The translations under genes and the position numbers were made by a program. Of a stretch of DNA of 53,499 nucleotides, positions 1 through 53,499 are shown piece after piece (the first letter of the stretch is position 1; each line of letters opens with the position of its first letter). The notes beneath the pieces are model-generated. The model saw nothing but the letters and a program-made list of their open reading frames with translations. It did no database searches and was not told where the DNA came from. The DNA comes from a virus: positions 1 through 53,499 of IMG/VR virus record IMGVR_UViG_3300043772_002232, one strand, 5' to 3'.

Positions 1-1030
1 AAGTTCCGTTCGTACATCCAGGTGTTGATGTTGTAAATGACCAAGTTGAACAACTTAAAGCCGTACCTGCCGAATTTTTAGGAATAACCTTCCAATAATA
101 AGTGGTCGAATTTGACAACGTTGGTGTGTATGAAGTTCCCACTTGATTAACTACAAATGGGGGTGAACTATTTGTTCCAAAGTAAACGTCATAACTTGTT
201 GCGTTACTAACCACACCCCAATTTAAAGTTTGTGATAATAAAATGTCTGTTGAATTGTTTGTCGGTGATGTTAGTGTGGCACAAACGGGTATTGCGGTAT
301 AGGTTAATATTACACGACCCGCAGCTCCCGCTCCACCATTTCTTGATGTGGTGTTGTTTTTAAATGCTCCTCCACCCCCACCACCAGGTGTTGAACCTGC
401 CGTACCATTACCACCCGAAGCGTGTCCACTACCACCATTACCACCACCCGCAGGAGAGGTAGCACCCGCAGTTCCCGTAGCGTCAACACCATTTAAAGAA
501 GTCCCCGCTCCCGAACCTCCACCTCCAGAAGTTACTCCACCGACCCTACCTGAACCACCTCGATATATTGTTTGTCCAACCGAACCTGTAGTTGTTCCTG
601 TTCCTTGTGTTGTTCCAACCGCACTTTGACCACCTTTCGCTAAGACACCATCATTGGATGATGTGGGTGCTGAGTTAGTTAATTCATTAACCCAAGTGTC
701 ATTTCCATTTGCAGCGTTACCTGATGTTCCTGTTCTTGACGCTCCAACCACCCAATAAATAATTTGACCAGGAGTTACGGATATTGTTGATATGGAATGA
801 GAACCTCCCGCTCCACCCGCTAAACCACCTGTTCCTGTGGTTGATTGTCCTGTTCCCGCACCTCCACCACCCCAAGCGTCTATCTTAATTGAATACACGT
901 TTGAGGGTACGATCCAAGAACCTGAACCAGAACCAACTAAAGCTCCTGATGCGGGCATTGCAGTTTGTGAAAATGATTTAATACATAATAGTGTGAATAG
1001 AGTTAAAAATATGTATGTTATTTTTTTCAT
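1..1030 (-). CDS. Gly-rich secreted or tail-associated protein, 3' end beyond window
   Basis: Reading the minus strand from ATG at 1030 gives an open frame to base 1 (about 343 codons, C-terminus missing). Residues 1-22 are a clear signal peptide (MKKITYIFLTLFTLLCIKSF then SQ). A low-complexity region very rich in Gly, Ser and Thr fills roughly residues 35-240. It is followed by a fibronectin-III-like segment typical of Bacteroidetes surface proteins (WGVVSNATSYDVYFGT, then TTYYWKVIPKNSAG). The plus strand of this stretch gives only Pro-rich shadow frames. Possible roles are a secreted adhesin or a glycine-rich tail-tip component; the signal peptide favours export from the host cell. Function is inferred. 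Confidence 0.75.
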   Translation of the reverse strand, partial: MKKITYIFLTLFTLLCIKSFSQTAMPASGALVGSGSGSWIVPSNVYSIKIDAWGGGGAGTGQSTTGTGGLAGGAGGSHSISTISVTPGQIIYWVVGASRTGTSGNAANGNDTWVNELTNSAPTSSNDGVLAKGGQSAVGTTQGTGTTTGSVGQTIYRGGSGRVGGVTSGGGGSGAGTSLNGVDATGTAGATSPAGGGNGGSGHASGGNGTAGSTPGGGGGGAFKNNTTSRNGGAGAAGRVILTYTAIPVCATLTSPTNNSTDILLSQTLNWGVVSNATSYDVYFGTNSSPPFVVNQVGTSYTPTLSNSTTYYWKVIPKNSAGTALSCSTWSFTTSTPGCTNGT

Positions 1031-1143
1031 TGTTACACATAATTTCTACTCTCTTAAAAGAACTTCTTAATCGAAGACCCCCAATTTCCTTGGGTAGGTT
1101 GAGTTATTTATATAAATATAAAAAAAGAAATAAAAAAATCAAA

Positions 1144-1623
1144 TTAGTTATAAATAAACCAATCAGGGATATTCCTATTTTTCCAATTCGCAAAATCTTT
1201 TTTTTCTTTTCTGTAATATTCTCTATAAGAGTCAATAGCATTTCCTATTTTACACTCAATAGGCATTGCTAAAGCAAAAGGAGTTAATTCTCCAATACTT
1301 TTTATCTTAGGTTTATTAATTATGCACCACTCAATAACATCTTGAGATTTATGTCTTTTTCCGTACCTATATGTGTACTCAGAACATAATTCCATACCCA
1401 AATCACATAACCAAACGTAATTCTCATAACACTCTCTTACCCAAATAGAACAAGGGTGATTTTTGTGAGACAATTTGTATGGTACTTCATTAGTTACTTG
1501 GTCGGTCATATGATGAACACCACATAAAAGTTGGGAACTTTCAAGTATCATTTTAACAACGTGTTTATCACAATGATATTCCGCACACTTTTTTGGATTA
1601 TAATCTAAAACAAAAATATTCAT
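1144..1623 (-). CDS. Conserved phage/bacterial protein with HCDKH motif
   Basis: 159 residues. The N-terminus (MNIFVLDYNPKKCAEYHCDKHVVKM...) and the later segments HKNHPCSIW, EEYTYRYG-like CSEYTYRYGKRHKS and LTPFALAMP form a signature I recognise from a conserved family in phages and bacteria. Some members are labelled pyrimidine-dimer-glycosylase-like, but I see no T4 endonuclease V active site, so I assign no function. Conserved Cys and His residues suggest metal binding or catalysis. The ATG overlaps the upstream stop by one base (TAATG), so it is probably co-translated with the 87-residue gene before it. Confidence 0.75.
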   Translation of the reverse strand: MNIFVLDYNPKKCAEYHCDKHVVKMILESSQLLCGVHHMTDQVTNEVPYKLSHKNHPCSIWVRECYENYVWLCDLGMELCSEYTYRYGKRHKSQDVIEWCIINKPKIKSIGELTPFALAMPIECKIGNAIDSYREYYRKEKKDFANWKNRNIPDWFIYN

Positions 1624-1886
1624 TAGTATTTTTTAAGAATGTTTTCAATTACTTCTATATCTTTCATAGACATTTGAAGTCTAATTTCAGATAATTTTTG
1701 ACAATTTTGATTCCAATTTTTATCTGAGATTAATTGCTCATTTTCAGGGATTGGAGTCGTTACATTTGTAAGATGTCCTTCCTCATTTAACCATTTAATA
1801 ACTCGTTTAATTTCTTTAGAACCGCAAGATGATAAGAATTCATCTACTTCAACTTCCACTTCAGCATAAGTTTCAAAATAAGGCAT
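1623..1886 (-). CDS. Hypothetical protein, 87 aa
   Basis: Not recognised. Acidic N-terminal half (YAEVEVEVDEFLSSCG), then a predicted helical C-terminus ending IENILKKY. It lies between the archaemetzincin-like gene (13 nt away) and the HCDKH protein (one-base overlap) in a minus-strand run, so the three are probably one operon. Confidence 0.65.
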   Translation of the reverse strand: MPYFETYAEVEVEVDEFLSSCGSKEIKRVIKWLNEEGHLTNVTTPIPENEQLISDKNWNQNCQKLSEIRLQMSMKDIEVIENILKKY

Positions 1887-1898
1887 AGTTTTTAAATT

Positions 1899-2537
1899 TT
1901 AATTATTATTGATTATATTTTTACATTTAGAACAGAAATCACCACTATCATACTCGTCATTAGCGATGGCCATAATACAAGTCAAATCAGAACAATGGTC
2001 TAAACCAAGAGTGTGACCGATTTCGTGGATAGTCGTTTCTTTAATAAACTCAGGTTTACCTCTCATAATAATAGTATTACCGTAGATTGTTGTATAACCT
2101 CTTAATCTCATACCATCTTTTGTGTATAAATTATTGTTGGTAATATAGATAGTTTTAACATCTTTTCTCAAAGATGTGACACACTTGTAGGCGTCTAATG
2201 TATCACCATTAATAAACAAATCTGATGTAACTTGTTCAGGATTACCAATACTTGTAGAATAACCATAAAAATCTTTAATTACATTAGATGTCTCTTCAAG
2301 TATAGAGTAATCAATGTTACCTAAAGGAACTATGTTTATATGTTGATTATTTTTTCTAACGGACTGATAATCAACGCTCTCTGTTCGAACTTCTTCATAA
2401 ATTACAGGGGTTTCCGTAACTACCTGATTTTCAATACGTTTAACATTTTTATTAATTTCTCCTTTGTTGTTTTTAACATATTCAGCAATTGTGAATACTA
2501 CAACTACAAATAAAATGGTGGTGATTATATTTTTCAT
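1899..2537 (-). CDS. Archaemetzincin-like membrane-anchored metalloprotease
   Basis: 212 residues. Residues 1-20 are a hydrophobic segment (IITTILFVVVVFTIAEYV), probably an N-terminal anchor. Near residues 167-205 is HEIGHTLGLDHCSDLTCIM followed by FCSKC. This is the extended archaemetzincin zinc signature: HExxHxxGxxH plus the conserved Cys, CxM and CxxC. Family M54 is mostly archaeal and eukaryotic, and scattered in bacteria. The active site would face the periplasm or outside. A TATATTTG box at 2542-2549 sits exactly 4 nt before ATG, supporting this start and a leaderless transcript. Confidence 0.85.
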   Translation of the reverse strand: MKNIITTILFVVVVFTIAEYVKNNKGEINKNVKRIENQVVTETPVIYEEVRTESVDYQSVRKNNQHINIVPLGNIDYSILEETSNVIKDFYGYSTSIGNPEQVTSDLFINGDTLDAYKCVTSLRKDVKTIYITNNNLYTKDGMRLRGYTTIYGNTIIMRGKPEFIKETTIHEIGHTLGLDHCSDLTCIMAIANDEYDSGDFCSKCKNIINNN

Positions 2538-2541
2538 ACCA

Positions 2542-2549
2542 CAAATATA
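2542..2549 (-). promoter_or_regulatory. TAnnTTTG promoter of archaemetzincin-like gene
   Basis: TATATTTG on the minus strand, with TTTG about 19 bp upstream. Four bases (TGGT) separate it from ATG, so the predicted transcript begins at or next to the start codon. Confidence 0.7.
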
Positions 2550-2588
2550 TGAACTTTCTCCTAATTGGCAAAATTTAATTTAAAATTC

Positions 2589-2617
2589 TTTTTATTTAGA
2601 TTTAGTCTAAATAAAAA
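2589..2617 (-). terminator. Inverted repeat after the FkbM/glycosyltransferase gene
   Basis: Perfect 12-bp arms (TTTTTATTTAGA and its complement) around a 5-nt loop, directly beyond the stop codon of the 774-residue gene. The arms are AT-rich, with T-rich flanks on both strands. It probably terminates the minus-strand transcript. Confidence 0.6.
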
Positions 2618-4942
2618 TTATAAATTTTTCTTACCACTAAAAATATTTGGTAAATTGTTTCTTCTATTTGGTCTAGAAGGTATTACTTTTTCGATAGTTT
2701 TCCGTATAGAATCTTTCTTAATTTCTATGAGTTTTTCTCTATCAGTAGGTTTTTTTTCTGAAACTATTCTAACATCTTGCTTTACAGGTTCAGTATTTAT
2801 TATAGAATTTACTTTATTGTAATTTATTTCTTTTCTCTTATTTAAAGATTCTTTTATCGATTTTTTAATTAAGTCCGATTTTGAATGAATAATTTCAATA
2901 TCTTTAGATATTTTGTCATTAACAATTATTTCAACTTTAATTTCTGTAAAAATTTCAGTAACTAAACTAGGTAACTTTAATTCTCCGTTATTTTTGAAAC
3001 TTAAAATTCTGTAATCCTTTCTTATTTTTGAATCATATCCTGTTTCAGGACTTTGGGTTAAACTATTTGAATGTAATCTTCTAAAAAAACAATTATTTTT
3101 TGTAAATCCTAAAGATAGTCCGTTTTTATAAACTCTATTTGAAAAGTTTGAATCCGCCTCACATCTCCAAGGTTCAAATCCGTTCATAGACATAAAAACT
3201 TCTTTTTTAATTGAAAAGACACCTTCTCCGTAATATGTTATTTTTTTATGGTTGTTAACATTGTCTATAAAATCATAATACTTAGGTTTAACAATGTCTT
3301 TGGTTTTATGTAATTCCAACATATCCGCAACCATATTTTCATTCATAATATCATCCGAATCAAAGAATAATATTATTTCTGAGTTAGATACACTAGATAA
3401 AGAATTTTTAATAATGTAAGGACCAACATTTTTTTCAAAAAAATAAAATCTAATTCTATTATCAAATTTTTTCGTTTTTATATAATTTAATGTTTCTTTA
3501 CATCCGTCAATTCCTACAAGAATTTCACAATCTAAATTTTTAACTGACAATAAAACAGAATCTAAACATTCTTGTAGATATAAAGTGTTTTTATAAGTTG
3601 GAATTACAATAGTAAATATTTTTTTACTAATATCGAAATCACTAATTAATGGTTGCGTTTTTCTAAGAATCGGGTGCATCTTTGAATCGTCATTTCCGGT
3701 ATGTTCCACTAAAGAACCGTAATTCTTTACTTTATAATTTAAATTATTCAAACGTCTTGTCATTTGATTCCCGACTCCAGATGAATTCATTTTACCTGTT
3801 GAGTTGATTGGATGTAACTCAAAATTTATCTTTTTGAAAAATGAATGTGGGGCACAAAAAGCACCATCAACCCAATTTAGGTAACCCCAATTAGTCTCTC
3901 CAATTCCTTTTTGAGTAAATAATCTAACAATTTCATTTTCATTAATAATTGTTTTTAATTTTTCAAAATATCCATTAATGAGTTTGAAGTCGTCCTGCAA
4001 CATAACCCCATATTTAAATTTATATTTAGACATTTCATCTAATAATTTGTTAACGGTTACCCAATACTTTTCTTTACCATTATTATTAGTATTCTCCAAA
4101 TATATAATATTTTTATTCAAATTTTTTAACTCTAAATACCTATCATCTTTCGATCCATCATTTATAATAATGATTAATGTATTTGTATGACTTTCTAATA
4201 TATTCTCGATTAAATTTTTTATTTTTTCATATCTCTCGTATGTGGGTATTATATATACAAAATCATATTTAACTTCTTTTTTATACCAAAAATATGTCGG
4301 GGTTGACGCGTAATTGACTTTGTCGGTCGAGTACCCCAACTCATTGGCAATTCTTTCAAAATTATTAAATTCCTCGTCATTTCTAAGCTCGGCAATAATA
4401 ATAGGGTTGTATTTTAATATTATTTTTTTAGCACCCTCTAAAACATTTGATTCGTAACCCTCAACATCTATCTTTATTAAATTTATATCCTCAAAATCAT
4501 TTAACAATATATCTAAGCTATTTACAACAACATCACCTCCATCCCCAACAATTTTAGTCATACCAATATTTGTCATATCAATATCTGACACAACCACTTT
4601 TTTAGGTCTTTCTCCGACCGCCGCATTAATAGTAATTACATTATCGGCATTTAAATTTTTAATATTTTCTTCCAGCACATTGAATATCATATAATTCATC
4701 TCGATTGAGACTACTTTGTCGGAATTACAGAATTTTGAAAAGAATATTGTGTGATTACCTATGTTCGACCCAACATCAACATACGTTCCTTTTAAATTTA
4801 AAGATTTGACTTTTTCTAGTAATTTTAATTCGTAAAAATTACCCGTTATTTTTAAATGTTTAAAAATATGATCGGTCTCAGATAGACTAGTTAATAGTAA
4901 TTTATTATTATTATAATTTATTTCTGTTACACTATTTCCCAT
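2618..4942 (-). CDS. FkbM methyltransferase fused to two glycosyltransferase domains
   Basis: 774 residues. Residues about 50-200 are a FkbM-type SAM methyltransferase: DVGSNIGNHTIFF binds SAM, IDVEGYESNVLEGAKK is the family's typical middle motif, and IIIAEL closes the fold. Residues about 225-420 are GT-A-like (VYIIPTYERYEKI, NDGSKDD, MLQDDF). Residues about 440-640 are a GT2 domain (FTIVIPTYKN, GIDG, FFDSDD, NGFEPWRCEADSNF). The tail is Lys-rich. It overlaps the next glycosyltransferase by 16 nt. The pair probably builds and methylates a glycan, either on virion proteins or on the host surface; the substrate is unknown. Confidence 0.85.
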   Translation of the reverse strand: MGNSVTEINYNNNKLLLTSLSETDHIFKHLKITGNFYELKLLEKVKSLNLKGTYVDVGSNIGNHTIFFSKFCNSDKVVSIEMNYMIFNVLEENIKNLNADNVITINAAVGERPKKVVVSDIDMTNIGMTKIVGDGGDVVVNSLDILLNDFEDINLIKIDVEGYESNVLEGAKKIILKYNPIIIAELRNDEEFNNFERIANELGYSTDKVNYASTPTYFWYKKEVKYDFVYIIPTYERYEKIKNLIENILESHTNTLIIIINDGSKDDRYLELKNLNKNIIYLENTNNNGKEKYWVTVNKLLDEMSKYKFKYGVMLQDDFKLINGYFEKLKTIINENEIVRLFTQKGIGETNWGYLNWVDGAFCAPHSFFKKINFELHPINSTGKMNSSGVGNQMTRRLNNLNYKVKNYGSLVEHTGNDDSKMHPILRKTQPLISDFDISKKIFTIVIPTYKNTLYLQECLDSVLLSVKNLDCEILVGIDGCKETLNYIKTKKFDNRIRFYFFEKNVGPYIIKNSLSSVSNSEIILFFDSDDIMNENMVADMLELHKTKDIVKPKYYDFIDNVNNHKKITYYGEGVFSIKKEVFMSMNGFEPWRCEADSNFSNRVYKNGLSLGFTKNNCFFRRLHSNSLTQSPETGYDSKIRKDYRILSFKNNGELKLPSLVTEIFTEIKVEIIVNDKISKDIEIIHSKSDLIKKSIKESLNKRKEINYNKVNSIINTEPVKQDVRIVSEKKPTDREKLIEIKKDSIRKTIEKVIPSRPNRRNNLPNIFSGKKNL

Positions 4943-5604
4943 TTTGACACTATTTTAGTTTGTTCATAATCTTTTTTTGATTTAAAATCCTCATATATTG
5001 TCCATTTATCTGACATTTTATCACTATATTTAATCCAATTCGTATTTCTAGATATTGAATATGATTTTATATTTTGTTTTTTACATATATCACCTAACCA
5101 TATGTCGGCCATATTAGGTATTGGAAAATCTGATAACTTTATATTTAAAATCGAGGTATCAATTAGACAGGACGATGTAGCAACTAAATCAACCTCAATA
5201 TCTGTTAACAACTCATTAAATCCGTGAAAAACTTTTCTATTTTTATAATAACTATTAACTGGTTTAGTTATTTTAACTCCGTGTAAACCGACAACTGATT
5301 TATATTTTTGACATTTTTCTATTAAAACATCACAATAATCGTTAGGATATATTATATCATCATCACAGGCGAAATAATAGTCATTCATATAGTTATCAAT
5401 TTTATAAAATTTTGCAGCATCCCCCAATGAGTTATCAAGTAAATAACATTCAATTTTTTTCATACCCAAAAAATGAGGAATTTCTTTATAATTATTCAAT
5501 CCGATAATTATCTTGTCAACTTGATCATATAGACTAAAAATAGTTTCTTCTAAAGATTCAATTCTATCTGGTAGAGAGGCAATACCAACAATTTTTCGTT
5601 TCAT
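4927..5604 (-). CDS. Glycosyltransferase, GT-A fold
   Basis: 225 residues. It begins MKRKIVGIASLPDRIESLEETI and has a DxD-like metal/nucleotide-sugar site in YYFACDDDIIYPNDY at about residues 80-95, then a variable acceptor region. Its 3' end overlaps the three-domain FkbM/GT gene by 16 nt, so the two are co-transcribed and probably act on one glycan. ATAAATA at 5609-5615, read as TATTTAT on the gene's strand, lies 4 nt before ATG. Confidence 0.8.
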   Translation of the reverse strand: MKRKIVGIASLPDRIESLEETIFSLYDQVDKIIIGLNNYKEIPHFLGMKKIECYLLDNSLGDAAKFYKIDNYMNDYYFACDDDIIYPNDYCDVLIEKCQKYKSVVGLHGVKITKPVNSYYKNRKVFHGFNELLTDIEVDLVATSSCLIDTSILNIKLSDFPIPNMADIWLGDICKKQNIKSYSISRNTNWIKYSDKMSDKWTIYEDFKSKKDYEQTKIVSKWEIV

Positions 5605-5608
5605 AAAA

Positions 5609-5615
5609 ATAAATA
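5609..5615 (-). promoter_or_regulatory. TATTTAT box before glycosyltransferase operon
   Basis: TATTTAT on the minus strand, 4 nt before ATG at 5604. The divergent HNH gene has its own box at 5640-5646 on the other strand. Confidence 0.5.
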
Positions 5616-5639
5616 TATATATTGGTAATTAAATTTTTT

Positions 5640-5646
5640 TATTTAT
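5640..5646 (+). promoter_or_regulatory. TATTTAT box before HNH gene
   Basis: TATTTAT 10 nt before ATG at 5657, back to back with the minus-strand box at 5609-5615. Confidence 0.45.
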
Positions 5647-5656
5647 ATTTAAAAAT

Positions 5657-6148
5657 ATGGATAAAGTTTTAGTTTTAAACTCAGATTATTCTCCCTTAAA
5701 TGTTACCTCAATTTATCGAGGTTTTAATTTAGTTATTAGTGGTAAGGCTGAAATACTAAAGTCCTCAGACAAACCAATTCTTGCGGGTGAAAAAACTTAC
5801 ATTAAACCGTTAATTATCCGTTTATTTTACTACATAAAATATCGTAGTAAGTCTTTAAAAATAAATAGAGAAAGAATCTTAAAAAGAGATGGTTATGAGT
5901 GTGTTTATTGTAGTAAAAATGAAAATTTAACAATTGATCATATAATTCCAAAATCAAGAGGTGGTAAAAATACTTGGACAAATTTAGTAACTTGTTGTAA
6001 TAAGTGTAACGCATTTAAAAACAATAGAACCCCTGAAGAGGCAAATATGATTTTAAAATGTGTACCACAAGAACCTTCAATACTTCACGACATTTTAAAT
6101 CCAAACATTAGATCGGTTTGGGAAGAATTTAAAAACTCATTTATATAA
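5657..6148 (+). CDS. HNH endonuclease-like protein
   Basis: 163 residues. The N-terminal module (MDKVLVLNSDYSPLNVTSI) and the zinc-binding HNH core at about residues 90-130 (CVYC, LTIDHIIPKSRGGKNTW, CCNKCNAFKNNRTPEEA) match a family common in Bacteroidetes chromosomes. The DH, the N of TNLV and the two CxxC pairs are intact, so it is probably a nuclease. It could be a free-standing homing-type enzyme or a recruited host gene. No intron or interrupted gene is visible nearby. Confidence 0.85.
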   Translation: MDKVLVLNSDYSPLNVTSIYRGFNLVISGKAEILKSSDKPILAGEKTYIKPLIIRLFYYIKYRSKSLKINRERILKRDGYECVYCSKNENLTIDHIIPKSRGGKNTWTNLVTCCNKCNAFKNNRTPEEANMILKCVPQEPSILHDILNPNIRSVWEEFKNSFI

Positions 6149-6157
6149 AAACAAAAA

Positions 6158-6173
6158 GGTGTCTTTCGACACC
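6158..6173. terminator. Hairpin terminator between convergent genes
   Basis: GGTGTC-TTTC-GACACC, a 6-bp stem with a 4-nt loop, preceded by A5 and followed by a weak T-rich stretch. It lies just after the HNH gene and before the 3' end of the minus-strand gene, and may work in both directions. Confidence 0.65.
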
Positions 6174-6228
6174 CTCTTGTTAGATATGGAATACCCCCTT
6201 TCTGTTACTGGTTTATCCCATCCGGGTT

Positions 6229-6912
6229 TTACCCCGCTGGTTTCTCGCCAGAGCCAATTGATTTATTACCAAAAGACTCTGAAAATTTTCCACTAAATTT
6301 TTGAACTACAGGACAAATAAACTCAGCAATTTTAGATTGCATCTTTTGTCCTATGTTTGATTCGCCAATTATTTCAGCTAAAGTATTTCTTAATGTATTC
6401 GCAAATCCTGATTCCATTCCTCCGCCAACACTATGTTGTAATCTTAATGCCATCGTTTCCCCTAAATTTTGCGCAATTTCTCCTGACAAATACTTACAAT
6501 CTAATAATTTAGTAATTTCGTGTAATTTAATGTTACTAATTGAAACTGCAATTAAGTCAGTCATAAAACTATTTTTATCCATACCAAGAGATACTAACAA
6601 TTGTCTGACGATATTTTCTTGTATAGTCTCCCAAGTACCTCTACCTATATCTGATATTAAACTTCCCCATTGTTCATTAAATTGTTCATTAATTAAATTA
6701 TGATTGAAATTTTCTTTCATCATTTTCGCAACTTCATTAAGTGCTTTTAAAACAACTTCCTCTTTTTGGGATTCGGTTTTCACAATTTTGTTTTCGGTGA
6801 TTAGACTAAACCTCTTTTCGATAATCCTTCTTTCTTTTACTAAAAGACTTTCTTTCATTTGTTTAGTTTTAATTAAGTTTTCTTTAACTAAATTATTTAA
6901 TTTTTTTTCCAT
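6229..6912 (-). CDS. Hypothetical protein, 227 aa, possible tag-bearing N-terminus
   Basis: Not recognised. A highly charged N-terminal helix (MEKKLNNLVKENLIKTKQM) loosely resembles the ILREE-type tag. It is followed by a mostly helical body with small hydrophobic stretches (MTDLIAVSISNIKL, CKYLSGEIAQNLGETMALRLQ) and a Gly/Ser-rich C-terminus. It is first in the minus-strand cluster 6229-8393 in 3'-to-5' order. Confidence 0.65.
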   Translation of the reverse strand: MEKKLNNLVKENLIKTKQMKESLLVKERRIIEKRFSLITENKIVKTESQKEEVVLKALNEVAKMMKENFNHNLINEQFNEQWGSLISDIGRGTWETIQENIVRQLLVSLGMDKNSFMTDLIAVSISNIKLHEITKLLDCKYLSGEIAQNLGETMALRLQHSVGGGMESGFANTLRNTLAEIIGESNIGQKMQSKIAEFICPVVQKFSGKFSESFGNKSIGSGEKPAG

Positions 6913-6921
6913 TTCTATTAA

Positions 6922-7170
6922 TTATAATAAGGTATTTGCCTTACCTCTGTTTATTTTAACTATATCTTTCCATTTAGTTAGACCTATTTGATTTGCTGGA
7001 CCTCTTGTCGCTCCACTCTCCCATTTAGTTACCGTTGGATAAGGCGCTGTCGACCCTCCTCCCCCTGACGATGTTCCTCCTGCAGCGTCTTGTTCAGAAA
7101 ATTCACCTTTATCCTCGATAGTGGTAAATCTCTTCATAAGATTTATTAAAGTATTTACATCTGTTTTCAT
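6922..7170 (-). CDS. Small protein with Gly/Ser-rich linker
   Basis: 82 residues. The N-terminus (MKTDVNTLINLMKRFTTIED) is helical and tag-like. A flexible segment GGTSSGGGGSTAPYP (about residues 31-45) separates it from a basic C-terminus. It abuts the 100-residue gene upstream at 7170 in a stop/start overlap. No function recognised; the tag, linker and small tail suggest an internal or scaffold-associated protein. Confidence 0.65.
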   Translation of the reverse strand: MKTDVNTLINLMKRFTTIEDKGEFSEQDAAGGTSSGGGGSTAPYPTVTKWESGATRGPANQIGLTKWKDIVKINRGKANTLL

Positions 7171-7472
7171 TAAAACAATTCAGGTTTGGGTGTTCTTTTT
7201 GGATAAACCATATAATATTCGTTTAAAAAAGTGACGATTTCATCATCATCAATATAATCTAAACCTTTATATAATTCATCAATATCTTCATAATCTTCAT
7301 CAGATTCATTTATAGCGTTATTTAAAAAATCATAACCAAATTCAGTAATTTCATCTAAACTAATAAAGTCCTGTCTATATTGTTCTTCACCATCGTCAAT
7401 GGTTCTAAAGGACACCTCTAATAAGTTTGATACATCATCTATATAAAACGAAATTAAATCTTTAACCTCCAT
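7170..7472 (-). CDS. Acidic hypothetical protein, 100 aa
   Basis: Strongly acidic, with clusters such as NESDEDYEDIDELYKG and YIDDDEI, and a short basic tail (YPKRTPKPELF). It overlaps the next gene at its stop and sits 1 nt from the 181-residue gene upstream. It has no recognised domain. Acidity and position fit a scaffold or core-type component, but this is only inference. Confidence 0.65.
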   Translation of the reverse strand: MEVKDLISFYIDDVSNLLEVSFRTIDDGEEQYRQDFISLDEITEFGYDFLNNAINESDEDYEDIDELYKGLDYIDDDEIVTFLNEYYMVYPKRTPKPELF

Positions 7473-7473
7473 A

Positions 7474-8019
7474 TTAATATTTATTAAATCTTTTAAACAT
7501 ATTAAGTGTCTTTAAAACCTGTTCTTGTATAGGCTCAATCACATCTTCATCAATATCCTGTTCGTCAATATATTTAATAACCATTTCATCATTTGTTATG
7601 TCATCATCAACTCGTAAATCTAAAACATCGGTTTCTTCTTTATCATCGTGACCGAAAGTTCCGTGTTCTAAATCATCTTCTCTATCACCTATCATATCTA
7701 ATGGTGTTCCAACGCTAAGGTATTCGCTCTCAAAAGTTTCTTCAGGATGAAATGCCGATCCTGATTGAGCGTCTTCATCAAACAATCCTGTCGATTTTCC
7801 ATCGAATCTCATTTCATTAATTCCCACATTTTTATATTCGGAAACATCCCCTTTATTATTTACGGTTAAACCCATCTTATCATTTGCCAAATCCTGAACA
7901 TATAATGGTTGAGTATTAGATTGAGAATAATTGGTTACATATCCATCATAGATAGTTCTATGTTTATTGAGAATACTTTCCTTTTCTTCTCTTGTCATCT
8001 TAAAAAGATATTGATTCAT
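7474..8019 (-). CDS. Acidic tagged protein, 181 aa
   Basis: The N-terminus FKMTREEKESILNKHRTIYDGY matches the tag variant in the 476-residue protein at 35389 (ITEEEKKHILSLYSI). The body is acidic and low in complexity, with Asp/Glu-rich stretches at about residues 110-165, and ends in a helix (EPIQEQVLKTLNMFKRFNKY). ATAAATA at 8036-8042 (TATTTAT on this strand) is 16 nt before ATG. Function unknown. Confidence 0.7.
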   Translation of the reverse strand: MNQYLFKMTREEKESILNKHRTIYDGYVTNYSQSNTQPLYVQDLANDKMGLTVNNKGDVSEYKNVGINEMRFDGKSTGLFDEDAQSGSAFHPEETFESEYLSVGTPLDMIGDREDDLEHGTFGHDDKEETDVLDLRVDDDITNDEMVIKYIDEQDIDEDVIEPIQEQVLKTLNMFKRFNKY

Positions 8020-8051
8020 AATTTTTATTTTTTATATAAATACATTTAAAC

Positions 8052-8393
8052 CTATAAAACTTTACTAACCAAATTAATTAGTTGTTTTTTAGTTATAAGA
8101 TAAGATTCTTTTTTTATTCCTCTTTTTTTATCGGTATAATATGGGTCTTTTGTCCAAGTATCTTTTTTAATCGAAAGAGATAATGTACTTATTCTTTTAC
8201 CAATATTGTCATAATCTCCATCATCCCAGGTCACTTTATACATCCATTCGCCGGCCGCGTCAAACAATTCTCCCGCAACTCCCCAACTTCCTGGTGATAA
8301 ACTTTCACCATCCATAAATAATAGACATACTCTATCACCAATTTCTAACTTTGGATTTATTCTTGAATCGGGATTTAAATCGTTAGGTCTCAT
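8052..8393 (-). CDS. SH3/KOW-like protein with tag at its C-terminus
   Basis: 113 residues. Residues about 15-65 (GDRVCLLFMDGE...WMYKVTWDDGDYDNIGKRIS) look like a small beta-barrel. The last 18 residues, ESYLITKKQLINLVSKVL, match the tag found at the N-termini of other proteins here (compare LISENKLDNLIYDYV). This is one of two cases where the tag is C-terminal. TATTTAT on this strand lies at 8418-8424, 24 nt upstream. Confidence 0.7.
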   Translation of the reverse strand: MRPNDLNPDSRINPKLEIGDRVCLLFMDGESLSPGSWGVAGELFDAAGEWMYKVTWDDGDYDNIGKRISTLSLSIKKDTWTKDPYYTDKKRGIKKESYLITKKQLINLVSKVL

Positions 8394-8433
8394 ATATTTT
8401 TACGTATTTTATTAATAATAAATATTATCAAAG

Positions 8434-8440
8434 TATTTAT
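8434..8440 (+). promoter_or_regulatory. TATTTAT box before tagged membrane protein
   Basis: TATTTAT 6 nt before ATG at 8447, in the divergent region shared with the C-terminally tagged gene. Confidence 0.5.
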
Positions 8441-8446
8441 TGTCGT

Positions 8447-9079
8447 ATGGGTATCACAATTTTAATTAATGAAAATCAAAAAAGAAGACTAATCCTTGAA
8501 GGTAGTGGTGATTTTATTGTTGAGACATTATCAAAAAATTATGAATTTGTTAAAAAAGTTATTAAGGATTCATCAAGTCAGATAGGTCTTAATTTAGAGT
8601 TTTTGGTTAGTTGGGGGGCAACTATTGGCGGATTTGTAGGTCCTTTAGAAGAATTTTTAAGAGGTGTTGAGCCTAGTTTATCTGATTTAGAAGTTAGTTT
8701 AATCTTAACAGGGGTTATTTCGTCTTATTATCTCGATAATAAAGAATACGTCAAAAAAATTATCGATACTATAAAAGAAAAAGGTTTATATAAACCATTT
8801 AAAAAAGTCTTAACTAAGAGTAAAGAATTTAAATCTGTTTTTTCTGATTTTATTGGTAGTTTAGGTATTACATTACATAAAGTAACTAACATATTAAGTT
8901 ATACTTTTATATTACCATTATTACCCATACTATATAATATGGTTACCGAGAATAATATTAGTTCATCTGAAATTAGTGACCTATCTAAAAGACTGATAGG
9001 GTTTGGTCTTTTAACCGTATCTGGTTTGGTTTTAAAACAATTATTATCAAAAATCGCAAAAAGATTTAAGGGTAAATAA
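8447..9079 (+). CDS. Tagged membrane protein, 210 aa
   Basis: The N-terminus MGITILINENQKRRLILEG is a tag variant, with [IL]NEN then a Lys/Arg-rich helix ending in LEG. Hydrophobic segments at about residues 50-70 (LEFLVSWGATIGGFVG), 75-95, 140-165 (ILSYTFILPLLPILY) and 182-200 suggest several membrane helices. A Lys-rich tail ends KIAKRFKGK. It may be an internal virion membrane-active protein, but function is unknown. Confidence 0.7.
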   Translation: MGITILINENQKRRLILEGSGDFIVETLSKNYEFVKKVIKDSSSQIGLNLEFLVSWGATIGGFVGPLEEFLRGVEPSLSDLEVSLILTGVISSYYLDNKEYVKKIIDTIKEKGLYKPFKKVLTKSKEFKSVFSDFIGSLGITLHKVTNILSYTFILPLLPILYNMVTENNISSSEISDLSKRLIGFGLLTVSGLVLKQLLSKIAKRFKGK

Positions 9080-9139
9080 TAATTTGTCTATTTGTTTTTA
9101 TTTTACTATATTTTATTAGAAATATTAGTTTTTTAAAAA

Positions 9140-10171
9140 ATGGATAAAAAATTCGACTTTAAGGATATCACATTAGTTCCTGAAACAATCAGTTCAATTT
9201 CATCAAGAAAAGAGGTAAATCCCTTTTATGAAAATGGTAAATTACCAATATTTGTATCACCAATGGATACCGTTGTTGATGGGGATAATTGTGAGTTATT
9301 TCACGAAAACAAATTAGAGGTATGTTTACCAAGAGGAGTTTTTTCAGGTGAAGATGATTCATTTAGTTCAATATCGTTAACGGATTTTGAGAAAATAATT
9401 AATTGGTTTAGTGATGGTTCATTAGAAACTAAAGAGACTCGATTTTTAGTCGATATCGCTAATGGTCATATGGAAAAATTACACGAATTATGTAAAAAAT
9501 TCATAGAGACAAGAGAATCTGAAAAATATGAAATTATGGTTGGTAATGTTGCCAACCCAAAAACATTTGAGAAATTTTGTGAAATAGGTGTTGATTATGT
9601 TAGAGTCGGTATTGGTGGTGGTAGCGGTTGTTTAACATCTGCGAATACCGGAGTTCACTATCCTATGGCGTCTTTAATTTCTGAATGTTATATGATTAAA
9701 AAAAATAACGGGTTTAAAACAAAAATAATAGCGGATGGTGGATTTAGAAATTATGATGATATTATCAAAGCCATTGCTTTAGGTGCTGATTATGTTATGT
9801 TAGGAGGTATTTTAAATAAAACTTTAGAATCTTGTTCACCAACAAAATTATTTGATTTAATACCGATTAGTGAGAAAACTACAAAATTAATATGGGAAAA
9901 TTTTCCAATATTAAAAAAACGTCTATATAAAGATTTTAGAGGTATGAGTACTAAACAAGTTCAGGTAAAATGGGGTAAAGATAAACCAACAACATCTGAA
10001 GGTATTTCAAAAACAAATAGGGTTGAATATACTTTAAATGGGTGGGTAAGTAATCTTGAGGATTATCTTAGATCGGCTATGTCATATACAAATTCAAAAG
10101 ATTTAGAACAATTTAAAGGTAGTGATTATATTTTTATCACCGAAAACGCTCTTAATCGTTATAATAAATGA
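9140..10171 (+). CDS. IMP dehydrogenase/GMP reductase family enzyme
   Basis: 343 residues forming a TIM barrel without CBS domains. Visible motifs are DITLVPE, FVSPMDTVV, the phosphate/catalytic loop GIGGGSGCLTSANTG at about residue 155 with the catalytic Cys, and IIADGGFRNYDDIIKAIALGADYVMLGG. GMP reductases usually have GIGPGSVCTTR and IMP dehydrogenases GIGPGSICTTR, so the loop here is divergent. It probably adjusts guanine nucleotide pools during infection; which of the two reactions cannot be told by eye. The gene has a long AT-rich leader and stands alone. Confidence 0.85.
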   Translation: MDKKFDFKDITLVPETISSISSRKEVNPFYENGKLPIFVSPMDTVVDGDNCELFHENKLEVCLPRGVFSGEDDSFSSISLTDFEKIINWFSDGSLETKETRFLVDIANGHMEKLHELCKKFIETRESEKYEIMVGNVANPKTFEKFCEIGVDYVRVGIGGGSGCLTSANTGVHYPMASLISECYMIKKNNGFKTKIIADGGFRNYDDIIKAIALGADYVMLGGILNKTLESCSPTKLFDLIPISEKTTKLIWENFPILKKRLYKDFRGMSTKQVQVKWGKDKPTTSEGISKTNRVEYTLNGWVSNLEDYLRSAMSYTNSKDLEQFKGSDYIFITENALNRYNK

Positions 10172-10177
10172 TGTTTG

Positions 10178-10777
10178 TTATTTAAGATATATTTTAACTT
10201 TTAAATCTCCATCACCTTTAATTAACCTGTGATACATACCTTTTGGTATAAAATATTCTTTACCTTCAGTTAATTTAATTGGTAGTTCATTATCCATTTG
10301 AAAATACCAATTATTTTTATGTTGAGGTATTACCACTCTATCTTGTTCATCAAAATGCCATTTTAATTCTTCGGTTTTAACATTCTCAGAAAATGTTCTT
10401 ATTTTAAGTTTTTTGGAAACGTTTTCTTCTAAAAAAGGGAAAATTTCCAAATCTTCCTGAGAACCGATCGGTAATGAATTTAAGAACATTCTAATATCAT
10501 ATCTGTATATATCAATATTAAGTAATTTTAAAATCTGTTCTAATTCTTCAAAAACCGCGTACCAAAGGTTTGTAGGTTCTCCATATTCATCTTCTATAGT
10601 GTGTTCTAATTCTTGGGGTTCTGTATCGACAAAGATATATATTTTACCTTGATTAGACATTATTTTTTTAACTCTAACTTGTAAATCGTGGTCAATAAAA
10701 TATTCATCAATAATATTTTTATTACCATACTCATCAAAATATCGATTAATTATATTAATTAATTTTTCAATTTTCAT
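10178..10777 (-). CDS. Protein with C-terminal cupin-like domain
   Basis: 199 residues. It starts MKIEKLINIINRYFDE, a weak match to the tag class. The C-terminal 75 residues read as a small cupin-like barrel (LKWHFDEQDRVV, KLTEGKEYFIPKGMYHRLIKG). The GMYHR element resembles the second cupin motif, but only one metal-ligand His is obvious. It lies 1 nt from the tagged 206-residue gene upstream, so they are co-transcribed. Function unknown. Confidence 0.7.
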   Translation of the reverse strand: MKIEKLINIINRYFDEYGNKNIIDEYFIDHDLQVRVKKIMSNQGKIYIFVDTEPQELEHTIEDEYGEPTNLWYAVFEELEQILKLLNIDIYRYDIRMFLNSLPIGSQEDLEIFPFLEENVSKKLKIRTFSENVKTEELKWHFDEQDRVVIPQHKNNWYFQMDNELPIKLTEGKEYFIPKGMYHRLIKGDGDLKVKIYLK

Positions 10778-10778
10778 A

Positions 10779-11399
10779 TTACCAACTTCTACTACTCTTT
10801 AAACCCAATTTTTTTCTATATCTTGACACATTACAACTCCAATATCCTGCGGTAGTTCTATCTTTCTTTTGGTCACACTTATGACGAGCTCTGAATGATT
10901 TTGCTCTACCTTTATTAGCATTTTTTATCCTTAAATTAGGGTCACCAAATGTAACTTTTTTAACGGTTCCTTTTGGTGTTTTAACATATACCGCAAATTT
11001 CTTAGGACCTCCAGGTGTTCTAAACGGACTATTAAGTTTAACATTTTTTCCACCCTTTTTAGCTTCAGTTAATATATCTTCTAAATCAGTTTCATAAATA
11101 GGTGCGTCCAACCAAACCTCATCACCATTCTCCAATAACACTTTTTTACCTAAATCAGATTCAACAATCCATATATCATTTTCATTTAAACTTATTAAGT
11201 TTTTATCATATAAAGACCTAACTTCGTTAATTAAATTAAAAAATTTATCAGAATATACTCTAAAAACATTCTCATTTAAAGGTATTTTATTTTCAATATG
11301 GTAACTTAATTCTTCAGATATTTGAACGTCTTTTATCAATTTCATAGGTGGATTTTTAATCTCACTTAAAACTTTACCTATTAGATTATCTATTTTCAT
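10779..11399 (-). CDS. Tagged phage protein with FRARHxCD...YWSC signature
   Basis: 206 residues. It has the N-terminal tag MKIDNLIGKVLSEI. The C-terminal part holds VKKVTFGDPNLRIKN, then SFRARHKCDQ and AGYWSCN, with a Lys/Arg-rich end. I recognise this signature from phage proteins, often virion- or head-associated, but the function is not established to my knowledge. Paired Cys/His residues suggest a small zinc site. TATTTAT on this strand is at 11419-11425, 19 nt upstream. Confidence 0.75.
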   Translation of the reverse strand: MKIDNLIGKVLSEIKNPPMKLIKDVQISEELSYHIENKIPLNENVFRVYSDKFFNLINEVRSLYDKNLISLNENDIWIVESDLGKKVLLENGDEVWLDAPIYETDLEDILTEAKKGGKNVKLNSPFRTPGGPKKFAVYVKTPKGTVKKVTFGDPNLRIKNANKGRAKSFRARHKCDQKKDRTTAGYWSCNVSRYRKKLGLKSSRSW

Positions 11400-11429
11400 A
11401 AACCTCTTTTTTATATTAATAAATATGTC

Positions 11430-11437
11430 TATATTTG
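11430..11437 (+). promoter_or_regulatory. TAnnTTTG promoter of P-loop kinase gene
   Basis: TATATTTG, 4 nt (ATAT) before ATG at 11442. It predicts a leaderless transcript. Confidence 0.65.
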
Positions 11438-11441
11438 ATAT

Positions 11442-11834
11442 ATGAATGAAAAAATATTATATATCGTTAGAGGATGTCCTGGTTCAGGTAAAACAACATT
11501 CGCCAAACAATTAACGTCAAACGTATTTGAGGCTGACCATTTTTTTTATGATGAAAATTGTGTTTATAAATTTGACCCATTAAAAATAAAAGACGCCCAT
11601 AAAGAGTGTCAGGAATCTGTTGAGTATGCGATGCAATCAAGTATAAATAAAATTGCAGTATCAAATACATTTACCCAAGAGTGGGAAATGAAACCTTACT
11701 TTGAATTATCCGAAAAATACGGATACAAACTTTTCACCGTTGTAGTTGAGAACAGACACGGGGGTAAAAATATTCACGGAGTTCCTGATGACAAATTAGA
11801 AATAATGAGAAATAGATTTGAATTTAAGTTATGA
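11442..11834 (+). CDS. P-loop kinase, polynucleotide-kinase/N4BP2-like
   Basis: 130 residues. Walker A is GCPGSGKTTFAKQL at residues 11-24. EADHFFYD (about residue 29) and SNTFTQEWEMKPYF match the N4BP2-like family of small ATPases related to polynucleotide kinases. The fold is short but complete. It probably phosphorylates a nucleic-acid end or small molecule. The next gene, a membrane protein, overlaps by 4 nt (ATGA). Confidence 0.8.
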   Translation: MNEKILYIVRGCPGSGKTTFAKQLTSNVFEADHFFYDENCVYKFDPLKIKDAHKECQESVEYAMQSSINKIAVSNTFTQEWEMKPYFELSEKYGYKLFTVVVENRHGGKNIHGVPDDKLEIMRNRFEFKL

Positions 11835-12028
11835 GAAGTTTTTTTTATGTTATATCGATAATAATAAGACTTTTAATTATCTATAAAGTATTTGTACTAT
11901 TATTTACAACGGCAACATCAGTAGACGAAGAATCTTTTAAAAAATTAATATGGTGGGGAGTTTTTCTAATATTTGACATATGGTTACAACAATCTTTTCC
12001 TTTCGATAATAATGATAAAGAAGACTAA
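11831..12028 (+). CDS. Small two-helix membrane protein
   Basis: 65 residues with hydrophobic segments at about 4-28 (FFYVISIIIRLLIIYKVFVLLF) and 38-55 (LIWWGVFLIFDIWL) and an acidic tail (DNNDKED). It starts by ATGA overlap with the kinase gene. Small size and two helices allow a holin-like role, but nothing specific supports it. Confidence 0.65.
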   Translation: MRSFFYVISIIIRLLIIYKVFVLLFTTATSVDEESFKKLIWWGVFLIFDIWLQQSFPFDNNDKED

Positions 12029-12047
12029 ATATTTATCATTATCACAA

Positions 12048-12054
12048 TATTTAT
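12048..12054 (+). promoter_or_regulatory. TATTTAT box before tagged gene
   Basis: TATTTAT 17 nt before ATG at 12072. A second copy lies at 12030-12036. Confidence 0.45.
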
Positions 12055-12071
12055 AAAAAAAAGATTTTAAT

Positions 12072-12581
12072 ATGAAAAGAGTTATATTAGACGAAAAAAA
12101 AATTCGTAAAATAATCAGACAACAATTACTTGAGGATGTCTCATTAGAAAAAGAAAAAACAGATTCTAAACCAAGATGTTTAACAACTAACACCATTCCA
12201 TTAGACGACATCGTTGGTACATCAAAAGATTTTAACTTATACATCTCAAATTTGAATAAAAGAGATGGGGGTATTAATGGTATGGTCGATGCTCTTGATA
12301 TTTTAAGAACTTTAAGACTACATCCTCATATTAATGATGGTGGTGAACATTTATCATATGATTTAATGAATCACCTTAATATGTTCAGAAATAAACATTA
12401 TTATGACGAAACAAATGGAGATTGTCTTAGCGCGATGGATAAAGTAATTGAACTTTATAAAGAAAATGAGCATGGCGAAGAATTGGTTAAGGACATTGAA
12501 AAAGTTTTAAATCATAAAGACCCGACTCCTAGAGCGAAGGAGTATTTAAAACGTTGTTTGAATTTAATAAAAGAAAAATAA
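12072..12581 (+). CDS. Tagged hypothetical protein, 169 aa
   Basis: The N-terminal tag is MKRVILDEKKIRKIIRQQLL, followed by ED and a charged linker. It resembles the MKKVIRLTE class and ends with an LLE site of the (I/L)xE type. The body is helical with many charged residues (LDILRTLRLHPHIND, AMDKVIELYKEN) and no recognised domain. Two TATTTAT boxes precede it and a strong hairpin series follows it, so it is probably monocistronic. Confidence 0.7.
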   Translation: MKRVILDEKKIRKIIRQQLLEDVSLEKEKTDSKPRCLTTNTIPLDDIVGTSKDFNLYISNLNKRDGGINGMVDALDILRTLRLHPHINDGGEHLSYDLMNHLNMFRNKHYYDETNGDCLSAMDKVIELYKENEHGEELVKDIEKVLNHKDPTPRAKEYLKRCLNLIKEK

Positions 12582-12582
12582 T

Positions 12583-12598
12583 CCCCATATAGTTGGGG
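12583..12598 (+). terminator. Hairpin after tagged 169-aa gene
   Basis: CCCCA-TATAGT-TGGGG followed by ACTTTTAGG. First of three hairpins in a row. A small middle one, GTTAC-G-GTAAC, lies near 12616. Confidence 0.55.
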
Positions 12599-12630
12599 AC
12601 TTTTAGGATCGTTATCGTTACGGTAACATT

Positions 12631-12662
12631 AAAAGGGGAGGTTCGCTACCATCCCCTTTTTT
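12631..12662 (+). terminator. Strong intrinsic terminator
   Basis: AAAAGGGGA and GGT pair with ACC and TCCCCTTTT around a TCGCT loop, with one bulged A. A run of T follows. It separates the tagged gene from the OmpA-like gene at 12677; their spacing of only about 15 nt is unusually tight. Confidence 0.8.
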
Positions 12663-12676
12663 AAAAATAAAAAATT

Positions 12677-13924
12677 ATGGAAAGAAAAATATTATCAGAA
12701 GAATTAGGGAGAATGTCTTACCTTTTTGCATATAAAAGAGGTGTTGTTGTAAGTGAACAAAATTTGGTTGGCGTATCAAATAACCCTGAAAAGTCAGGTG
12801 TCGATATTAGAACAAACGCCCCTAATTGGAATGGAGGTTCTTCAGGAAACTTATCATTTACAAATTTTTCAACGGATAATAGAGGAATAATTGTTAACGC
12901 ATCCAATGTTGGCTACAAAGAAAATTTATATGTATTGTCAGTTTCGTCAGGAATTGGGAAAAATTTACCATATAGTATTACAAAAAAAGACCCTATATCA
13001 GATACTCCAGAATTAACAAGATTTGAGTTTGTTGGGGAATCATTTCCTTATGCCGATAATATGATAACGCCGGAAGTAAATAAAAATGTTAAAGCGGAAT
13101 CTCTTCTCTACTTAATTAGAGATACTATCATTAAAAATATTAATGAGGGGGGTATAGATTCTATTAAGAATATTAAATTAAAGGGATTTGCGGATTCTGC
13201 CAGACCTACATTAGATGTTCCTAGAGGTTATAAAGGATTAGATCACTCAAAAGTAGGGTGTGATAAACCTTATTGCGGTGAAAGAGACGATTCAAAACGT
13301 AATTTATTTTTGGCAGAACAAAGAGCTAAAAGAATGTCAACGTTTTTAAAGAATTTGGTGAAACAAAAAATAAATGTGGATATTCCCGATGATAAATTTA
13401 TATTCGATGAACCTGAAAGCGCTTTTGACCCTAATAAAACAGATAAAAACATTAGAGAAGGTAAAAAAAGTGTTTACGTTGAGGTTATTCCTTCTGAACC
13501 AAAATTAGGTTCAGGTGTAAGTGGTGAAGAAACTAAAGTGATTACCGTTGTACCAAAACCAAAACAAGGAGTAATAAACTATAAAGGTTATGAACTTAAC
13601 GTACTTGAAAATATAAAATCTAATACCGGTTATTCCGTTATAACGGTCGAAGATAATGATATCGTTAGAAAATTAATATCTAATGGGGATATTCCTGATT
13701 TAGGTGTTACGGGTAAAATTAATGGTAAAACATTGGTAAAAGGAGAAATCACCGGAAATGAAGTAAAAATTGATGGATTATCTTGGGGTAATTTAACCGA
13801 TTACGAGGAAGGTTCATATGCAAATATGAGATATATAACGGATCCAGGTGTTTTATGTGTAAAACGTTTCATTGATGGTTCGGTTGAATTAGGTGTTTAC
13901 AAAGTTGTATTGTCGGAAAGTTAA
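12677..13924 (+). CDS. Tagged protein with OmpA-like domain
   Basis: 415 residues. The tag-like N-terminus MERKILSEELGRMSYLFAYK contains an LSE site. At about residues 165-230, IKLKGFADSARPT, then RNLFLAEQRAKRMSTFLKNLV matches the OmpA C-terminal peptidoglycan-binding motif (GxxDs ... N..La..RA..v...L). There is no signal peptide, so contact with peptidoglycan would have to come from the virion or after lysis. The C-terminal 150 residues are beta-rich. A tagged cell-wall-binding protein fits a virion-delivered role. Confidence 0.7.
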   Translation: MERKILSEELGRMSYLFAYKRGVVVSEQNLVGVSNNPEKSGVDIRTNAPNWNGGSSGNLSFTNFSTDNRGIIVNASNVGYKENLYVLSVSSGIGKNLPYSITKKDPISDTPELTRFEFVGESFPYADNMITPEVNKNVKAESLLYLIRDTIIKNINEGGIDSIKNIKLKGFADSARPTLDVPRGYKGLDHSKVGCDKPYCGERDDSKRNLFLAEQRAKRMSTFLKNLVKQKINVDIPDDKFIFDEPESAFDPNKTDKNIREGKKSVYVEVIPSEPKLGSGVSGEETKVITVVPKPKQGVINYKGYELNVLENIKSNTGYSVITVEDNDIVRKLISNGDIPDLGVTGKINGKTLVKGEITGNEVKIDGLSWGNLTDYEEGSYANMRYITDPGVLCVKRFIDGSVELGVYKVVLSES

Positions 13925-13929
13925 TTTTT

Positions 13930-14553
13930 TTAAAAATTATCAAAAGATATAACATCTTTACCTGAGTAACCTTTATATTCTAAAACAAAAAATCCTGTAA
14001 CTGATAAACAATCTGTATTAGGATTATAGTGTGTTTTATATTCTCCACACATATTTCCATAATTAATCATATCATAAAGTAGTGCAATTTTATGAAATTT
14101 TGATGACATAAAATTCTTTATAATATCTTCAGCGTAATTTTGGTAAGTTTTTTTATCGATACCCATATAGTTTATGGTGGTCACATTTTTATATTGAAAT
14201 AAAATCTCCATTTTATTTTTATATTCTTTTTTAATTTTTTTATTTTTCAAAAAATAATTAAATCTATCACTATGTTTTTCTAATAATACATTACGAAAAA
14301 TTTTATGGTTTTCGTGACTAAATACTGAGTGGTGCGACATATACTCAGATTGATATTTCGCGGATTCACCACAAACTTCATCGTGTTTCATTCTACTAAC
14401 ATTCGCCCTTTTTCTTTCTTTCATCGCCTCTTCAAATACTAAAGAATCTAATAATTTTAAATTTATTTTTTTGAAGTCAATAACATCATCTTTTGTTTGT
14501 GATAAAAGTAGTGTTGAAAACAACAATATAATAGATATTAATATTTTATTCAT
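13930..14553 (-). CDS. Secreted CAP/SCP-domain protein
   Basis: 207 residues from ATG at 14553. The signal peptide is MNKILISIILLFSTLLLSQ. The mature part resembles the CAP superfamily: MKERKRANVSRMKHDEVCGESAKYQ at about residues 45-70, HHSVFSHENH at about 75-85 and AEDIIKNFMSSKFHKIALLY at about 140-160. Bacterial CAP proteins are exported and of unclear activity. I chose this start over one 27 nt upstream because a TAnnTTTG promoter lies 4 nt before it. Confidence 0.8.
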   Translation of the reverse strand: MNKILISIILLFSTLLLSQTKDDVIDFKKINLKLLDSLVFEEAMKERKRANVSRMKHDEVCGESAKYQSEYMSHHSVFSHENHKIFRNVLLEKHSDRFNYFLKNKKIKKEYKNKMEILFQYKNVTTINYMGIDKKTYQNYAEDIIKNFMSSKFHKIALLYDMINYGNMCGEYKTHYNPNTDCLSVTGFFVLEYKGYSGKDVISFDNF

Positions 14554-14557
14554 ACTA

Positions 14558-14565
14558 CAAATATA
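14558..14565 (-). promoter_or_regulatory. TAnnTTTG promoter of CAP gene
   Basis: TATATTTG on the minus strand, 4 nt (TAGT) before ATG at 14553, with TTTG about 19 bp upstream. It rules out the longer start, which would lie inside the promoter. Confidence 0.7.
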
Positions 14566-14616
14566 CAAATTAAATTTCACCCGGCAAAATATTTATATAA
14601 ATAAATAATTAAAAAT

Positions 14617-14745
14617 ATAGCAAAATTAACTAAAACAACGTCATCATCTAAAGTAACTTTTGGAATTAAAAGAAAGGGAAAAATAAAGAAAAAATACGGA
14701 CCGAAAGCCGAAAAACCTAAGAAGTATAGGGGGCAAGGTCGTTAA
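14617..14745 (+). CDS. Small basic protein, probably with an ATA start
   Basis: 42 residues. It reads (M)AKLTKTTSSSKVTFG, then a run of Lys/Arg/Gly and ends KYRGQGR. The KxxFGIKRKGK...KYRGQGR pattern is like small basic proteins I have seen in Bacteroidetes phages. There is no ATG, GTG or TTG in frame; ATA at 14617 followed by GCA AAA gives the expected M-A-K start, and an in-frame stop lies 12 nt earlier. It probably binds nucleic acid. The start codon is the uncertain part. Confidence 0.55.
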   Translation: MAKLTKTTSSSKVTFGIKRKGKIKKKYGPKAEKPKKYRGQGR

Positions 14746-14771
14746 TATAATAATTATTCTGAAAATGTAAA

Positions 14772-14778
14772 TATTTAT
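14772..14778 (+). promoter_or_regulatory. TATTTAT box before small membrane protein
   Basis: TATTTAT 16 nt before ATG at 14795. Confidence 0.45.
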
Positions 14779-14794
14779 AGTATAAAATAATACT

Positions 14795-15094
14795 ATGAAT
14801 AATAAAAAATATTTTTTTGGGTGGAATAATATTAAATGGGTAATTAAAGAAGCCGTTAATATTTACTCAAGTAAAAAATCATTTTTCTCAAAGAAAAGAA
14901 TTGAGTCTGGAATAGCATTTGTTATTGCACAATGGGGTATGATATTTTTTTTAATGGAAAACATTAATAAAATGAGTGCTTCAGATTTATTTATTTGGGC
15001 GGGTATTGAATTCGCAGTTTCAGGTTATATTATTAACCAAATTCAAAAAGAAAAAAAACAGGAAGAATCTGAAAAAGAAAATCCCGAACTTTAA
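14795..15094 (+). CDS. Small membrane protein, holin-like or virion-associated
   Basis: 99 residues. It begins KKYFFGWNNIKWVIKEAVNIYS. Two membrane helices lie at about 39-56 (SGIAFVIAQWGMIFFLM) and 64-84 (ASDLFIWAGIEFAVSGYIIN). The tail is charged (QIQKEKKQEESEKENPEL). Size and topology suit a holin, but genes next to it are not lysis genes, so the role is open. The stop codon lies in the loop of the following terminator. Confidence 0.65.
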   Translation: MNNKKYFFGWNNIKWVIKEAVNIYSSKKSFFSKKRIESGIAFVIAQWGMIFFLMENINKMSASDLFIWAGIEFAVSGYIINQIQKEKKQEESEKENPEL

Positions 15095-15106
15095 TCGGGA
15101 TTTTTT
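15081..15106. terminator. Bidirectional terminator between convergent genes
   Basis: ATCCCGA-ACTTTAA-TCGGGAT followed by T5 and preceded by A4. The loop contains the TAA stop of the membrane-protein gene, and the minus-strand gene ends in the same hairpin. Confidence 0.85.
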
Positions 15107-15429
15107 AATTTACCCATATCTTTTTTTAATCTTTCTAAAAACGTCTCATTACCGTCATCACCAGAAATTAACCAATCGATTCTATGAGCATATATTTCGG
15201 CCTTACGTAAAATTTCTACAGCATCTTTAAATTGCTCAATTACTACATCAGGATACTTGTAATGAAATTTATCTTCAGGATATTTTTCATACCAATCAGG
15301 GTCTCTCCATCCCTCATCTTTCATCTCTTTTTTGGTTTTTTCTTTACCGTTTTTTCTGATAAGTTCTTCAACTTCATCAGCAATGTAACCAATTTTATAT
15401 TGGTTGTAGTCAAAAGCTCCTCCACTCAT
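15091..15429 (-). CDS. Conserved SGGAFDY protein
   Basis: 112 residues. The start MSGGAFDYNQYKIGYIADEVEE is a very recognisable N-terminus shared by conserved hypothetical proteins of bacteria and phages. A middle section PDWYEKYPEDKFHYKYPD precedes a helical end (FKDAVEILRKAEIYAHRIDWLISGDDG). Biochemical function is unknown. TATCTTTG at 15450-15457 gives it a normal leader of about 20 nt. Confidence 0.8.
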   Translation of the reverse strand: MSGGAFDYNQYKIGYIADEVEELIRKNGKEKTKKEMKDEGWRDPDWYEKYPEDKFHYKYPDVVIEQFKDAVEILRKAEIYAHRIDWLISGDDGNETFLERLKKDMGKLKNPD

Positions 15430-15449
15430 AGTTTATTAATTTTAGAATA

Positions 15450-15457
15450 CAAAGATA
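15450..15457 (-). promoter_or_regulatory. TAnnTTTG promoter of SGGAFDY gene
   Basis: TATCTTTG on the minus strand, 20 nt before ATG. It lies directly downstream of the dnaK terminator, so this gene is independent of dnaK. Confidence 0.65.
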
Positions 15458-15463
15458 TAAAAA

Positions 15464-15489
15464 ATCCTTGGGATTTCCAAGGATTTTTA
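15464..15489 (-). terminator. dnaK terminator
   Basis: ATCCTTGG-GATTT-CCAAGGAT, an 8-bp perfect stem with T runs on both strands. It lies just beyond the dnaK stop codon. Confidence 0.85.
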
Positions 15490-15495
15490 TTTTTT

Positions 15496-17358
15496 TTACT
15501 TAACTTCCTCAAACTCAACATCATTTGGGTCTATTGTGGTTGATTGGTCTCCCTCACCACTACTTTGATACATTTCTTGTGAAATTTTGTGGAAATGTTC
15601 ATTTAATTCACCCATATGTTTTGTAACTGACTCAACATCTTTTTTACTATGAGATTCTTTTAACAAATCTAATTTAGAATTAATTTCCGTTTTTTGTTCT
15701 TCAGTTAATTTATCCGATAAATCATTCATCGACTTGGTAATATTGAAAATTGTACTATCCGCCATATTCAAAACCTCAACATCTTCTTTAGATTTCTTAT
15801 CTGATTCGGCGTTTAATTCCGCATCTCTTTTCATTTTTTCAATTTCTTCTTTTGAAAGTCCTGAAGATGATTCGATTCTAATTGATTGTTGTTTGTTGGT
15901 TGCTTTATCTGACGCAGACACATTAATAATACCATTCGCATCGATATCAAAAGTAACTTCGATTTGTGGTGTTCCTCTCATAGCGGGTGGAATACCATCT
16001 AAATGAAATCTACCAATGGTTTTATTGTCTTTTGCCATAGCTCTCTCACCCTGTAATACGTGAATTTCTACACTTGGTTGATTATCCGATGCGGTAGAGA
16101 AAACTTGTGATTTTTTGGTCGGAATTGTTGTATTTGACTCAATTAATTTTGTAAACACCCCACCCATAGTTTCAATACCTAAAGATAATGGTGTAACATC
16201 TAACAATAAAACATCCTTAACATCACCCGCTAAAACACCTCCTTGAATTGCGGCACCTAACGCTACAACTTCATCAGGATTTACCCCTTTTGATGGGTCT
16301 TTTCCGAAGAATTTCTTAACCGCGTCTTGGATTGCAGGAATTCTTGTTGTACCACCAACTAAGATAATTTCATCAATATCGCTCGGATTTAATTTCGCGT
16401 TTCTTAATGCCGACTTACAAGGGTCAATAGTTCTCTGAACCAAAGAATCTACCAATTGTTCAAATTTAGACCTTGTAAGTGTCTTAACTAAGTGTTTCGG
16501 AATACCATCTACCGGCATAATATAAGGTAAATTAATTTCTGTTGAAACACTTGAGGATAGTTCTATCTTCGCTTTTTCTGCAGCTTCCTTCAATCTCTGT
16601 AATGCCATAGGGTCTTTAGAAATATCGACACCATTCTCATCTTTAAACTCCTTAACTAACCAATCTATGATTGTATTGTCAAAATCATCACCACCTAAAT
16701 GAGTATCACCATCTGTTGACAATACTTCAAAAACACCATCACCCAATTCCAAAACCGATACATCGTGAGTTCCACCACCACAATCAAATACAACAACCAA
16801 AATGTCCTTATCTTTCTTATCAAGACCATAAGCGAGAGCCGCAGCGGTAGGTTCATTAATAATACGTCTCACATTTAACCCCGCAATCTCACCGGCTTCT
16901 TTGGTCGCCTGTCTTTGAGCATCGTTAAAGTAAGCGGGTACGGTAATAACCGCGTCAGTCACAGAAGTTCCTAAATAATCTTCAGCGGTCTGTTTCATTT
17001 TTTGTAAGATGATTGCCGAAACCTCTTGTGGGGAGTATTTTCTATCATCAATCTCAACTCTTGGAGAATTATTATCACCTTTCACTACTTTATAAGGAAC
17101 TCTTGTTAATTCCTTTTTGGATTCTTCAAAAGAAGTCCCCATAAATCTTTTAATTGAATGGATTGTTTTATCGGGGTTTGTAACCGATTGTCTTTTAGCA
17201 GGGTCTCCTATTTTTCTTTCCCCACTTGTTGTAAAACCAACGATTGATGGTGTTGTTCTCTTACCTTCACTATTAGGTATCACCACAGGTTCATTACCTT
17301 CCATTACCGCAACACACGAATTCGTGGTCCCTAAATCAATTCCTATTATTTTTCCCAT
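15496..17358 (-). CDS. dnaK: DnaK (Hsp70) chaperone
   Basis: 620 residues, a full-length Hsp70. The ATPase domain (about 1-380) has [29 protein letters not shown] and [10 protein letters not shown]. The substrate domain starts at about 390 ([17 protein letters not shown], then [21 protein letters not shown]). The lid ends [11 protein letters not shown]. The sequence is closest in style to Bacteroidetes DnaK. The second phosphate motif reads [14 protein letters not shown], where DLGGGTFDIS is usual. G+C looks higher than in neighbouring genes, suggesting acquisition from a host. It may fold virion or host-takeover proteins. No dnaJ or grpE is adjacent. Confidence 0.95.
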
Positions 17359-17394
17359 ACTTTTTTTTTGTTTAATTATATTAATATTTTATTA

Positions 17395-17408
17395 TGGAGT
17401 CAACTCCA
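17395..17408. promoter_or_regulatory. Palindrome in dnaK leader
   Basis: TGGAGT-CA-ACTCCA, 6-bp perfect arms, about 37 nt before the dnaK start. It could be a repressor operator or a leader hairpin. It is not the classical CIRCE sequence. Confidence 0.4.
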
Positions 17409-17445
17409 AAATTCGCTTATTAAAAACTATACCAAACAAAGGGGT

Positions 17446-17460
17446 ATGACAAAATGTCAT
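17446..17460. promoter_or_regulatory. Inverted repeat ATGACA-AAA-TGTCAT
   Basis: It lies between divergent dnaK and the 73-residue gene. TATGACAAAAT recurs about 30 nt downstream, and AAATGTCA also occurs near 39328 and 42255 in the two large non-coding regions. It is a candidate binding site for a shared regulator. Confidence 0.4.
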
Positions 17461-17513
17461 AAAAATTTTAAAAAATATGACAAAATTTATTTGGTGGATT
17501 AAAAAAAAGTTCA

Positions 17514-17521
17514 TACCTTTG
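17514..17521 (+). promoter_or_regulatory. TAnnTTTG promoter of 73-aa gene
   Basis: TACCTTTG with TTTG at 17490-17493 (20-bp gap) and 4 nt (TCTT) to ATG at 17526. It is the canonical Bacteroidetes arrangement. Confidence 0.75.
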
Positions 17522-17525
17522 TCTT

Positions 17526-17747
17526 ATGAGAAAGAAAAAAACAACCACAACAGAAACAACAACACAAAAAGTTACTACCACTAAAAGTACTAAATGGCAA
17601 AGAACATATGAAGATGAATTTAGAATCTCAATTTGGAAATTTGATAGTAAAATAAGTATGGTAAATCCTTACGAAGTGGAAGTTAAATTCAAAAAGGAAA
17701 TTACTATGGATATGCCTAAGTTAAAGGTTAAAAGAAAAAAATCATAG
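17526..17747 (+). CDS. Thr-rich basic small protein
   Basis: 73 residues. The N-terminal third is almost all Lys and Thr (KKKTTTTETTTQKVTTTKS). The rest is a short beta-rich stretch (FRISIWKFDSKISM, YEVEVKFKKEITM) ending in a basic cluster. The low-complexity start resembles a flexible tail. Leaderless host-type promoter and dnaK-divergent position suggest early expression. Function unknown. Confidence 0.65.
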   Translation: MRKKKTTTTETTTQKVTTTKSTKWQRTYEDEFRISIWKFDSKISMVNPYEVEVKFKKEITMDMPKLKVKRKKS

Positions 17748-17755
17748 TCTTTACA

Positions 17756-17762
17756 TATTTAT
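17756..17762 (+). promoter_or_regulatory. TATTTAT box before 60-aa gene
   Basis: TATTTAT 22 nt before ATG at 17785. Confidence 0.4.
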
Positions 17763-17784
17763 CATCTAATATTATTATTAAATT

Positions 17785-17967
17785 ATGACAGAAGAAATGA
17801 AAGCCAACCTTTACGGTCAATTATTAAACGAACATACTCGTATTGGAAATAAAATATCCGAAATTAAAGGTCAAAATATCGAACCTAATCAAAAACAAAA
17901 AGAAGAAATTAGAAAGTTGGAATTACAACAAATTAAAATTATGAATGATATTAGAAAGTTATTTTAA
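17785..17967 (+). CDS. Small coiled-coil protein
   Basis: 60 residues, almost entirely helical and charged (GQLLNEHTRIGNKISEIKG, then KQKEEIRKLELQQIKIMND). Heptad-like spacing of Leu and Ile suggests a two-helix hairpin. No family recognised. Confidence 0.65.
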   Translation: MTEEMKANLYGQLLNEHTRIGNKISEIKGQNIEPNQKQKEEIRKLELQQIKIMNDIRKLF

Positions 17968-17969
17968 TA

Positions 17970-17976
17970 TATTTAT
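17970..17976 (+). promoter_or_regulatory. TATTTAT box before GTG-started gene
   Basis: TATTTAT 11 nt before GTG at 17988. Confidence 0.4.
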
Positions 17977-17987
17977 ATAAAAAAATT

Positions 17988-18470
17988 GTGCCTAATACTG
18001 AAAATTTAAGTAAGAAAGAAATCAAAGGGATTGATCTGGTTGTAAAAGCATTAAAGAAAAAATATCCTTTTATTAGCGGTTTTAATATTTTCCCTGATTA
18101 TGAAAATAAATACAGATATACGCTATTTGTTGATTTAAAAATTAATTTTGAAGAGTTATCAAAATATTCTGGATTTGAATTATCCGATTCTTATTTTAAA
18201 GATAAAGATTCACTAATAAGTAAAACTTTTTTAGCTCTTTATTTTAATTCGGAATCAATAGGTAATCAAGACTCTGTTGATGTGTTGGTTGATTATTTTA
18301 TTGAATTAAAAAGTTCAATAGATAAAGATATGGGGGATTTTTATGGAAATAGCATTCCAGATGAATTTAAAATTAAAATTAAAGATTCTGACGCTAGTTA
18401 CTTTGGAGAATATTTTTCAGGTCTTAGTTTAGACGGATTTACTGACGATTCTTTATCAGAAGATAGTTGA
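17988..18470 (+). CDS. Hypothetical protein, 160 aa, GTG start
   Basis: It reads (M)PNTENLSKKEIKGIDLVVKALKK... with an alpha/beta middle (YRYTLFVDLKINFEELSKY) and an acidic C-terminus (SLDGFTDDSLSEDS). No in-frame ATG lies upstream, so GTG is the likely start. Its last 15 nt overlap the zinc-repeat gene on the other strand. Not recognised. Confidence 0.65.
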   Translation: MPNTENLSKKEIKGIDLVVKALKKKYPFISGFNIFPDYENKYRYTLFVDLKINFEELSKYSGFELSDSYFKDKDSLISKTFLALYFNSESIGNQDSVDVLVDYFIELKSSIDKDMGDFYGNSIPDEFKIKIKDSDASYFGEYFSGLSLDGFTDDSLSEDS

Positions 18471-19301
18471 ATTAATATCTATTATTCCCCTATTACCACC
18501 TTTATTTTTTAATAGAGGGTTTGTTGTAAAATCAATTAAAAAAATATCACCTATAATAAAATCATCTTTATCTAACATATCTGTTTTTATATTATCACCC
18601 CAAATTAAAATATTTTTAGGGTTATTAACGATTTTTAAATAACTTTCATTTTCAAATTTATCCAAATCAGATTTTGTTTCTAAATTAGAAAATTGATTAT
18701 CTTTATCCCAACTTAAATAAATCATTTGTACTACCTCTAAATAATCATCCATTTTTATCTCACCTGAACCTTCACAATATTCACAATCTTCTCTACCACT
18801 ACCATAACAATCTGGGCAGTCTACGTATCCGGTACCGTCGCAAGTTGGGCAAGTATCTTTTCCTTTACCACCACAATTATCACAAGAATTATCTTCATCA
18901 TCTTCGCCACTACCACCACACTCATCACAATCAATTTCTCCGTCACCACCACATTCGTGACAAGTTGTATCGGAACCACCATCACAACTTGAACATTTTT
19001 GACTACCATATCCACTACAAAACTCGCATTCATCTATTACATCTTCTTCAGTTATTTCACCAATACAAAAAGAATATAAGTTATTTTTTATTTGTTCGTA
19101 GGTGTTTTCCAAATCGGTGTTGCCTCTATTAATTTCGGACACCAAAAAACATAAAATCACGGTATCGATAGGGTTGTAACTATCAAAAATATTATGATAA
19201 TCAGACATTCTCTTTAATTCTCTATAAAAATCAGATGGAATTTCATCAGAATATGTTCCAGAAAATTTATTCGCTAATTTTATTAATTTATTTTTATCCA
19301 T
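18456..19301 (-). CDS. Zinc-repeat protein with eight CxxCxGxG motifs, DnaJ-like, no J-domain
   Basis: 281 residues. Residues about 90-185 contain eight CxxC units: CEFCSGYG, CSSCDGGS, CHECGGDG, CDECGGSG, CDNCGGKG, CPTCDGTG, CPDCYGSG and CEYCEGSG. DnaJ has four, arranged as two zinc sites; eight would allow four zinc sites. There is no HPD-containing J-domain. N- and C-terminal domains are unrecognised. A zinc hairpin of this type binds unfolded substrates in DnaJ, so cooperation with the nearby DnaK is possible but unproved. A TATTTAT box lies at 19316-19322. Confidence 0.8.
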   Translation of the reverse strand: MDKNKLIKLANKFSGTYSDEIPSDFYRELKRMSDYHNIFDSYNPIDTVILCFLVSEINRGNTDLENTYEQIKNNLYSFCIGEITEEDVIDECEFCSGYGSQKCSSCDGGSDTTCHECGGDGEIDCDECGGSGEDDEDNSCDNCGGKGKDTCPTCDGTGYVDCPDCYGSGREDCEYCEGSGEIKMDDYLEVVQMIYLSWDKDNQFSNLETKSDLDKFENESYLKIVNNPKNILIWGDNIKTDMLDKDDFIIGDIFLIDFTTNPLLKNKGGNRGIIDINSTIF

Positions 19302-19327
19302 TTTGATTATATTAAATAAATATTATA

Positions 19328-19334
19328 TATTTAT
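19328..19334 (+). promoter_or_regulatory. TATTTAT box before C-terminally tagged gene
   Basis: TATTTAT 4 nt before ATG at 19339. It fixes that start; the longer frame beginning at 19303 would run through the box. Confidence 0.5.
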
Positions 19335-19338
19335 ATAT

Positions 19339-19608
19339 ATGACAAAAAAAGAAAAATTATCTTCATTATTCGATAGACTTCGTAAAGTTGAATCTTCGTC
19401 CGATGTTGAATCTGTTTCAAAAGAAATTGAAGAATTTTTCAATGAAAATCAAATTAAAGACCCCGAATTAAAAAAAACTCTTGATAGTTTAATATCTTTA
19501 TTAAAGTTAAAATTTAAAAAACGTAAGAAACAAAACGAAAGTTTAAAAACATCAAATTACGTTATTAGTGAAACTCAGTTACAATTTATAATTAATAATA
19601 TAAAATGA
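19339..19608 (+). CDS. Helical protein with tag at its C-terminus
   Basis: 89 residues from ATG at 19339 (MTKKEKLSSLFDRLRKVES). The body is helical and charged. The last 18 residues, SNYVISETQLQFIINNIK, match the tag that is N-terminal elsewhere (compare KYLISENKLDNLIYD). Its ATGA overlap with the lipoprotein gene (19605) links the two. Together with the 113-residue protein at 8052 it shows that the tag can work at either end. Confidence 0.7.
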   Translation: MTKKEKLSSLFDRLRKVESSSDVESVSKEIEEFFNENQIKDPELKKTLDSLISLLKLKFKKRKKQNESLKTSNYVISETQLQFIINNIK

Positions 19609-19832
19609 AAAATTTAATAATACTTGTCTTAGTATTTTTAATATCCTGTTGTCAAAACCCCCAAGAAAAAGTTAAATTTAAAAAATGTGTAATTACAAGT
19701 ATTAGTGTAATTAGAAATAAATCATCCATAGAATTCGGATTAAAATATTTTTACCATACCGATTGTGATGTCACATTTACAAATAGAAAAAACATTTATC
19801 AGATTGGTGACACAATTAATATAATCGATTAA
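19605..19832 (+). CDS. Small lipoprotein
   Basis: 75 residues. The signal sequence MKNLIILVLVFLISCC ends in a lipobox (LISC), so Cys15 would be lipidated. The mature part is a short beta-rich domain with two more Cys residues. Phage lipoproteins often act in superinfection exclusion; that is only a possibility here. Confidence 0.75.
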   Translation: MKNLIILVLVFLISCCQNPQEKVKFKKCVITSISVIRNKSSIEFGLKYFYHTDCDVTFTNRKNIYQIGDTINIID

Positions 19833-19833
19833 T

Positions 19834-20997
19834 TTACTTTCTACGTCTATACTTCAACTCAGTTTCAAATTGTTCACCTGTTTTATTTATTTTGTGATGT
19901 AATTCCCAATTCTTAATTGATGAATTTTTTTCTTTGGCAAGAGACCAAAGCTTTGATAATTTTTTCATAATTTTTGATGATACAATTTTCATTTTCTTTT
20001 CTTCATTTAAATAAAATCCTAAAATATTATTTTCAAATTTATTAAAATAATTAATCATATCATAAAATATTTTTTGTTTTTTACCTATAAAACCAATAAT
20101 TTCTTCAAAATCACTTGTTGTCATCATTTCTTTAACTTTGGTGATTGTATTATTGGTTAAATTAATATAAACAATTCTTAACAATTCGTCAACTAATTCA
20201 TCATCGGTTTTAAATGATTCAACATTTTCTACACCAACTCTCTTTAAGAAAATTTTAACGGCTTTTGAATCCTGTTTTAATTCTTCTCTCATTTTTTCAT
20301 AAGAAAAATTATTAATCTTCTTTAACATTTTATAAGTTTCATTGTTTGTTAGAAAATTATAAAAACCTTCTTTATCTATTTCATTAGACCTCATAAGCGA
20401 AGAAACCTCAATTGGTCTAACCAAATTTTCAACCGCATGAGTAAAATAAACGTAATGTAAAAATTTCTGTATTGGGTAGAACGGAAAAGATGTTGAGGCA
20501 ATTCCGGCATAACTCGGAACTTCTTTTATTGATTTGTATTTTTTCTTATAATTGTTGTATGAGTGACCTAATTCGTGAGACAAAGAACTTGTAATTTCTT
20601 TATGTTTTTTTTCAAAAAATTCTATAATTTCTTTTTTTGTTGTTCCTTCAGGTCCTGCCAAATTAATAATCATATTAATTTGACCTTTATCTATTTTAGC
20701 TTTTAATTTTAAAATTTTATTATTAAAAATCGTTCTTTGAGCAACCGCCATAGAATAAAACTCAACATCTGATAATTTATCATATTCTTCAAACGTTATT
20801 GTTAAAAAAACATCAGTAATATATAAGTCGGATATAGATAATTCAGTTTCAATATCAAATTCCATTTCATTGTCTAATTCATTAGGAATGGTTTGTAATT
20901 CATTATATATTTCATTATATAATATTTCGGACGATTCTAAAACACCTTTAGGAACACCAACGGCTTCTTTTAATATTCTTCTAATTAAATCTCTCAT
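19834..20997 (-). CDS. Tagged zinc metalloprotease (HELGH)
   Basis: 387 residues. The N-terminal tag is MRDLIRRILKEA. LSHELGHSYNNYKKK at about residue 165 is an HExxH zinc site. A third ligand is probably in the helical segment near THAVENLVRPIEVSS (about residue 205), whose ENLVRPIE resembles the ENLxRxxE glutamate helix of related phage and bacterial zincins. The rest is helical. It has no signal peptide, so a tagged protease could be carried in the virion. TATTTAT at 21003-21009 is 5 nt before ATG. Confidence 0.8.
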   Translation of the reverse strand: MRDLIRRILKEAVGVPKGVLESSEILYNEIYNELQTIPNELDNEMEFDIETELSISDLYITDVFLTITFEEYDKLSDVEFYSMAVAQRTIFNNKILKLKAKIDKGQINMIINLAGPEGTTKKEIIEFFEKKHKEITSSLSHELGHSYNNYKKKYKSIKEVPSYAGIASTSFPFYPIQKFLHYVYFTHAVENLVRPIEVSSLMRSNEIDKEGFYNFLTNNETYKMLKKINNFSYEKMREELKQDSKAVKIFLKRVGVENVESFKTDDELVDELLRIVYINLTNNTITKVKEMMTTSDFEEIIGFIGKKQKIFYDMINYFNKFENNILGFYLNEEKKMKIVSSKIMKKLSKLWSLAKEKNSSIKNWELHHKINKTGEQFETELKYRRRK

Positions 20998-21010
20998 AAT
21001 AGATAAATAG

Positions 21011-21036
21011 TTTCAAAATTTAATTTGATTTTGAAA
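21011..21036. promoter_or_regulatory. Inverted repeat in divergent promoter region
   Basis: TTTCAAAA and TTTTGAAA, 8-bp perfect arms 10 nt apart. The right arm covers the upstream element of the lytic-transglycosylase promoter. Candidate operator. Confidence 0.4.
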
Positions 21037-21052
21037 TTAGTTTTTTTATTCT

Positions 21053-21060
21053 TATATTTG
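21053..21060 (+). promoter_or_regulatory. TAnnTTTG promoter of lytic transglycosylase
   Basis: TATATTTG, 15 nt before ATG at 21076, with TTTG about 18 bp upstream. It leaves a short leader. Confidence 0.6.
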
Positions 21061-21075
21061 TGGTAAATATAAAAT

Positions 21076-21603
21076 ATGAAGAGAAAGATTATTACACTTA
21101 CAAGTATTCTAACATTAACTATTTTATTATTTTTTAGTTTAAAACCTAATAAAATTGAAAATAGTTTTGATATCGAATCGTTGGATAGTATTGAGGTTTT
21201 ATCCTATGAACCAAGGATTCAAATGTACTATTTTATAAAAAAATACTCTAAGGAATTTAACATTCCTGAAGAATATGCGTTTTCTTTGGCGTATCAAGAA
21301 ACAAGATATGGTGGTCCTTTTGATACACTATATAAACATAGTTTAACATCAAGAGCCGGTGCCTTAGGTCCTATGCAGATAATGCCGTCAACCGCAAAAT
21401 TAATTTGTGGTAAACCAATACCTAAACTAACATTAAAAAATGATGTTAAACTTAATGTGTTCATTTCTATGAAACTATTAAGAAGATTACACGATAGGTA
21501 TAAAAATTGGGGGTTAGTATTTGGGGCTTATAATACGGGTAGACCTTGTGTAAACAAATACGCAAAACGTATATTAAAAAAACAATTAAAATGGAAAGTA
21601 TGA
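21076..21603 (+). CDS. Exported SLT lytic transglycosylase
   Basis: 175 residues. An N-terminal hydrophobic segment (about 6-22, LTSILTLTILLFFSL) is a signal or anchor. The SLT fold spans about 50-175: the catalytic Glu is in AYQETRYGG, then GALGPMQIMPSTA and VFGAYNTG are the standard motifs. It cleaves peptidoglycan glycan strands without hydrolysis. The export signal and host-type promoter suggest action in the periplasm of the infected cell rather than in the virion. Confidence 0.9.
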   Translation: MKRKIITLTSILTLTILLFFSLKPNKIENSFDIESLDSIEVLSYEPRIQMYYFIKKYSKEFNIPEEYAFSLAYQETRYGGPFDTLYKHSLTSRAGALGPMQIMPSTAKLICGKPIPKLTLKNDVKLNVFISMKLLRRLHDRYKNWGLVFGAYNTGRPCVNKYAKRILKKQLKWKV

Positions 21604-21794
21604 ACAACCTAGCTAAATTAATTAAAGAAGGTGAAGACCACCTCAGACAATATGAAGAAACTAAAGAGTCAATGTTATCTAATCCAGAAATATCAGACGA
21701 GATAAAACAAATTCTTACAGGTTTAGGTGAGGGCTTAAAACCAGCATTAGAATTATTATATGAGCAAAAAAACAAAAATGAACAACCTAGATAA
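21600..21794 (+). CDS. Small helical protein, 64 aa
   Basis: It reads MNNLAKLIKEGEDHLRQYEET... and is charged and helical. I chose ATG at 21600, which overlaps the SLT stop as ATGA; an earlier in-frame ATG at 21591 is possible. The 13-nt start sequence ATGAACAACCTAG is repeated exactly at 21778. Not recognised. Confidence 0.6.
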   Translation: MNNLAKLIKEGEDHLRQYEETKESMLSNPEISDEIKQILTGLGEGLKPALELLYEQKNKNEQPR

Positions 21795-21837
21795 ACAATA
21801 CACAGACCTACTCCAAGACATCTTAGATAATGAATAA
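21778..21837 (+). pseudogene. Relic of a canonical thymidylate synthase N-terminus, 19 codons
   Basis: ATG at 21778 reads MNNLDKQYTDLLQDILDNE and stops. QYxDLLQDILDNG is the invariant opening of E. coli-type ThyA, where RTGTGT normally follows. The relic lies directly in front of, and overlaps by 8 nt, a complete thymidylate synthase of a different subtype. This suggests an older thyA was replaced, leaving its first codons. It might still serve as a leader peptide coupling translation. Confidence 0.55.
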
Positions 21838-22660
21838 ATCTGACAAATATTACATAGACAACCTTCGTAAAATAATTTCGGAAGGTTCTTGGGATGAAAA
21901 TCCTAGACCAAGGTATCTTGATGGATCTCCAGCACATACTAAATTCATATCACAAGTATTTGAAGAATATGATATCTCAAAAGACGAATTTCCAATACCT
22001 ACTTTAAGAGATACTGCAATTAAGACTGGTATAAAAGAGATATTTTGGATATACCAAGAACAATCATCGTCACTTGATGTCGCCCATAAAATGGGGATTA
22101 AATGGTGGGACGAATGGGATATTGGTGACGGTACAATTGGTCAAAGATATGGAAGAACGATTGCTAAATATCAATTGATGGATAAGTTATTGAGTGGTTT
22201 AATGAAAGATCCGTTTAGTCGTAGACATATTATTAATATGTACCAGTATTCAGATTTGGAGGAAACAAAAGGACTTCACCCTTGTGCCTACGAGATTATG
22301 TTTTCAGTTAGGAAAGAACAAGACGAATTAATACTTGATATGACACTAATCCAAAGGTCTAACGATTACTTAGTCGCGGGTTTTATAAATAAAATACAAT
22401 ATACAGCACTTTTAATGATGGTTGCAGGACATTGTAACTATAAAGTCGGCAAGTTTTGTCATTTAGTTCAAAATCTTCACATTTATGATAGACATTTTGA
22501 CGCAGTTTTCGAACTCTTAAATAAAGAACCTTTGAATATTCAACCAAAATTAATTTTAAAAGAAAATAAAAATTTTTATCAATATACAATTGATGATTTT
22601 GAAATAATCGGAACAGAAGGTGTTACTAAATTAAATTTAAAATTGGAGTTGGCAATATAG
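21830..22660 (+). CDS. thyA: Thymidylate synthase
   Basis: 276 residues. It makes dTMP from dUMP with methylene-tetrahydrofolate. Visible active-site parts are DPFSRRHIINMY, the catalytic Cys in GLHPCAYE, QRSNDYLVAGFIN and LHIYDRH. The N-terminus (SWDENPRPRYLDGSPAHTKF) lacks the RTGTGT loop and matches the variant subtype known from Firmicutes and phages. All key residues are present, so it should be active. It supplies dTTP during replication of this AT-rich genome. Confidence 0.92.
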   Translation: MNKSDKYYIDNLRKIISEGSWDENPRPRYLDGSPAHTKFISQVFEEYDISKDEFPIPTLRDTAIKTGIKEIFWIYQEQSSSLDVAHKMGIKWWDEWDIGDGTIGQRYGRTIAKYQLMDKLLSGLMKDPFSRRHIINMYQYSDLEETKGLHPCAYEIMFSVRKEQDELILDMTLIQRSNDYLVAGFINKIQYTALLMMVAGHCNYKVGKFCHLVQNLHIYDRHFDAVFELLNKEPLNIQPKLILKENKNFYQYTIDDFEIIGTEGVTKLNLKLELAI

Positions 22661-22699
22661 TTTATCAAATTAATTCATATTTACAATAAAAGGAAAACC

Positions 22700-24325
22700 G
22701 TGAAAAAAATAATTTTCATACTATCATTCTTAATAAGTTGTGTCATTAATTCACAAGTTTCTTCCGTTTATACGTTTAGTGAAACTACAGGCACATATAC
22801 ACCAATAACAGGTGGGGTTCAGTTGGTAACAACTACTGGTGGTGTCACATCGTATGATACTGATGGTAGTAGTGTTACATTATCAAGTGGCTCACAATTT
22901 GTATTTAATGGTTCAACCATAACATCCGTTAATATGACCGCGGATGGGTCATTATGGTTAAATCCAACAACATCAACAACAGGAAATGGGGTTACTGGCC
23001 CAATCTCTTCAAATAGTGGTGCAGCGGGTGTAATTTCCGCTTTGGGTATGGATTTAAGAAGTACCGCAATAAGTTCACAACTCTATGAAAGAAGGTGGGA
23101 AGATTTAGGTTCAGAGGTAGTATTTCAATGGCAAAATTGTGCAAGGTATCTTCAAAGTAGTACGGAACGTTTTTCATTTCAAATTAGAATTGAAAAATCA
23201 ACTGGTAATATTAGAGTAGTTTATGGTAATATGACAACTATCGCCAATAGTACAACATATCAACCACAAGTTGGTTTAAGGGGTACAACCAACGCGGACT
23301 ACAACACAAGGAGATTGACAAACTCAGTTCCAGACGCTTCTCCAAATTGGGGAGCTCCTAACGGGACTACGGCCGGAACATCAAATGCACATACTTGTAG
23401 ATTCACCAGTAATGGTACTTGTTACCCAACATCAGGGTTAATTTTTATTTGGACATATACTGGTGCACCTAACAATAACGATTTTTGTTCAAATGCAACG
23501 ACAATAACTACACCATATTCGAGTGGTCTTGTTTCCACCATAGGTTCAACTTCTGATGTACCTACTAGTACGTCAAGTTGTGCCACTCAATCGAATAATG
23601 TTTGGTATAAAATAACGGGTACAGATAAGAATTTAATTGCTTCCACTTGTAATAATTCAACCAATTTTGATACGGAAATAAGAGTTTATACAGGTACTTG
23701 CGGGTCTTTGAATACTATGGTTGAGGTTGATTGTAATGATGATGAAGCGACTTGCACTTATAGTACCGTTCAATCCGTTGTAACTTGGTGTGCAACTAGT
23801 GGTGTTGATTATTACATTTCAGTTGGTTACTTCTCATCTACAGGTGGTACTGGTAATTTTATATTGTCAGTCACCGAAAATGGTGTTTGTGGTGTGGCAT
23901 TACCAATTGAGTTATTAGAATTTAGTGGTAAATTTATTGAAAATTATAACTTATTAAATTGGGTTACGACATTAGAAATTAATAACGATTTTTTCACAAT
24001 CGAAAGAAGTATTAATGGCTCTGATTGGGAATTTACCGATAATATTGATGGTTCCGGTAATAGTTCTATAAAAAAAGAATATAATTATAAAGATTATAAA
24101 TTTGTCGATAAACAAATAAATTACTACAGATTAAAACAAACCGATTATAACGGAAATTTTAAATACTTTAATGTCATCAGTATCGATAATACTAATTTAA
24201 AAAAACGTCAATTAATTAAAATGACTGATATTTTAGGTAGACCTGTTTCATCCGAATATGTGGGAATTATTTTCCTAATATATGACGATGGTAGTTATGA
24301 AAAAATAATTAAATTTATGAACTAA
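22700..24325 (+). CDS. Secreted T9SS-type surface protein
   Basis: 541 residues from GTG at 22700, with AGGA 9 nt upstream. The signal peptide is MKKIIFILSFLISCVINS. A Ser/Thr/Gly-rich beta region resembles Bacteroidetes lectin or adhesin domains, with a paired-Cys section at about 260-400. The end (ELLEFSGKF, NYYRLKQTDYNGNFKYFN, then ILGRPVSSEYVGIIFLIYDDG) closely follows the typical C-terminal region of flavobacterial proteins secreted by the type IX system. It would be exported by the host's machinery. Possible roles are receptor masking or adhesion. Confidence 0.8.
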   Translation: MKKIIFILSFLISCVINSQVSSVYTFSETTGTYTPITGGVQLVTTTGGVTSYDTDGSSVTLSSGSQFVFNGSTITSVNMTADGSLWLNPTTSTTGNGVTGPISSNSGAAGVISALGMDLRSTAISSQLYERRWEDLGSEVVFQWQNCARYLQSSTERFSFQIRIEKSTGNIRVVYGNMTTIANSTTYQPQVGLRGTTNADYNTRRLTNSVPDASPNWGAPNGTTAGTSNAHTCRFTSNGTCYPTSGLIFIWTYTGAPNNNDFCSNATTITTPYSSGLVSTIGSTSDVPTSTSSCATQSNNVWYKITGTDKNLIASTCNNSTNFDTEIRVYTGTCGSLNTMVEVDCNDDEATCTYSTVQSVVTWCATSGVDYYISVGYFSSTGGTGNFILSVTENGVCGVALPIELLEFSGKFIENYNLLNWVTTLEINNDFFTIERSINGSDWEFTDNIDGSGNSSIKKEYNYKDYKFVDKQINYYRLKQTDYNGNFKYFNVISIDNTNLKKRQLIKMTDILGRPVSSEYVGIIFLIYDDGSYEKIIKFMN

Positions 24326-24328
24326 TAT

Positions 24329-24454
24329 ATGTCAAAAAAAACCACAAAATATCAAAAAATAATTAAAGAGTGGAAAGATGCCACCACAAAAGAAATATGG
24401 GAAGGTATTAGAGATAGATGGGTTTCAGACGACACAGATTCATTTTACTATTAA
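24329..24454 (+). CDS. Small protein, 41 aa
   Basis: It reads MSKKTTKYQKIIKEWKDATT, then KEIWEGIRDRWVSDDTDSFYY. It starts 3 nt after the T9SS-type gene's stop and is followed by more small plus-strand genes. It is probably real because of its codon pattern and tight spacing. Not recognised. Confidence 0.5.
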   Translation: MSKKTTKYQKIIKEWKDATTKEIWEGIRDRWVSDDTDSFYY

Positions 24455-24484
24455 AAAATTATTTATTATCTTTATAAAAAAACT

Positions 24485-24670
24485 ATGGAAAATTTGTATA
24501 ACTACGTATTTTGGTACAATTCTTATCAAGAATTATGGTACGCAATCGAAACAACTAAGTACACCGAATTTATGTCGGGACATCTTAGAGATGAAAACAC
24601 TCTAACTTCAAATAAAATTGAGACTTTAATTGAGTTAATTAATAACCCGGCTCGTATACCTGAAGAATGA
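24485..24670 (+). CDS. Small protein, 61 aa
   Basis: It reads MENLYNYVFWYNSYQELWYA..., aromatic-rich, with a helical C-terminus. A TATTTAT box lies at 24460-24466. Its stop overlaps the next start (ATGA). The short frame in another phase at 24378 is a shadow. Not recognised. Confidence 0.6.
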   Translation: MENLYNYVFWYNSYQELWYAIETTKYTEFMSGHLRDENTLTSNKIETLIELINNPARIPEE

Positions 24671-24828
24671 TTTGGGATATTACAATATTAAAAAAAGTGG
24701 ATGACCATTTCATTGTTATGAATGTTAATGGTGATACTCATCTAATAAACCGAGACTCTTTGGATATCTTTTTAAGAAATGGAAGAGTCTCTAATGCAAA
24801 AGAATTTGGTTTCGATGATAAAAAATAG
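24667..24828 (+). CDS. Small protein, 53 aa
   Basis: It reads MIWDITILKKVDDHFIVMNV..., a compact beta-rich domain. It overlaps the previous gene by 4 nt and the next by 14 nt, so it is part of a translationally coupled set. Confidence 0.55.
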   Translation: MIWDITILKKVDDHFIVMNVNGDTHLINRDSLDIFLRNGRVSNAKEFGFDDKK

Positions 24829-25474
24829 AACCCCTTATGTTGGTAAAATAAAACTACTATTCGAAAAATATCCTCATTATACTTCATCGGATAGTTTATT
24901 AAATAAAGTTCATTTTGATATTGGTTTTATAAAATTAGTTAGTCGTATGTTTCCCAATAAAACTAAAGAGTCAGGTTGGGAAATAGATAAAAATAAAATA
25001 AACTTAATTAATAAAAACACCGGAGGATATATACGAAATTATATTCATAATGATTTTGTTTTAGAGAACTCTTTTTTGAGTGATGGGGGGATTTATGTTG
25101 GTGATATCGAAACAGGGTGGTGGTATTATAATAACAACTTCAAAGTTTGTGATGATTATCCAAAAGGAGTAGCTGAAGTTTGGAGGTTTGGTAAATTGGA
25201 AGGTTATTACGGATATACCCATAGGGGAGGTCAGACCTTTACTATTGGGGATAAATTATTTGACGAGAATTGGATACCTACTTTCGATGAGTTAGATGAA
25301 TATTGGATTGAATCATATGAACAATCGACAGGGATTGAAGTTAGGAATATTAACGATGAATTTTTAATTGAGATAGTTTCTTATATACCATTTAAGAAAA
25401 GAGGTTCTGTCACAATATCCAATTTTGAGGAATGTAAGCAATCCGCAATAAATATGTCAAAATATCTTTCTTAG
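24815..25474 (+). CDS. Hypothetical protein, 219 aa
   Basis: Not recognised. I chose ATG at 24815 (MIKNRTPYVGKIKLLF), which overlaps the previous gene by 14 nt, rather than 24779, which would overlap it by 50 nt. The middle is rich in Gly and aromatic residues (GGIYVGDIETGWWYYNNNF, VAEVWRFGKLEGYYGYTHR). The last part (SYIPFKKRGSVTISNFEEC) is mixed. Confidence 0.65.
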   Translation: MIKNRTPYVGKIKLLFEKYPHYTSSDSLLNKVHFDIGFIKLVSRMFPNKTKESGWEIDKNKINLINKNTGGYIRNYIHNDFVLENSFLSDGGIYVGDIETGWWYYNNNFKVCDDYPKGVAEVWRFGKLEGYYGYTHRGGQTFTIGDKLFDENWIPTFDELDEYWIESYEQSTGIEVRNINDEFLIEIVSYIPFKKRGSVTISNFEECKQSAINMSKYLS

Positions 25475-25475
25475 A

Positions 25476-25482
25476 TATTTAT
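25476..25482 (+). promoter_or_regulatory. TATTTAT box before small metallopeptidase gene
   Basis: TATTTAT 5 nt before ATG at 25488. It spans the preceding stop, with a second overlapping copy after it. Confidence 0.45.
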
Positions 25483-25487
25483 TATTT

Positions 25488-25877
25488 ATGAAGGTAACCA
25501 TAATTCATAAACAATCCGGAATTCCTGAAAAACAATATAAATTTTACGATAAGTTTATTGAGTTTTTACAGGAAGAAATTCCATTACGAGAAGATTTAAC
25601 AATTTTATTTATCTCTGAAAGATTTGGTAGTATGACAACAGGAAGTAGAGATGAAAAGGGTAGATTACGTATTCTAACTAAAAATAGAATAAATAGAGAT
25701 ATATTTAGAACTATCGCTCACGAATGGGTTCACGAAAATCAAATGAAGGTTTTAAAAAGAAAAAAAGGACCTGATATTGGTGGTCAAAATGAAGATGAGG
25801 CGAATGCCAAAGCCGGAAGTTTAATCAAGAAATTTGAAAAAAGACACCCAAATTTAGAAAAATTAATGTACGCCTAA
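25488..25877 (+). CDS. Small zinc metallopeptidase-like protein (HEWVH)
   Basis: 129 residues. IAHEWVHENQMKVL at about residues 84-98 gives HExxH, and GGQNEDEANAKAG (about 105-117) supplies an acidic third ligand, as in minimal zincins of phages. No signal peptide is present. It could be a cytoplasmic protease or an inactive metal-binding relative. It is untagged, unlike the zincin at 19834. Confidence 0.75.
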   Translation: MKVTIIHKQSGIPEKQYKFYDKFIEFLQEEIPLREDLTILFISERFGSMTTGSRDEKGRLRILTKNRINRDIFRTIAHEWVHENQMKVLKRKKGPDIGGQNEDEANAKAGSLIKKFEKRHPNLEKLMYA

Positions 25878-25899
25878 ATCAATAGACGTACAATTTAAT

Positions 25900-26331
25900 T
25901 TAAGCAATTCCGACCACTTCTAAATCAAAGATTAGTTTTTTACCCGCCAAAGGATGGTTAGCATCTACGATAACACTTTCATCTTTTACCTCAATTATTT
26001 TAACCATAATCGGTCCTTGAGGACCATTACCTTGTAAGGTATCACCAACTTTTGGATTTTCAGGTATTTGATTCTTAGGGACTTCAGCAGTCATCTCAAT
26101 CAAATACTCTCCATAAGCGTCAGAAGGATTAATTTCGATGGTCTTCTTCTCACCTTCAGTCATTTCCAAAAGACCATTTTCAAAACCAGGAATTAATTGC
26201 CCTTCACCGATTTTTGATTCCAAAGGATCTCTACCTTCAATCATAGAAGTATCGAAAATTGTTCCGTCTTCTAATCTACCTGTGTAATTCACCTTTACGG
26301 TGTCTCCATTTTTTATTTTTTTCATTTCCAT
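25900..26331 (-). CDS. FKBP-type peptidyl-prolyl isomerase, SlyD-like
   Basis: 143 residues. The FKBP core is split around an insert-in-flap domain: VKVNYTGRLEDGTIFDTS, GQLIPGFENGLLEMTEGEKKT, then the flap (NPSDAYGEYLIEMTAEVPKNQIP) and FDLEVVGIA. It lacks the His/Cys-rich metal tail of E. coli SlyD. It catalyses cis-trans proline isomerisation and has chaperone activity. With DnaK and the zinc-repeat protein, it is the third protein-folding gene in the window. Confidence 0.9.
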   Translation of the reverse strand: MEMKKIKNGDTVKVNYTGRLEDGTIFDTSMIEGRDPLESKIGEGQLIPGFENGLLEMTEGEKKTIEINPSDAYGEYLIEMTAEVPKNQIPENPKVGDTLQGNGPQGPIMVKIIEVKDESVIVDANHPLAGKKLIFDLEVVGIA

Positions 26332-26421
26332 CTTTTTAGATAATTATAATAATAATAAAAAGATAAATCAAATTGTTTTTTTAAAAATAAAATTTTTATT
26401 TTTGTATCAAATATTAAAGTT

Positions 26422-26592
26422 ATGTCTAACGAGAAACATTTAGAGGAAATTTTACACGAATTACACATTAGAGGTTTAATAAGTGTTTTTAATGAAAAGA
26501 TAAAAAATTTAGATTTTAAAGATGGTAGAGATAAATATTTTACCGAAGTTTTTAAAGTTTACGATGAAATTATAGCAACTCAAAAGAATTAA
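26422..26592 (+). CDS. Small helical protein, 56 aa
   Basis: It reads MSNEKHLEEILHELHIRGLI..., amphipathic helices throughout. A TATTTTTG promoter-like box lies about 14 nt upstream at 26399-26406. Its 3' end overlaps the convergent minus-strand gene by 23 nt. Not recognised. Confidence 0.55.
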   Translation: MSNEKHLEEILHELHIRGLISVFNEKIKNLDFKDGRDKYFTEVFKVYDEIIATQKN

Positions 26593-26842
26593 CTAACATA
26601 AATTTTTCTCCATAAAGACCAGTATATTTCCAAGATTCTTCCATAATATAATTAATACCATCATTCTGTATTAAATTAAAAGAATCTAAATCTTTAACGT
26701 GTAATGTACAATCTATGGAATAGTAATGTCCGTTTGTTGAGTATCTAACTTCATTTATGGTAACATATGAGCCAGGTCCGTATAATAGTTCAATATCTTC
26801 TTTATGAATATTATTTACCATTATCATCAAACACTTCTTCAT
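26570..26842 (-). CDS. Hypothetical protein, 90 aa
   Basis: It reads MKKCLMIMVNNIHKEDIELL... and includes TINEVRYSTNGHYYSIDCTL, a likely beta hairpin. It could also start at an internal ATG (MIMVNN). Convergent with the 56-residue gene. Not recognised. Confidence 0.6.
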   Translation of the reverse strand: MKKCLMIMVNNIHKEDIELLYGPGSYVTINEVRYSTNGHYYSIDCTLHVKDLDSFNLIQNDGINYIMEESWKYTGLYGEKFMLVNSFELL

Positions 26843-26886
26843 ATCTATAATTATAACGAAAAATGTTTATTATTTAAATGAATAGA

Positions 26887-26893
26887 TATTTAT
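26887..26893 (+). promoter_or_regulatory. TATTTAT box before tagged gene
   Basis: TATTTAT 5 nt before ATG at 26899. Confidence 0.5.
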
Positions 26894-26898
26894 AAATT

Positions 26899-27228
26899 AT
26901 GAAATTTATTATAACAGAATCACAAAATAATTTTCTATGGTTACTTAGAAGATTGCATGACCCTGAAATTAAAGACCATTTAACTGAAATAGTTGTTGAG
27001 GGTTTTGATTTCTATAGCCCTTGTGATTATAGTCTTGAAGAGTATGTAAATATAATTGTAGAAGGTTCGGCAGAAACATTCATTCTATCTTATGAAGATA
27101 AATTTACAGGTAAAGAAAATATAGATTCATTACGTCAATTTATAAAAGAATTCATAATTGATAATTATGACACTATCATATCTAAACATTACGATTTTAT
27201 AATAAACGAATTCGATGATTGCGTTTAA
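26899..27228 (+). CDS. Tagged protein, 109 aa (ITESQNN family)
   Basis: The tag is MKFIITESQNNFLWLLRR. The same opening (MKFIITESQNNRMWLLRRYD) occurs in the 92-residue protein at 38129, and the bodies share the layout of an acidic, aromatic-rich helical domain (SLEEYVNIIVEGS, FIKEFIIDNYDTIISKHYDF). The two are therefore distant paralogs. Function unknown. Confidence 0.7.
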   Translation: MKFIITESQNNFLWLLRRLHDPEIKDHLTEIVVEGFDFYSPCDYSLEEYVNIIVEGSAETFILSYEDKFTGKENIDSLRQFIKEFIIDNYDTIISKHYDFIINEFDDCV

Positions 27229-27337
27229 TTTACCATTATCCCCATATTTATAGATGGTAATATTAATATGATTTGATTTTTTTTAAAAATTAAATTAATA
27301 TTTGTTTATAATAAACCTACGATATATATAAAAACAT

Positions 27338-28051
27338 ATGGGAAAGGATATGAGAGACCTACTTGATGGGTATGGTAAAATATTAAACGAGTCCGACTAC
27401 ACTAGTCTTAAACGTAGATTATCGGGGGAATTATTTGCGGAAATTAAATCTCATCAAAAATCACAAATACAAGAAAGTTCACTTAATAGAATTTTACATC
27501 ACGTTAGTGAACACGATTGTGCGGTCATCACCGCTTTTAGAAAAAAATTAATTAATTGTGTGAATGGTGAAGAAAGTGAAAATGTTTTAAACATTAAAAC
27601 AAATAAAGGAAGAAATATCACTCTAAAATCCACATTATTGTATTTGGGTTATCAAGTTACTGAAGTTAAAGGTACTTATATCGAAAATTATATGCAAGAA
27701 AATGAAGTTGAGGTTAAAGAAGATAGTTTTTTTGTGGTTAACTCTGATGACAATCCTAAATTTTCTCAAGATATGTTTGATTTAGGTGAGTTATTTTGTC
27801 AAGATAGTGTGTTAATGTTCACAAATGGGGGTGGTAATAATTACTTGATAGGTACTAACAATTCCGATTTTCCTGGTTACGAACAAAAATCTCAATTAGG
27901 TAAGATTAAACCGGGAATGGAGGGTGAATTTATGACTAAAGTTGGTGGAAGACCTTTTATGACTGAAGATTTTAAAACTCTACAAATCAACACAAAAAAA
28001 TTAGTTACCGAAATCGGTAGACCAATTGCTCAACACATAAGAAAAAAATAA
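27338..28051 (+). CDS. Phage protein, 237 aa, possibly DUF3293-like
   Basis: The N-terminal 45 residues (MGKDMRDLLDGYGKILNESDY) are helical and contain an LNE site, a weak tag match. The centre (CAVITAFRKKLI, then LLYLGYQVTEVKGTYIENYM and EDSFFVVNSD) resembles the DUF3293 pattern of an N-terminal ITAF strand and later G...W/Y.E.SF. The C-terminus is basic. Family assignment is tentative. Confidence 0.6.
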   Translation: MGKDMRDLLDGYGKILNESDYTSLKRRLSGELFAEIKSHQKSQIQESSLNRILHHVSEHDCAVITAFRKKLINCVNGEESENVLNIKTNKGRNITLKSTLLYLGYQVTEVKGTYIENYMQENEVEVKEDSFFVVNSDDNPKFSQDMFDLGELFCQDSVLMFTNGGGNNYLIGTNNSDFPGYEQKSQLGKIKPGMEGEFMTKVGGRPFMTEDFKTLQINTKKLVTEIGRPIAQHIRKK

Positions 28052-28093
28052 TTTTTTTATCATTTAAAATTTTGATTTTTCTAATTTATTTAC

Positions 28094-28101
28094 TAAATTT
28101 G
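28094..28101 (+). promoter_or_regulatory. TAnnTTTG promoter of 72-aa gene
   Basis: TAAATTTG, 4 nt (TTTT) before ATG at 28106. Predicts a leaderless transcript. Confidence 0.65.
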
Positions 28102-28105
28102 TTTT

Positions 28106-28324
28106 ATGGAATTTATAGAAATCAAAAACGAATTTAATTGGGTTATTAAAATCTTAAACTCAAGTAAGACTAAAGAACATATTTCGGCATCCGAAAAATT
28201 ATTTGAAAATTTTATAAAAAAATGGGATTTTGAAATATCGGACATTATGAAATTAAAATATCAAAACGAGTTTAATTTACTAAAAAACGATAAAATTTCA
28301 GATTTATTTTTACAAAAAGTTTAA
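28106..28324 (+). CDS. Small helical protein, 72 aa
   Basis: It reads MEFIEIKNEFNWVIKILNSS... and is helical with many Lys and aromatic residues. It has its own leaderless host-type promoter and is the first of four consecutive plus-strand genes each with that promoter type. Not recognised. Confidence 0.65.
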   Translation: MEFIEIKNEFNWVIKILNSSKTKEHISASEKLFENFIKKWDFEISDIMKLKYQNEFNLLKNDKISDLFLQKV

Positions 28325-28348
28325 TTTTTTTATTTCAGAAATAATTCG

Positions 28349-28356
28349 TATCTTTG
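28349..28356 (+). promoter_or_regulatory. TAnnTTTG promoter of 190-aa gene
   Basis: TATCTTTG, 4 nt (TATT) before ATG at 28361. Confidence 0.75.
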
Positions 28357-28360
28357 TATT

Positions 28361-28933
28361 ATGAAAAATTTAATAGAGAAAATAAAAAATAAAATAGAGT
28401 ATATCCCTCTTTGGTGGAATCACGAAGGTCGATACTATCATAAAGATTTTATTCGTGGTGTGAAAAACTTAATTAGATGGTTTCCGACTATTTGGAGAGA
28501 TAGGGATTGGGACGACTATTATATATGGGAACTAATGATGAAGAAAATTACCTTTCAAGCCAACTACATTGGTAAAAGAGATTTTCATACTCGAGCTAAA
28601 CGTGATGCTGAAATAATGATGACCTGTGTTAGGTTGATGGGTAAAGTTCGTGAAGAGCATTACCATATGGAGTATATGGATTATCACGAGTCAACATACG
28701 ATTTTGTTGATTGTGATACACCTGGACATAAACAATTAAAAATCACAGAAGTATCTGAAAACTTTGATGACTACTTCAAAAAATATTCAAGAACATATAA
28801 AAAGATTTTGAGTGAAAATCCCAATGAGTCAAAAAGTAGAATTGCGTCATTAATTTCTATGGAAAATCATAGAAAAGCAAAAAGAGTACTATTCAAATTA
28901 ATGGAGAATAATATAGAGGCTTGGTGGGATTAA
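28361..28933 (+). CDS. Conserved phage protein, 190 aa
   Basis: Rich in Trp, Tyr and His: LWWNHEGRYYHKDF, IRWFPTIWRDRDWDDYYIW and REEHYHMEYMDYHES. The WFPxIWxDRDWD segment is a signature I recognise from phage proteins of unknown function. The C-terminal part is a charged helix that includes ILSENPNESKSRIASL. Start fixed by the promoter 4 nt upstream. Confidence 0.7.
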   Translation: MKNLIEKIKNKIEYIPLWWNHEGRYYHKDFIRGVKNLIRWFPTIWRDRDWDDYYIWELMMKKITFQANYIGKRDFHTRAKRDAEIMMTCVRLMGKVREEHYHMEYMDYHESTYDFVDCDTPGHKQLKITEVSENFDDYFKKYSRTYKKILSENPNESKSRIASLISMENHRKAKRVLFKLMENNIEAWWD

Positions 28934-28957
28934 TTTGGCAAATTAAAATAAATTTTG

Positions 28958-28965
28958 TATCTTCG
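28958..28965 (+). promoter_or_regulatory. TAnnTTTG-like promoter of 68-aa gene
   Basis: TATCTTCG, one mismatch, with TTTG at 28934-28937 (20-bp gap) and 4 nt (TACT) to ATG at 28970. Confidence 0.65.
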
Positions 28966-28969
28966 TACT

Positions 28970-29176
28970 ATGATAATAAACATAACAACCTTGGATTTTT
29001 TTACAATTAAACGTACTGTAGAATTTATTAAATCTCAACCTGATTATGATAATCAAGGGGTTAGAAAATACGTTTTCGATAGAGCTAAAGAATTAGGTAT
29101 TTCTATTAGGGAGTGTATTGATGATTTACAAATATCTGCAATTGATTTATATGTTGACAAAAATTTTGTAAATTAA
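28970..29176 (+). CDS. Small protein, 68 aa
   Basis: It reads MIINITTLDFFTIKRTVEFI... The upstream in-frame ATG at 28955 lies inside the promoter, so I start at 28970. Mixed alpha/beta with a likely helix-turn-helix-like middle (RKYVFDRAKELGISIRECID), which could bind DNA, but this is weak. Leaderless. Confidence 0.65.
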   Translation: MIINITTLDFFTIKRTVEFIKSQPDYDNQGVRKYVFDRAKELGISIRECIDDLQISAIDLYVDKNFVN

Positions 29177-29187
29177 AATAAATTACG

Positions 29188-29195
29188 TATCTTTG
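29188..29195 (+). promoter_or_regulatory. TAnnTTTG promoter of metallophosphatase gene
   Basis: TATCTTTG with TTTG at 29165-29168 and 4 nt (TATT) to ATG at 29200. Confidence 0.75.
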
Positions 29196-29199
29196 TATT

Positions 29200-29889
29200 A
29201 TGAAAATCACATTTATATCCGACACTCACAATAAACACAATCAGATAACCAAAGATTTACCAGGTGGTGATTTGTTGATTCATGCTGGTGATATATCTTC
29301 GATGGGATATAAACACGAAATTCAACAATTTTGTAAGTGGTTTAATGGTTTAGATAATTACACTAATAAAATCTTTATCGCTGGTAATCACGATTGGGGA
29401 TTTCAAGACAACCCAGAACAAACCAAAGAAATTTTAGATTTCTATAAGAATATTACTTACCTACAAGACCAAATCGATATGATTGGTGAAAATACTGAAG
29501 ATATGATTAAGGTATGGGGTAGTCCTTGGCAACCTGAATTTTATAATTGGGCTTTCAATCTACCTCGTAATGGTGAGGAACTAAAAGGTAAATGGGATTT
29601 GATTCCTAATGATATTGATATTCTAATAACACACGGACCTGCTTGGGGTTATGTTGATAAAATTTTTGGTAGTCAAACTCCGTTAGGTTGTGAACTACTG
29701 ACCACAAAAATAAAGGAAATAAAACCAAAAATTCACGTTTGCGGACATATCCATAGCGCTCGTGGTTATGTTTTCGATGGTGACACACATTTCATTAATG
29801 CGTCTGTGTTAAACGAAAGTTACTTCTACGATAACAAACCTTTAAGTGTGGAATGGAATCCAAAAACAAACGAAATGGAGTTCCTGTAA
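29200..29889 (+). CDS. Calcineurin-type metallophosphoesterase
   Basis: 229 residues. Ordered metal-binding motifs are SDTHNKH (residues 7-13), HAGDIS, AGNHDW, ITHGPAWG and CGHIHSARG, all intact. The spacing matches the family of small cytoplasmic phosphoesterases related to human MPPED proteins. The substrate is probably a nucleotide or phosphodiester. Leaderless promoter upstream and strong terminator downstream make it monocistronic. Confidence 0.9.
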   Translation: MKITFISDTHNKHNQITKDLPGGDLLIHAGDISSMGYKHEIQQFCKWFNGLDNYTNKIFIAGNHDWGFQDNPEQTKEILDFYKNITYLQDQIDMIGENTEDMIKVWGSPWQPEFYNWAFNLPRNGEELKGKWDLIPNDIDILITHGPAWGYVDKIFGSQTPLGCELLTTKIKEIKPKIHVCGHIHSARGYVFDGDTHFINASVLNESYFYDNKPLSVEWNPKTNEMEFL

Positions 29890-29892
29890 AGA

Positions 29893-29922
29893 AAAAAACC
29901 CCTCTATTTGGAGGGGTTTTTT
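29893..29922. terminator. Bidirectional terminator between metallophosphatase and endolysin
   Basis: CCCCTC-TATTTG-GAGGGG, flanked by A7 and T6. Works for the plus gene ending at 29889 and the minus gene ending at 29924. Confidence 0.9.
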
Positions 29923-29923
29923 A

Positions 29924-30520
29924 TTAAGACAATAATTTATAATATTCTTTAAAGTGTTTTATCCTGTCGGCAAGACCTATATTACCACCATTAACTCTTT
30001 TTGTTACTTGAGTTACCACATCATCAGTTGCTCCTTTATCGCAAATCGTCCATAACTTATTACTATCAAAGAAAAAGGCTGCGGATGATAACGGATATTT
30101 GGTCGCAACTAAATCAGGATTAGATGTACAATCTTCACCAATAAATTTTGTAAATTTTTCATAATTCACCTTTCCGGTTAATTGTATAAAACCTCTACCT
30201 CTAAATTTAAAGCCTTCCTTAGTTGTTTCATCACCATTACCCATTCTACTACCATACACTCTTGATGCAATTTTTTCGGGGTTTCTTGCGTAAGATTCCG
30301 CTAAATTACCAGGAAAGTATTTTGGAAAAATTTTCATAAGACCATCTTTAGAGTAATTTAGATTCTCAGACACCGCCTTAAAATTTCCTGATTCGTGAGC
30401 ACATTGCGATAAGAAGTGCGCTAATCTAAGATTAGAGTTTATATTAAATTTACTAATTGCATCGGGTAATTCCTTCATAACTGATTCAGGAATGTGACCT
30501 CTTAATTTTTCAATATTCAT
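29924..30520 (-). CDS. GH19 chitinase-like endolysin
   Basis: 198 residues. The lysozyme-like fold has a catalytic Glu in QCAHESGNFKAVSENLNYS (about residues 38-56), then KFRGRGFIQLTGKVNY at about residue 105, a hallmark of phage GH19 endolysins. No signal peptide, so it would need a holin. It is the only classical endolysin in the window. Two other peptidoglycan enzymes (SLT at 21076, M15 at 36842) attack different bonds. Confidence 0.92.
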   Translation of the reverse strand: MNIEKLRGHIPESVMKELPDAISKFNINSNLRLAHFLSQCAHESGNFKAVSENLNYSKDGLMKIFPKYFPGNLAESYARNPEKIASRVYGSRMGNGDETTKEGFKFRGRGFIQLTGKVNYEKFTKFIGEDCTSNPDLVATKYPLSSAAFFFDSNKLWTICDKGATDDVVTQVTKRVNGGNIGLADRIKHFKEYYKLLS

Positions 30521-30521
30521 T

Positions 30522-30896
30522 TTATAAATTTTTTAAATATTCACTTAATAAATTAATATCCCAAGATATTTCGTTTAATATTTCTACCACATTACTATCA
30601 TCTCTATTGTAATAAAATTTTTCAGGGTCTTTAATTTCTTTAATTAAATTAAAGAAATAATCCTGTTGTTTAACAGGTATATAATTTTTTAAAGTGTTAT
30701 ATAGATTCTCGGTTAATATTATTAATAAAGTACCTATACTATAGGGGTATTCATTTTTTTGGATTTTCTCCGTAACCTCAATATACAATAGAGAAATTAT
30801 TCTAAACAAATTAGATATTCTCTCCTTTAATTCAGTATTTTGACTTAAAAGACCTATAAATAATTCTTTTATAAAATTTATAATATCGGTCCACAT
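30522..30896 (-). CDS. Hypothetical protein, 124 aa
   Basis: Helical, with a hydrophobic N-terminus (MWTDIINFIKELFIGLLSQ) and segments such as ISLLYIEVTEKIQ. It lies 1 nt from both neighbours, between the endolysin gene and the tagged 322-residue gene. Next to the endolysin, an antiholin or membrane-active role is conceivable, but no true membrane helix is clear. Not recognised. Confidence 0.65.
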   Translation of the reverse strand: MWTDIINFIKELFIGLLSQNTELKERISNLFRIISLLYIEVTEKIQKNEYPYSIGTLLIILTENLYNTLKNYIPVKQQDYFFNLIKEIKDPEKFYYNRDDSNVVEILNEISWDINLLSEYLKNL

Positions 30897-31865
30897 TTAT
30901 TCTTTGTTTAATATATCAATAATAAAACCATCCTCATATGGTCTTTTTTGGCTATCTCCCTCATCCTTTGTATATTGAAATATGTCATCTAACATTTTTT
31001 GAATATTGTTTCTACCTATTTGAGACGTTAGAGCACTATCAAAGAAAATATCCTTATCAACATCAAAAGACCTTCTTCTTCTTTCATCTCCATACTTATC
31101 AAGAACAAATTCTGCCAAATATTTAATTTTTTCTTCTTTACTTAAATTTTTATCAAATACAATTACACCATATTTAGTTATCGCACAACTTAAATCTGAA
31201 GATTGTATTAATTGTCTCCACATATTTTGAGCGGATTCAGATGCGTCAGATCCGGATTGTATAAATCCTTTATCATCCAACATTTTTCTATATACTTTAA
31301 CACCTAAATTAAGACCTAAAAACGAGTAGGGTAACCCTCCAGGAAAATGGGTTCTATTTAATGTACCACTATCTAAATATAACTCAATGCCTGATACTCC
31401 TTTAGGTAAATTCGAATAGTCTGACATATATCCATTTATGGCGACGTACATACTTTCAAGTTCATTACTAAATCTAAATGTTTTTAAAAAATGACTTTTA
31501 TAGTGATAAATGTCTTGTATTTTATCATATAATTTATTAAATGCGGTACACATTGACATTATTTTTCTTGGAAAAATTACATAATAATGTCTATTGTACT
31601 GGTATAATTTTAACTCCCTCCAATCAAGGTTTTTTATTGATTCTCTTATGTTATTGTACATTTCAGATAAAGATTCGACTAAACTATCAAACCTCATCTG
31701 TTTTAGTTGAATCTTTTCACTTTCTTTTTTATTCTTCTCTTTAGCCTTCATTGATTTGACTAAATAATTTCCGGGTTGTCTGGACACTAGTTTGTTAATC
31801 TTAATACCCATCTCCTTAACTTCGGATTCCTCTCTTAATATATTTTTAATAATATTATCAATCAT
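30897..31865 (-). CDS. Tagged hypothetical protein, 322 aa
   Basis: The N-terminal tag is MIDNIIKNILREESEVKEMG, with an LRE site. The body is not recognised; it is charged, with SQRPGNYLVK-like and Gly-rich stretches (GVSGIELYLDSGTLN, FPGGLPYSFLGLNLG). A TATTTAT box at 31871-31877 lies 5 nt before ATG, although this position is inside the upstream ORF, so the gene can be expressed independently. Confidence 0.7.
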   Translation of the reverse strand: MIDNIIKNILREESEVKEMGIKINKLVSRQPGNYLVKSMKAKEKNKKESEKIQLKQMRFDSLVESLSEMYNNIRESIKNLDWRELKLYQYNRHYYVIFPRKIMSMCTAFNKLYDKIQDIYHYKSHFLKTFRFSNELESMYVAINGYMSDYSNLPKGVSGIELYLDSGTLNRTHFPGGLPYSFLGLNLGVKVYRKMLDDKGFIQSGSDASESAQNMWRQLIQSSDLSCAITKYGVIVFDKNLSKEEKIKYLAEFVLDKYGDERRRRSFDVDKDIFFDSALTSQIGRNNIQKMLDDIFQYTKDEGDSQKRPYEDGFIIDILNKE

Positions 31866-32269
31866 AACTTATAAATATCTGTCTTATAGACATTCTTCAC
31901 CATTTTATATAAGTTATTTTGAGTATGTTGGGAATATTCCCTAACATATATCTCAAGCTTATCTACTATTATCGGTATAAAGTAATCAAAATACTGATAT
32001 AAACTATCCATATTTGAGGTATCAAAACAAGTATTAAATTTACCGTAAGAATCGATATCACCGAAAAAAGCGGTCGAATTTCCTGATGGATAATGAAATA
32101 TCATCGCGGGTTCTTTAAAAAAAATCTCATAGTTATTGTTAACTACTAAAGTATAATTTAATGGATGGTAGTGGAGTTCTAAAATTTGTTTAACTGACTT
32201 TAATAATTTCTCATTATAAAAGTTATTATTTTGTGGTAAAACTTTTATATTGTTTGTCAGTTCAAACAT
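31862..32269 (-). CDS. Hypothetical protein, 135 aa
   Basis: It reads MFELTNNIKVLPQNNNFYNEK... and is rich in aromatic residues. The centre (EPAMIFHYPSGNSTAFFGDIDSYG) may be a beta domain. Its stop overlaps the next start by 4 nt. Not recognised. Confidence 0.65.
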   Translation of the reverse strand: MFELTNNIKVLPQNNNFYNEKLLKSVKQILELHYHPLNYTLVVNNNYEIFFKEPAMIFHYPSGNSTAFFGDIDSYGKFNTCFDTSNMDSLYQYFDYFIPIIVDKLEIYVREYSQHTQNNLYKMVKNVYKTDIYKL

Positions 32270-32275
32270 ATTTTT

Positions 32276-32611
32276 TTAAATTTTAATTAAAGTAACTCCA
32301 TAAACTTCTAATTCCCACTCCGACCCATATTCTGTAAGACCTAAACCAAACATACTATCAAGAGAATTAAATAAATTCCTTCTAATATCATAAGGAAATC
32401 TATTGTGTATATCTTCTAAATTACCATTAGATCTATTAAATGGGTCGACTACCACACAAATAACATTTCTTGTAATTGACTTGTCGTCTGATGCTAAATA
32501 TACACCTTGTTCTTTAAACGACACACTAATAACATTTAAGTCTGAAAATTCATTTAATATAAAATTTTCAATAATTTTCTCTAATTTAGATTCTGTTAAA
32601 AGGTATTTCAT
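32276..32611 (-). CDS. Tagged protein, 111 aa, TESKL paralog family
   Basis: The tag is MKYLLTESKLEKIIENFILN. The rest follows the family layout seen at 43305-47070: strand-rich middle, then a helix near the C-terminus (RRNLFNSLDSMFGLGLTEYG). TATTTAT on this strand at 32617-32623, 5 nt before ATG. Function unknown. Confidence 0.7.
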   Translation of the reverse strand: MKYLLTESKLEKIIENFILNEFSDLNVISVSFKEQGVYLASDDKSITRNVICVVVDPFNRSNGNLEDIHNRFPYDIRRNLFNSLDSMFGLGLTEYGSEWELEVYGVTLIKI

Positions 32612-33430
32612 TTAAGATAAATATTGTGAAATTCTGTTTTGGGCAAATTCCACATAACTTTCCTGTATTTCAAAACCTATAAAATTTCTCTTTATCTCTT
32701 TACAAGCGACCCCTGTTGTTCCAGCGCCCATAAACGGGTCTAAAACCAAATCACCTTCCTTTGTAGATCCTTTAATGAAATATTTTACAAACTCTACAGG
32801 ATATACCGCCACGTGATTATCCACAATTTTTTTTGATTCTGAAGATATGTTAACAAGTGTTGTTGGTAATGCCCCTAACGGATTTGGAGCCCAATCTTTA
32901 TATTCTTTTAAATCATCATCACCCTCATTTCTAGAATATCTTTTTTTGAGTGGTTTTTTCATTCTATTTATTGAAACTTCAGAATATGGGGTTCTCATAG
33001 AATCAATATCAAAATAAAATCCTTTTTGTTTTGCGAACCAAAATATATACTCAACCCTATCTCCAAATCTAGTTCTATTCGGTAAACCTTTCATTTTATT
33101 CCAAAACAATCTCTCAAATAATTTAAGATTAGATTCTTTATGTAATCTTGAGATTAGATCAAACACATACGGATGTCTAAATCCGTCTTCAACTTTATCA
33201 TTAATGTTAAGGATAAAAGAACCTGTTGGTTTTAAAACTCTACATATCTCAACACAATAAGGGATAAACCAATCAACATAATCATCCGCCAATATACCTT
33301 TAAAATCGATATATGTTTTCATATCGGCGTAAGGTGGTGATGTTATAACAAGATCGATGGAATTGTCAGGTAATTCTTTTAATAAATTTAATGAATCTCC
33401 TTGGTATATTTTATTTAAATCAAACTTCAT
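32612..33430 (-). CDS. DNA methyltransferase, beta class
   Basis: 272 residues from ATG at 33430 (MKFDLNKIYQGDSLNLLKEL); the longer frame to 33466 adds an unlikely extension. Motif IV is TSPPYADM near residue 31 and the SAM-binding motif is DPFMGAGTTGVACKEIKRNFIGFEI near the C-terminus, so the order is beta. SPPY is typical of N4-cytosine enzymes but some N6-adenine enzymes have it too. No restriction enzyme is adjacent, so it may protect phage DNA from host restriction. Confidence 0.9.
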   Translation of the reverse strand: MKFDLNKIYQGDSLNLLKELPDNSIDLVITSPPYADMKTYIDFKGILADDYVDWFIPYCVEICRVLKPTGSFILNINDKVEDGFRHPYVFDLISRLHKESNLKLFERLFWNKMKGLPNRTRFGDRVEYIFWFAKQKGFYFDIDSMRTPYSEVSINRMKKPLKKRYSRNEGDDDLKEYKDWAPNPLGALPTTLVNISSESKKIVDNHVAVYPVEFVKYFIKGSTKEGDLVLDPFMGAGTTGVACKEIKRNFIGFEIQESYVEFAQNRISQYLS

Positions 33431-33472
33431 TAGATAAAATATAACTAAGATATAGTTAAATGTCAAAAGTTA

Positions 33473-33967
33473 TTATTCTTCTATAGAACCAACACTAATT
33501 CTTATACCTATTTTGGTTCTAATCTCTTCATCAAAATACTCATTAATACAATCAACAACTTCACCTTCAACTTCCCAACCGTAATCCTCATTACTTAAAG
33601 CCTCATCTATTGACATTTGGTCATCTCCCTGAATATTCACCGTACCATTTTTAGTATCAACTTTACAATCAACTAAGAAATTATTTTCGTTATGAACACT
33701 TTTTATTTTTGTTGTAAAAGTAAAATCATATGAACTATGATTACTTGGTTTTATATGATGTTCTTTACTAAGAAATTCACGAACCTCTTTTATTGTTTTA
33801 TCCTTTCCAATATATTCAAATAACATATATTCTATATCAGATTCACTAATACCATTTTTCGCAGTATCAAAAAAATTTTTAAAACTTCTATCATAACCAG
33901 GTCCTGCGGTATCCCAATACTTAAAGAAAAGTTTTTTATAAAAAGGTTTAACTTTGTTCTCTTCCAT
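33473..33967 (-). CDS. Hypothetical protein, 164 aa
   Basis: It reads MEENKVKPFYKKLFFKYWDT... with a helical first half (ISESDIEYMLFEYIGKDKTIKEV) and a beta-rich, acidic second half. TATTTAT on this strand at 33973-33979, 5 nt before ATG, back to back with the box of the plus-strand tagged gene at 34005. Not recognised. Confidence 0.65.
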   Translation of the reverse strand: MEENKVKPFYKKLFFKYWDTAGPGYDRSFKNFFDTAKNGISESDIEYMLFEYIGKDKTIKEVREFLSKEHHIKPSNHSSYDFTFTTKIKSVHNENNFLVDCKVDTKNGTVNIQGDDQMSIDEALSNEDYGWEVEGEVVDCINEYFDEEIRTKIGIRISVGSIEE

Positions 33968-33972
33968 AATTT

Positions 33973-33979
33973 ATAAATA
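33973..33979 (-). promoter_or_regulatory. TATTTAT box before 164-aa gene
   Basis: TATTTAT on the minus strand, 5 nt before ATG at 33967. Confidence 0.45.
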
Positions 33980-33992
33980 TAAATAAATTAAC

Positions 33993-33999
33993 TATTTAT
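33993..33999 (+). promoter_or_regulatory. TATTTAT box before tagged gene
   Basis: TATTTAT 5 nt before ATG at 34005, divergent to the box at 33973-33979. Confidence 0.5.
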
Positions 34000-34004
34000 T
34001 ACAT

Positions 34005-34358
34005 ATGAAATACTTAATATCAGAAAATAAATTGGACAATCTAATATATGATTATGTTGTTGATATGTTTATGAACAATGAAGAGGGTGAGTTAAATTTT
34101 ACTTACAATTATGATGAAGATGGTAACGAGACTGACGACGCAATTCAATTTTATTTTAGTGATTATGGTGAAGACTATGAAGCGTTTCGTTGGTATTCGG
34201 AAGAATATTTTGATGATGGTTGTGAAAGGTGTCCCATTGTAGAGTTAAGTCGTGAATTAAAGGATAATTTGGATTCAATGTTTTCCGATAAATGGGAAAG
34301 TCAGTTTAAAAAATGGATGAATAATGAATTTAACATTTACGTTAAAACTATTCAGTAA
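34005..34358 (+). CDS. Tagged acidic protein, 117 aa, SENKL family
   Basis: The tag is MKYLISENKLDNLIYDYVVD. The body is strongly acidic (NYDEDGNETDDAIQFYFSDYGEDYE) and ends in an amphipathic helix (LKDNLDSMFSDKWESQFKKWM). Its closest relative here is the protein at 35052, with the same acidic, Tyr-rich design. Convergent with the gene at 34361. Confidence 0.7.
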   Translation: MKYLISENKLDNLIYDYVVDMFMNNEEGELNFTYNYDEDGNETDDAIQFYFSDYGEDYEAFRWYSEEYFDDGCERCPIVELSRELKDNLDSMFSDKWESQFKKWMNNEFNIYVKTIQ

Positions 34359-34360
34359 AA

Positions 34361-34678
34361 TTATCTTCTTTTAAAATACAATGAAGGTTCATAACCCGTA
34401 AGTTTATAATATTCTCTAGGGTCATATAATTTGGCGGAACAAAATTGTTGTTCAAGAGCGTTAAGATAATCGTCAATATAATAATTTATTGCGTCCTGAA
34501 CCGTCTCGTCTTCAGATTCACTTAAATAATCTTCAATATCTTCATCGGTAATTAAAAATTCTTCAACCTTTTCTACAGGATTTTTACGATTAGGACATTT
34601 AATTACGGCAATAAATTTATGACCAGATAATTCTTCCATTATTAATTTATGTTGTGATTCAGTTATTATTATTTTCAT
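34361..34678 (-). CDS. Tagged protein, 105 aa
   Basis: The tag is MKIIITESQHKLIMEEL. A second tag-like stretch, FLITDEDIEDYLSESE, occurs in the middle. The C-terminus contains YYIDDYLNALEQQFC and a basic end. It lies 1 nt from the upstream 119-residue gene. Not recognised. Confidence 0.7.
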   Translation of the reverse strand: MKIIITESQHKLIMEELSGHKFIAVIKCPNRKNPVEKVEEFLITDEDIEDYLSESEDETVQDAINYYIDDYLNALEQQFCSAKLYDPREYYKLTGYEPSLYFKRR

Positions 34679-34679
34679 A

Positions 34680-35039
34680 CTATTTCAAATTCATAAGCTT
34701 AACACCAACCGTATTCCCAAAAGACCTTGTATCTACGCCAATATTGGATAACATATCTTTAATTTCATTTGATAATATGCTATGATGGAATCCATCAAGT
34801 TTCTTTTTTATTTTATATTCATCATTATAGTTAAATGTTCGAGGTAAAGGAATGTCAGTATAAACCTCAACAATCCAATTATAATATTCATCGTCATTAG
34901 CGTGTCTTGATTTTATTTCAAACTCATAATCAAAATCTATGTCGGTTACTTTTTTAAGATAAGAATTAATTACGTTATTAATTGTTTTTCCAAATACAAC
35001 GTCAAATGACTTATTTCCAAAATACGAATGTAATCCCAT
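34680..35039 (-). CDS. Hypothetical protein, 119 aa
   Basis: It reads MGLHSYFGNKSFDVVFGKTI..., without a clear tag, although FGKTINNVINSYLKKV is tag-like in composition. TATTTAT at 35044-35050 on this strand lies 4 nt before ATG, matching the tagged genes around it. Confidence 0.65.
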   Translation of the reverse strand: MGLHSYFGNKSFDVVFGKTINNVINSYLKKVTDIDFDYEFEIKSRHANDDEYYNWIVEVYTDIPLPRTFNYNDEYKIKKKLDGFHHSILSNEIKDMLSNIGVDTRSFGNTVGVKLMNLK

Positions 35040-35043
35040 AACA

Positions 35044-35050
35044 ATAAATA
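35044..35050 (-). promoter_or_regulatory. TATTTAT box before 119-aa gene
   Basis: TATTTAT on the minus strand, 4 nt before ATG at 35039. Confidence 0.45.
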
Positions 35051-35051
35051 T

Positions 35052-35375
35052 TTACACGGCTTTAATAAAATCGATATCAATCTCGAATTTATATTCTACA
35101 AATTTTTTAAAAATTGGAATCCAATGTTCGCTAAATAAACCATTCATAGTATCAATAAAATTGGTATCATAAATCTCAAGTACGTTATCACCTGAATTAT
35201 TATAATCTCTCGAATAATAAAAAACATCGGTATAATCACCACTTGTATCTATAACAAATAAATTATCTTCAAATTCCTCATCCTCCTCGGTATAAAGTTC
35301 ATCCCAGTTATAATACTCCTCAATATATTTTAAAATAGAATCGTTTAATCTGTTTTCGGTTATAATGTACTTCAT
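35052..35375 (-). CDS. Tagged acidic protein, 107 aa, TENRL family
   Basis: From ATG at 35375 the tag is MKYIITENRLNDSILKYIEE. An upstream ATG at 35411 would place the start inside the previous gene and before the TATTTAT box (35380-35386, 4 nt from ATG), so I reject it. The body is acidic and Tyr-rich (ELYTEEDEEFEDNLFVIDTSG), and ends with an amphipathic helix, as at 34005. Confidence 0.7.
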   Translation of the reverse strand: MKYIITENRLNDSILKYIEEYYNWDELYTEEDEEFEDNLFVIDTSGDYTDVFYYSRDYNNSGDNVLEIYDTNFIDTMNGLFSEHWIPIFKKFVEYKFEIDIDFIKAV

Positions 35376-35379
35376 AATA

Positions 35380-35386
35380 ATAAATA
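35380..35386 (-). promoter_or_regulatory. TATTTAT box before TENRL gene
   Basis: TATTTAT on the minus strand, 4 nt before ATG at 35375. It lies just before the stop codon region of the upstream gene. Confidence 0.5.
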
Positions 35387-35388
35387 TA

Positions 35389-36819
35389 TTAAATTCCGGC
35401 AATTTTATCATAAACTACCGAGCCAATGTATTCCATTTGGTCTTTGAAATTGTCGGAACTACAACCTCCTTCAAAAATTTCATAATATAACCTTTCATAC
35501 AAAGTATTAATAACATTATATTTGTCTGCTTTTTTTCCTGTGAAATGTCTAATTTCGTTATTTATTAAATCTTTATTAAAAAAATTATTATTAACTTCAT
35601 TAAAAAAACATTTTTTAAATCCTTCAATCATTTCTTTTTGTTTTTTTCCAAGTTCGTCTTCAAATGTTTTTATATGTTCATTAAATTTTTCGTCATAATC
35701 ATCTTCATCACCGTCCAAAAGTTGTTGGATGTTATAAGTAATTCCAAGTATCAAATCAGATTCCGCCATATTATAAAAATTCTTAGATATTTTATCAATA
35801 TTTTCCACAAAAACTTTTTTAATTCCTTCGGTTACCTCATTAAGAAAGTCGTCATTAAAAATACCAATTCTTTCAGGACTATCGGCGTATAGTTTTTCAT
35901 TTAAACAATAAAACCCTTCTTTACCAACACCATTAATTTCACTTAAAATATTATCAACCGTTTGTTTAAATTCAGGTCTTCCTTGACCATACATTTGTTC
36001 ATCAGATACCAAAATAAAATCATTTTTATTTTGTTCATTAATATATGGTTTAATGTTTAAAACTGAAATGGGGTTTTTAATGTCCTTATCATTTTTATTA
36101 ATTAAATATGAAACCAATGAACCTTCCCTAACATCTTCAATAATGTATTTAACGTTTTGACCTCTTTCTTTTCTACTTTCAATCTCTCTATTTAATTTAT
36201 CAATTTTTTTTAATACATCTATAGCACCATCGTCATCAGCATTTGGATTATTTTTAATTAAATCTTCATATTCTTTTTTTAACTTTTGAACTCTCTGTGA
36301 TGATTCGTGACCCATTGTCATACAATTTGTCCAATTTCTATCTGTATCTGAGCCTGCAATATCATAAGGATGTCTTGAGATAACAACCAATAAACCTCCA
36401 GAGTCAGATGTTAAAGCTTTCCTTGATTCATCCGAAACAAATTTTTTCATTAAGTTATCGGCTTTCATTCTTGTTAAAGCTTTACCAATTGTTGTTGTAT
36501 TTTTTGATTCACCAAATTTTACAATACCCTTAATATAATCTAATACCTGATATCCATTTTGTTTTAGAAAATCCTCAACCTCTTTTTGTATTGGTGATAC
36601 GGGACCTTCTTTTTTTCCTTCAACCAAAGGAATATAAATTCTATAATAGTTTTTATCGTGGTCGTATTTATCACCCAAGGTTTTAAATACCTCAGAATAT
36701 CTTTCTCTATTAAATTCTTTAACGTAAGGTCTATATTGTGATGGGGTTAACGCTTCATCAATACTATATAACGATAGAATATGTTTTTTTTCTTCTTCTG
36801 TAATTATAAATTTTCCCAT
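35389..36819 (-). CDS. Tagged protein, 476 aa, NWTNCM family
   Basis: The tag is MGKFIITEEEKKHILSLYSI. The centre (ISRHPYDIAGSDTDRNWTNCM at about 150-170, then GSLVSYLINKNDKDIKNPISV at about 240) resembles a conserved phage domain where a W-x-x-C motif is followed by an LI-x-x-x-D strand; its function is unknown to me. Relatives of this domain may also occur at 48357 (CQWCIND). No TATTTAT box is seen at a usual distance. Confidence 0.7.
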   Translation of the reverse strand: MGKFIITEEEKKHILSLYSIDEALTPSQYRPYVKEFNRERYSEVFKTLGDKYDHDKNYYRIYIPLVEGKKEGPVSPIQKEVEDFLKQNGYQVLDYIKGIVKFGESKNTTTIGKALTRMKADNLMKKFVSDESRKALTSDSGGLLVVISRHPYDIAGSDTDRNWTNCMTMGHESSQRVQKLKKEYEDLIKNNPNADDDGAIDVLKKIDKLNREIESRKERGQNVKYIIEDVREGSLVSYLINKNDKDIKNPISVLNIKPYINEQNKNDFILVSDEQMYGQGRPEFKQTVDNILSEINGVGKEGFYCLNEKLYADSPERIGIFNDDFLNEVTEGIKKVFVENIDKISKNFYNMAESDLILGITYNIQQLLDGDEDDYDEKFNEHIKTFEDELGKKQKEMIEGFKKCFFNEVNNNFFNKDLINNEIRHFTGKKADKYNVINTLYERLYYEIFEGGCSSDNFKDQMEYIGSVVYDKIAGI

Positions 36820-36841
36820 AATGATAATTATATTAAAAAGT

Positions 36842-37786
36842 CTATTTTACGGGATAAAGTGCTATTAATTGAGCAATTCTTGTATTATTTTCCCATTTAA
36901 TATCCTTCAATAATTTTGGGTTGTATTCAGTATTTTTTTTAAATGTATTCTCACACGATTCACAAGGTTTATTTGGTTCACTAATCCTTAATACAATTTT
37001 GAATACTTTAGTACTACCTGAGTCGACACTAAAAGTTTTTTTATCCATATCAAATTTTATGGAATTTTCATCAATGCTAGCCAAACTGGTTTTTGTTGCA
37101 ATATCATTCACAAATGATGTGATGTCTCGACTTGAAACTTCAATTTTTTGGTTTGTTTGTTGTGAAGTACCGCCTCCAACATAATATAAATGCCATGGTT
37201 CTTGCATTCTTATATTACCCGTCATGTAAGGTAAAGTAAAACCCCACTTATTTGGTTTGTTAAAATCACCAGCTGGCCAAGCGTTACCCCTTAAACATAT
37301 TGTATTTCCTCCGTAATCAATCGCTCTACCCGTATGATGTTGACTAAATCCTGGTATGGAAACTCGTTTCATTGCGAAATCGATTTTTGAACCTGTTGTG
37401 GAGATTTTCCCTTCATTTATAAATCTTCTTTTTTGGTCTTCATAACTTCTATATGACACAGGTAACGTTGAATCTTTATCGTCAACTTCCTTTATGAATA
37501 TATCATTACACCCACTTTCATTTTTCATTTTATTAAAAGCAGCAATCGCATCGGGCAAAAGTCCACCGGCTTCAGACTTTATTTGTCCTGATAAACCAAT
37601 CTCTTTTTTAAAATGAGCATCGACAAATTTTTCTCCCAACTCATTTTCAATATCTCTTAAAATATTTTGTAATCCAGTGTCCGAAACATATGTGGAAATG
37701 ATGTCATTAACATTTTGTTCGGATAATAACCCATACATTTTACGGATATTGTTTTTTTCAGATTCCGTAATTATAAATTTTCTCAT
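36842..37786 (-). CDS. Tagged M15-type peptidase, VanY-like
   Basis: 314 residues. The tag is MRKFIITESEKNNIRKMYGL, followed by LSEQ. The peptidase core spans about 95-215: the zinc site is in SQHHTGRAIDYGG and the second ligand in EPWHLYYVGGG, as in D-Ala-D-Ala carboxypeptidases and L-alanoyl-D-glutamate endolysins. There is no signal peptide. A tagged cell-wall peptidase would fit delivery inside or on the virion, to open the wall at entry. The C-terminal 100 residues are unassigned. Confidence 0.85.
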   Translation of the reverse strand: MRKFIITESEKNNIRKMYGLLSEQNVNDIISTYVSDTGLQNILRDIENELGEKFVDAHFKKEIGLSGQIKSEAGGLLPDAIAAFNKMKNESGCNDIFIKEVDDKDSTLPVSYRSYEDQKRRFINEGKISTTGSKIDFAMKRVSIPGFSQHHTGRAIDYGGNTICLRGNAWPAGDFNKPNKWGFTLPYMTGNIRMQEPWHLYYVGGGTSQQTNQKIEVSSRDITSFVNDIATKTSLASIDENSIKFDMDKKTFSVDSGSTKVFKIVLRISEPNKPCESCENTFKKNTEYNPKLLKDIKWENNTRIAQLIALYPVK

Positions 37787-37797
37787 AATATAGGTTT

Positions 37798-38028
37798 TTA
37801 ATAATTATTTAAAATATCCTTAATATTATCTATGATTTGACTCAATTTTGGAGACTTTTCCGTGGACTTGCCCTTTTCAAATTCCGGCATAGACACATTT
37901 CTAAAAACACCCATTAAATCTCGTTTCAAATCCTTTATTTTTTCTATTTCTGATTGTTCACTTTCGATTAATACACGTTTAACAATTTTATTTAAATCGT
38001 TTTCAGTTAATCTTATAACTTTTTTCAT
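37798..38028 (-). CDS. Tagged protein, 76 aa, MKKVIRLTEND class
   Basis: The tag is MKKVIRLTENDLNKIVKRVL followed by IESEQ, with an LIE site. The rest is a short charged helix (EIEKIKDLKRDLMGVFRNV) and a basic linker. In such a small protein the tag is a quarter of the length. TATTTAT lies 16 nt upstream, at exactly the same distance as in the gene at 38476. Confidence 0.7.
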   Translation of the reverse strand: MKKVIRLTENDLNKIVKRVLIESEQSEIEKIKDLKRDLMGVFRNVSMPEFEKGKSTEKSPKLSQIIDNIKDILNNY

Positions 38029-38044
38029 AATAATATTTTTATAT

Positions 38045-38051
38045 ATAAATA
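38045..38051 (-). promoter_or_regulatory. TATTTAT box of 76-aa tagged gene
   Basis: TATTTAT on the minus strand, 16 nt before ATG. The flanking leader repeats upstream of 38760. Confidence 0.5.
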
Positions 38052-38128
38052 TGTCACAATCTCAAAAAAAAAGGGGTGGGGGGATTGACCAACGACCGAA
38101 GGGAGTTCGGACGGTTCGGGGTTACGAA

Positions 38129-38407
38129 TTAACAACGTCTATCAAAATACAACTCGGTTATCTCAGAATAAAACATATCTTGGAGTTCATTCATTGTTCC
38201 CTTATAATCAAATCCTTCAATGTCATAAAAATAAGGATGAAGGTCATCCATCATATAATATAAAAATCTTTTTTCATACTCATCAAAAGAATTAAATTTA
38301 CAACGGTCAACATATTTGGCCGATTCCTTAAAAGCCTCCTCAACCAAATCATACCTTCTCAATAACCACATTCGATTATTTTGTGATTCTGTTATAATGA
38401 ATTTCAT
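38129..38407 (-). CDS. Tagged protein, 92 aa, ITESQNN family
   Basis: From ATG at 38407 the tag is MKFIITESQNNRMWLLRRYD, matching the 109-residue protein at 26899. The longer frame to 38440 runs through the TATTTAT box (38412-38418, 4 nt before ATG). The body is acidic and Tyr/Phe-rich (EKRFLYYMMDDLHPYFYDI). Function unknown. Confidence 0.7.
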   Translation of the reverse strand: MKFIITESQNNRMWLLRRYDLVEEAFKESAKYVDRCKFNSFDEYEKRFLYYMMDDLHPYFYDIEGFDYKGTMNELQDMFYSEITELYFDRRC

Positions 38408-38411
38408 ATAG

Positions 38412-38418
38412 ATAAATA
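38412..38418 (-). promoter_or_regulatory. TATTTAT box before 92-aa tagged gene
   Basis: TATTTAT on the minus strand, 4 nt before ATG at 38407. Confidence 0.5.
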
Positions 38419-38426
38419 TACGACAA

Positions 38427-38455
38427 ATAAAAAACCCCACCTAAATAGAGTGGGG
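38427..38455 (-). terminator. Terminator after 94-aa tagged gene
   Basis: GTGGGG and CCCCAC around CTAAATAGA-type loop, with a T6 tract on the minus strand. A near copy lies at 38828-38860. Confidence 0.8.
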
Positions 38456-38475
38456 GAGGGTCTAAATGTTTTTTA

Positions 38476-38760
38476 TTAATAATCAAATGTATCTTCTTCA
38501 TCACCACCATGGAGGTCATCCGCCAAAGATGACAATTCGTAGAAGTCATCCTCATCCATATAACCGCCAACTTCATCAAGCAAATACCAAACATCGGATT
38601 CTTCGGCAGCATCAGGGCTCCAACCAAGCTCATCAACGGCAACACTTCTGGCAATCCCCAAAAGTTTTTTATATCTTTTCACATCCGAATCTTCTTTAAT
38701 TACTCTTTTAACCAATCTCATTAAATCAGATTCAGTTAATCTTATAACTCTTTTTTTCAT
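38476..38760 (-). CDS. Tagged protein, 94 aa, MKKRVIRLTESD class
   Basis: The tag is MKKRVIRLTESDLMRLVKRV, then IKED with an IKE site. The rest is acidic (WSPDAAEESDVWYLLDEVGGYMDEDDFYEL). Terminator and leader sequences are repeated at neighbouring tagged genes, a sign of cassette-like duplication. Function unknown. Confidence 0.7.
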   Translation of the reverse strand: MKKRVIRLTESDLMRLVKRVIKEDSDVKRYKKLLGIARSVAVDELGWSPDAAEESDVWYLLDEVGGYMDEDDFYELSSLADDLHGGDEEDTFDY

Positions 38761-38776
38761 AATATTATTTTTATAT

Positions 38777-38783
38777 ATAAATA
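38777..38783 (-). promoter_or_regulatory. TATTTAT box of 94-aa tagged gene
   Basis: TATTTAT on the minus strand, 16 nt before ATG. It lies in a leader nearly identical to that of the 76-residue gene. Confidence 0.5.
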
Positions 38784-38827
38784 TATCACAATCTCAAAAA
38801 AAAGGGGTCGGTCTATACCATATAACA

Positions 38828-38860
38828 AATAAAAAACCCCACCTGTATAAGAGAGTGGGG
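38828..38860 (-). terminator. Terminator after 92-aa tagged gene at 38878
   Basis: GTGGGG and CCCCAC arms with a T6 tract on the minus strand. It duplicates the hairpin at 38427-38455. Confidence 0.8.
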
Positions 38861-38877
38861 ATTTAATAATAAATACA

Positions 38878-39156
38878 TTATTGATTATCCCTATATATGT
38901 TTCTAATATACTCTTGAAAATGGTCATCAATAAAAGACATTAAATCATCCCTATCAATCTCATTCCAATGTAATCCTTCCTTATCTCCCAAAAATACATT
39001 CTTATAAACCAAATCTTTAATATCATTATAGAATTCATCCTCATCGTAATACATATCAGGATTACTTGATAAATTATCAATTAGTTTTTTAATCTGACCA
39101 TATCTTCTTTTATATATAAGGTCATTAAATTGTCTTTCGTTAATAATAATTTTCAT
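38878..39156 (-). CDS. Tagged protein, 92 aa, INERQF class
   Basis: The tag is MKIIINERQFNDLIYKRRYG. The body is acidic and helical (MYYDEDEFYNDIKDLVYK, DRDDLMSFIDDHFQEYIRN). TATTTAT at 39172-39178 on this strand lies 15 nt before ATG. It is the last minus-strand gene before the large non-coding region. Confidence 0.7.
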   Translation of the reverse strand: MKIIINERQFNDLIYKRRYGQIKKLIDNLSSNPDMYYDEDEFYNDIKDLVYKNVFLGDKEGLHWNEIDRDDLMSFIDDHFQEYIRNIYRDNQ

Positions 39157-39609
39157 ATTCTTATTTTAATCATAAATACAAATATAAGAATTTCCCAAAA
39201 ATTTTTTCCAGAATTTTTTTTTATTTTTACACGCCTTTAGAAATATGGGGGATTTTTCCCAAAAATTTTTTCTAGAATTTTTTTACAAATACTTTGCAAA
39301 GAGGATTATCCCCCCTTTTTACAAGTCAAAATGTCATATATAGGGGGGGATACGGGGGAGGGAGGGGGTATACCCCCATATACCCCCACTCAGAGGGGAG
39401 GGATGACATACTATTTGGTCTTTTAACCCCCCTACCAATTAGGTCTTCTTATAAGTAAGATATGGGGGTGATGTAATTCCTATGACATATACAACTAAAG
39501 TTATCGACATATAATCCACCATGCCAAATATTGTTAATAAGTTATAATGTTAATAACTATTAATACATTTTTATTTGGTGGTGTGGGATTAAGTCTGTAT
39601 CTTTGTGTT
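39157..39609. other. G-rich non-coding region with quadruplex motif and repeats
   Basis: No gene seen. A direct repeat of about 30 bp (TTTCCCAAAAATTTTTTC then AGAATTTTTTT) occurs at 39191-39220 and 39255-39284. At 39343-39368 four G-runs (G7, G5, G3, G5) with loops of 1-4 nt form a G-quadruplex motif, and GGGGGTATACCCCC at 39364-39377 is a perfect palindrome. Such G-runs are exceptional in this AT-rich sequence. The region separates a minus-strand from a plus-strand block and could be an origin or a control region. Confidence 0.6.
39598..39605 (+). promoter_or_regulatory. TAnnTTTG promoter of 83-aa gene
   Basis: TATCTTTG with TTTG at 39574-39577 (20-bp gap) and 4 nt (TGTT) to ATG at 39610. 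Confidence 0.75.
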
Positions 39610-39861
39610 ATGATAAATGAGATACAAAAGATTATCGATACTCTATACACAACTGAAGAACCCGACAGTGGTGAGGTCATTGTTGGGAACGGGAATGAGG
39701 TCATAGATATGTTATGTGAGTTAACGTCATTGGACTTTAATGTTATAGCAAACATATTGGAGTCGACCACTTCAATTGAGGAGGATGAGGAAGATGGTTC
39801 AACATATATTGTTGGTCGTAATAAAGCTTCCCATAAGATATTCGAGTTGATAGGTAAGTAA
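39610..39861 (+). CDS. Acidic small protein, 83 aa
   Basis: It reads MINEIQKIIDTLYTTEEPDS..., acidic, with a central helix (EVIDMLCELTSLDFNVIANIL). The in-frame ATG at 39547 lies upstream of the promoter, so I reject it. It is followed 5 nt later by the tRNA-Glu gene and may share its transcript. Not recognised. Confidence 0.65.
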   Translation: MINEIQKIIDTLYTTEEPDSGEVIVGNGNEVIDMLCELTSLDFNVIANILESTTSIEEDEEDGSTYIVGRNKASHKIFELIGK

Positions 39862-39866
39862 TGTAT

Positions 39867-39938
39867 GCTCCCATAGTCTATCGGTTAGGACGCATCCCTT
39901 TCACGGATGAGAGACGAGTTCGATTCTCGTTGGGAGTA
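39867..39938 (+). tRNA. tRNA-Glu (TTC)
   Basis: 72 nt with discriminator A. The acceptor GCTCCCA pairs with TGGGAGT (one G-T), the anticodon loop is CTTTCAC, and the T-arm is GAGAACGAG-type with TTCGATT. All arms form. CCA is not encoded. Confidence 0.92.
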
Positions 39939-40016
39939 CAAAACGTTGGTGGGTAAAGCGTTGTAACAGAATGTCCCATTCATACTAAATTGTAGTATGT
40001 TGTAAAGGTTGTATAT

Positions 40017-40123
40017 AGTCAGGTGGCGGAATTGGTTAGACGCTATCTAAAAGATCAGATGAAAGGGTGATATAAGAGTGAAATGAATAAACCCACTTAC
40101 AGGTTCGAATCCTGTCCTGACTA
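40017..40123 (+). tRNA. tRNA-like gene with long variable region, probably Leu-type
   Basis: 107 nt. The acceptor AGTCAGG pairs perfectly with CCTGACT, the D-arm GCGGAATTGGTTAGACGC matches tRNA-Leu, and the T-arm is ACAGG-TTCGAAT-CCTGT. The anticodon arm is odd: the best stem (ATCT/AGAT, with one extra T-G) leaves an 8-nt loop AAAAGATC, so I cannot assign the anticodon. The variable region is about 40 nt, closed by GGGT/ACCC. It is about 20 nt longer than a usual tRNA-Leu. Confidence 0.7.
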
Positions 40124-40157
40124 CAAAAATAAATTTGTTTATGTCAAATTAATTTAG

Positions 40158-40165
40158 TATCTTTG
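40158..40165 (+). promoter_or_regulatory. TAnnTTTG promoter, plus strand, facing structured element
   Basis: TATCTTTG with TTTG at 40134-40137 (20-bp gap). No start codon follows at 4 nt; transcription would begin near G40170. The upstream 16 nt AAATTTGTTTATGTCA recur in the facing promoter. Confidence 0.7.
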
Positions 40166-40169
40166 TATT

Positions 40170-40304
40170 GTCGGTGGTGAAAACCGAGACGGGTTCGATG
40201 GGGGTTCTTATCGCAGAGGGTATACTCCTTCACGCCCCAACTTTTATTTTACATATATAAGCAGGGTGGAGTATACTCGGTCCCCATCTTTAACAAATGA
40301 TTAC
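40170..40304. ncRNA. Structured non-coding element between facing promoters
   Basis: Much more GC-rich than its surroundings. GATGGGG at 40197-40203 pairs with CCCCATC at 40282-40288, and inside it GGGTATACTCC at 40218-40228 pairs with GGAGTATACTC at 40268-40278 (one G-T). A small 5' hairpin is TCGGT/ACCGA; ACCGAG could instead pair with CTCGGT at 40276-40281. The RNA could be made from either strand, since identical-style promoters lie on both sides. Known class not recognised. Confidence 0.6.
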
Positions 40305-40308
40305 AATA

Positions 40309-40316
40309 CAAAGGTA
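40309..40316 (-). promoter_or_regulatory. TAnnTTTG promoter, minus strand, facing structured element
   Basis: TACCTTTG on the minus strand, with TTTG about 20 bp upstream in AATTTGTTTATGTCA (40328-40343). Followed by TATTGTAATC; transcription would begin near 40304. Confidence 0.65.
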
Positions 40317-40375
40317 TGAAAAAAAAATGACATAAACAAATTTTTTATTTATTATTTTTTTAACTATAATTTAAT

Positions 40376-40687
40376 ATGAACAATAAGTTTTTAAAAATAA
40401 TTTCCGATTATCTTGATAAGAAAGATTTTATATTAAAGGAGACAAAGAAAGATTTTTATTTTATTGGTGAGGATGGTGATAATCATTCTCAGATAAGGGT
40501 TATAAAAAAGACAAATCATTGTTACATATATAACGACCTATCAAATGATATTCATACATTCTTTCCCTTTGATTATCTGAATATTACATCCATTATATCT
40601 GAATACGTTGGGGACAAACTTAATCTTAAAATAACTAAGGTCTCAAACACCGATAAAACTTGGAGAGTTTTAATTAGAGAAAATTAA
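40376..40687 (+). CDS. Paralog-family protein, 103 aa
   Basis: It reads MNNKFLKIISDYLDKKDFIL..., and aligns end to end with the proteins at 43305, 44077, 45213, 45554 and 46723: helix ending YLD, hairpin FxxKETxxxxYF, a basic strand, then FFxxDYLxxxSIISEYVGDKLNLKIT. It lacks the ITE part of the tag. Function unknown. Confidence 0.7.
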   Translation: MNNKFLKIISDYLDKKDFILKETKKDFYFIGEDGDNHSQIRVIKKTNHCYIYNDLSNDIHTFFPFDYLNITSIISEYVGDKLNLKITKVSNTDKTWRVLIREN

Positions 40688-40712
40688 ATTTTTTTATTTA
40701 CAAATAATTTTG

Positions 40713-40720
40713 TATCTTTG
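40713..40720 (+). promoter_or_regulatory. TAnnTTTG promoter of 113-aa gene
   Basis: TATCTTTG, 4 nt (TATT) before ATG at 40725. Confidence 0.75.
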
Positions 40721-40724
40721 TATT

Positions 40725-41066
40725 ATGGAAGATGTTGTAATCAGAATGGGAATTAAATATCTTAAATCAAAAACATTTAATGTTGCGGATGATAGTGGTC
40801 AGTATATTTTATCCGAGTTCGAACACTATCTTGATATTTGGTTAAATAAAGATTATTTTTTAATTAATATTTATCCTTCCATATATAATGAACTTAAATA
40901 TATATTATCGGCCGATGATGCCACTATAAGAGTTATTATAAAATTATTTCTTTCAGATTATTTATCAATTCCGATCGAAAAATTAAAAAATACAAAAGTT
41001 TATCTTCCATTCAACCTATCATATTCAGGGATAACAACTTATAATATTCATTACGACAATGGATAA
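40725..41066 (+). CDS. Hypothetical protein, 113 aa
   Basis: It reads MEDVVIRMGIKYLKSKTFNV.... The in-frame ATG at 40710 lies inside the promoter, so I start at 40725. Mostly helical with Tyr/Leu-rich middle (LSEFEHYLDIWLNKDYFLIN). It overlaps the next gene by 8 nt and begins a three-gene run. Not recognised. Confidence 0.65.
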   Translation: MEDVVIRMGIKYLKSKTFNVADDSGQYILSEFEHYLDIWLNKDYFLINIYPSIYNELKYILSADDATIRVIIKLFLSDYLSIPIEKLKNTKVYLPFNLSYSGITTYNIHYDNG

Positions 41067-41469
41067 GAAAAAGAAAATAATATTTGATTGGCTTGATGAT
41101 CAGTTTAGGGACTGCACCATTCATTCACATTGTGATTATCCCCAATCTTACTTTTATAAAAAAGGTATTACTATAATCGGGGAACAGGATGTTAAGAACA
41201 ATTACTTTTGGGTTCATAATGATGAGGTGTGGGGATTTATTGAAAAGGTATTCACTATGAGAAAAGAAGAAGTAAGGGATGTATTAATGGATTGGTTTGA
41301 GTATATTGGAAACAAGAAACTTGGAGTTGGTTATATCCCCCTTTATGTTGTTGGGTTAGATAAATTAAAAGACCTACCCATAACTGAATTAAAATATTAT
41401 ACTCCCTTAATTATTACAGATGAAAATTTAAGACCAGTATTAAAAGACGGAAAACTAAAACAAATATAA
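41059..41469 (+). CDS. Hypothetical protein, 136 aa
   Basis: It reads MDKKKKIIFDWLDDQFRDCT..., alpha/beta, with an aromatic middle (YFWVHNDEVWGFIEKVF). The helical start, IIFDWLDDQF, resembles the helix of the neighbouring paralog family. It lies 1 nt before the metallopeptidase gene. Not recognised. Confidence 0.65.
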   Translation: MDKKKKIIFDWLDDQFRDCTIHSHCDYPQSYFYKKGITIIGEQDVKNNYFWVHNDEVWGFIEKVFTMRKEEVRDVLMDWFEYIGNKKLGVGYIPLYVVGLDKLKDLPITELKYYTPLIITDENLRPVLKDGKLKQI

Positions 41470-41470
41470 G

Positions 41471-41893
41471 ATGAAGCTAAAAAAGAAAATGAAATTAAAA
41501 GATATCCCCAAGGAAGACTTGTGGTATATTGTGGACCTTCTCTCAGTTTTCTGTGGGAAAGAGATGGGTATTAATAGAAGAAGAAAAAAAGAATTGGTTT
41601 TTGTCTTGGGGAAAAAAGAAGTTGATGATGTTCACGGGTATTACGACTCGGATGATAATGAGATTCACTTTATGAGAAAAAAAATTAGGACCTTGGATAT
41701 GTTTATTAAAACTTTCATTCACGAATATACTCATTACTTACAACCTTGTAAGACCCACTACGCAAGACTACTCGATCTTCACGGGTATGAGAATCACCCC
41801 TACGAAGTTGAAGCTTTTTCTAATGAGAATGTCTATTATAAAAAAGCGTATAGAGAAATTAAGTATTGTTTTTCTTTAAGAGAAAATCCATAA
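41471..41893 (+). CDS. Metallopeptidase-like protein (HEYTHYLQ)
   Basis: 140 residues. KTFIHEYTHYLQPCK at about residues 79-93 gives HExxH, and YENHPYEVEAFSNE (about 103-116) provides the Glu of a third ligand. The first 70 residues are basic and include a beta hairpin (GYYDSDDNEIHFM). Same architecture as the minimal zincin at 25488. Probably cytoplasmic. The 3' end overlaps the minus-strand gene by 35 nt. Confidence 0.75.
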   Translation: MKLKKKMKLKDIPKEDLWYIVDLLSVFCGKEMGINRRRKKELVFVLGKKEVDDVHGYYDSDDNEIHFMRKKIRTLDMFIKTFIHEYTHYLQPCKTHYARLLDLHGYENHPYEVEAFSNENVYYKKAYREIKYCFSLRENP

Positions 41894-42170
41894 CCCTATC
41901 ATATGAATGATTTCTGATATCCATTGATACATCGTGAAAATCTTCTGATGATAATTGGAAGTTCTTATGTATATCTTCTATAATATCCCCCATCTCACAA
42001 TGTGTTAATAATAGACACCTCTGAGAGATGGGTTTTTTATTTCCATTAAGATTTAATTCCCTATACTCACAAGTCCCCTTATAATCATTTTTCTCATAAT
42101 ATACTTTGTATATGTTCTCGTTTTTTTCTATTGAGGTTTTGTAGTCCTCTAAAATACCTGTTTTGTACAT
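41859..42170 (-). CDS. Hypothetical protein, 103 aa
   Basis: It reads MYKTGILEDYKTSIEKNENI..., charged, with SEDFHDVSMDIRNHSYDRVMDFL near the end. It is convergent with the metallopeptidase gene and is the only minus-strand gene between 39157 and 46285. Not recognised. Confidence 0.6.
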   Translation of the reverse strand: MYKTGILEDYKTSIEKNENIYKVYYEKNDYKGTCEYRELNLNGNKKPISQRCLLLTHCEMGDIIEDIHKNFQLSSEDFHDVSMDIRNHSYDRVMDFLLKKNNT

Positions 42171-42957
42171 ACTTTTTATATAAGAATAATTGAGATATTA
42201 GTATTAATAAAGGGGATTGTTAATAAAAATATATGTTAAATTTCTTGATTTTGTCAAAATGTCAGTTGAATGTCAGATTGGGGATAATCCCCTTCACTAA
42301 CATTTCTTACCACTTATTCCCACTCCACCATTATTATTTACCCCCATTATTGTCGTTCTCAGTATCAAAAACGTAAAAAATCCCTTCTCCTGATATCGTA
42401 GGAATCATTTTTTTTACTATATACGTTTCCCAGAGAAAAATTAGAGTTATTGTCCATAAACGCGGGAAACACTTTAGTGTGTTAGAAGAGTCATTCATAT
42501 ACCTTCAACGGGGAACTTTAGTGACAACTAAAGTGGTCAATTTACACCACATTAAAGTCCCCTTCATTATGGGGAATATACTATTCTGATACCATATAAG
42601 TTATTAGTATTATCTTCTTATGAGATGAAATCTCCCCATATAGATATTAAATTAACTTACCATAAATTATCATACTAAACAATTCTTAAATTTGTGTACA
42701 TCTTAATAACCTAATGTTGGTACAACATCATAACATAATTTTCCCACAACACAATAATAGAATTACCATACCATACTTATAATTCCCTTCGTAAATGGGG
42801 ACACCATAAATGGGGGAAAATAAAGGAACACAATTACGAATGAAAGTTTTTTAGTGACCCACATCGTAGATGGGGGGAACGATTACGAAGTAAAAAAAAC
42901 GTGAGTGAGTGATTGGGTTAATTTATTTTCGTATATTTATATATTAAATTTAATAAT
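42171..42957. other. Long non-coding region with palindromes and repeated ACTTTAGTG
   Basis: No gene seen over about 790 bp. GGGGAT-A-ATCCCC at 42280-42292, CCCC-8 nt-GGGG at 42559-42574 and ACTTTAGT-GACA-ACTAAAGT at 42515-42534 are inverted repeats. ACTTTAGTG also occurs at 42471-42479. Repeated short words TTCGTAAATGGGG, ATCGTAGATGGGG and ATTACGAA fall in 42780-42895. AAATGTCA occurs near 42257. Candidate origin or control region; alternatively a decayed gene. Confidence 0.55.
42934..42940 (+). promoter_or_regulatory. TATTTAT box before MKKTIKLTESD gene
   Basis: TATTTAT 17 nt before ATG at 42958, close to the 16-nt spacing of the two other MKK-type tagged genes. Confidence 0.5.
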
Positions 42958-43290
42958 ATGAAAAAAACTATAAAACTTACGGAATCTGATTTAATAAAAT
43001 TAGTTAAAAGAATTATTAATGAAGAGATTGAATTCGGAAACCACTATGAAGATGTACGTGATGATATTGAACCTGGTGATGCGGTTGATTTTAAAAAGTA
43101 CGGACCTTTATATGTTATATCAATTATGGGAGATGGGTATCTTGTTAGTGATGACCACGAACAAAGATACATGGGAGATAGTGGGGATGGGTATCTAATT
43201 CCATTGTCAAGTGGGAAACACGCTTTAATCTTAGATAAGGGAGAATCTGACGAAGAAGACGATGATGATTATGATTTTAGTCATTTATAA
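42958..43290 (+). CDS. Tagged protein, 110 aa, MKKTIKLTESD class
   Basis: The tag is MKKTIKLTESDLIKLVKRII, followed by NEE (INE site). Residues about 35-90 form a small beta domain (GDAVDFKKYGPLYVISIMGDGYLVSDD). The end is acidic (ESDEEDDDDYDFSHL). Head of the tandem plus-strand tagged cluster. Function unknown. Confidence 0.7.
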   Translation: MKKTIKLTESDLIKLVKRIINEEIEFGNHYEDVRDDIEPGDAVDFKKYGPLYVISIMGDGYLVSDDHEQRYMGDSGDGYLIPLSSGKHALILDKGESDEEDDDDYDFSHL

Positions 43291-43304
43291 TTAATTTATA
43301 CTAT

Positions 43305-43610
43305 ATGAAATTCGAAATTAATGAGAATAAGTTAGATAAGATTATCTTTCGGTATTTGGATGGTAAAAACTTTATCATTAAGGAGACTGATAATTTTTAT
43401 TATTTTTTAGAAAGTGAGTCCGATGAATATATTGAGATTAAGGTTAGAAAACGTGATATGAGTTGTTTTATTAGATACGAATTATCTGATGATATTAAAT
43501 CGTTTTTTACAATTGATAATCTTAAAGTAAAAGATGTTTTAAAAAAATATATTAATAATATTTTAAATGTTAAAATAACTAATTCTTACGATAGTATTAA
43601 TTGGAGGTGA
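43305..43610 (+). CDS. Paralog-family protein, 101 aa, NENKL
   Basis: The tag MKFEINENKLDKIIFRYLDG is also the first helix of the family fold. Then follow IIKETDNFYYFLESE, a basic strand (IEIKVRKRDMSCFIRYEL) and SFFTIDNLKVKDVLKKYINNILNVKIT. It aligns closely with the proteins at 44077 and 46723. Small size and acid/base alternation suggest a structural or regulatory partner. Function unknown. Confidence 0.75.
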   Translation: MKFEINENKLDKIIFRYLDGKNFIIKETDNFYYFLESESDEYIEIKVRKRDMSCFIRYELSDDIKSFFTIDNLKVKDVLKKYINNILNVKITNSYDSINWR

Positions 43611-43618
43611 ATTATATA

Positions 43619-43625
43619 TATTTAT
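43619..43625 (+). promoter_or_regulatory. TATTTAT box before LQEQI gene
   Basis: TATTTAT 6 nt before ATG at 43632. Confidence 0.5.
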
Positions 43626-43631
43626 CACTAT

Positions 43632-44075
43632 ATGAAACTACAAGAACAAATATATAGAATACAAGAGATGATGGGTTTGAATGAGGATTATAAACCTATG
43701 GGAAAGAAACATAAACCAAGTAAATTTGTTTATCATAAATCCCCGCCTTTGGTTAGAGATAGTATTCTTAAATCAGGTTTATTGGTATCTGTTGGTGATT
43801 GTTATAAAACATACTCTGAAAACTTTTCTAAAGAAGAATGTGTTCCCGCTGTGTTTGCAACTGATTCTGAAAATAAAGATGAATGGTTTGAGTCCACTTG
43901 GGATGATGATGTTTGGAGAATAAATACCAAAATAGCCAATGTTACATGGTTTAAAGATAAACATTTTGAAAATATGAGACACCCCGAGTTTAAGTATAAT
44001 CATATTGTTACATTTGAGGATATTAAACCTGAAGCGTTAAAATTAATCTATAAAGGAACGGGGGAAGATAATTAA
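43632..44075 (+). CDS. Tagged, possibly ADP-ribosyltransferase-like protein
   Basis: 147 residues. The N-terminal tag is MKLQEQIYRIQEMMGLNED. The rest, KFVYHKSPPLVRDSILKSGL, then PAVFATDSENK and HIVTFEDIKPEALKLIY, resembles the compact ART fold (H-Y motif, RxSIL helix, hydrophobic-ATD strand) found in Tpt1/KptA- and phage-type transferases. In T4, the packaged Alt protein is also an ADP-ribosyltransferase with a cleaved N-terminal targeting peptide. Fold assignment is by eye only. Confidence 0.6.
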   Translation: MKLQEQIYRIQEMMGLNEDYKPMGKKHKPSKFVYHKSPPLVRDSILKSGLLVSVGDCYKTYSENFSKEECVPAVFATDSENKDEWFESTWDDDVWRINTKIANVTWFKDKHFENMRHPEFKYNHIVTFEDIKPEALKLIYKGTGEDN

Positions 44076-44076
44076 T

Positions 44077-44403
44077 ATGAAATTCGAAATTAATGAAAAT
44101 AAGTTGGAGAAGGTTATCTTTAAGTATTTGGATAGTAAGAACTTTATTATTAGGGAAACCCCTTTTGATTATTACTTTTTGGAAAACGAGGGTGATAAGT
44201 TTCTTCAGATTAGAATTAGAAAAAGTGATATGTTATGTTTTTTATTCTATAATTTAACCCAAGATATTAAATCGTTTTTTTCAATTGAATACCCTATGGT
44301 TGAAGATGTTTTAACGAGATATGTTGAGGAGACCTTAAACATTAAAGTTTCTGACGTATGGATGGATGGTTCATTACATATCTCGATGTTAAAAAAGGGT
44401 TAA
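44077..44403 (+). CDS. Paralog-family protein, 108 aa, NENKL
   Basis: It reads MKFEINENKLEKVIFKYLDS..., and ends with the longest conserved block, FFSIEYPMVEDVLTRYVEETLNI. This block is almost identical to 46723 at the DNA level. It starts 1 nt after the LQEQI gene, so the two are translationally coupled. Function unknown. Confidence 0.75.
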   Translation: MKFEINENKLEKVIFKYLDSKNFIIRETPFDYYFLENEGDKFLQIRIRKSDMLCFLFYNLTQDIKSFFSIEYPMVEDVLTRYVEETLNIKVSDVWMDGSLHISMLKKG

Positions 44404-44410
44404 AATATTA

Positions 44411-44417
44411 TATTTAT
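44411..44417 (+). promoter_or_regulatory. TATTTAT box before TENKL gene
   Basis: TATTTAT 5 nt before ATG at 44423. Confidence 0.5.
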
Positions 44418-44422
44418 ACTAT

Positions 44423-44779
44423 ATGAAATTCTTAATAACCGAAAATAAATTGGATGGGATTATTGATTCTTTTATCACCAAACAATTTGAAGATTTGAAA
44501 CCTATTAAAGAAGGTAATTTGGTTGTTTGGGTTGACCCTGATAAAAAACCATATGTACTTATTAAACACTATGATAATGGTGATTACGATATTAATATTT
44601 TGGAAAGTATTTATTTTTTGATTAGTAATATGTTTTCTATTAAAGAGCTTGAAGATGTGGAGAAATACTTATTAAAATGGTTTGAAAAACACACGGGGAT
44701 GATTGCCGATGTTGTTTTCGCATTTGATAACGACATAACCTATGAAGAAATTATTAGTATATATATTAAAGGTGCCTAA
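44423..44779 (+). CDS. Tagged protein, 118 aa, TENKL
   Basis: The tag is MKFLITENKLDGIIDSFITK. The body has a beta segment (GNLVVWVDPDKKPYVLIKHY) and an acidic helix (ELEDVEKYLLKWFEKHTGM), a looser version of the family. TATTTAT 5 nt before ATG. Function unknown. Confidence 0.7.
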   Translation: MKFLITENKLDGIIDSFITKQFEDLKPIKEGNLVVWVDPDKKPYVLIKHYDNGDYDINILESIYFLISNMFSIKELEDVEKYLLKWFEKHTGMIADVVFAFDNDITYEEIISIYIKGA

Positions 44780-44835
44780 CACCAATAAAGAATTTTACCG
44801 GTTTTTCAATTTATTGATAATACCTTAAATTAATG

Positions 44836-44842
44836 TATTTAT
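44836..44842 (+). promoter_or_regulatory. TATTTAT box before TENKI gene
   Basis: TATTTAT 7 nt before ATG at 44850. Confidence 0.5.
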
Positions 44843-44849
44843 GTAATAT

Positions 44850-45203
44850 ATGAAATTCTTAATCACCGAAAATAAAATTACCAAAGTCATTCAGAAATAT
44901 ATTAGTTTTATAACTAATGACCCTGAATTTAATTGGGTAGATAAAATTGTTATTGAACTTGGATCAGTTGAAGGAATTGGTTCTGATATATTCCCCCTGT
45001 ATACTTACAAAGTTTATTTTAAAGAAGATAATCCTGATTACGAATCACAACTTAAATTATGGGATGACATATCTTCCACTCATAAGTTATTTTTTCAATC
45101 GGATAGTGAGGGAAATCCTGTTGCTTATTTTACCACATATTCCATTAAACCTGACGGATCAACTGATTCATTACCAAGTTTCAAAGTAAAAGTTAATACA
45201 TAA
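44850..45203 (+). CDS. Tagged protein, 117 aa, TENKI
   Basis: The tag is MKFLITENKITKVIQKYISF. The body is beta-rich (VDKIVIELGSVEGIGSD, PLYTYKVYFKEDN). It is more divergent than its neighbours, with no SIEYP block. Function unknown. Confidence 0.7.
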   Translation: MKFLITENKITKVIQKYISFITNDPEFNWVDKIVIELGSVEGIGSDIFPLYTYKVYFKEDNPDYESQLKLWDDISSTHKLFFQSDSEGNPVAYFTTYSIKPDGSTDSLPSFKVKVNT

Positions 45204-45212
45204 TTATATAAT

Positions 45213-45533
45213 ATGGAATCTGAAATGAAAAATAATAAATTGGATCAAGTAATCTTTAAGTATTTGGATACCAATTTATCTATTAAAGAAACCTCTGACA
45301 ACTATTATTTTTCAGAAGATGGAAATAAAGCACATATTGTGGTTAAAAAAGACCATCTTTATTGTTATGTTAGTATTGAGTTTTTGGATAGTATTGAATC
45401 ATTTTTTTCTATTGAATATCCTTACTCTATAGATGTAGTTAGTGAATATGTTGAAAACGTTTTAGGTGTTAACTTGCTCAGGACTGCGCCATATCTTAAA
45501 AGTTGGATTGTTCCTCCCCCTGATAATAATTAA
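45213..45533 (+). CDS. Paralog-family protein, 106 aa, degraded tag
   Basis: It reads MESEMKNNKLDQVIFKYLDT..., where the usual ITENKL is MKNNKL, possibly a lost tag. Then follow IKETSDNYYFSEDG and SFFSIEYPYSIDVVSEYVENVLGVN. The end (SWIVPPPDNN) differs from relatives. An ATG at 45225 is an alternative start. Confidence 0.7.
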   Translation: MESEMKNNKLDQVIFKYLDTNLSIKETSDNYYFSEDGNKAHIVVKKDHLYCYVSIEFLDSIESFFSIEYPYSIDVVSEYVENVLGVNLLRTAPYLKSWIVPPPDNN

Positions 45534-45541
45534 AATTAAAC

Positions 45542-45548
45542 TATTTAT
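45542..45548 (+). promoter_or_regulatory. TATTTAT box before TENKL gene at 45554
   Basis: TATTTAT 5 nt before ATG. Confidence 0.5.
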
Positions 45549-45553
45549 ATGAT

Positions 45554-45859
45554 ATGAAATTCTTAATTACGGAGAACAAGTTAAATAACTTAATTTTTCT
45601 TTATTTAGACAATGAAGATTTCTTTATTAGGGAAACTCCAACCAATTATTATTTTTTAGAGGATCGTAAAAATAATATGTTCGCATCTATTAATGTCAGA
45701 AAAAAAGATAATATTTGTTTTATTTTTCCAGGGTTAGTTCAGGAAGTGTCAATCTTTTTTACTATTAGTAGTGATATGTCGGTAGATTCGATAATAAAAT
45801 ATACTGAGAATAAATTAAAAGAAAAATTTGAAAAAACATTTTATTTACACCGATATTAA
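45554..45859 (+). CDS. Paralog-family protein, 101 aa, TENKL
   Basis: The tag is MKFLITENKLNNLIFLYLDN, then FFIRETPTNYYFLED, matching RETPFDYYFLE of 44077. The C-terminal block is diverged (SIFFTISSDMSVDSIIKYTENK). Clear member of the family. Function unknown. Confidence 0.75.
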   Translation: MKFLITENKLNNLIFLYLDNEDFFIRETPTNYYFLEDRKNNMFASINVRKKDNICFIFPGLVQEVSIFFTISSDMSVDSIIKYTENKLKEKFEKTFYLHRY

Positions 45860-45890
45860 TGAGAGTTGAGATTAATAAAATATAGATATT

Positions 45891-46274
45891 ATGGACATAA
45901 CTTTAGGAGAAAAAAAAATAATGTCTGTTATGAAGAAGTTTGCGGAAACAAATGGTATTTCACAAATAATGGGGCCTTTTGAAATCAAACTTAAAAAATT
46001 TGGTAGAGGTAATTCAGGGTATGGTTCAAGTATGTACGACTATGATTATTATGTAATAGAATATTATAGTGAGGATGGTAATTTAGTTTTAATTAAGAAT
46101 GATGATAGAAATCAATGGGCAGACACAAAATGGGAATTAAATGAAAGTTTTACCATTATGTATGATTTTTTTGGTGAGGAATTATTTGAAAAATTCTTTT
46201 TTATTTTTAATAATATTGATATAACCGAAAAAGGTGATAAAAAATATAATTGGATATTTGGTATAGAGGAATAG
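45891..46274 (+). CDS. Hypothetical protein, 127 aa
   Basis: It reads MDITLGEKKIMSVMKKFAET..., with a Gly/Tyr-rich middle (FGRGNSGYGSSMYDYDYYVI) and an acidic end. The first helix is only loosely tag-like. It shares neighbours with the paralog family but not the fold signature. Convergent with the gene at 46286. Confidence 0.65.
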   Translation: MDITLGEKKIMSVMKKFAETNGISQIMGPFEIKLKKFGRGNSGYGSSMYDYDYYVIEYYSEDGNLVLIKNDDRNQWADTKWELNESFTIMYDFFGEELFEKFFFIFNNIDITEKGDKKYNWIFGIEE

Positions 46275-46285
46275 ATGGGGAATGA

Positions 46286-46666
46286 TTAGTCATTTACCCT
46301 CTCTATATTAACCATTTTACCATCAGTAAACTTAGCTGAGAACTCAAACCAAGTTTCATTAACATTTGTGTAGAATCTAACATATCCGTGGTGATTAATT
46401 GTCTCAAGTCTTTCGTTAACTCTTCTTATACTTCCAAAAAGATTGAATATTCCAACTTCATTCATATATGGTCTTTCTTCCTTTGGGACTTCTTCCATTT
46501 CAAACCTATTAACTTTAACCTCGCCTTCATTGGTTATGTAAATTTCAGTTAATTCTCTGTCAAAATCCTTTGTCTGAAATTCGTGATTTTCACCAATTAG
46601 TTCCTTTTCTTCTTTTGTTATTGGAAGTAAATTTGTGTCAATAAATAAGTAATCGAACATTCCCAT
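46286..46666 (-). CDS. Conserved MGMFDY protein
   Basis: 126 residues. MGMFDYLFIDTNLLPITKEE is a distinctive opening I know from conserved hypothetical proteins of phages and bacteria. Then follow EFQTKDFDREL and IYITNEGEVKVNRFE, a mostly beta structure. Function unknown. TATCTTTG at 46680-46687 gives a leader of 13 nt. Confidence 0.75.
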   Translation of the reverse strand: MGMFDYLFIDTNLLPITKEEKELIGENHEFQTKDFDRELTEIYITNEGEVKVNRFEMEEVPKEERPYMNEVGIFNLFGSIRRVNERLETINHHGYVRFYTNVNETWFEFSAKFTDGKMVNIERVND

Positions 46667-46679
46667 ATCTTTTTTTTTA

Positions 46680-46687
46680 CAAAGATA
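46680..46687 (-). promoter_or_regulatory. TAnnTTTG promoter of MGMFDY gene
   Basis: TATCTTTG on the minus strand, 13 nt before ATG at 46666. Confidence 0.65.
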
Positions 46688-46711
46688 ATAAAATATTATG
46701 GTAAAAACAAC

Positions 46712-46718
46712 TATTTAT
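46712..46718 (+). promoter_or_regulatory. TATTTAT box before NENKL gene at 46723
   Basis: TATTTAT 4 nt before ATG. Confidence 0.5.
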
Positions 46719-46722
46719 CATT

Positions 46723-47040
46723 ATGAATTTTGAGATTAACGAAAACAAATTGGAAAAGGTTATCTTCAAGTATGTGGACAATAAAAACTATGTCATTAAA
46801 GAAACTGATAATGATTATTACTTTATAGAAAACGAAGAAGATGAATATGCTCAGATTAGAGTTAGAAAAAATAATATGTCATGTTTTATTTATAACGAAT
46901 TAACCGAAGAAATTGAATCGTTTTTTTCAATTGAATACCCTATGGTTAAAGATGTTTTAACGAGATATGTTGAGAATACCCTAAATATTGAGGTATCTAA
47001 CACCCGTACCTTTTGCATAATGAACCTACGAGTTGGTTGA
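46723..47040 (+). CDS. Paralog-family protein, 105 aa, NENKL
   Basis: It reads MNFEINENKLEKVIFKYVDN... and shares nearly all family positions with 44077, including FFSIEYPMVKDVLTRYVENTLNIEVS. The last 20 residues are unrelated. An 18-bp repeat flanks this end (46969-46986 and 47036-47053), so the C-terminus was probably replaced by a small duplication or insertion. Function unknown. Confidence 0.75.
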   Translation: MNFEINENKLEKVIFKYVDNKNYVIKETDNDYYFIENEEDEYAQIRVRKNNMSCFIYNELTEEIESFFSIEYPMVKDVLTRYVENTLNIEVSNTRTFCIMNLRVG

Positions 47041-47053
47041 GAATACCCTAAAT
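46969..47053 (+). repeat. 18-bp direct repeat around the end of the NENKL gene
   Basis: GTTGAGAATACCCTAAAT at 46969-46986 and again at 47036-47053. The second copy starts inside the stop-codon region of the gene. It marks a recent duplication or an inserted stretch of 67 bp. Confidence 0.7.
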
Positions 47054-47058
47054 TAAAC

Positions 47059-47065
47059 TATTTAT
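47059..47065 (+). promoter_or_regulatory. TATTTAT box before TENKL gene at 47070
   Basis: TATTTAT 4 nt before ATG; the same ACTATTTATCATT sequence precedes 46723. Confidence 0.5.
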
Positions 47066-47069
47066 CATT

Positions 47070-47438
47070 ATGAAATACCTAATCACAGAAAATAAATTAG
47101 AAAAGGTTGTCTTTAAATTTTTGGATGGTAAAGATTTAAAAATGATTAAGAAAAAAATTAAACATTATAGTGATATCACAAGTACTAGAATATTTTTTGT
47201 TTTAAATGAGTCTGATAAAACTTCTGAAATAACTTATGATGGTTGGAGTGGTAAACTTTTTATTAGTTCCGTTTTACGTGATGAGATTTTTAACTTCTTT
47301 TCTCTTGAGGAGGAGTATGATTCTGAAATAATAATTTCAGATTGGGTTCAATCAAAAATCAATAAGAAAATTGATATTTTTAAAGTACAATCATATCATC
47401 CCAATAGTTTTTCAGGAAGTATTTTTGAGATTGATTAA
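47070..47438 (+). CDS. Paralog-family protein, 122 aa, TENKL
   Basis: The tag is MKYLITENKLEKVVFKFLDG. The body (IKHYSDITSTRIFFVLNESD, then FNFFSLEEEYDSEIIISDWVQ) keeps the FFS and acidic-helix pattern of the family, with an insertion. It overlaps the convergent LQEQI gene by 4 nt. Function unknown. Confidence 0.7.
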   Translation: MKYLITENKLEKVVFKFLDGKDLKMIKKKIKHYSDITSTRIFFVLNESDKTSEITYDGWSGKLFISSVLRDEIFNFFSLEEEYDSEIIISDWVQSKINKKIDIFKVQSYHPNSFSGSIFEID

Positions 47439-47827
47439 AAAGTTTCTAATTCACCATCAAATTCATCACAGGATTTAACTTTTTTGTGATAAACATCCAC
47501 AGGAATATTTGTAAAGTTATAAGTATAATCCCAAGCGTCGTCCATTAATTTGTAATACATATCTTGGACTTTCATTGTTTGAGGCCAAAACTTGGTTCCG
47601 TAACCACCAATTACATAAAGAGTAACACTATAATGTTTGTATTTTGGTTGTCCTTCTAAAACTTCTCTATTGTCGGGATGTGTGACCTCAATCTTACATA
47701 CAGCATCTTTATTTGGTTCAAGAATGGTTTGATTTAATAATGTCTCAATTAGTCCTGACAAATCTTTTTTGGATTCGTTTAAAGACATCATTGATTTCAT
47801 TCTTGATATTTGTTCTTGTAGGTTCAT
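47435..47827 (-). CDS. Tagged protein, 130 aa, LQEQI class
   Basis: The tag is MNLQEQISRMKSMMSLNESK. Then a helical linker and a beta-rich domain (DAVCKIEVTHPDN, YKHYSVTLYVIGGYG). ATGA overlap with the upstream gene, which has nearly the same tag. Function unknown. Confidence 0.7.
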   Translation of the reverse strand: MNLQEQISRMKSMMSLNESKKDLSGLIETLLNQTILEPNKDAVCKIEVTHPDNREVLEGQPKYKHYSVTLYVIGGYGTKFWPQTMKVQDMYYKLMDDAWDYTYNFTNIPVDVYHKKVKSCDEFDGELETF

Positions 47828-48345
47828 CTATTTAAATAATTATCTATTATTTCTTGTACTTCAGGATTATCTCCTGTGTAAATTATATCAATAACATATT
47901 TGTGTAGTGGGTATATCTCATTTGTCATTACACGTTCTTCTAATTCGTTAAACTTTTCTTTATATTCTGAATCAGGGTCAATTCCATGATAATTAAATGG
48001 TTCTACTTTGTATTTTGTTTTTAGTTTGCTCTTATCAACAACAAACGTCATTCCAGTGTCTTCTAATTTTGAACCAACTCCTATACCAATTGTGTTATTT
48101 GGTTGCCAGTTCTTATCTCTTGTAAATGATATTGCGGTTTGAGTTTTAGTTTTTCGTAATCTATCATCATCCCTTAAATATTCTCCTGATGGTAGTGTTC
48201 CCCTTAATGAATCTGAATTAATAATATCTATTCCCCTACTTGTTGATGTCTTGTGGTATAATGGTGTTCCTTGTATATCTTCTAACTTTTCAGATATAAC
48301 CCCCATCATTGATTGTATTCTATTTATTTGTTCTTGTAGGTTCAT
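47824..48345 (-). CDS. Tagged ADP-ribosyltransferase-like protein
   Basis: 173 residues. The tag is MNLQEQINRIQSMMGVISEK. Then LYHKTSTSRGIDIINSDSLRG (H-Y and Arg-helix motif at about 28-48), TAISFTRDKNW at about 68 (STR/FTRD strand) and NELEERVMTNEI at about 135 (the Glu-rich site), finishing KYVIDIIY. This order is like phage and bacterial ART-fold toxins. If active it would modify a host protein or RNA; delivery in the virion is suggested by the tag. Not certain. Confidence 0.65.
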   Translation of the reverse strand: MNLQEQINRIQSMMGVISEKLEDIQGTPLYHKTSTSRGIDIINSDSLRGTLPSGEYLRDDDRLRKTKTQTAISFTRDKNWQPNNTIGIGVGSKLEDTGMTFVVDKSKLKTKYKVEPFNYHGIDPDSEYKEKFNELEERVMTNEIYPLHKYVIDIIYTGDNPEVQEIIDNYLNR

Positions 48346-48356
48346 TCCTTTTCAGA

Positions 48357-48965
48357 TTATTTTAAATTATTACTATCAGGTAAGTTTAAAAGAACGCCCT
48401 CATTTCTCGAAAGATAATTATCTATTATTCTAATTATTTCAGGGGTCATATTTGGTATATCAGATATTTCAAAATTAAAACCCCATAATGGATTATCTTC
48501 CATATCGTATATACCATTTTCAGGTGAGTAATATACAATATTGGTTGCGAAGTTATTTATGTCATTTGATATTGTGACATAATAGTCACCCATCTCTTGT
48601 TCGTTTTTAAATTGATAACCTAATATACCACAAACATCCTCAAAACGATATCCACCTTCATCCCATCTTGACATAATTAATATCTCTGATGGTATTGGTT
48701 GTCCTGTGATACCTATCTTTTCTTTCTTTGGTTTTCTTTGAATGATAACCGCGTGTTTACCTTGGTGATAATCTTCCCATTCGGATTTATCATCATTAAT
48801 ACACCATTGACAGAAACTTGCGTATTTTTGTAAAGCCTTATGTGTTAAAGGAACAACTACAATAATATTATCATCTTTGTAAAGTTCTACTCTTTCTTCT
48901 CTTGGAACTCTTACTTCATTAAGTTCTTCCCTTAATATTCTTCTTATGGTTTGTTGTAAGTTCAT
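48357..48965 (-). CDS. Tagged protein, 202 aa, WC-domain
   Basis: From ATG at 48965 the tag is MNLQQTIRRILREELNE, which joins the LQEQI and ILREE tag classes in one sequence. I reject the ATG at 49007 because a TATTTAT box (48972-48978, 6 nt before ATG) follows it. The body, KALQKYASFCQWCINDDKSEW, then GKHAVIIQRKPK, matches the A-x-x-YG-x-x-x-WC pattern of a conserved phage domain of unknown function. Confidence 0.7.
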   Translation of the reverse strand: MNLQQTIRRILREELNEVRVPREERVELYKDDNIIVVVPLTHKALQKYASFCQWCINDDKSEWEDYHQGKHAVIIQRKPKKEKIGITGQPIPSEILIMSRWDEGGYRFEDVCGILGYQFKNEQEMGDYYVTISNDINNFATNIVYYSPENGIYDMEDNPLWGFNFEISDIPNMTPEIIRIIDNYLSRNEGVLLNLPDSNNLK

Positions 48966-49026
48966 TACAATATAAATATCGTTATGGTAACTATTATACC
49001 GTAACAAATTGAGAAATTAATTTGTG

Positions 49027-49233
49027 TTATTTCTCTATAATGAATGGTACTGATGGGTTTGGTTGTAACATCGGATACATAACTTTAATTTTATCCAGTA
49101 ACCCATTTTTTTCCAAATAATTTAATTTGAATATACATTCTTTTATTAATGGTATTCTTTTAGACTTTCGTACATTCTTAATGTTAACATCACTTAGATA
49201 TTTTTTAATTATTTGTTTTACTCTTGGTGTCAT
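49027..49233 (-). CDS. Small basic protein, 68 aa
   Basis: It reads MTPRVKQIIKKYLSDVNIKN..., with a basic helix followed by KECIFKLNYLEKNGLLDKIK. The opening MTPRVKQIIKKYL recalls MTPEIIRIIDNYL, the C-terminal segment of the 202-residue protein, so it may be related. It overlaps the next gene by 4 nt (ATGA). Confidence 0.65.
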   Translation of the reverse strand: MTPRVKQIIKKYLSDVNIKNVRKSKRIPLIKECIFKLNYLEKNGLLDKIKVMYPMLQPNPSVPFIIEK

Positions 49234-49526
49234 ATGTCATTTTTCATTACTTTCCACTCACCCATTATTGTATCAGCTATTATATAACAAACCTCTTTGT
49301 TTGTATCCTTTGTTTTAAATGGTATTCTGTAACTACCATATTCACCCGATGTAAATAAACCCATTTCTATAGAGAATGTAAGACCCATTCCGTATTTGGG
49401 TATAATCACTTCGTTTATTAGTTTGGATAATGTTTTACAGAACTCCTCTCTATGTTTTTTGGTGTAGTCTGATTCACCCGTTTGTATAAAACAGGAATAG
49501 GTTGGATTGTTTCCATATATATTCAT
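49230..49526 (-). CDS. Hypothetical protein, 98 aa
   Basis: It reads MNIYGNNPTYSCFIQTGESD..., with a helical part (EEFCKTLSKLINEVIIPKYG) and a beta part (LTFSIEMGLFTSGEYGSYRI). ATGA overlap with the following basic gene. Not recognised. Confidence 0.65.
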   Translation of the reverse strand: MNIYGNNPTYSCFIQTGESDYTKKHREEFCKTLSKLINEVIIPKYGMGLTFSIEMGLFTSGEYGSYRIPFKTKDTNKEVCYIIADTIMGEWKVMKNDI

Positions 49527-49532
49527 ATTGTA

Positions 49533-50144
49533 TTAATTTAAAGAGTTGGGTAAGTATAGTAAAGTTGGATTCTTTTTTTGTACGTCAGGTACATCACCCT
49601 GTAATGACATATACTTATTAAACTCAAGAACATCAAATCTTTTGGTTATTAGATGAACTCCATTTTTGGTTGGGATGGTTGAGATTACTTTATCTCCTTC
49701 GGGTTTAATTGAATTTATTAATTTGGTGATTCTTGATATAACATTTTCATCCTTACTATCAATATCTACTATCCACCTTTTTTCGTATGTCTTAATCTGA
49801 CCAACAACGGAATCAAATAAACCTTTTTGATTATGACTTCCATTCTTAATTCTCTCCGCTAATGACATCATCATTTCCAAGGAAACATCCTTATGATTTT
49901 GTTTCTGAACGTGAATGTATGCTCTCGCTTTAAACATCTCACAGAGTTGTTTAATCTCATCATATCGTTTGTGTAAATATTCAATACTCTCAACACAATA
50001 GGTCTTGATGGTTCTTACCGACTGATGATTATCTCTTTCTCCTTCGGGTTGGTCCTTCTTTCTTTTCAAAATGTAGGTCATATAGAAATCACCTTCGTTA
50101 TCGAAGTTCAGTAATGGTTTTATAAGTTCAATGTTATCTATCAT
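49533..50144 (-). CDS. Phage primase-like protein
   Basis: 203 residues from ATG at 50144 (MIDNIELIKPLLNFDNEGDF). The longer start at 50189 would overlap the upstream gene, whose stop is 1 nt away. The conserved parts, RDNHQSVRTIKTYC, FKARAYIHVQKQNHKDVS and especially WIVDIDSKDENVI (DxD-like), resemble the phage family related to small archaeo-eukaryotic primases, where the acidic pair binds metal. IPTKNGVHLITKRFD supports a nucleotide-binding core. Assignment is moderate. Confidence 0.65.
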   Translation of the reverse strand: MIDNIELIKPLLNFDNEGDFYMTYILKRKKDQPEGERDNHQSVRTIKTYCVESIEYLHKRYDEIKQLCEMFKARAYIHVQKQNHKDVSLEMMMSLAERIKNGSHNQKGLFDSVVGQIKTYEKRWIVDIDSKDENVISRITKLINSIKPEGDKVISTIPTKNGVHLITKRFDVLEFNKYMSLQGDVPDVQKKNPTLLYLPNSLN

Positions 50145-50145
50145 C

Positions 50146-50328
50146 TTAATAACTCCAATATTCGTTTTGTATTTTTCTAACTTCTTCAATTCCTTCCATT
50201 ATTTTTTTAAATGCTGGTTCCAACTCTGAGTTATCACCATAAAATATATGACCATATTCTTCTATGTGATAATAGAAGTCAATTATTTCACTCATTTCCT
50301 CTTTTCTAATGTCTTTAATGTTCGGCAT
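50146..50328 (-). CDS. Small acidic protein, 60 aa
   Basis: It reads MPNIKDIRKEEMSEIIDFYY..., helical and acidic. It overlaps the phosphatase gene by 14 nt and sits 1 nt from the primase-like gene, so it belongs to the same operon. Not recognised. Confidence 0.6.
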   Translation of the reverse strand: MPNIKDIRKEEMSEIIDFYYHIEEYGHIFYGDNSELEPAFKKIMEGIEEVRKIQNEYWSY

Positions 50329-51073
50329 CCTTATTTACTTCTATGTTATCAATATTTTGTTCCAAGTTGTTTAGTATCTTAAATTCATTTGTTTCCTCAG
50401 TATAAACAATATAACTATTATTTTCAATCCAATCACCACAATTTAGATAATGTATTCCGTTAATAGTTTTATTTTCTGGTTTATGAATGTGTCCACAAAT
50501 TACTCCAATACAATTTCTTTTTTTAGCTTCATCAGCTAATTGATTTTCATAATTAGTAATAAACTTAACCGCATTCTTTACTTTATCTTTCGCCCACTTA
50601 CTTAATGATTTTCTATATCCAATAGATTTCAAAAACATATCGATTGTAATAGCTAATTCATATCCGAATGAACCTAACTTACCTAACCACTTTAATTTAA
50701 CAATACCATCGTATAAATCTCCGTGTGTTATGTAATAGTTGTTCCATACATACTCATCACAAATTTTAATGTTATTTCCAAATTTTATTGGAGTATAGTC
50801 TCTTAAAAAGTCATCGTGATTTCCTGTAATGTAAACCACTTCACATCCTTTCTTGGACATTGATAATATTCTTTTAATAACTGAAGTGTAGTCGTCAGTC
50901 CAAAAATGTCTTTTCTTTAATAACCAACCATCAATAAAGTCACCAACGATGAATAGTTTTTTAGGTTTATATTTCTTCAGTATTGTTAGTAGTTCTTTTG
51001 ATTTAGAACCTTTACTACCTAAATGCACATCTGAAATGAAAAGTGCATCTATTTTAATCTTTTTTGGTTTCAT
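50315..51073 (-). CDS. LpxH-like metallophosphoesterase
   Basis: 252 residues. All metal motifs are present: SDVHLGSKG (14-22), VGDFIDGW, TGNHDDF, ITHGDLYDG and CGHIHKPE. The order and the KRRHFW-type insert resemble UDP-2,3-diacylglucosamine hydrolases (LpxH2/LpxI-like relatives), which act in lipid A synthesis. The phage copy may act on lipid A intermediates or another nucleotide diphosphate. It overlaps the lipoprotein gene by 20 nt. Confidence 0.85.
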   Translation of the reverse strand: MKPKKIKIDALFISDVHLGSKGSKSKELLTILKKYKPKKLFIVGDFIDGWLLKKRHFWTDDYTSVIKRILSMSKKGCEVVYITGNHDDFLRDYTPIKFGNNIKICDEYVWNNYYITHGDLYDGIVKLKWLGKLGSFGYELAITIDMFLKSIGYRKSLSKWAKDKVKNAVKFITNYENQLADEAKKRNCIGVICGHIHKPENKTINGIHYLNCGDWIENNSYIVYTEETNEFKILNNLEQNIDNIEVNKDAEH

Positions 51074-51377
51074 TATCTTGAACTTTAAAGTTTGTAATTG
51101 GATAATCTAATTCTATTTCCCACCCCTTATGTCTTTTATGTACAAAGTATAGTAAGTTTTGAACCTTATCAGCGTGATTCAAATTGGTTAATTTAAAGGT
51201 CATTTCCTTAACATACTTTCCATTGTCGATTGAGTATTCAATTGCACTTAATGTCGCAACCGTGTCCTTCTCATATAGGATTGTATTGTCTATGGAATGA
51301 AATCCTGTCGTGTCAATCTTTTTGATTGATGTACACCCAATTAAGAGTGTTGATAGTAGTAATGTTAGTTTTTTCAT
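51054..51377 (-). CDS. Lipoprotein, 107 aa
   Basis: The signal sequence MKKLTLLLSTLLIGCTS ends in a lipobox (LIGC), so Cys15 would be lipidated. The mature domain is beta-rich (TLSAIEYSIDNGKYVKEMTF). It is overlapped by the LpxH-like gene, so both are probably expressed together. Surface exclusion is a possible role. Confidence 0.75.
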   Translation of the reverse strand: MKKLTLLLSTLLIGCTSIKKIDTTGFHSIDNTILYEKDTVATLSAIEYSIDNGKYVKEMTFKLTNLNHADKVQNLLYFVHKRHKGWEIELDYPITNFKVQDNETKKD

Positions 51378-51661
51378 ATTGTACCTTTACTTTTTAAATA
51401 ATCATCATATAATATTGCATCCTTCCAGAAATATCCTGAGTGTACTTTACCTATATCAAGTTGTGCTTCCCAATGATACACTTGACTATTTCTATTGATA
51501 GAAGTTATGGTTACATATTCAATCCCATATTCTTCTCTGTGCAAATCACATGCTTTTAGTTTGTCTCCTACGTTGAATAAGTACTTACTACTGATTGGAG
51601 TGTCTTTGGGTTTTGGTCTTCCCCTATCTCCACCTATTCTATTGTCTGTATATTGTCCCAT
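51374..51661 (-). CDS. Hypothetical protein, 95 aa
   Basis: The N-terminal 25 residues (MGQYTDNRIGGDRGRPKPKD) are Gly/Pro/Arg-rich and probably disordered. Then FNVGDKLKACDLHREEYGIEY looks like a small beta barrel, SH3-like, as in the protein at 8052 (GDRVCLL). ATGA overlap with the lipoprotein gene. Confidence 0.65.
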   Translation of the reverse strand: MGQYTDNRIGGDRGRPKPKDTPISSKYLFNVGDKLKACDLHREEYGIEYVTITSINRNSQVYHWEAQLDIGKVHSGYFWKDAILYDDYLKSKGTI

Positions 51662-52056
51662 TATCTTATTTGAAATTTAGTTACAACCCAATCAAAATCA
51701 TTGTAATCTGTTACCTTGAAGTAATAATGTCCACCTGTTCGTTCACATCTAAATTTTAATAACCACAAATCTGTATGTTTCAATTCTTCAATTATTTCTT
51801 CATTACCTGACCAACCATAAGTGTGGATTTCCAATAGTCCATTTTCATATTCAATCGCGTCCTTATAAGTCCAAATGGTTTTAATGTATTCAATTAGTTC
51901 ATCAAACTTTCCTTTTCCAAAAAACTTTCCTGTTTTCACTTCTATAATAGAACTATTGGCTGACCAATTTTTAATATAGTCTAATGCTTCTGGAGTCGGA
52001 TATCCTTCATTATCTATTAATGTTTTTGGGTAGTCCCAATGTACTATTGAGCTCAT
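51661..52056 (-). CDS. Hypothetical protein, 131 aa
   Basis: It reads MSSIVHWDYPKTLIDNEGYP..., rich in aromatic residues, with KFDELIEYIKTIWTYKDAIEY and a final beta part (CERTGGHYYFKVTDYNDF). Stop and start overlap the next gene at 51661 by one base. Not recognised. Confidence 0.65.
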   Translation of the reverse strand: MSSIVHWDYPKTLIDNEGYPTPEALDYIKNWSANSSIIEVKTGKFFGKGKFDELIEYIKTIWTYKDAIEYENGLLEIHTYGWSGNEEIIEELKHTDLWLLKFRCERTGGHYYFKVTDYNDFDWVVTKFQIR

Positions 52057-52057
52057 A

Positions 52058-52516
52058 TTAGTCTTGTTTGTTTAGTGAGTTGATAATGTAGTTAAAAAAT
52101 TCACTCATATCCATTTTATACTCAACATCTCCTTCTTTAAAAGTATCCCATTTTGTAGCCATAAACATAAGATTGATAACATCCTCCTCTGTGTATTTAT
52201 ACTTGGACATTTCCATAGCTTGTTGATGCCAATGGTCAGATTCAGATTGCCAATACTCCACATCTTTAACCATCTCTTCCTGACATTTAGTATAACCCTT
52301 GATATAACCCATAGGTGCTGCCGTAAAAAATGGATTATGTAGATTATCTTTATATTCCTCGTTAGCTAGTTTTTCTATTTCTTCCCTAGTTTTCATATTA
52401 GGGTTGTGTTTCACATTAGTATCAATTAAATTAAAATGTTTACATACTGCAGATGTTCTTTGATATTGACCACATTCACTACAAGTATAACCACCACCTA
52501 GTATTGGATTTTCCAT
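52058..52516 (-). CDS. Zinc-finger paralog 1 of tandem set, 152 aa
   Basis: GGGYTCSECGQYQRTSAVCKHF at residues 7-28 is a CxxC...CxxxH zinc knuckle. After NMKTREEIEKLANE, a helical region carries GYIKGYTKCQEEM and KYTEEDVINLMFMA and ends NSLNKQD. It shares the zinc part with 52819 and the helical part with both 52518 and 52819. Function unknown. Confidence 0.7.
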   Translation of the reverse strand: MENPILGGGYTCSECGQYQRTSAVCKHFNLIDTNVKHNPNMKTREEIEKLANEEYKDNLHNPFFTAAPMGYIKGYTKCQEEMVKDVEYWQSESDHWHQQAMEMSKYKYTEEDVINLMFMATKWDTFKEGDVEYKMDMSEFFNYIINSLNKQD

Positions 52517-52517
52517 A

Positions 52518-52817
52518 TTAATCTTTTTTGTTTAGTAATTGGATTATTTGATAATCATTATATTCAAATTCTTTTTCGGTTTCCCATTCAGATATTCTCG
52601 TCACCCTTATTCCTTCCCTTGCCATTTCTATTGCCTTTATAATATCTTCCTCTGTATATTTCTTATCTTTACCATCTTCCTGACATTTTTGATAACCAAT
52701 AATAAATCCATCACAAAATATATGTTCTTCTTCTTTTGTGGAGGTTATTAGGACAAACTTTTCAAGAGAATCCAAAGTATTCTTGGCGAGTATTTCAATT
52801 TCTTCTTGTGTTTTCAT
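52518..52817 (-). CDS. Paralog 2 of tandem set, without zinc part, 99 aa
   Basis: It reads MKTQEEIEILAKNTLDSLEK..., which corresponds to the middle of the flanking proteins. GYQKCQEDGKDKKYTEEDII and the end QLLNKKD align with them. This suggests the zinc module is optional. Function unknown. Confidence 0.7.
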   Translation of the reverse strand: MKTQEEIEILAKNTLDSLEKFVLITSTKEEEHIFCDGFIIGYQKCQEDGKDKKYTEEDIIKAIEMAREGIRVTRISEWETEKEFEYNDYQIIQLLNKKD

Positions 52818-52818
52818 A

Positions 52819-53499
52819 TTAGTCTTGTTTGTTTAATTCATTAAACCATTCATCAAATTTAACTCTTGGTAATCTTTCTTTACCACTATGAGTTCTACCT
52901 TCTGAATGAAAAGTATCTAACACCAATTTACCAAACTCATATAGTTCTTTAGTCATATCTTTCTGACATTGAATATATCCATCTTGAAAACAAGCATTAA
53001 CGAGATACTTACCTAATTTATCAGAGACATCCTCATGCGTAGTTGCAAAATTTTCTCCCATACGTTTTATTTCTTCCCTAGTTTTCATATTAAGGTTGTG
53101 TTTCACACTAACATCTATTAAATTAAAATGGTCACATACTGCAGATGTTCTTTGATACTGACCACATTCACTACAAGTGTAACCACCACCTAGTATTGGG
53201 TTTTTTTCAAATTCTTCGGTGTGTTCGTATGCTCCGTCAGGCCCTATTTGAAAGTTATCAGATATATATGGTGGTTCGTCTTCCAATCCATCCAATAATG
53301 TAACATCCCATATAGTTAAATCTTCACGTAATGATATTCTAGCGTATTTAATCGCTTCAAACGATAATGTCTCTCCACGAGTAGGTTCTAAGTCTTTTGG
53401 TATATAAGGAATTATTTCAAAGTCTACTTCATCACCATCTTTATAAAATCCTTGTTTACCTGATTGTTCACCTAACCACCAGTTTTGATTTGGTTCTAT
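52819..53499 (-). CDS. Zinc-finger paralog 3 of tandem set, 5' end beyond window
   Basis: Open to the window edge: frame continues from TTG at 53295 upstream through QNWWLGEQSGKQGFYKDG to base 53499, so the true start lies outside. At least 227 residues. The visible N-terminal part (DEVDFEIIPYIPKDLEP, then FEAIKYARISLREDL) is absent from paralogs 1 and 2. Then GGGYTCSECGQYQRTSAVCDHF and NMKTREEIKRMGENFA as in paralog 1, ending NELNKQD. Function unknown. Confidence 0.75.
   Translation of the reverse strand: MEPNQNWWLGEQSGKQGFYKDGDEVDFEIIPYIPKDLEPTRGETLSFEAIKYARISLREDLTIWDVTLLDGLEDEPPYISDNFQIGPDGAYEHTEEFEKNPILGGGYTCSECGQYQRTSAVCDHFNLIDVSVKHNLNMKTREEIKRMGENFATTHEDVSDKLGKYLVNACFQDGYIQCQKDMTKELYEFGKLVLDTFHSEGRTHSGKERLPRVKFDEWFNELNKQD

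Follow-up and report, generated by a model that had tools for sequence, protein, structure and literature searches.

A shared terminal tag on otherwise unrelated phage proteins: a candidate T4-type capsid-targeting system

In the window, as we call the whole stretch of 53,499 nucleotides analysed here, 28 of the 99 predicted proteins match profiles of a short terminal tag (20 seeds and 8 non-seeds; Table 1), and 30 do so at the looser E<0.1. The tag set was represented by five profile HMMs, which were seeded on 20 window tags and iterated over five genomes; residues 1–45 of 1,141 predicted proteins were searched, and counts were taken at E<0.01. Among 3,907 internal 45-mers used as decoys, 6 matched at E<0.01 and 13 at E<0.1. 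These numbers bear out the claim of the initial annotation that a tag family is shared among otherwise unrelated proteins, and the shared terminal tag is genuine; the accompanying estimate of about 34 tagged proteins was right in order of magnitude and slightly high in number. Four relatives that contributed no seeds but were recruited during profile iteration also carry the tag: G015 on 64 of 385 proteins, G006 on 33 of 356, G034 on 27 of 83 and Flavobacterium phage immuto on 2 of 218. Outside the iteration, no protein of T4, KVP40, P-SSM2, phiKZ or crAss001 matched the profiles.

Table 1. Tagged and possibly tagged proteins of the window. A slash within a tag marks the predicted cleavage site.
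Coordinates	Strand	Protein	Tag	Type	HMM support
8052..8393	-	possible C-terminal tag	ends YLITKKQLINLVSKVL; ...SYLITKKQLINLVSKVL		C-terminal HMM E 0.068, weak
8447..9079	+	210 aa	MGITILINE/NQ	A	E 5e-6, non-seed
12072..12581	+	169 aa	MKRVILDEKKIRKIIRQQLLE/D	B	E 7e-8, non-seed
19339..19608	+	C-terminal tag	ends YVISETQLQFIINNIK; ...NYVISETQLQFIINNIK		C-terminal HMM E 0.0018
19834..20997	-	387 aa, claimed zincin	MRDLIRRILKE/AVGVP	D	seed
26899..27228	+	109 aa	MKFIITE/SQ	A	seed
27338..28051	+	borderline tag	MGKDMRDLLDGYGKILNE/S		E 0.058, above the 0.01 count threshold
30897..31865	-	322 aa	MIDNIIKNILRE/E	D	seed
32276..32611	-	111 aa	MKYLLTE/SKLEKIIENFILNE/F		seed
34005..34358	+	117 aa	MKYLISE/NKL		seed
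34361..34678	-	105 aa	MKIIITE/SQ		seed
35052..35411	-	true start probably an internal ATG, residue 13	MKYIITE/NRL		E 7e-14, non-seed
35389..36819	-	476 aa	MGKFIITEEEKKHILSLYSIDE/ALTPSQ	A2	seed
36842..37786	-	314 aa, M15 (VanY) peptidase, PF02557 E 7e-12	MRKFIITESEKNNIRKMYGLLSE/Q	A2	seed
37798..38028	-	76 aa	MKKVIRLTENDLNKIVKRVLIE/S	B	seed
38129..38407	-	92 aa	MKFIITE/SQ		seed
38476..38760	-	94 aa	MKKRVIRLTESDLMRLVKRVIKE/D	B	seed
38878..39156	-	92 aa	MKIIINE/RQ		E 2e-5, non-seed
42958..43290	+	110 aa	MKKTIKLTESDLIKLVKRIINE/E	B	seed
43305..43610	+	101 aa, paralogue family	MKFEINE/NKL		E 1e-8, non-seed
43632..44075	+	147 aa, ADP-ribosyltransferase-like	MKLQEQIYRIQEMMGLNE/D	C	seed
44077..44403	+	paralogue	MKFEINE/NKL		E 1e-8, non-seed
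44423..44779	+		MKFLITE/NKL		seed
44850..45203	+		MKFLITE/NKI		seed
45213..45533	+	paralogue	decayed, MESEMKNNKLDQVIF; (I/L)xE absent at residue 7		E 7e-5, non-seed
45554..45859	+	paralogue	MKFLITE/NKL		seed
46723..47040	+	paralogue	MNFEINE/NKL		E 1e-6, non-seed
47070..47438	+	paralogue, body cluster of 43305	MKYLITE/NKL		seed
47435..47827	-	130 aa	MNLQEQISRMKSMMSLNE/S	C	seed
47824..48345	-	173 aa, ADP-ribosyltransferase-like	MNLQEQINRIQSMMGVISE/K	C	seed
48357..48965	-	202 aa	MNLQQTIRRILRE/E	C/D hybrid	seed

All 28 tagged window proteins hold (I/L)xE, the motif of the T4 protease gp21, within residues 1–32; that many of the tags do so had been noted from the sequence. The motif occurs in 98.7% of 154 tagged and 35% of 771 untagged proteins, a comparison in which it is itself part of the profiles. 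Independently of the profiles, (I/L)xE ends at residues 6–12 in 32% of all 99 window proteins, compared to 10.5% of internal segments. The tag modules span about 7–26 residues and fall into several distinct types. In type B tags (123 unique proteins, alignment positions 1–9 being fixed by the search), information amounts to 2.9 bits at E22 and to 0.34 bits two residues on; the E of a hydrophobic-x-E motif (hydrophobic being I, L, V, M or F) falls on residue 22 in 98 of the 123 and on residue 26 in 11. In short type A tags, similarity runs on beyond the first xE.

Related bodies bear different tags. The G015 relative of the protein at 19834..20997 starts with MKKNLIITENQLEIIVNNLLLNE/AVGVP, the start of the body being identical and the tag different, and in the L101 relative of 26899..27228, which carries a type C tag, LNE aligns with ITE. 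Relatives of the 8447..9079 protein start with MKVVISENQ (the first of a G015/G006 pair) and MDVLITESQ (the second), those of 12072..12581 have tags of type B or A2, and those of 43632..44075 have a type D leader. The L002 relative of 30897..31865 (34% identity) starts with MRNLIFKVLREEAE, and the L154 relative of 35389..36819 (57% identical) with MRLRLTEPELKKVIIKMVNE/VLKPSQ; for the latter protein, tblastn gave 40 matches among large phages, 31 of which begin at query residues 9–28 and 9 at residues 2–4. In one protein family, a type B tag and two tags of type C share the end VINE/GLHDTSW (alignment identities of 73 and 78%). With the boundary preset by a simple rule, agreement to within 2 residues was reached by only 19 of 58 swapped pairs, compared to 11 of 58 for plain N-termini. 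In a test devised after this one, 38 of 66 swapped pairs had their cleavage-type xE sites in register (the null gave a mean of 10.4 and a maximum of 20 of 2,000).

Tags also occur at C-termini and internally. Apart from the C-terminal tag at 19339..19608, a weaker candidate lies at 8052..8393, whose relative in G015 has no tag at the C-terminal end. The L158 relative of 48357..48965 is a fused protein of 430 aa that carries a tag internally, and the body of 47435..47827 recurs inside a 642 aa fused protein of L178. Relatives encode fused cargos of 871–1,018 aa; the tagged window proteins include none of that size. At fused-cargo joints lacking a full internal tag, a bare (I/L/V/M)xE was found in 52 of 64 cases, compared to 35% at random positions (p 6e-14).

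The bodies behind the tags are mostly unlike each other. By direct BLAST comparison (E 1e-5), the 28 tagged window bodies form 24 families, the sole multi-member family comprising the proteins at 43305, 44077, 45213, 45554 and 46723. The outcome that the initial annotation had named as refuting its own reading, a peptide that is just the opening helix of a single homologous domain family, was not borne out. An origin of the tag as such a helix, spread by gene duplication, would agree with the existence of this paralogue family of about 100 aa, which has five or six members in the window (the proteins at 43305 and 47070 belong to one 33-protein body cluster), and with transitive linkage by way of 825 tagged proteins from every source, which reduces the window bodies to 15 clusters and places nine further window bodies in one chained cluster of 286. 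However, direct comparison already contradicts it for most pairs, related bodies bear different tags, tags stand internally and at C-termini, and the bodies include a VanY peptidase as well as ADP-ribosyltransferase-like predicted folds, so that we regard this origin as scarcely credible. The M15 peptidase named initially was confirmed; Pfam gave no match for the putative zincin at 19834. The initial assignment of ADP-ribosyltransferase-like proteins gained support from predicted folds, themselves of moderate quality: in these models two window cargos resemble ADP-ribosyltransferases, like T4 Alt, with matches at TM-scores <0.5 (43632..44075 to KptA/Tpt1, E 9e-4, TM 0.46; 47824..48345 to DarT, E 8e-3, TM 0.49, and Tpt1, E 1e-2, TM 0.38). 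The borderline protein at 27338..28051 is S-adenosylmethionine lyase-like (PF23780, E 5e-10) and possibly an anti-restriction cargo.

A TATTTAT-type motif precedes 51 of 97 tagged and 15 of 22 structural genes, compared to 3 of 16 replication and metabolism genes and 143 of 606 other genes (24%); tagged genes have this upstream motif in common with structural genes. Such a motif might be expected if a mobile 5-prime DNA cassette of promoter and start codons spread between genes and the peptide were incidental, and the codon identity among 14 type B tags of G015 (0.64 versus 0.50 expected from codon usage) points the same way. In these tags, however, amino acids are kept while codons vary; C-terminal and internal tags need no start, and tags of unlike sequence end at equivalent sites. 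We therefore consider a cassette quite improbable.

Of the tagged IMG/VR records, 43 of the 69 with at least 50 kb and 15 of the 16 with at least 200 kb encode the S77 prohead protease (T4 gp21), compared to 2 of 20 controls (Fisher p 3e-5 versus tagged records). Gp23 was detected in each of the 20 S77-bearing records searched for it, a set that includes T4 and immuto. All 31 S77-negative tagged records lack both Gp23 and S78; since Gp23 was present in every S77-bearing record searched, these look like fragments. The relatives have a T4-type head. As the 53 kb window gave no match to S77, Gp23 or S78, its own head type is taken from these relatives. Shared ancestry within a single lineage, rather than function, can also account for the association of S77 with the tag. 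Among 16 major capsid proteins (MCPs) sampled out of 20 head regions, the leaders end in FLINE/A, HLINE/A or YLINE/A, the T4 gp23 equivalent being FLTE/A (sites predicted from sequence), and further head-module proteins also carry xE sites.

An intracellular docking or localisation helix (for a membrane, the replication compartment or a host factor), unrelated to the head and with xE as ordinary helix caps, would fit the structure models of both ADP-ribosyltransferase-like proteins, in which the tag is an N-terminal helix of low confidence, and has room in that we infer the virion location of the tagged proteins. We nevertheless judge it rather unlikely, as it leaves aside the bare (I/L/V/M)xE at the fused-cargo joints, the stop of type B conservation at E, the xE sites of MCPs and other head-module proteins, and the company of S77 and Gp23. 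In a narrower form of our preferred explanation, the tagged proteins would be scaffold or core components for building a large head instead of injected cargo. Some do lie among the head genes (L129:7660 and 8056 adjoin the protease, and another follows the MCP), but most tagged genes of G015 are clustered apart from the head module, and the cargos include a peptidase and ADP-ribosyltransferase-like predicted folds, making this form unlikely.

The best reading of the sequences is an expanded T4-type capsid-targeting system. The co-occurrence of S77 and Gp23 in relatives, the MCP leader motif, the swaps in register, the joint sites and the upstream motif support the core of the initial proposal, a cleavable targeting peptide of T4 gp21 type, for which we infer virion location, cleavage, injection and docking partner. 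The peptides are probably cleavable propeptides, portable between proteins, that target cargo to the capsid in a T4-like lineage of Bacteroidota phages; this cargo would be left in the head and injected. Late in infection, tagged proteins would be synthesised along with head proteins, and the amphipathic tag would dock each of them in the prohead core. The S77 protease would then cut after (I/L)xE and strip the tag, the mature protein staying inside the head and entering the next cell with the DNA; some cargos would be fusions cut between domains at bare sites of the tag-end kind. There is perhaps an even chance that this amounts to modular effector delivery, with one protease motif both ending the loading label and joining polyproteins: tens of unrelated effectors per genome, single or as domain strings, would be loaded, cut in place and co-injected, and new cargo would be recruited by gaining an exchangeable tag at either end.

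In T4, capsid-targeting sequences of IPI, IPII, IPIII and Alt are described as cut by gp21 (PMC9026906, PMC5694885), Alt at ITE-6 and LTE-619 (PMC5694885). What the putative tags have in common with them is a short propeptide at the N-terminus with (I/L)xE at its end, portability, and an S77 protease with a gp23 head alongside; the double cut of Alt, an ADP-ribosyltransferase also cut near its C-terminus (PMC9026906, PMC5694885), parallels MKFLITE/ and the C-terminal tags. Unlike in T4, there are several distinct tag types of up to 22–26 residues (T4-type propeptides span about 6–20), internal tags and fused cargos, and each genome has tagged proteins by the tens (28 among 99 in the window, 64 among 385 in G015), where T4 is listed with few internal proteins. 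By profile, homology to the T4 sequences is not detectable (0 of 254 T4 proteins matched, KVP40 and P-SSM2 likewise unmatched). In phiKZ and SPN3US, many inner head proteins are described as matured by the prohead protease after xE, with propeptides much longer than those of T4, several exceeding 100 residues (PMC5694885). The likeness lies in the many proteins and in the protease site after xE, which is predicted here; the phiKZ motif is given as S/A-x-E, and phiKZ proteins show neither an N-terminal (I/L)xE excess nor tag-profile matches. For polyvalent proteins, which are multidomain phage proteins with ADP-ribosyltransferase and ParB-like domains among them, packaging, injection and processing have been proposed (Iyer et al. 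2017, PMC5512222); their built-in MPTase domains were suggested to act by autoproteolysis, whereas here bare gp21-type sites stand at the joints. The head layout is that of the bS21-encoding freshwater Bacteroidetes phages with predicted Bacteroidetes hosts (Chen et al. 2022, PMC9723584), in which an S21 gene (PF01165 in L131) lies on the opposite strand near portal, protease and MCP; the passages covered of that description mention no terminal tag.

T4 delivers a handful of internal proteins; a readable label would flag tens of candidate early effectors per genome, also in uncultured phages, where most are devoid of any annotation, and would predict which proteins reach the host at time zero. 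A simple sequence rule makes the virion injection content of jumbo phages testable, and the tags offer a new natural means of bringing proteins into capsids. The idea that tags dock as mimics of the scaffold failed in G015 and G006. In immuto, two tags copy the C-terminus of the scaffold (best of 3,225 segments), which suggests that tags may dock by such mimicry in this phage.

Gene prediction on the window gave 99 proteins of at least 50 aa (105 under a slightly different rule). Small profile HMMs were built for five tag types (A, A2, B, C and D, distinguished by eye), seeded with 20 tags of the window and iterated over the window, the tagged relatives G015, G006 and G034, and the cultured Flavobacterium phage vB_FspM_immuto_2-6A (immuto; NC_055915, host Flavobacterium sp. 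LMO8). At E<0.01 they matched 28 of the 99 window N-termini, the 20 seeds and 8 others. The initial annotation had described roughly 34 dissimilar proteins, each starting with a peptide from a small shared set; the shared peptides are borne out, and the number is lowered to 28. Within the iteration, the same threshold gave 64 matches among 385 proteins in G015, 33 among 356 in G006, 27 among 83 in G034, and 2 among 218 in immuto, while internal 45-mers of the same proteins matched at a decoy rate of 6 in 3,907. No matches were obtained in T4, KVP40, P-SSM2, phiKZ and crAss001, all outside the iteration. With a window type B protein and a type B tag region as queries, tblastn against the phage collection gave low-scoring alignments at E 10, nearly all to Staphylococcus phages, and no match. 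Four immuto proteins share an extra tag family of their own, approximately M..FDLKKFLVENKLTxNSKxL.

The bodies behind the 28 window tags fell into 24 families by direct comparison (BLAST, E 1e-5). Linked transitively via 825 tagged proteins, they formed 15 clusters, with nine bodies inside one 286-member cluster, which we read as putative chaining by fused proteins and shared small modules. The N-terminal (I/L)xE signal is independent of the profiles: the motif ended at residues 6-12 in 32% of window proteins compared to 10.5% of internal segments, with corresponding values of 21 and 8% in G015, 17 and 8% in G006, 33 and 11% in G034, and 14 and 7% in immuto. The same measure gave 15 and 8% in T4, 11 and 6% in P-SSM2, 10 and 9% in KVP40, 7 and 8% in phiKZ, and 10 and 8% in crAss001.

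A DNA pattern for MKK(I/V/M)IRLTE recovered at least 120 IMG/VR stretches, and the matches listed gave 136 ORFs; 123 ORFs were unique and had at least 60 aa. As the pattern fixed residues 1-9, type B conservation is informative from residue 10 on. Among the matches listed, conservation in these 123 proteins was high up to E22 (2.9 bits), fell to 1.0 bit at residue 23, and was 0.1-0.4 bits from residue 24; hydrophobic-x-E ended at residue 22 in 98 proteins and at residue 26, one helical turn later, in 11. The T4 prohead protease gp21 (family S77) is reported to cleave after L/I-X-E, and the T4 internal proteins to carry propeptides of 10-19 residues, named capsid-targeting sequences (CTSs) (PMC9026906); for T4 Alt, cleavage is given at ITE-6 and LTE-619 (PMC5694885). 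MKFLITE is a common type A tag in the tagged phages, and the start of T4 gp24, MAKINELLREST, resembles type D tags by eye. Where T4 gp23 has FLTE/A, the 16 major capsid proteins (MCPs) listed from 20 head regions of tagged phages have FLINE, HLINE or YLINE, followed by A; a seventeenth, in L129, has HLIYE/A at the leader boundary. T4 gp61.1 starts with MKTFKEFIKED, very similar to the T4 proteins starting with MKTYQEFIAEA, which we take to be internal proteins II and III; gp61.1 is possibly an overlooked T4 internal protein.

Within its 53,499 bases the window has no match to S77, to the Gp23 MCP or to the S78 protease, and its head type is therefore inferred from relatives. Many genes are common to the window, G015 (304 kb) and G006 (295 kb); by Pfam names, the thymidylate synthase shares 72% identity with that of G015 and the GH19-like endolysin 73-76% with those of G015 and G006. 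G015 and G006 contain a T4-type head module of TerL, portal, S77 protease, scaffold and Gp23 MCP, with a ribosomal S21 gene on the opposite strand within it (PF01165 in L131). Chen et al. 2022 describe the same opposite-strand layout for bS21 phages, with predicted Bacteroidetes hosts (PMC9723584).

The occurrence of S77 was surveyed in 74 tagged IMG/VR records, picked mainly for length from the pattern matches, and in LR756502. S77 scored above cut-off in 43 of 69 tagged records of at least 50 kb and in 15 of 16 of at least 200 kb, the exception being G007; LR756502 fell below the cut-off (22.7 vs 27 bits). Control records drawn with an arbitrary 15-mer (15 picked for length, 35 unpicked) had S77 in 2 of 20 of at least 50 kb and in 3 of 50 overall (tagged vs control, Fisher p 3e-5). 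Neither Gp23 nor S78 was found in any of the 31 S77-negative tagged records, whereas each of the 20 records with S77 that were searched, including T4 and immuto, had Gp23; the S77-negative records thus resemble fragments lacking the head module. Common ancestry could also give rise to the association of tags with S77. The explanation that we favor is that of cleavable T4-type capsid-targeting tags, cut after (I/L)xE.

Exchange of tags between bodies was examined in a pool of 3,353 distinct proteins; most of the 215 sources were picked because they bear tags. The 825 tagged proteins fell into 302 body clusters, 43 of which had more than one tag type (30 once A and A2 were merged). A head-module family, RYMFFSNL...RQC, has several kinds of leader, each ending in (I/L/V)xE directly before the body in 11 of 11 members. 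The body GLHDTSW...IIDGHHR, presumably 'ParB-like' judging from its IIDGHHR motif, is preceded by MNLQEQISRIQSMMGVINE in two phages and by MKKIIRLTESELILLVKRVINE in a third; one member gave no match to Pfam. Window protein 19834 starts with MRDLIRRILKE/AVGVP and its G015 relative with MKKNLIITENQLEIIVNNLLLNE/AVGVP. A tag-swap test that set the boundary by a rule gave a weak result (agreement within 2 residues in 19 of 58 pairs). A second test took 66 pairs that differed in tag type and had offset N-termini; in 38, cleavage-type sites fell in register when the bodies were aligned (null mean 10.4, SD 2.6, maximum 20 in 2,000 draws), a count to be read in light of this test having been designed after the weak outcome.

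Long proteins of the relatives (up to 1,018 aa) are chains of domains that occur solo elsewhere, including the ADP-ribosyltransferase (ART)-like domain of window 43632. Solo bodies recurred inside another protein at 85 places, with (I/L/V/M)xE at the joint in 70 compared to 34% of random positions; once the 21 joints that hold a complete internal tag were removed, the motif was present in 52 of 64 (vs 35%, p 6e-14). Since this excess is otherwise hard to account for, the sites are probably cleaved. Scanning of proteins >75 aa gave 28 of 3,083 C-termini at E<0.1, mostly weak; full C-terminal tags occurred on head-module-locus proteins in L145, L144, L137 and L139 (E between 1e-9 and 5e-4) and on window 19339 (E 0.0018). 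The C-terminus IFITENALNRYNK of the IMP dehydrogenase-like protein, taken by eye for such a tag, was rejected, having no C-terminal profile match and being absent from the G015 relative. The protein after the MCP carries tag-like N-terminal peptides, in several phages C-terminal ones too. A small Cys-rich module, approximately CxxCxxSWxxSxGGDxPYLCHxCGxDNSKxELTEKCWPGY and by eye a putative zinc ribbon, lies behind several tags.

In the window, G015, G006 and G034, the 70 bases upstream contain TATTTAT for 81 of 152 tagged genes, compared to 167 of 771 untagged ones. In G015 and G006, with structural and replication classes assigned from homology to annotated immuto proteins, a motif of this type preceded 51 of 97 tagged, 15 of 22 structural, 3 of 16 replication and metabolism, and 143 of 606 other genes (p 2e-8 for tagged vs other genes, 0.004 for structural vs replication, and 0.015 for tagged vs replication). 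None of the homologues in the structural (22) and replication (16) classes bears a tag. We regard the motif as a candidate late promoter. Most likely, tagged proteins would be expressed late, the amphipathic tag would dock in the prohead core, S77 would cleave after (I/L)xE, and the cargo would stay in the head and be injected with the DNA.

Docking by mimicry of the scaffold was also considered. Two immuto tags resemble the C-terminus of the scaffold gp067: with scores of 49 and 42, it outranks every other one of 3,225 segments, the runners-up scoring 35 and 33. However, the corresponding matches were unremarkable in G015 (70th and 61st of 6,072) and G006 (785th of 5,961), and scaffold mimicry, holding in immuto and failing in these two, was therefore left out of the best explanation. 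In L131 and L132-L147, the sequence NLIESKTYENPQFLRMKDLMxK at the C-terminus of the scaffold is one of the best-conserved parts of the protein.

The system would operate like the T4 CTS system; kinship by descent is unsupported, as the tag profiles match nothing in T4. The tagged phages differ from T4 in cargo number, exchangeable tag types, use of either end and fused cargos, for which polyvalent proteins are the nearest concept (PMC5512222). We found no description of the tag family, in agreement with the initial annotation, and no virion proteome of any tagged phage in the open-access literature as judged from titles and abstract starts; a search there for the peptide strings themselves gave no relevant match, and the passages of PMC7077304 consulted do not mention immuto.

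Positions of features in the window, related phages and T4
Record	Position	Feature
Window	7474, 37798, 44423, 48357	no Pfam match
Window	9140-10171	IMP dehydrogenase/GMP reductase-like (PF00478), phage-encoded; relative in G015
Window	27338-28051	borderline tag; S-adenosylmethionine lyase-like (PF23780, E 5e-10)
Window	35389-36819	476-aa cargo body
Window	36842	VanY/M15 peptidase (Pfam)
Window	43632	AlphaFold2 pLDDT 70 (10 sequences)
Window	47824	AlphaFold2 pLDDT 67 (8 sequences)
immuto	1803, 103806, 117631, 118632	extra tag family
immuto	25061	tag MKKQILSEQFRRMQKLAGIITE
immuto	111675	tag MKKQILSEQFKRMQFLAGIITE
immuto	125626	scaffold gp067, C-terminus SEQVSRWQKLAGIIK
L131 (same genes L132-L147)	9866-15970	scaffold; protein after MCP
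L169	2418	Cys-rich module (also in others)
L214	112	Cys-rich module
L108	7496	Cys-rich module
T4 (NC_000866)	18966-19130	gp61.1

Pfam and PHROGs searches on ten cargos named few (VanY), with weak or no match for most. The M15 peptidase proposed earlier among the tagged proteins was recovered; a related-locus search with it gave a single distant locus. In the models of 43632 and 47824, the tag is a helix of low confidence, set apart from the body. Foldseek against the PDB matched 43632 to KptA/Tpt1 (E 9e-4, probability 1.0, TM 0.46), and 47824 to DarT (E 8e-3, probability 0.99, TM 0.49) and Tpt1 (E 1e-2, probability 1.0, TM 0.38). With moderate confidence, both are predicted to be ADP-ribosyltransferase folds, in line with the ART-like cargo initially proposed. 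T4 Alt, an ART, is presented as the prototype of injected host-modifying enzymes (PMC5512222). The lyase-like protein 27338 is plausibly a virion anti-restriction enzyme, judging from its Pfam match. The 476-aa cargo body has relatives in LR756502, LR756504, Atu_ph07, Lu11, and Erwinia and Dickeya jumbo phages, and 31 of 40 matches start at residues 9-28, near or past the tag.
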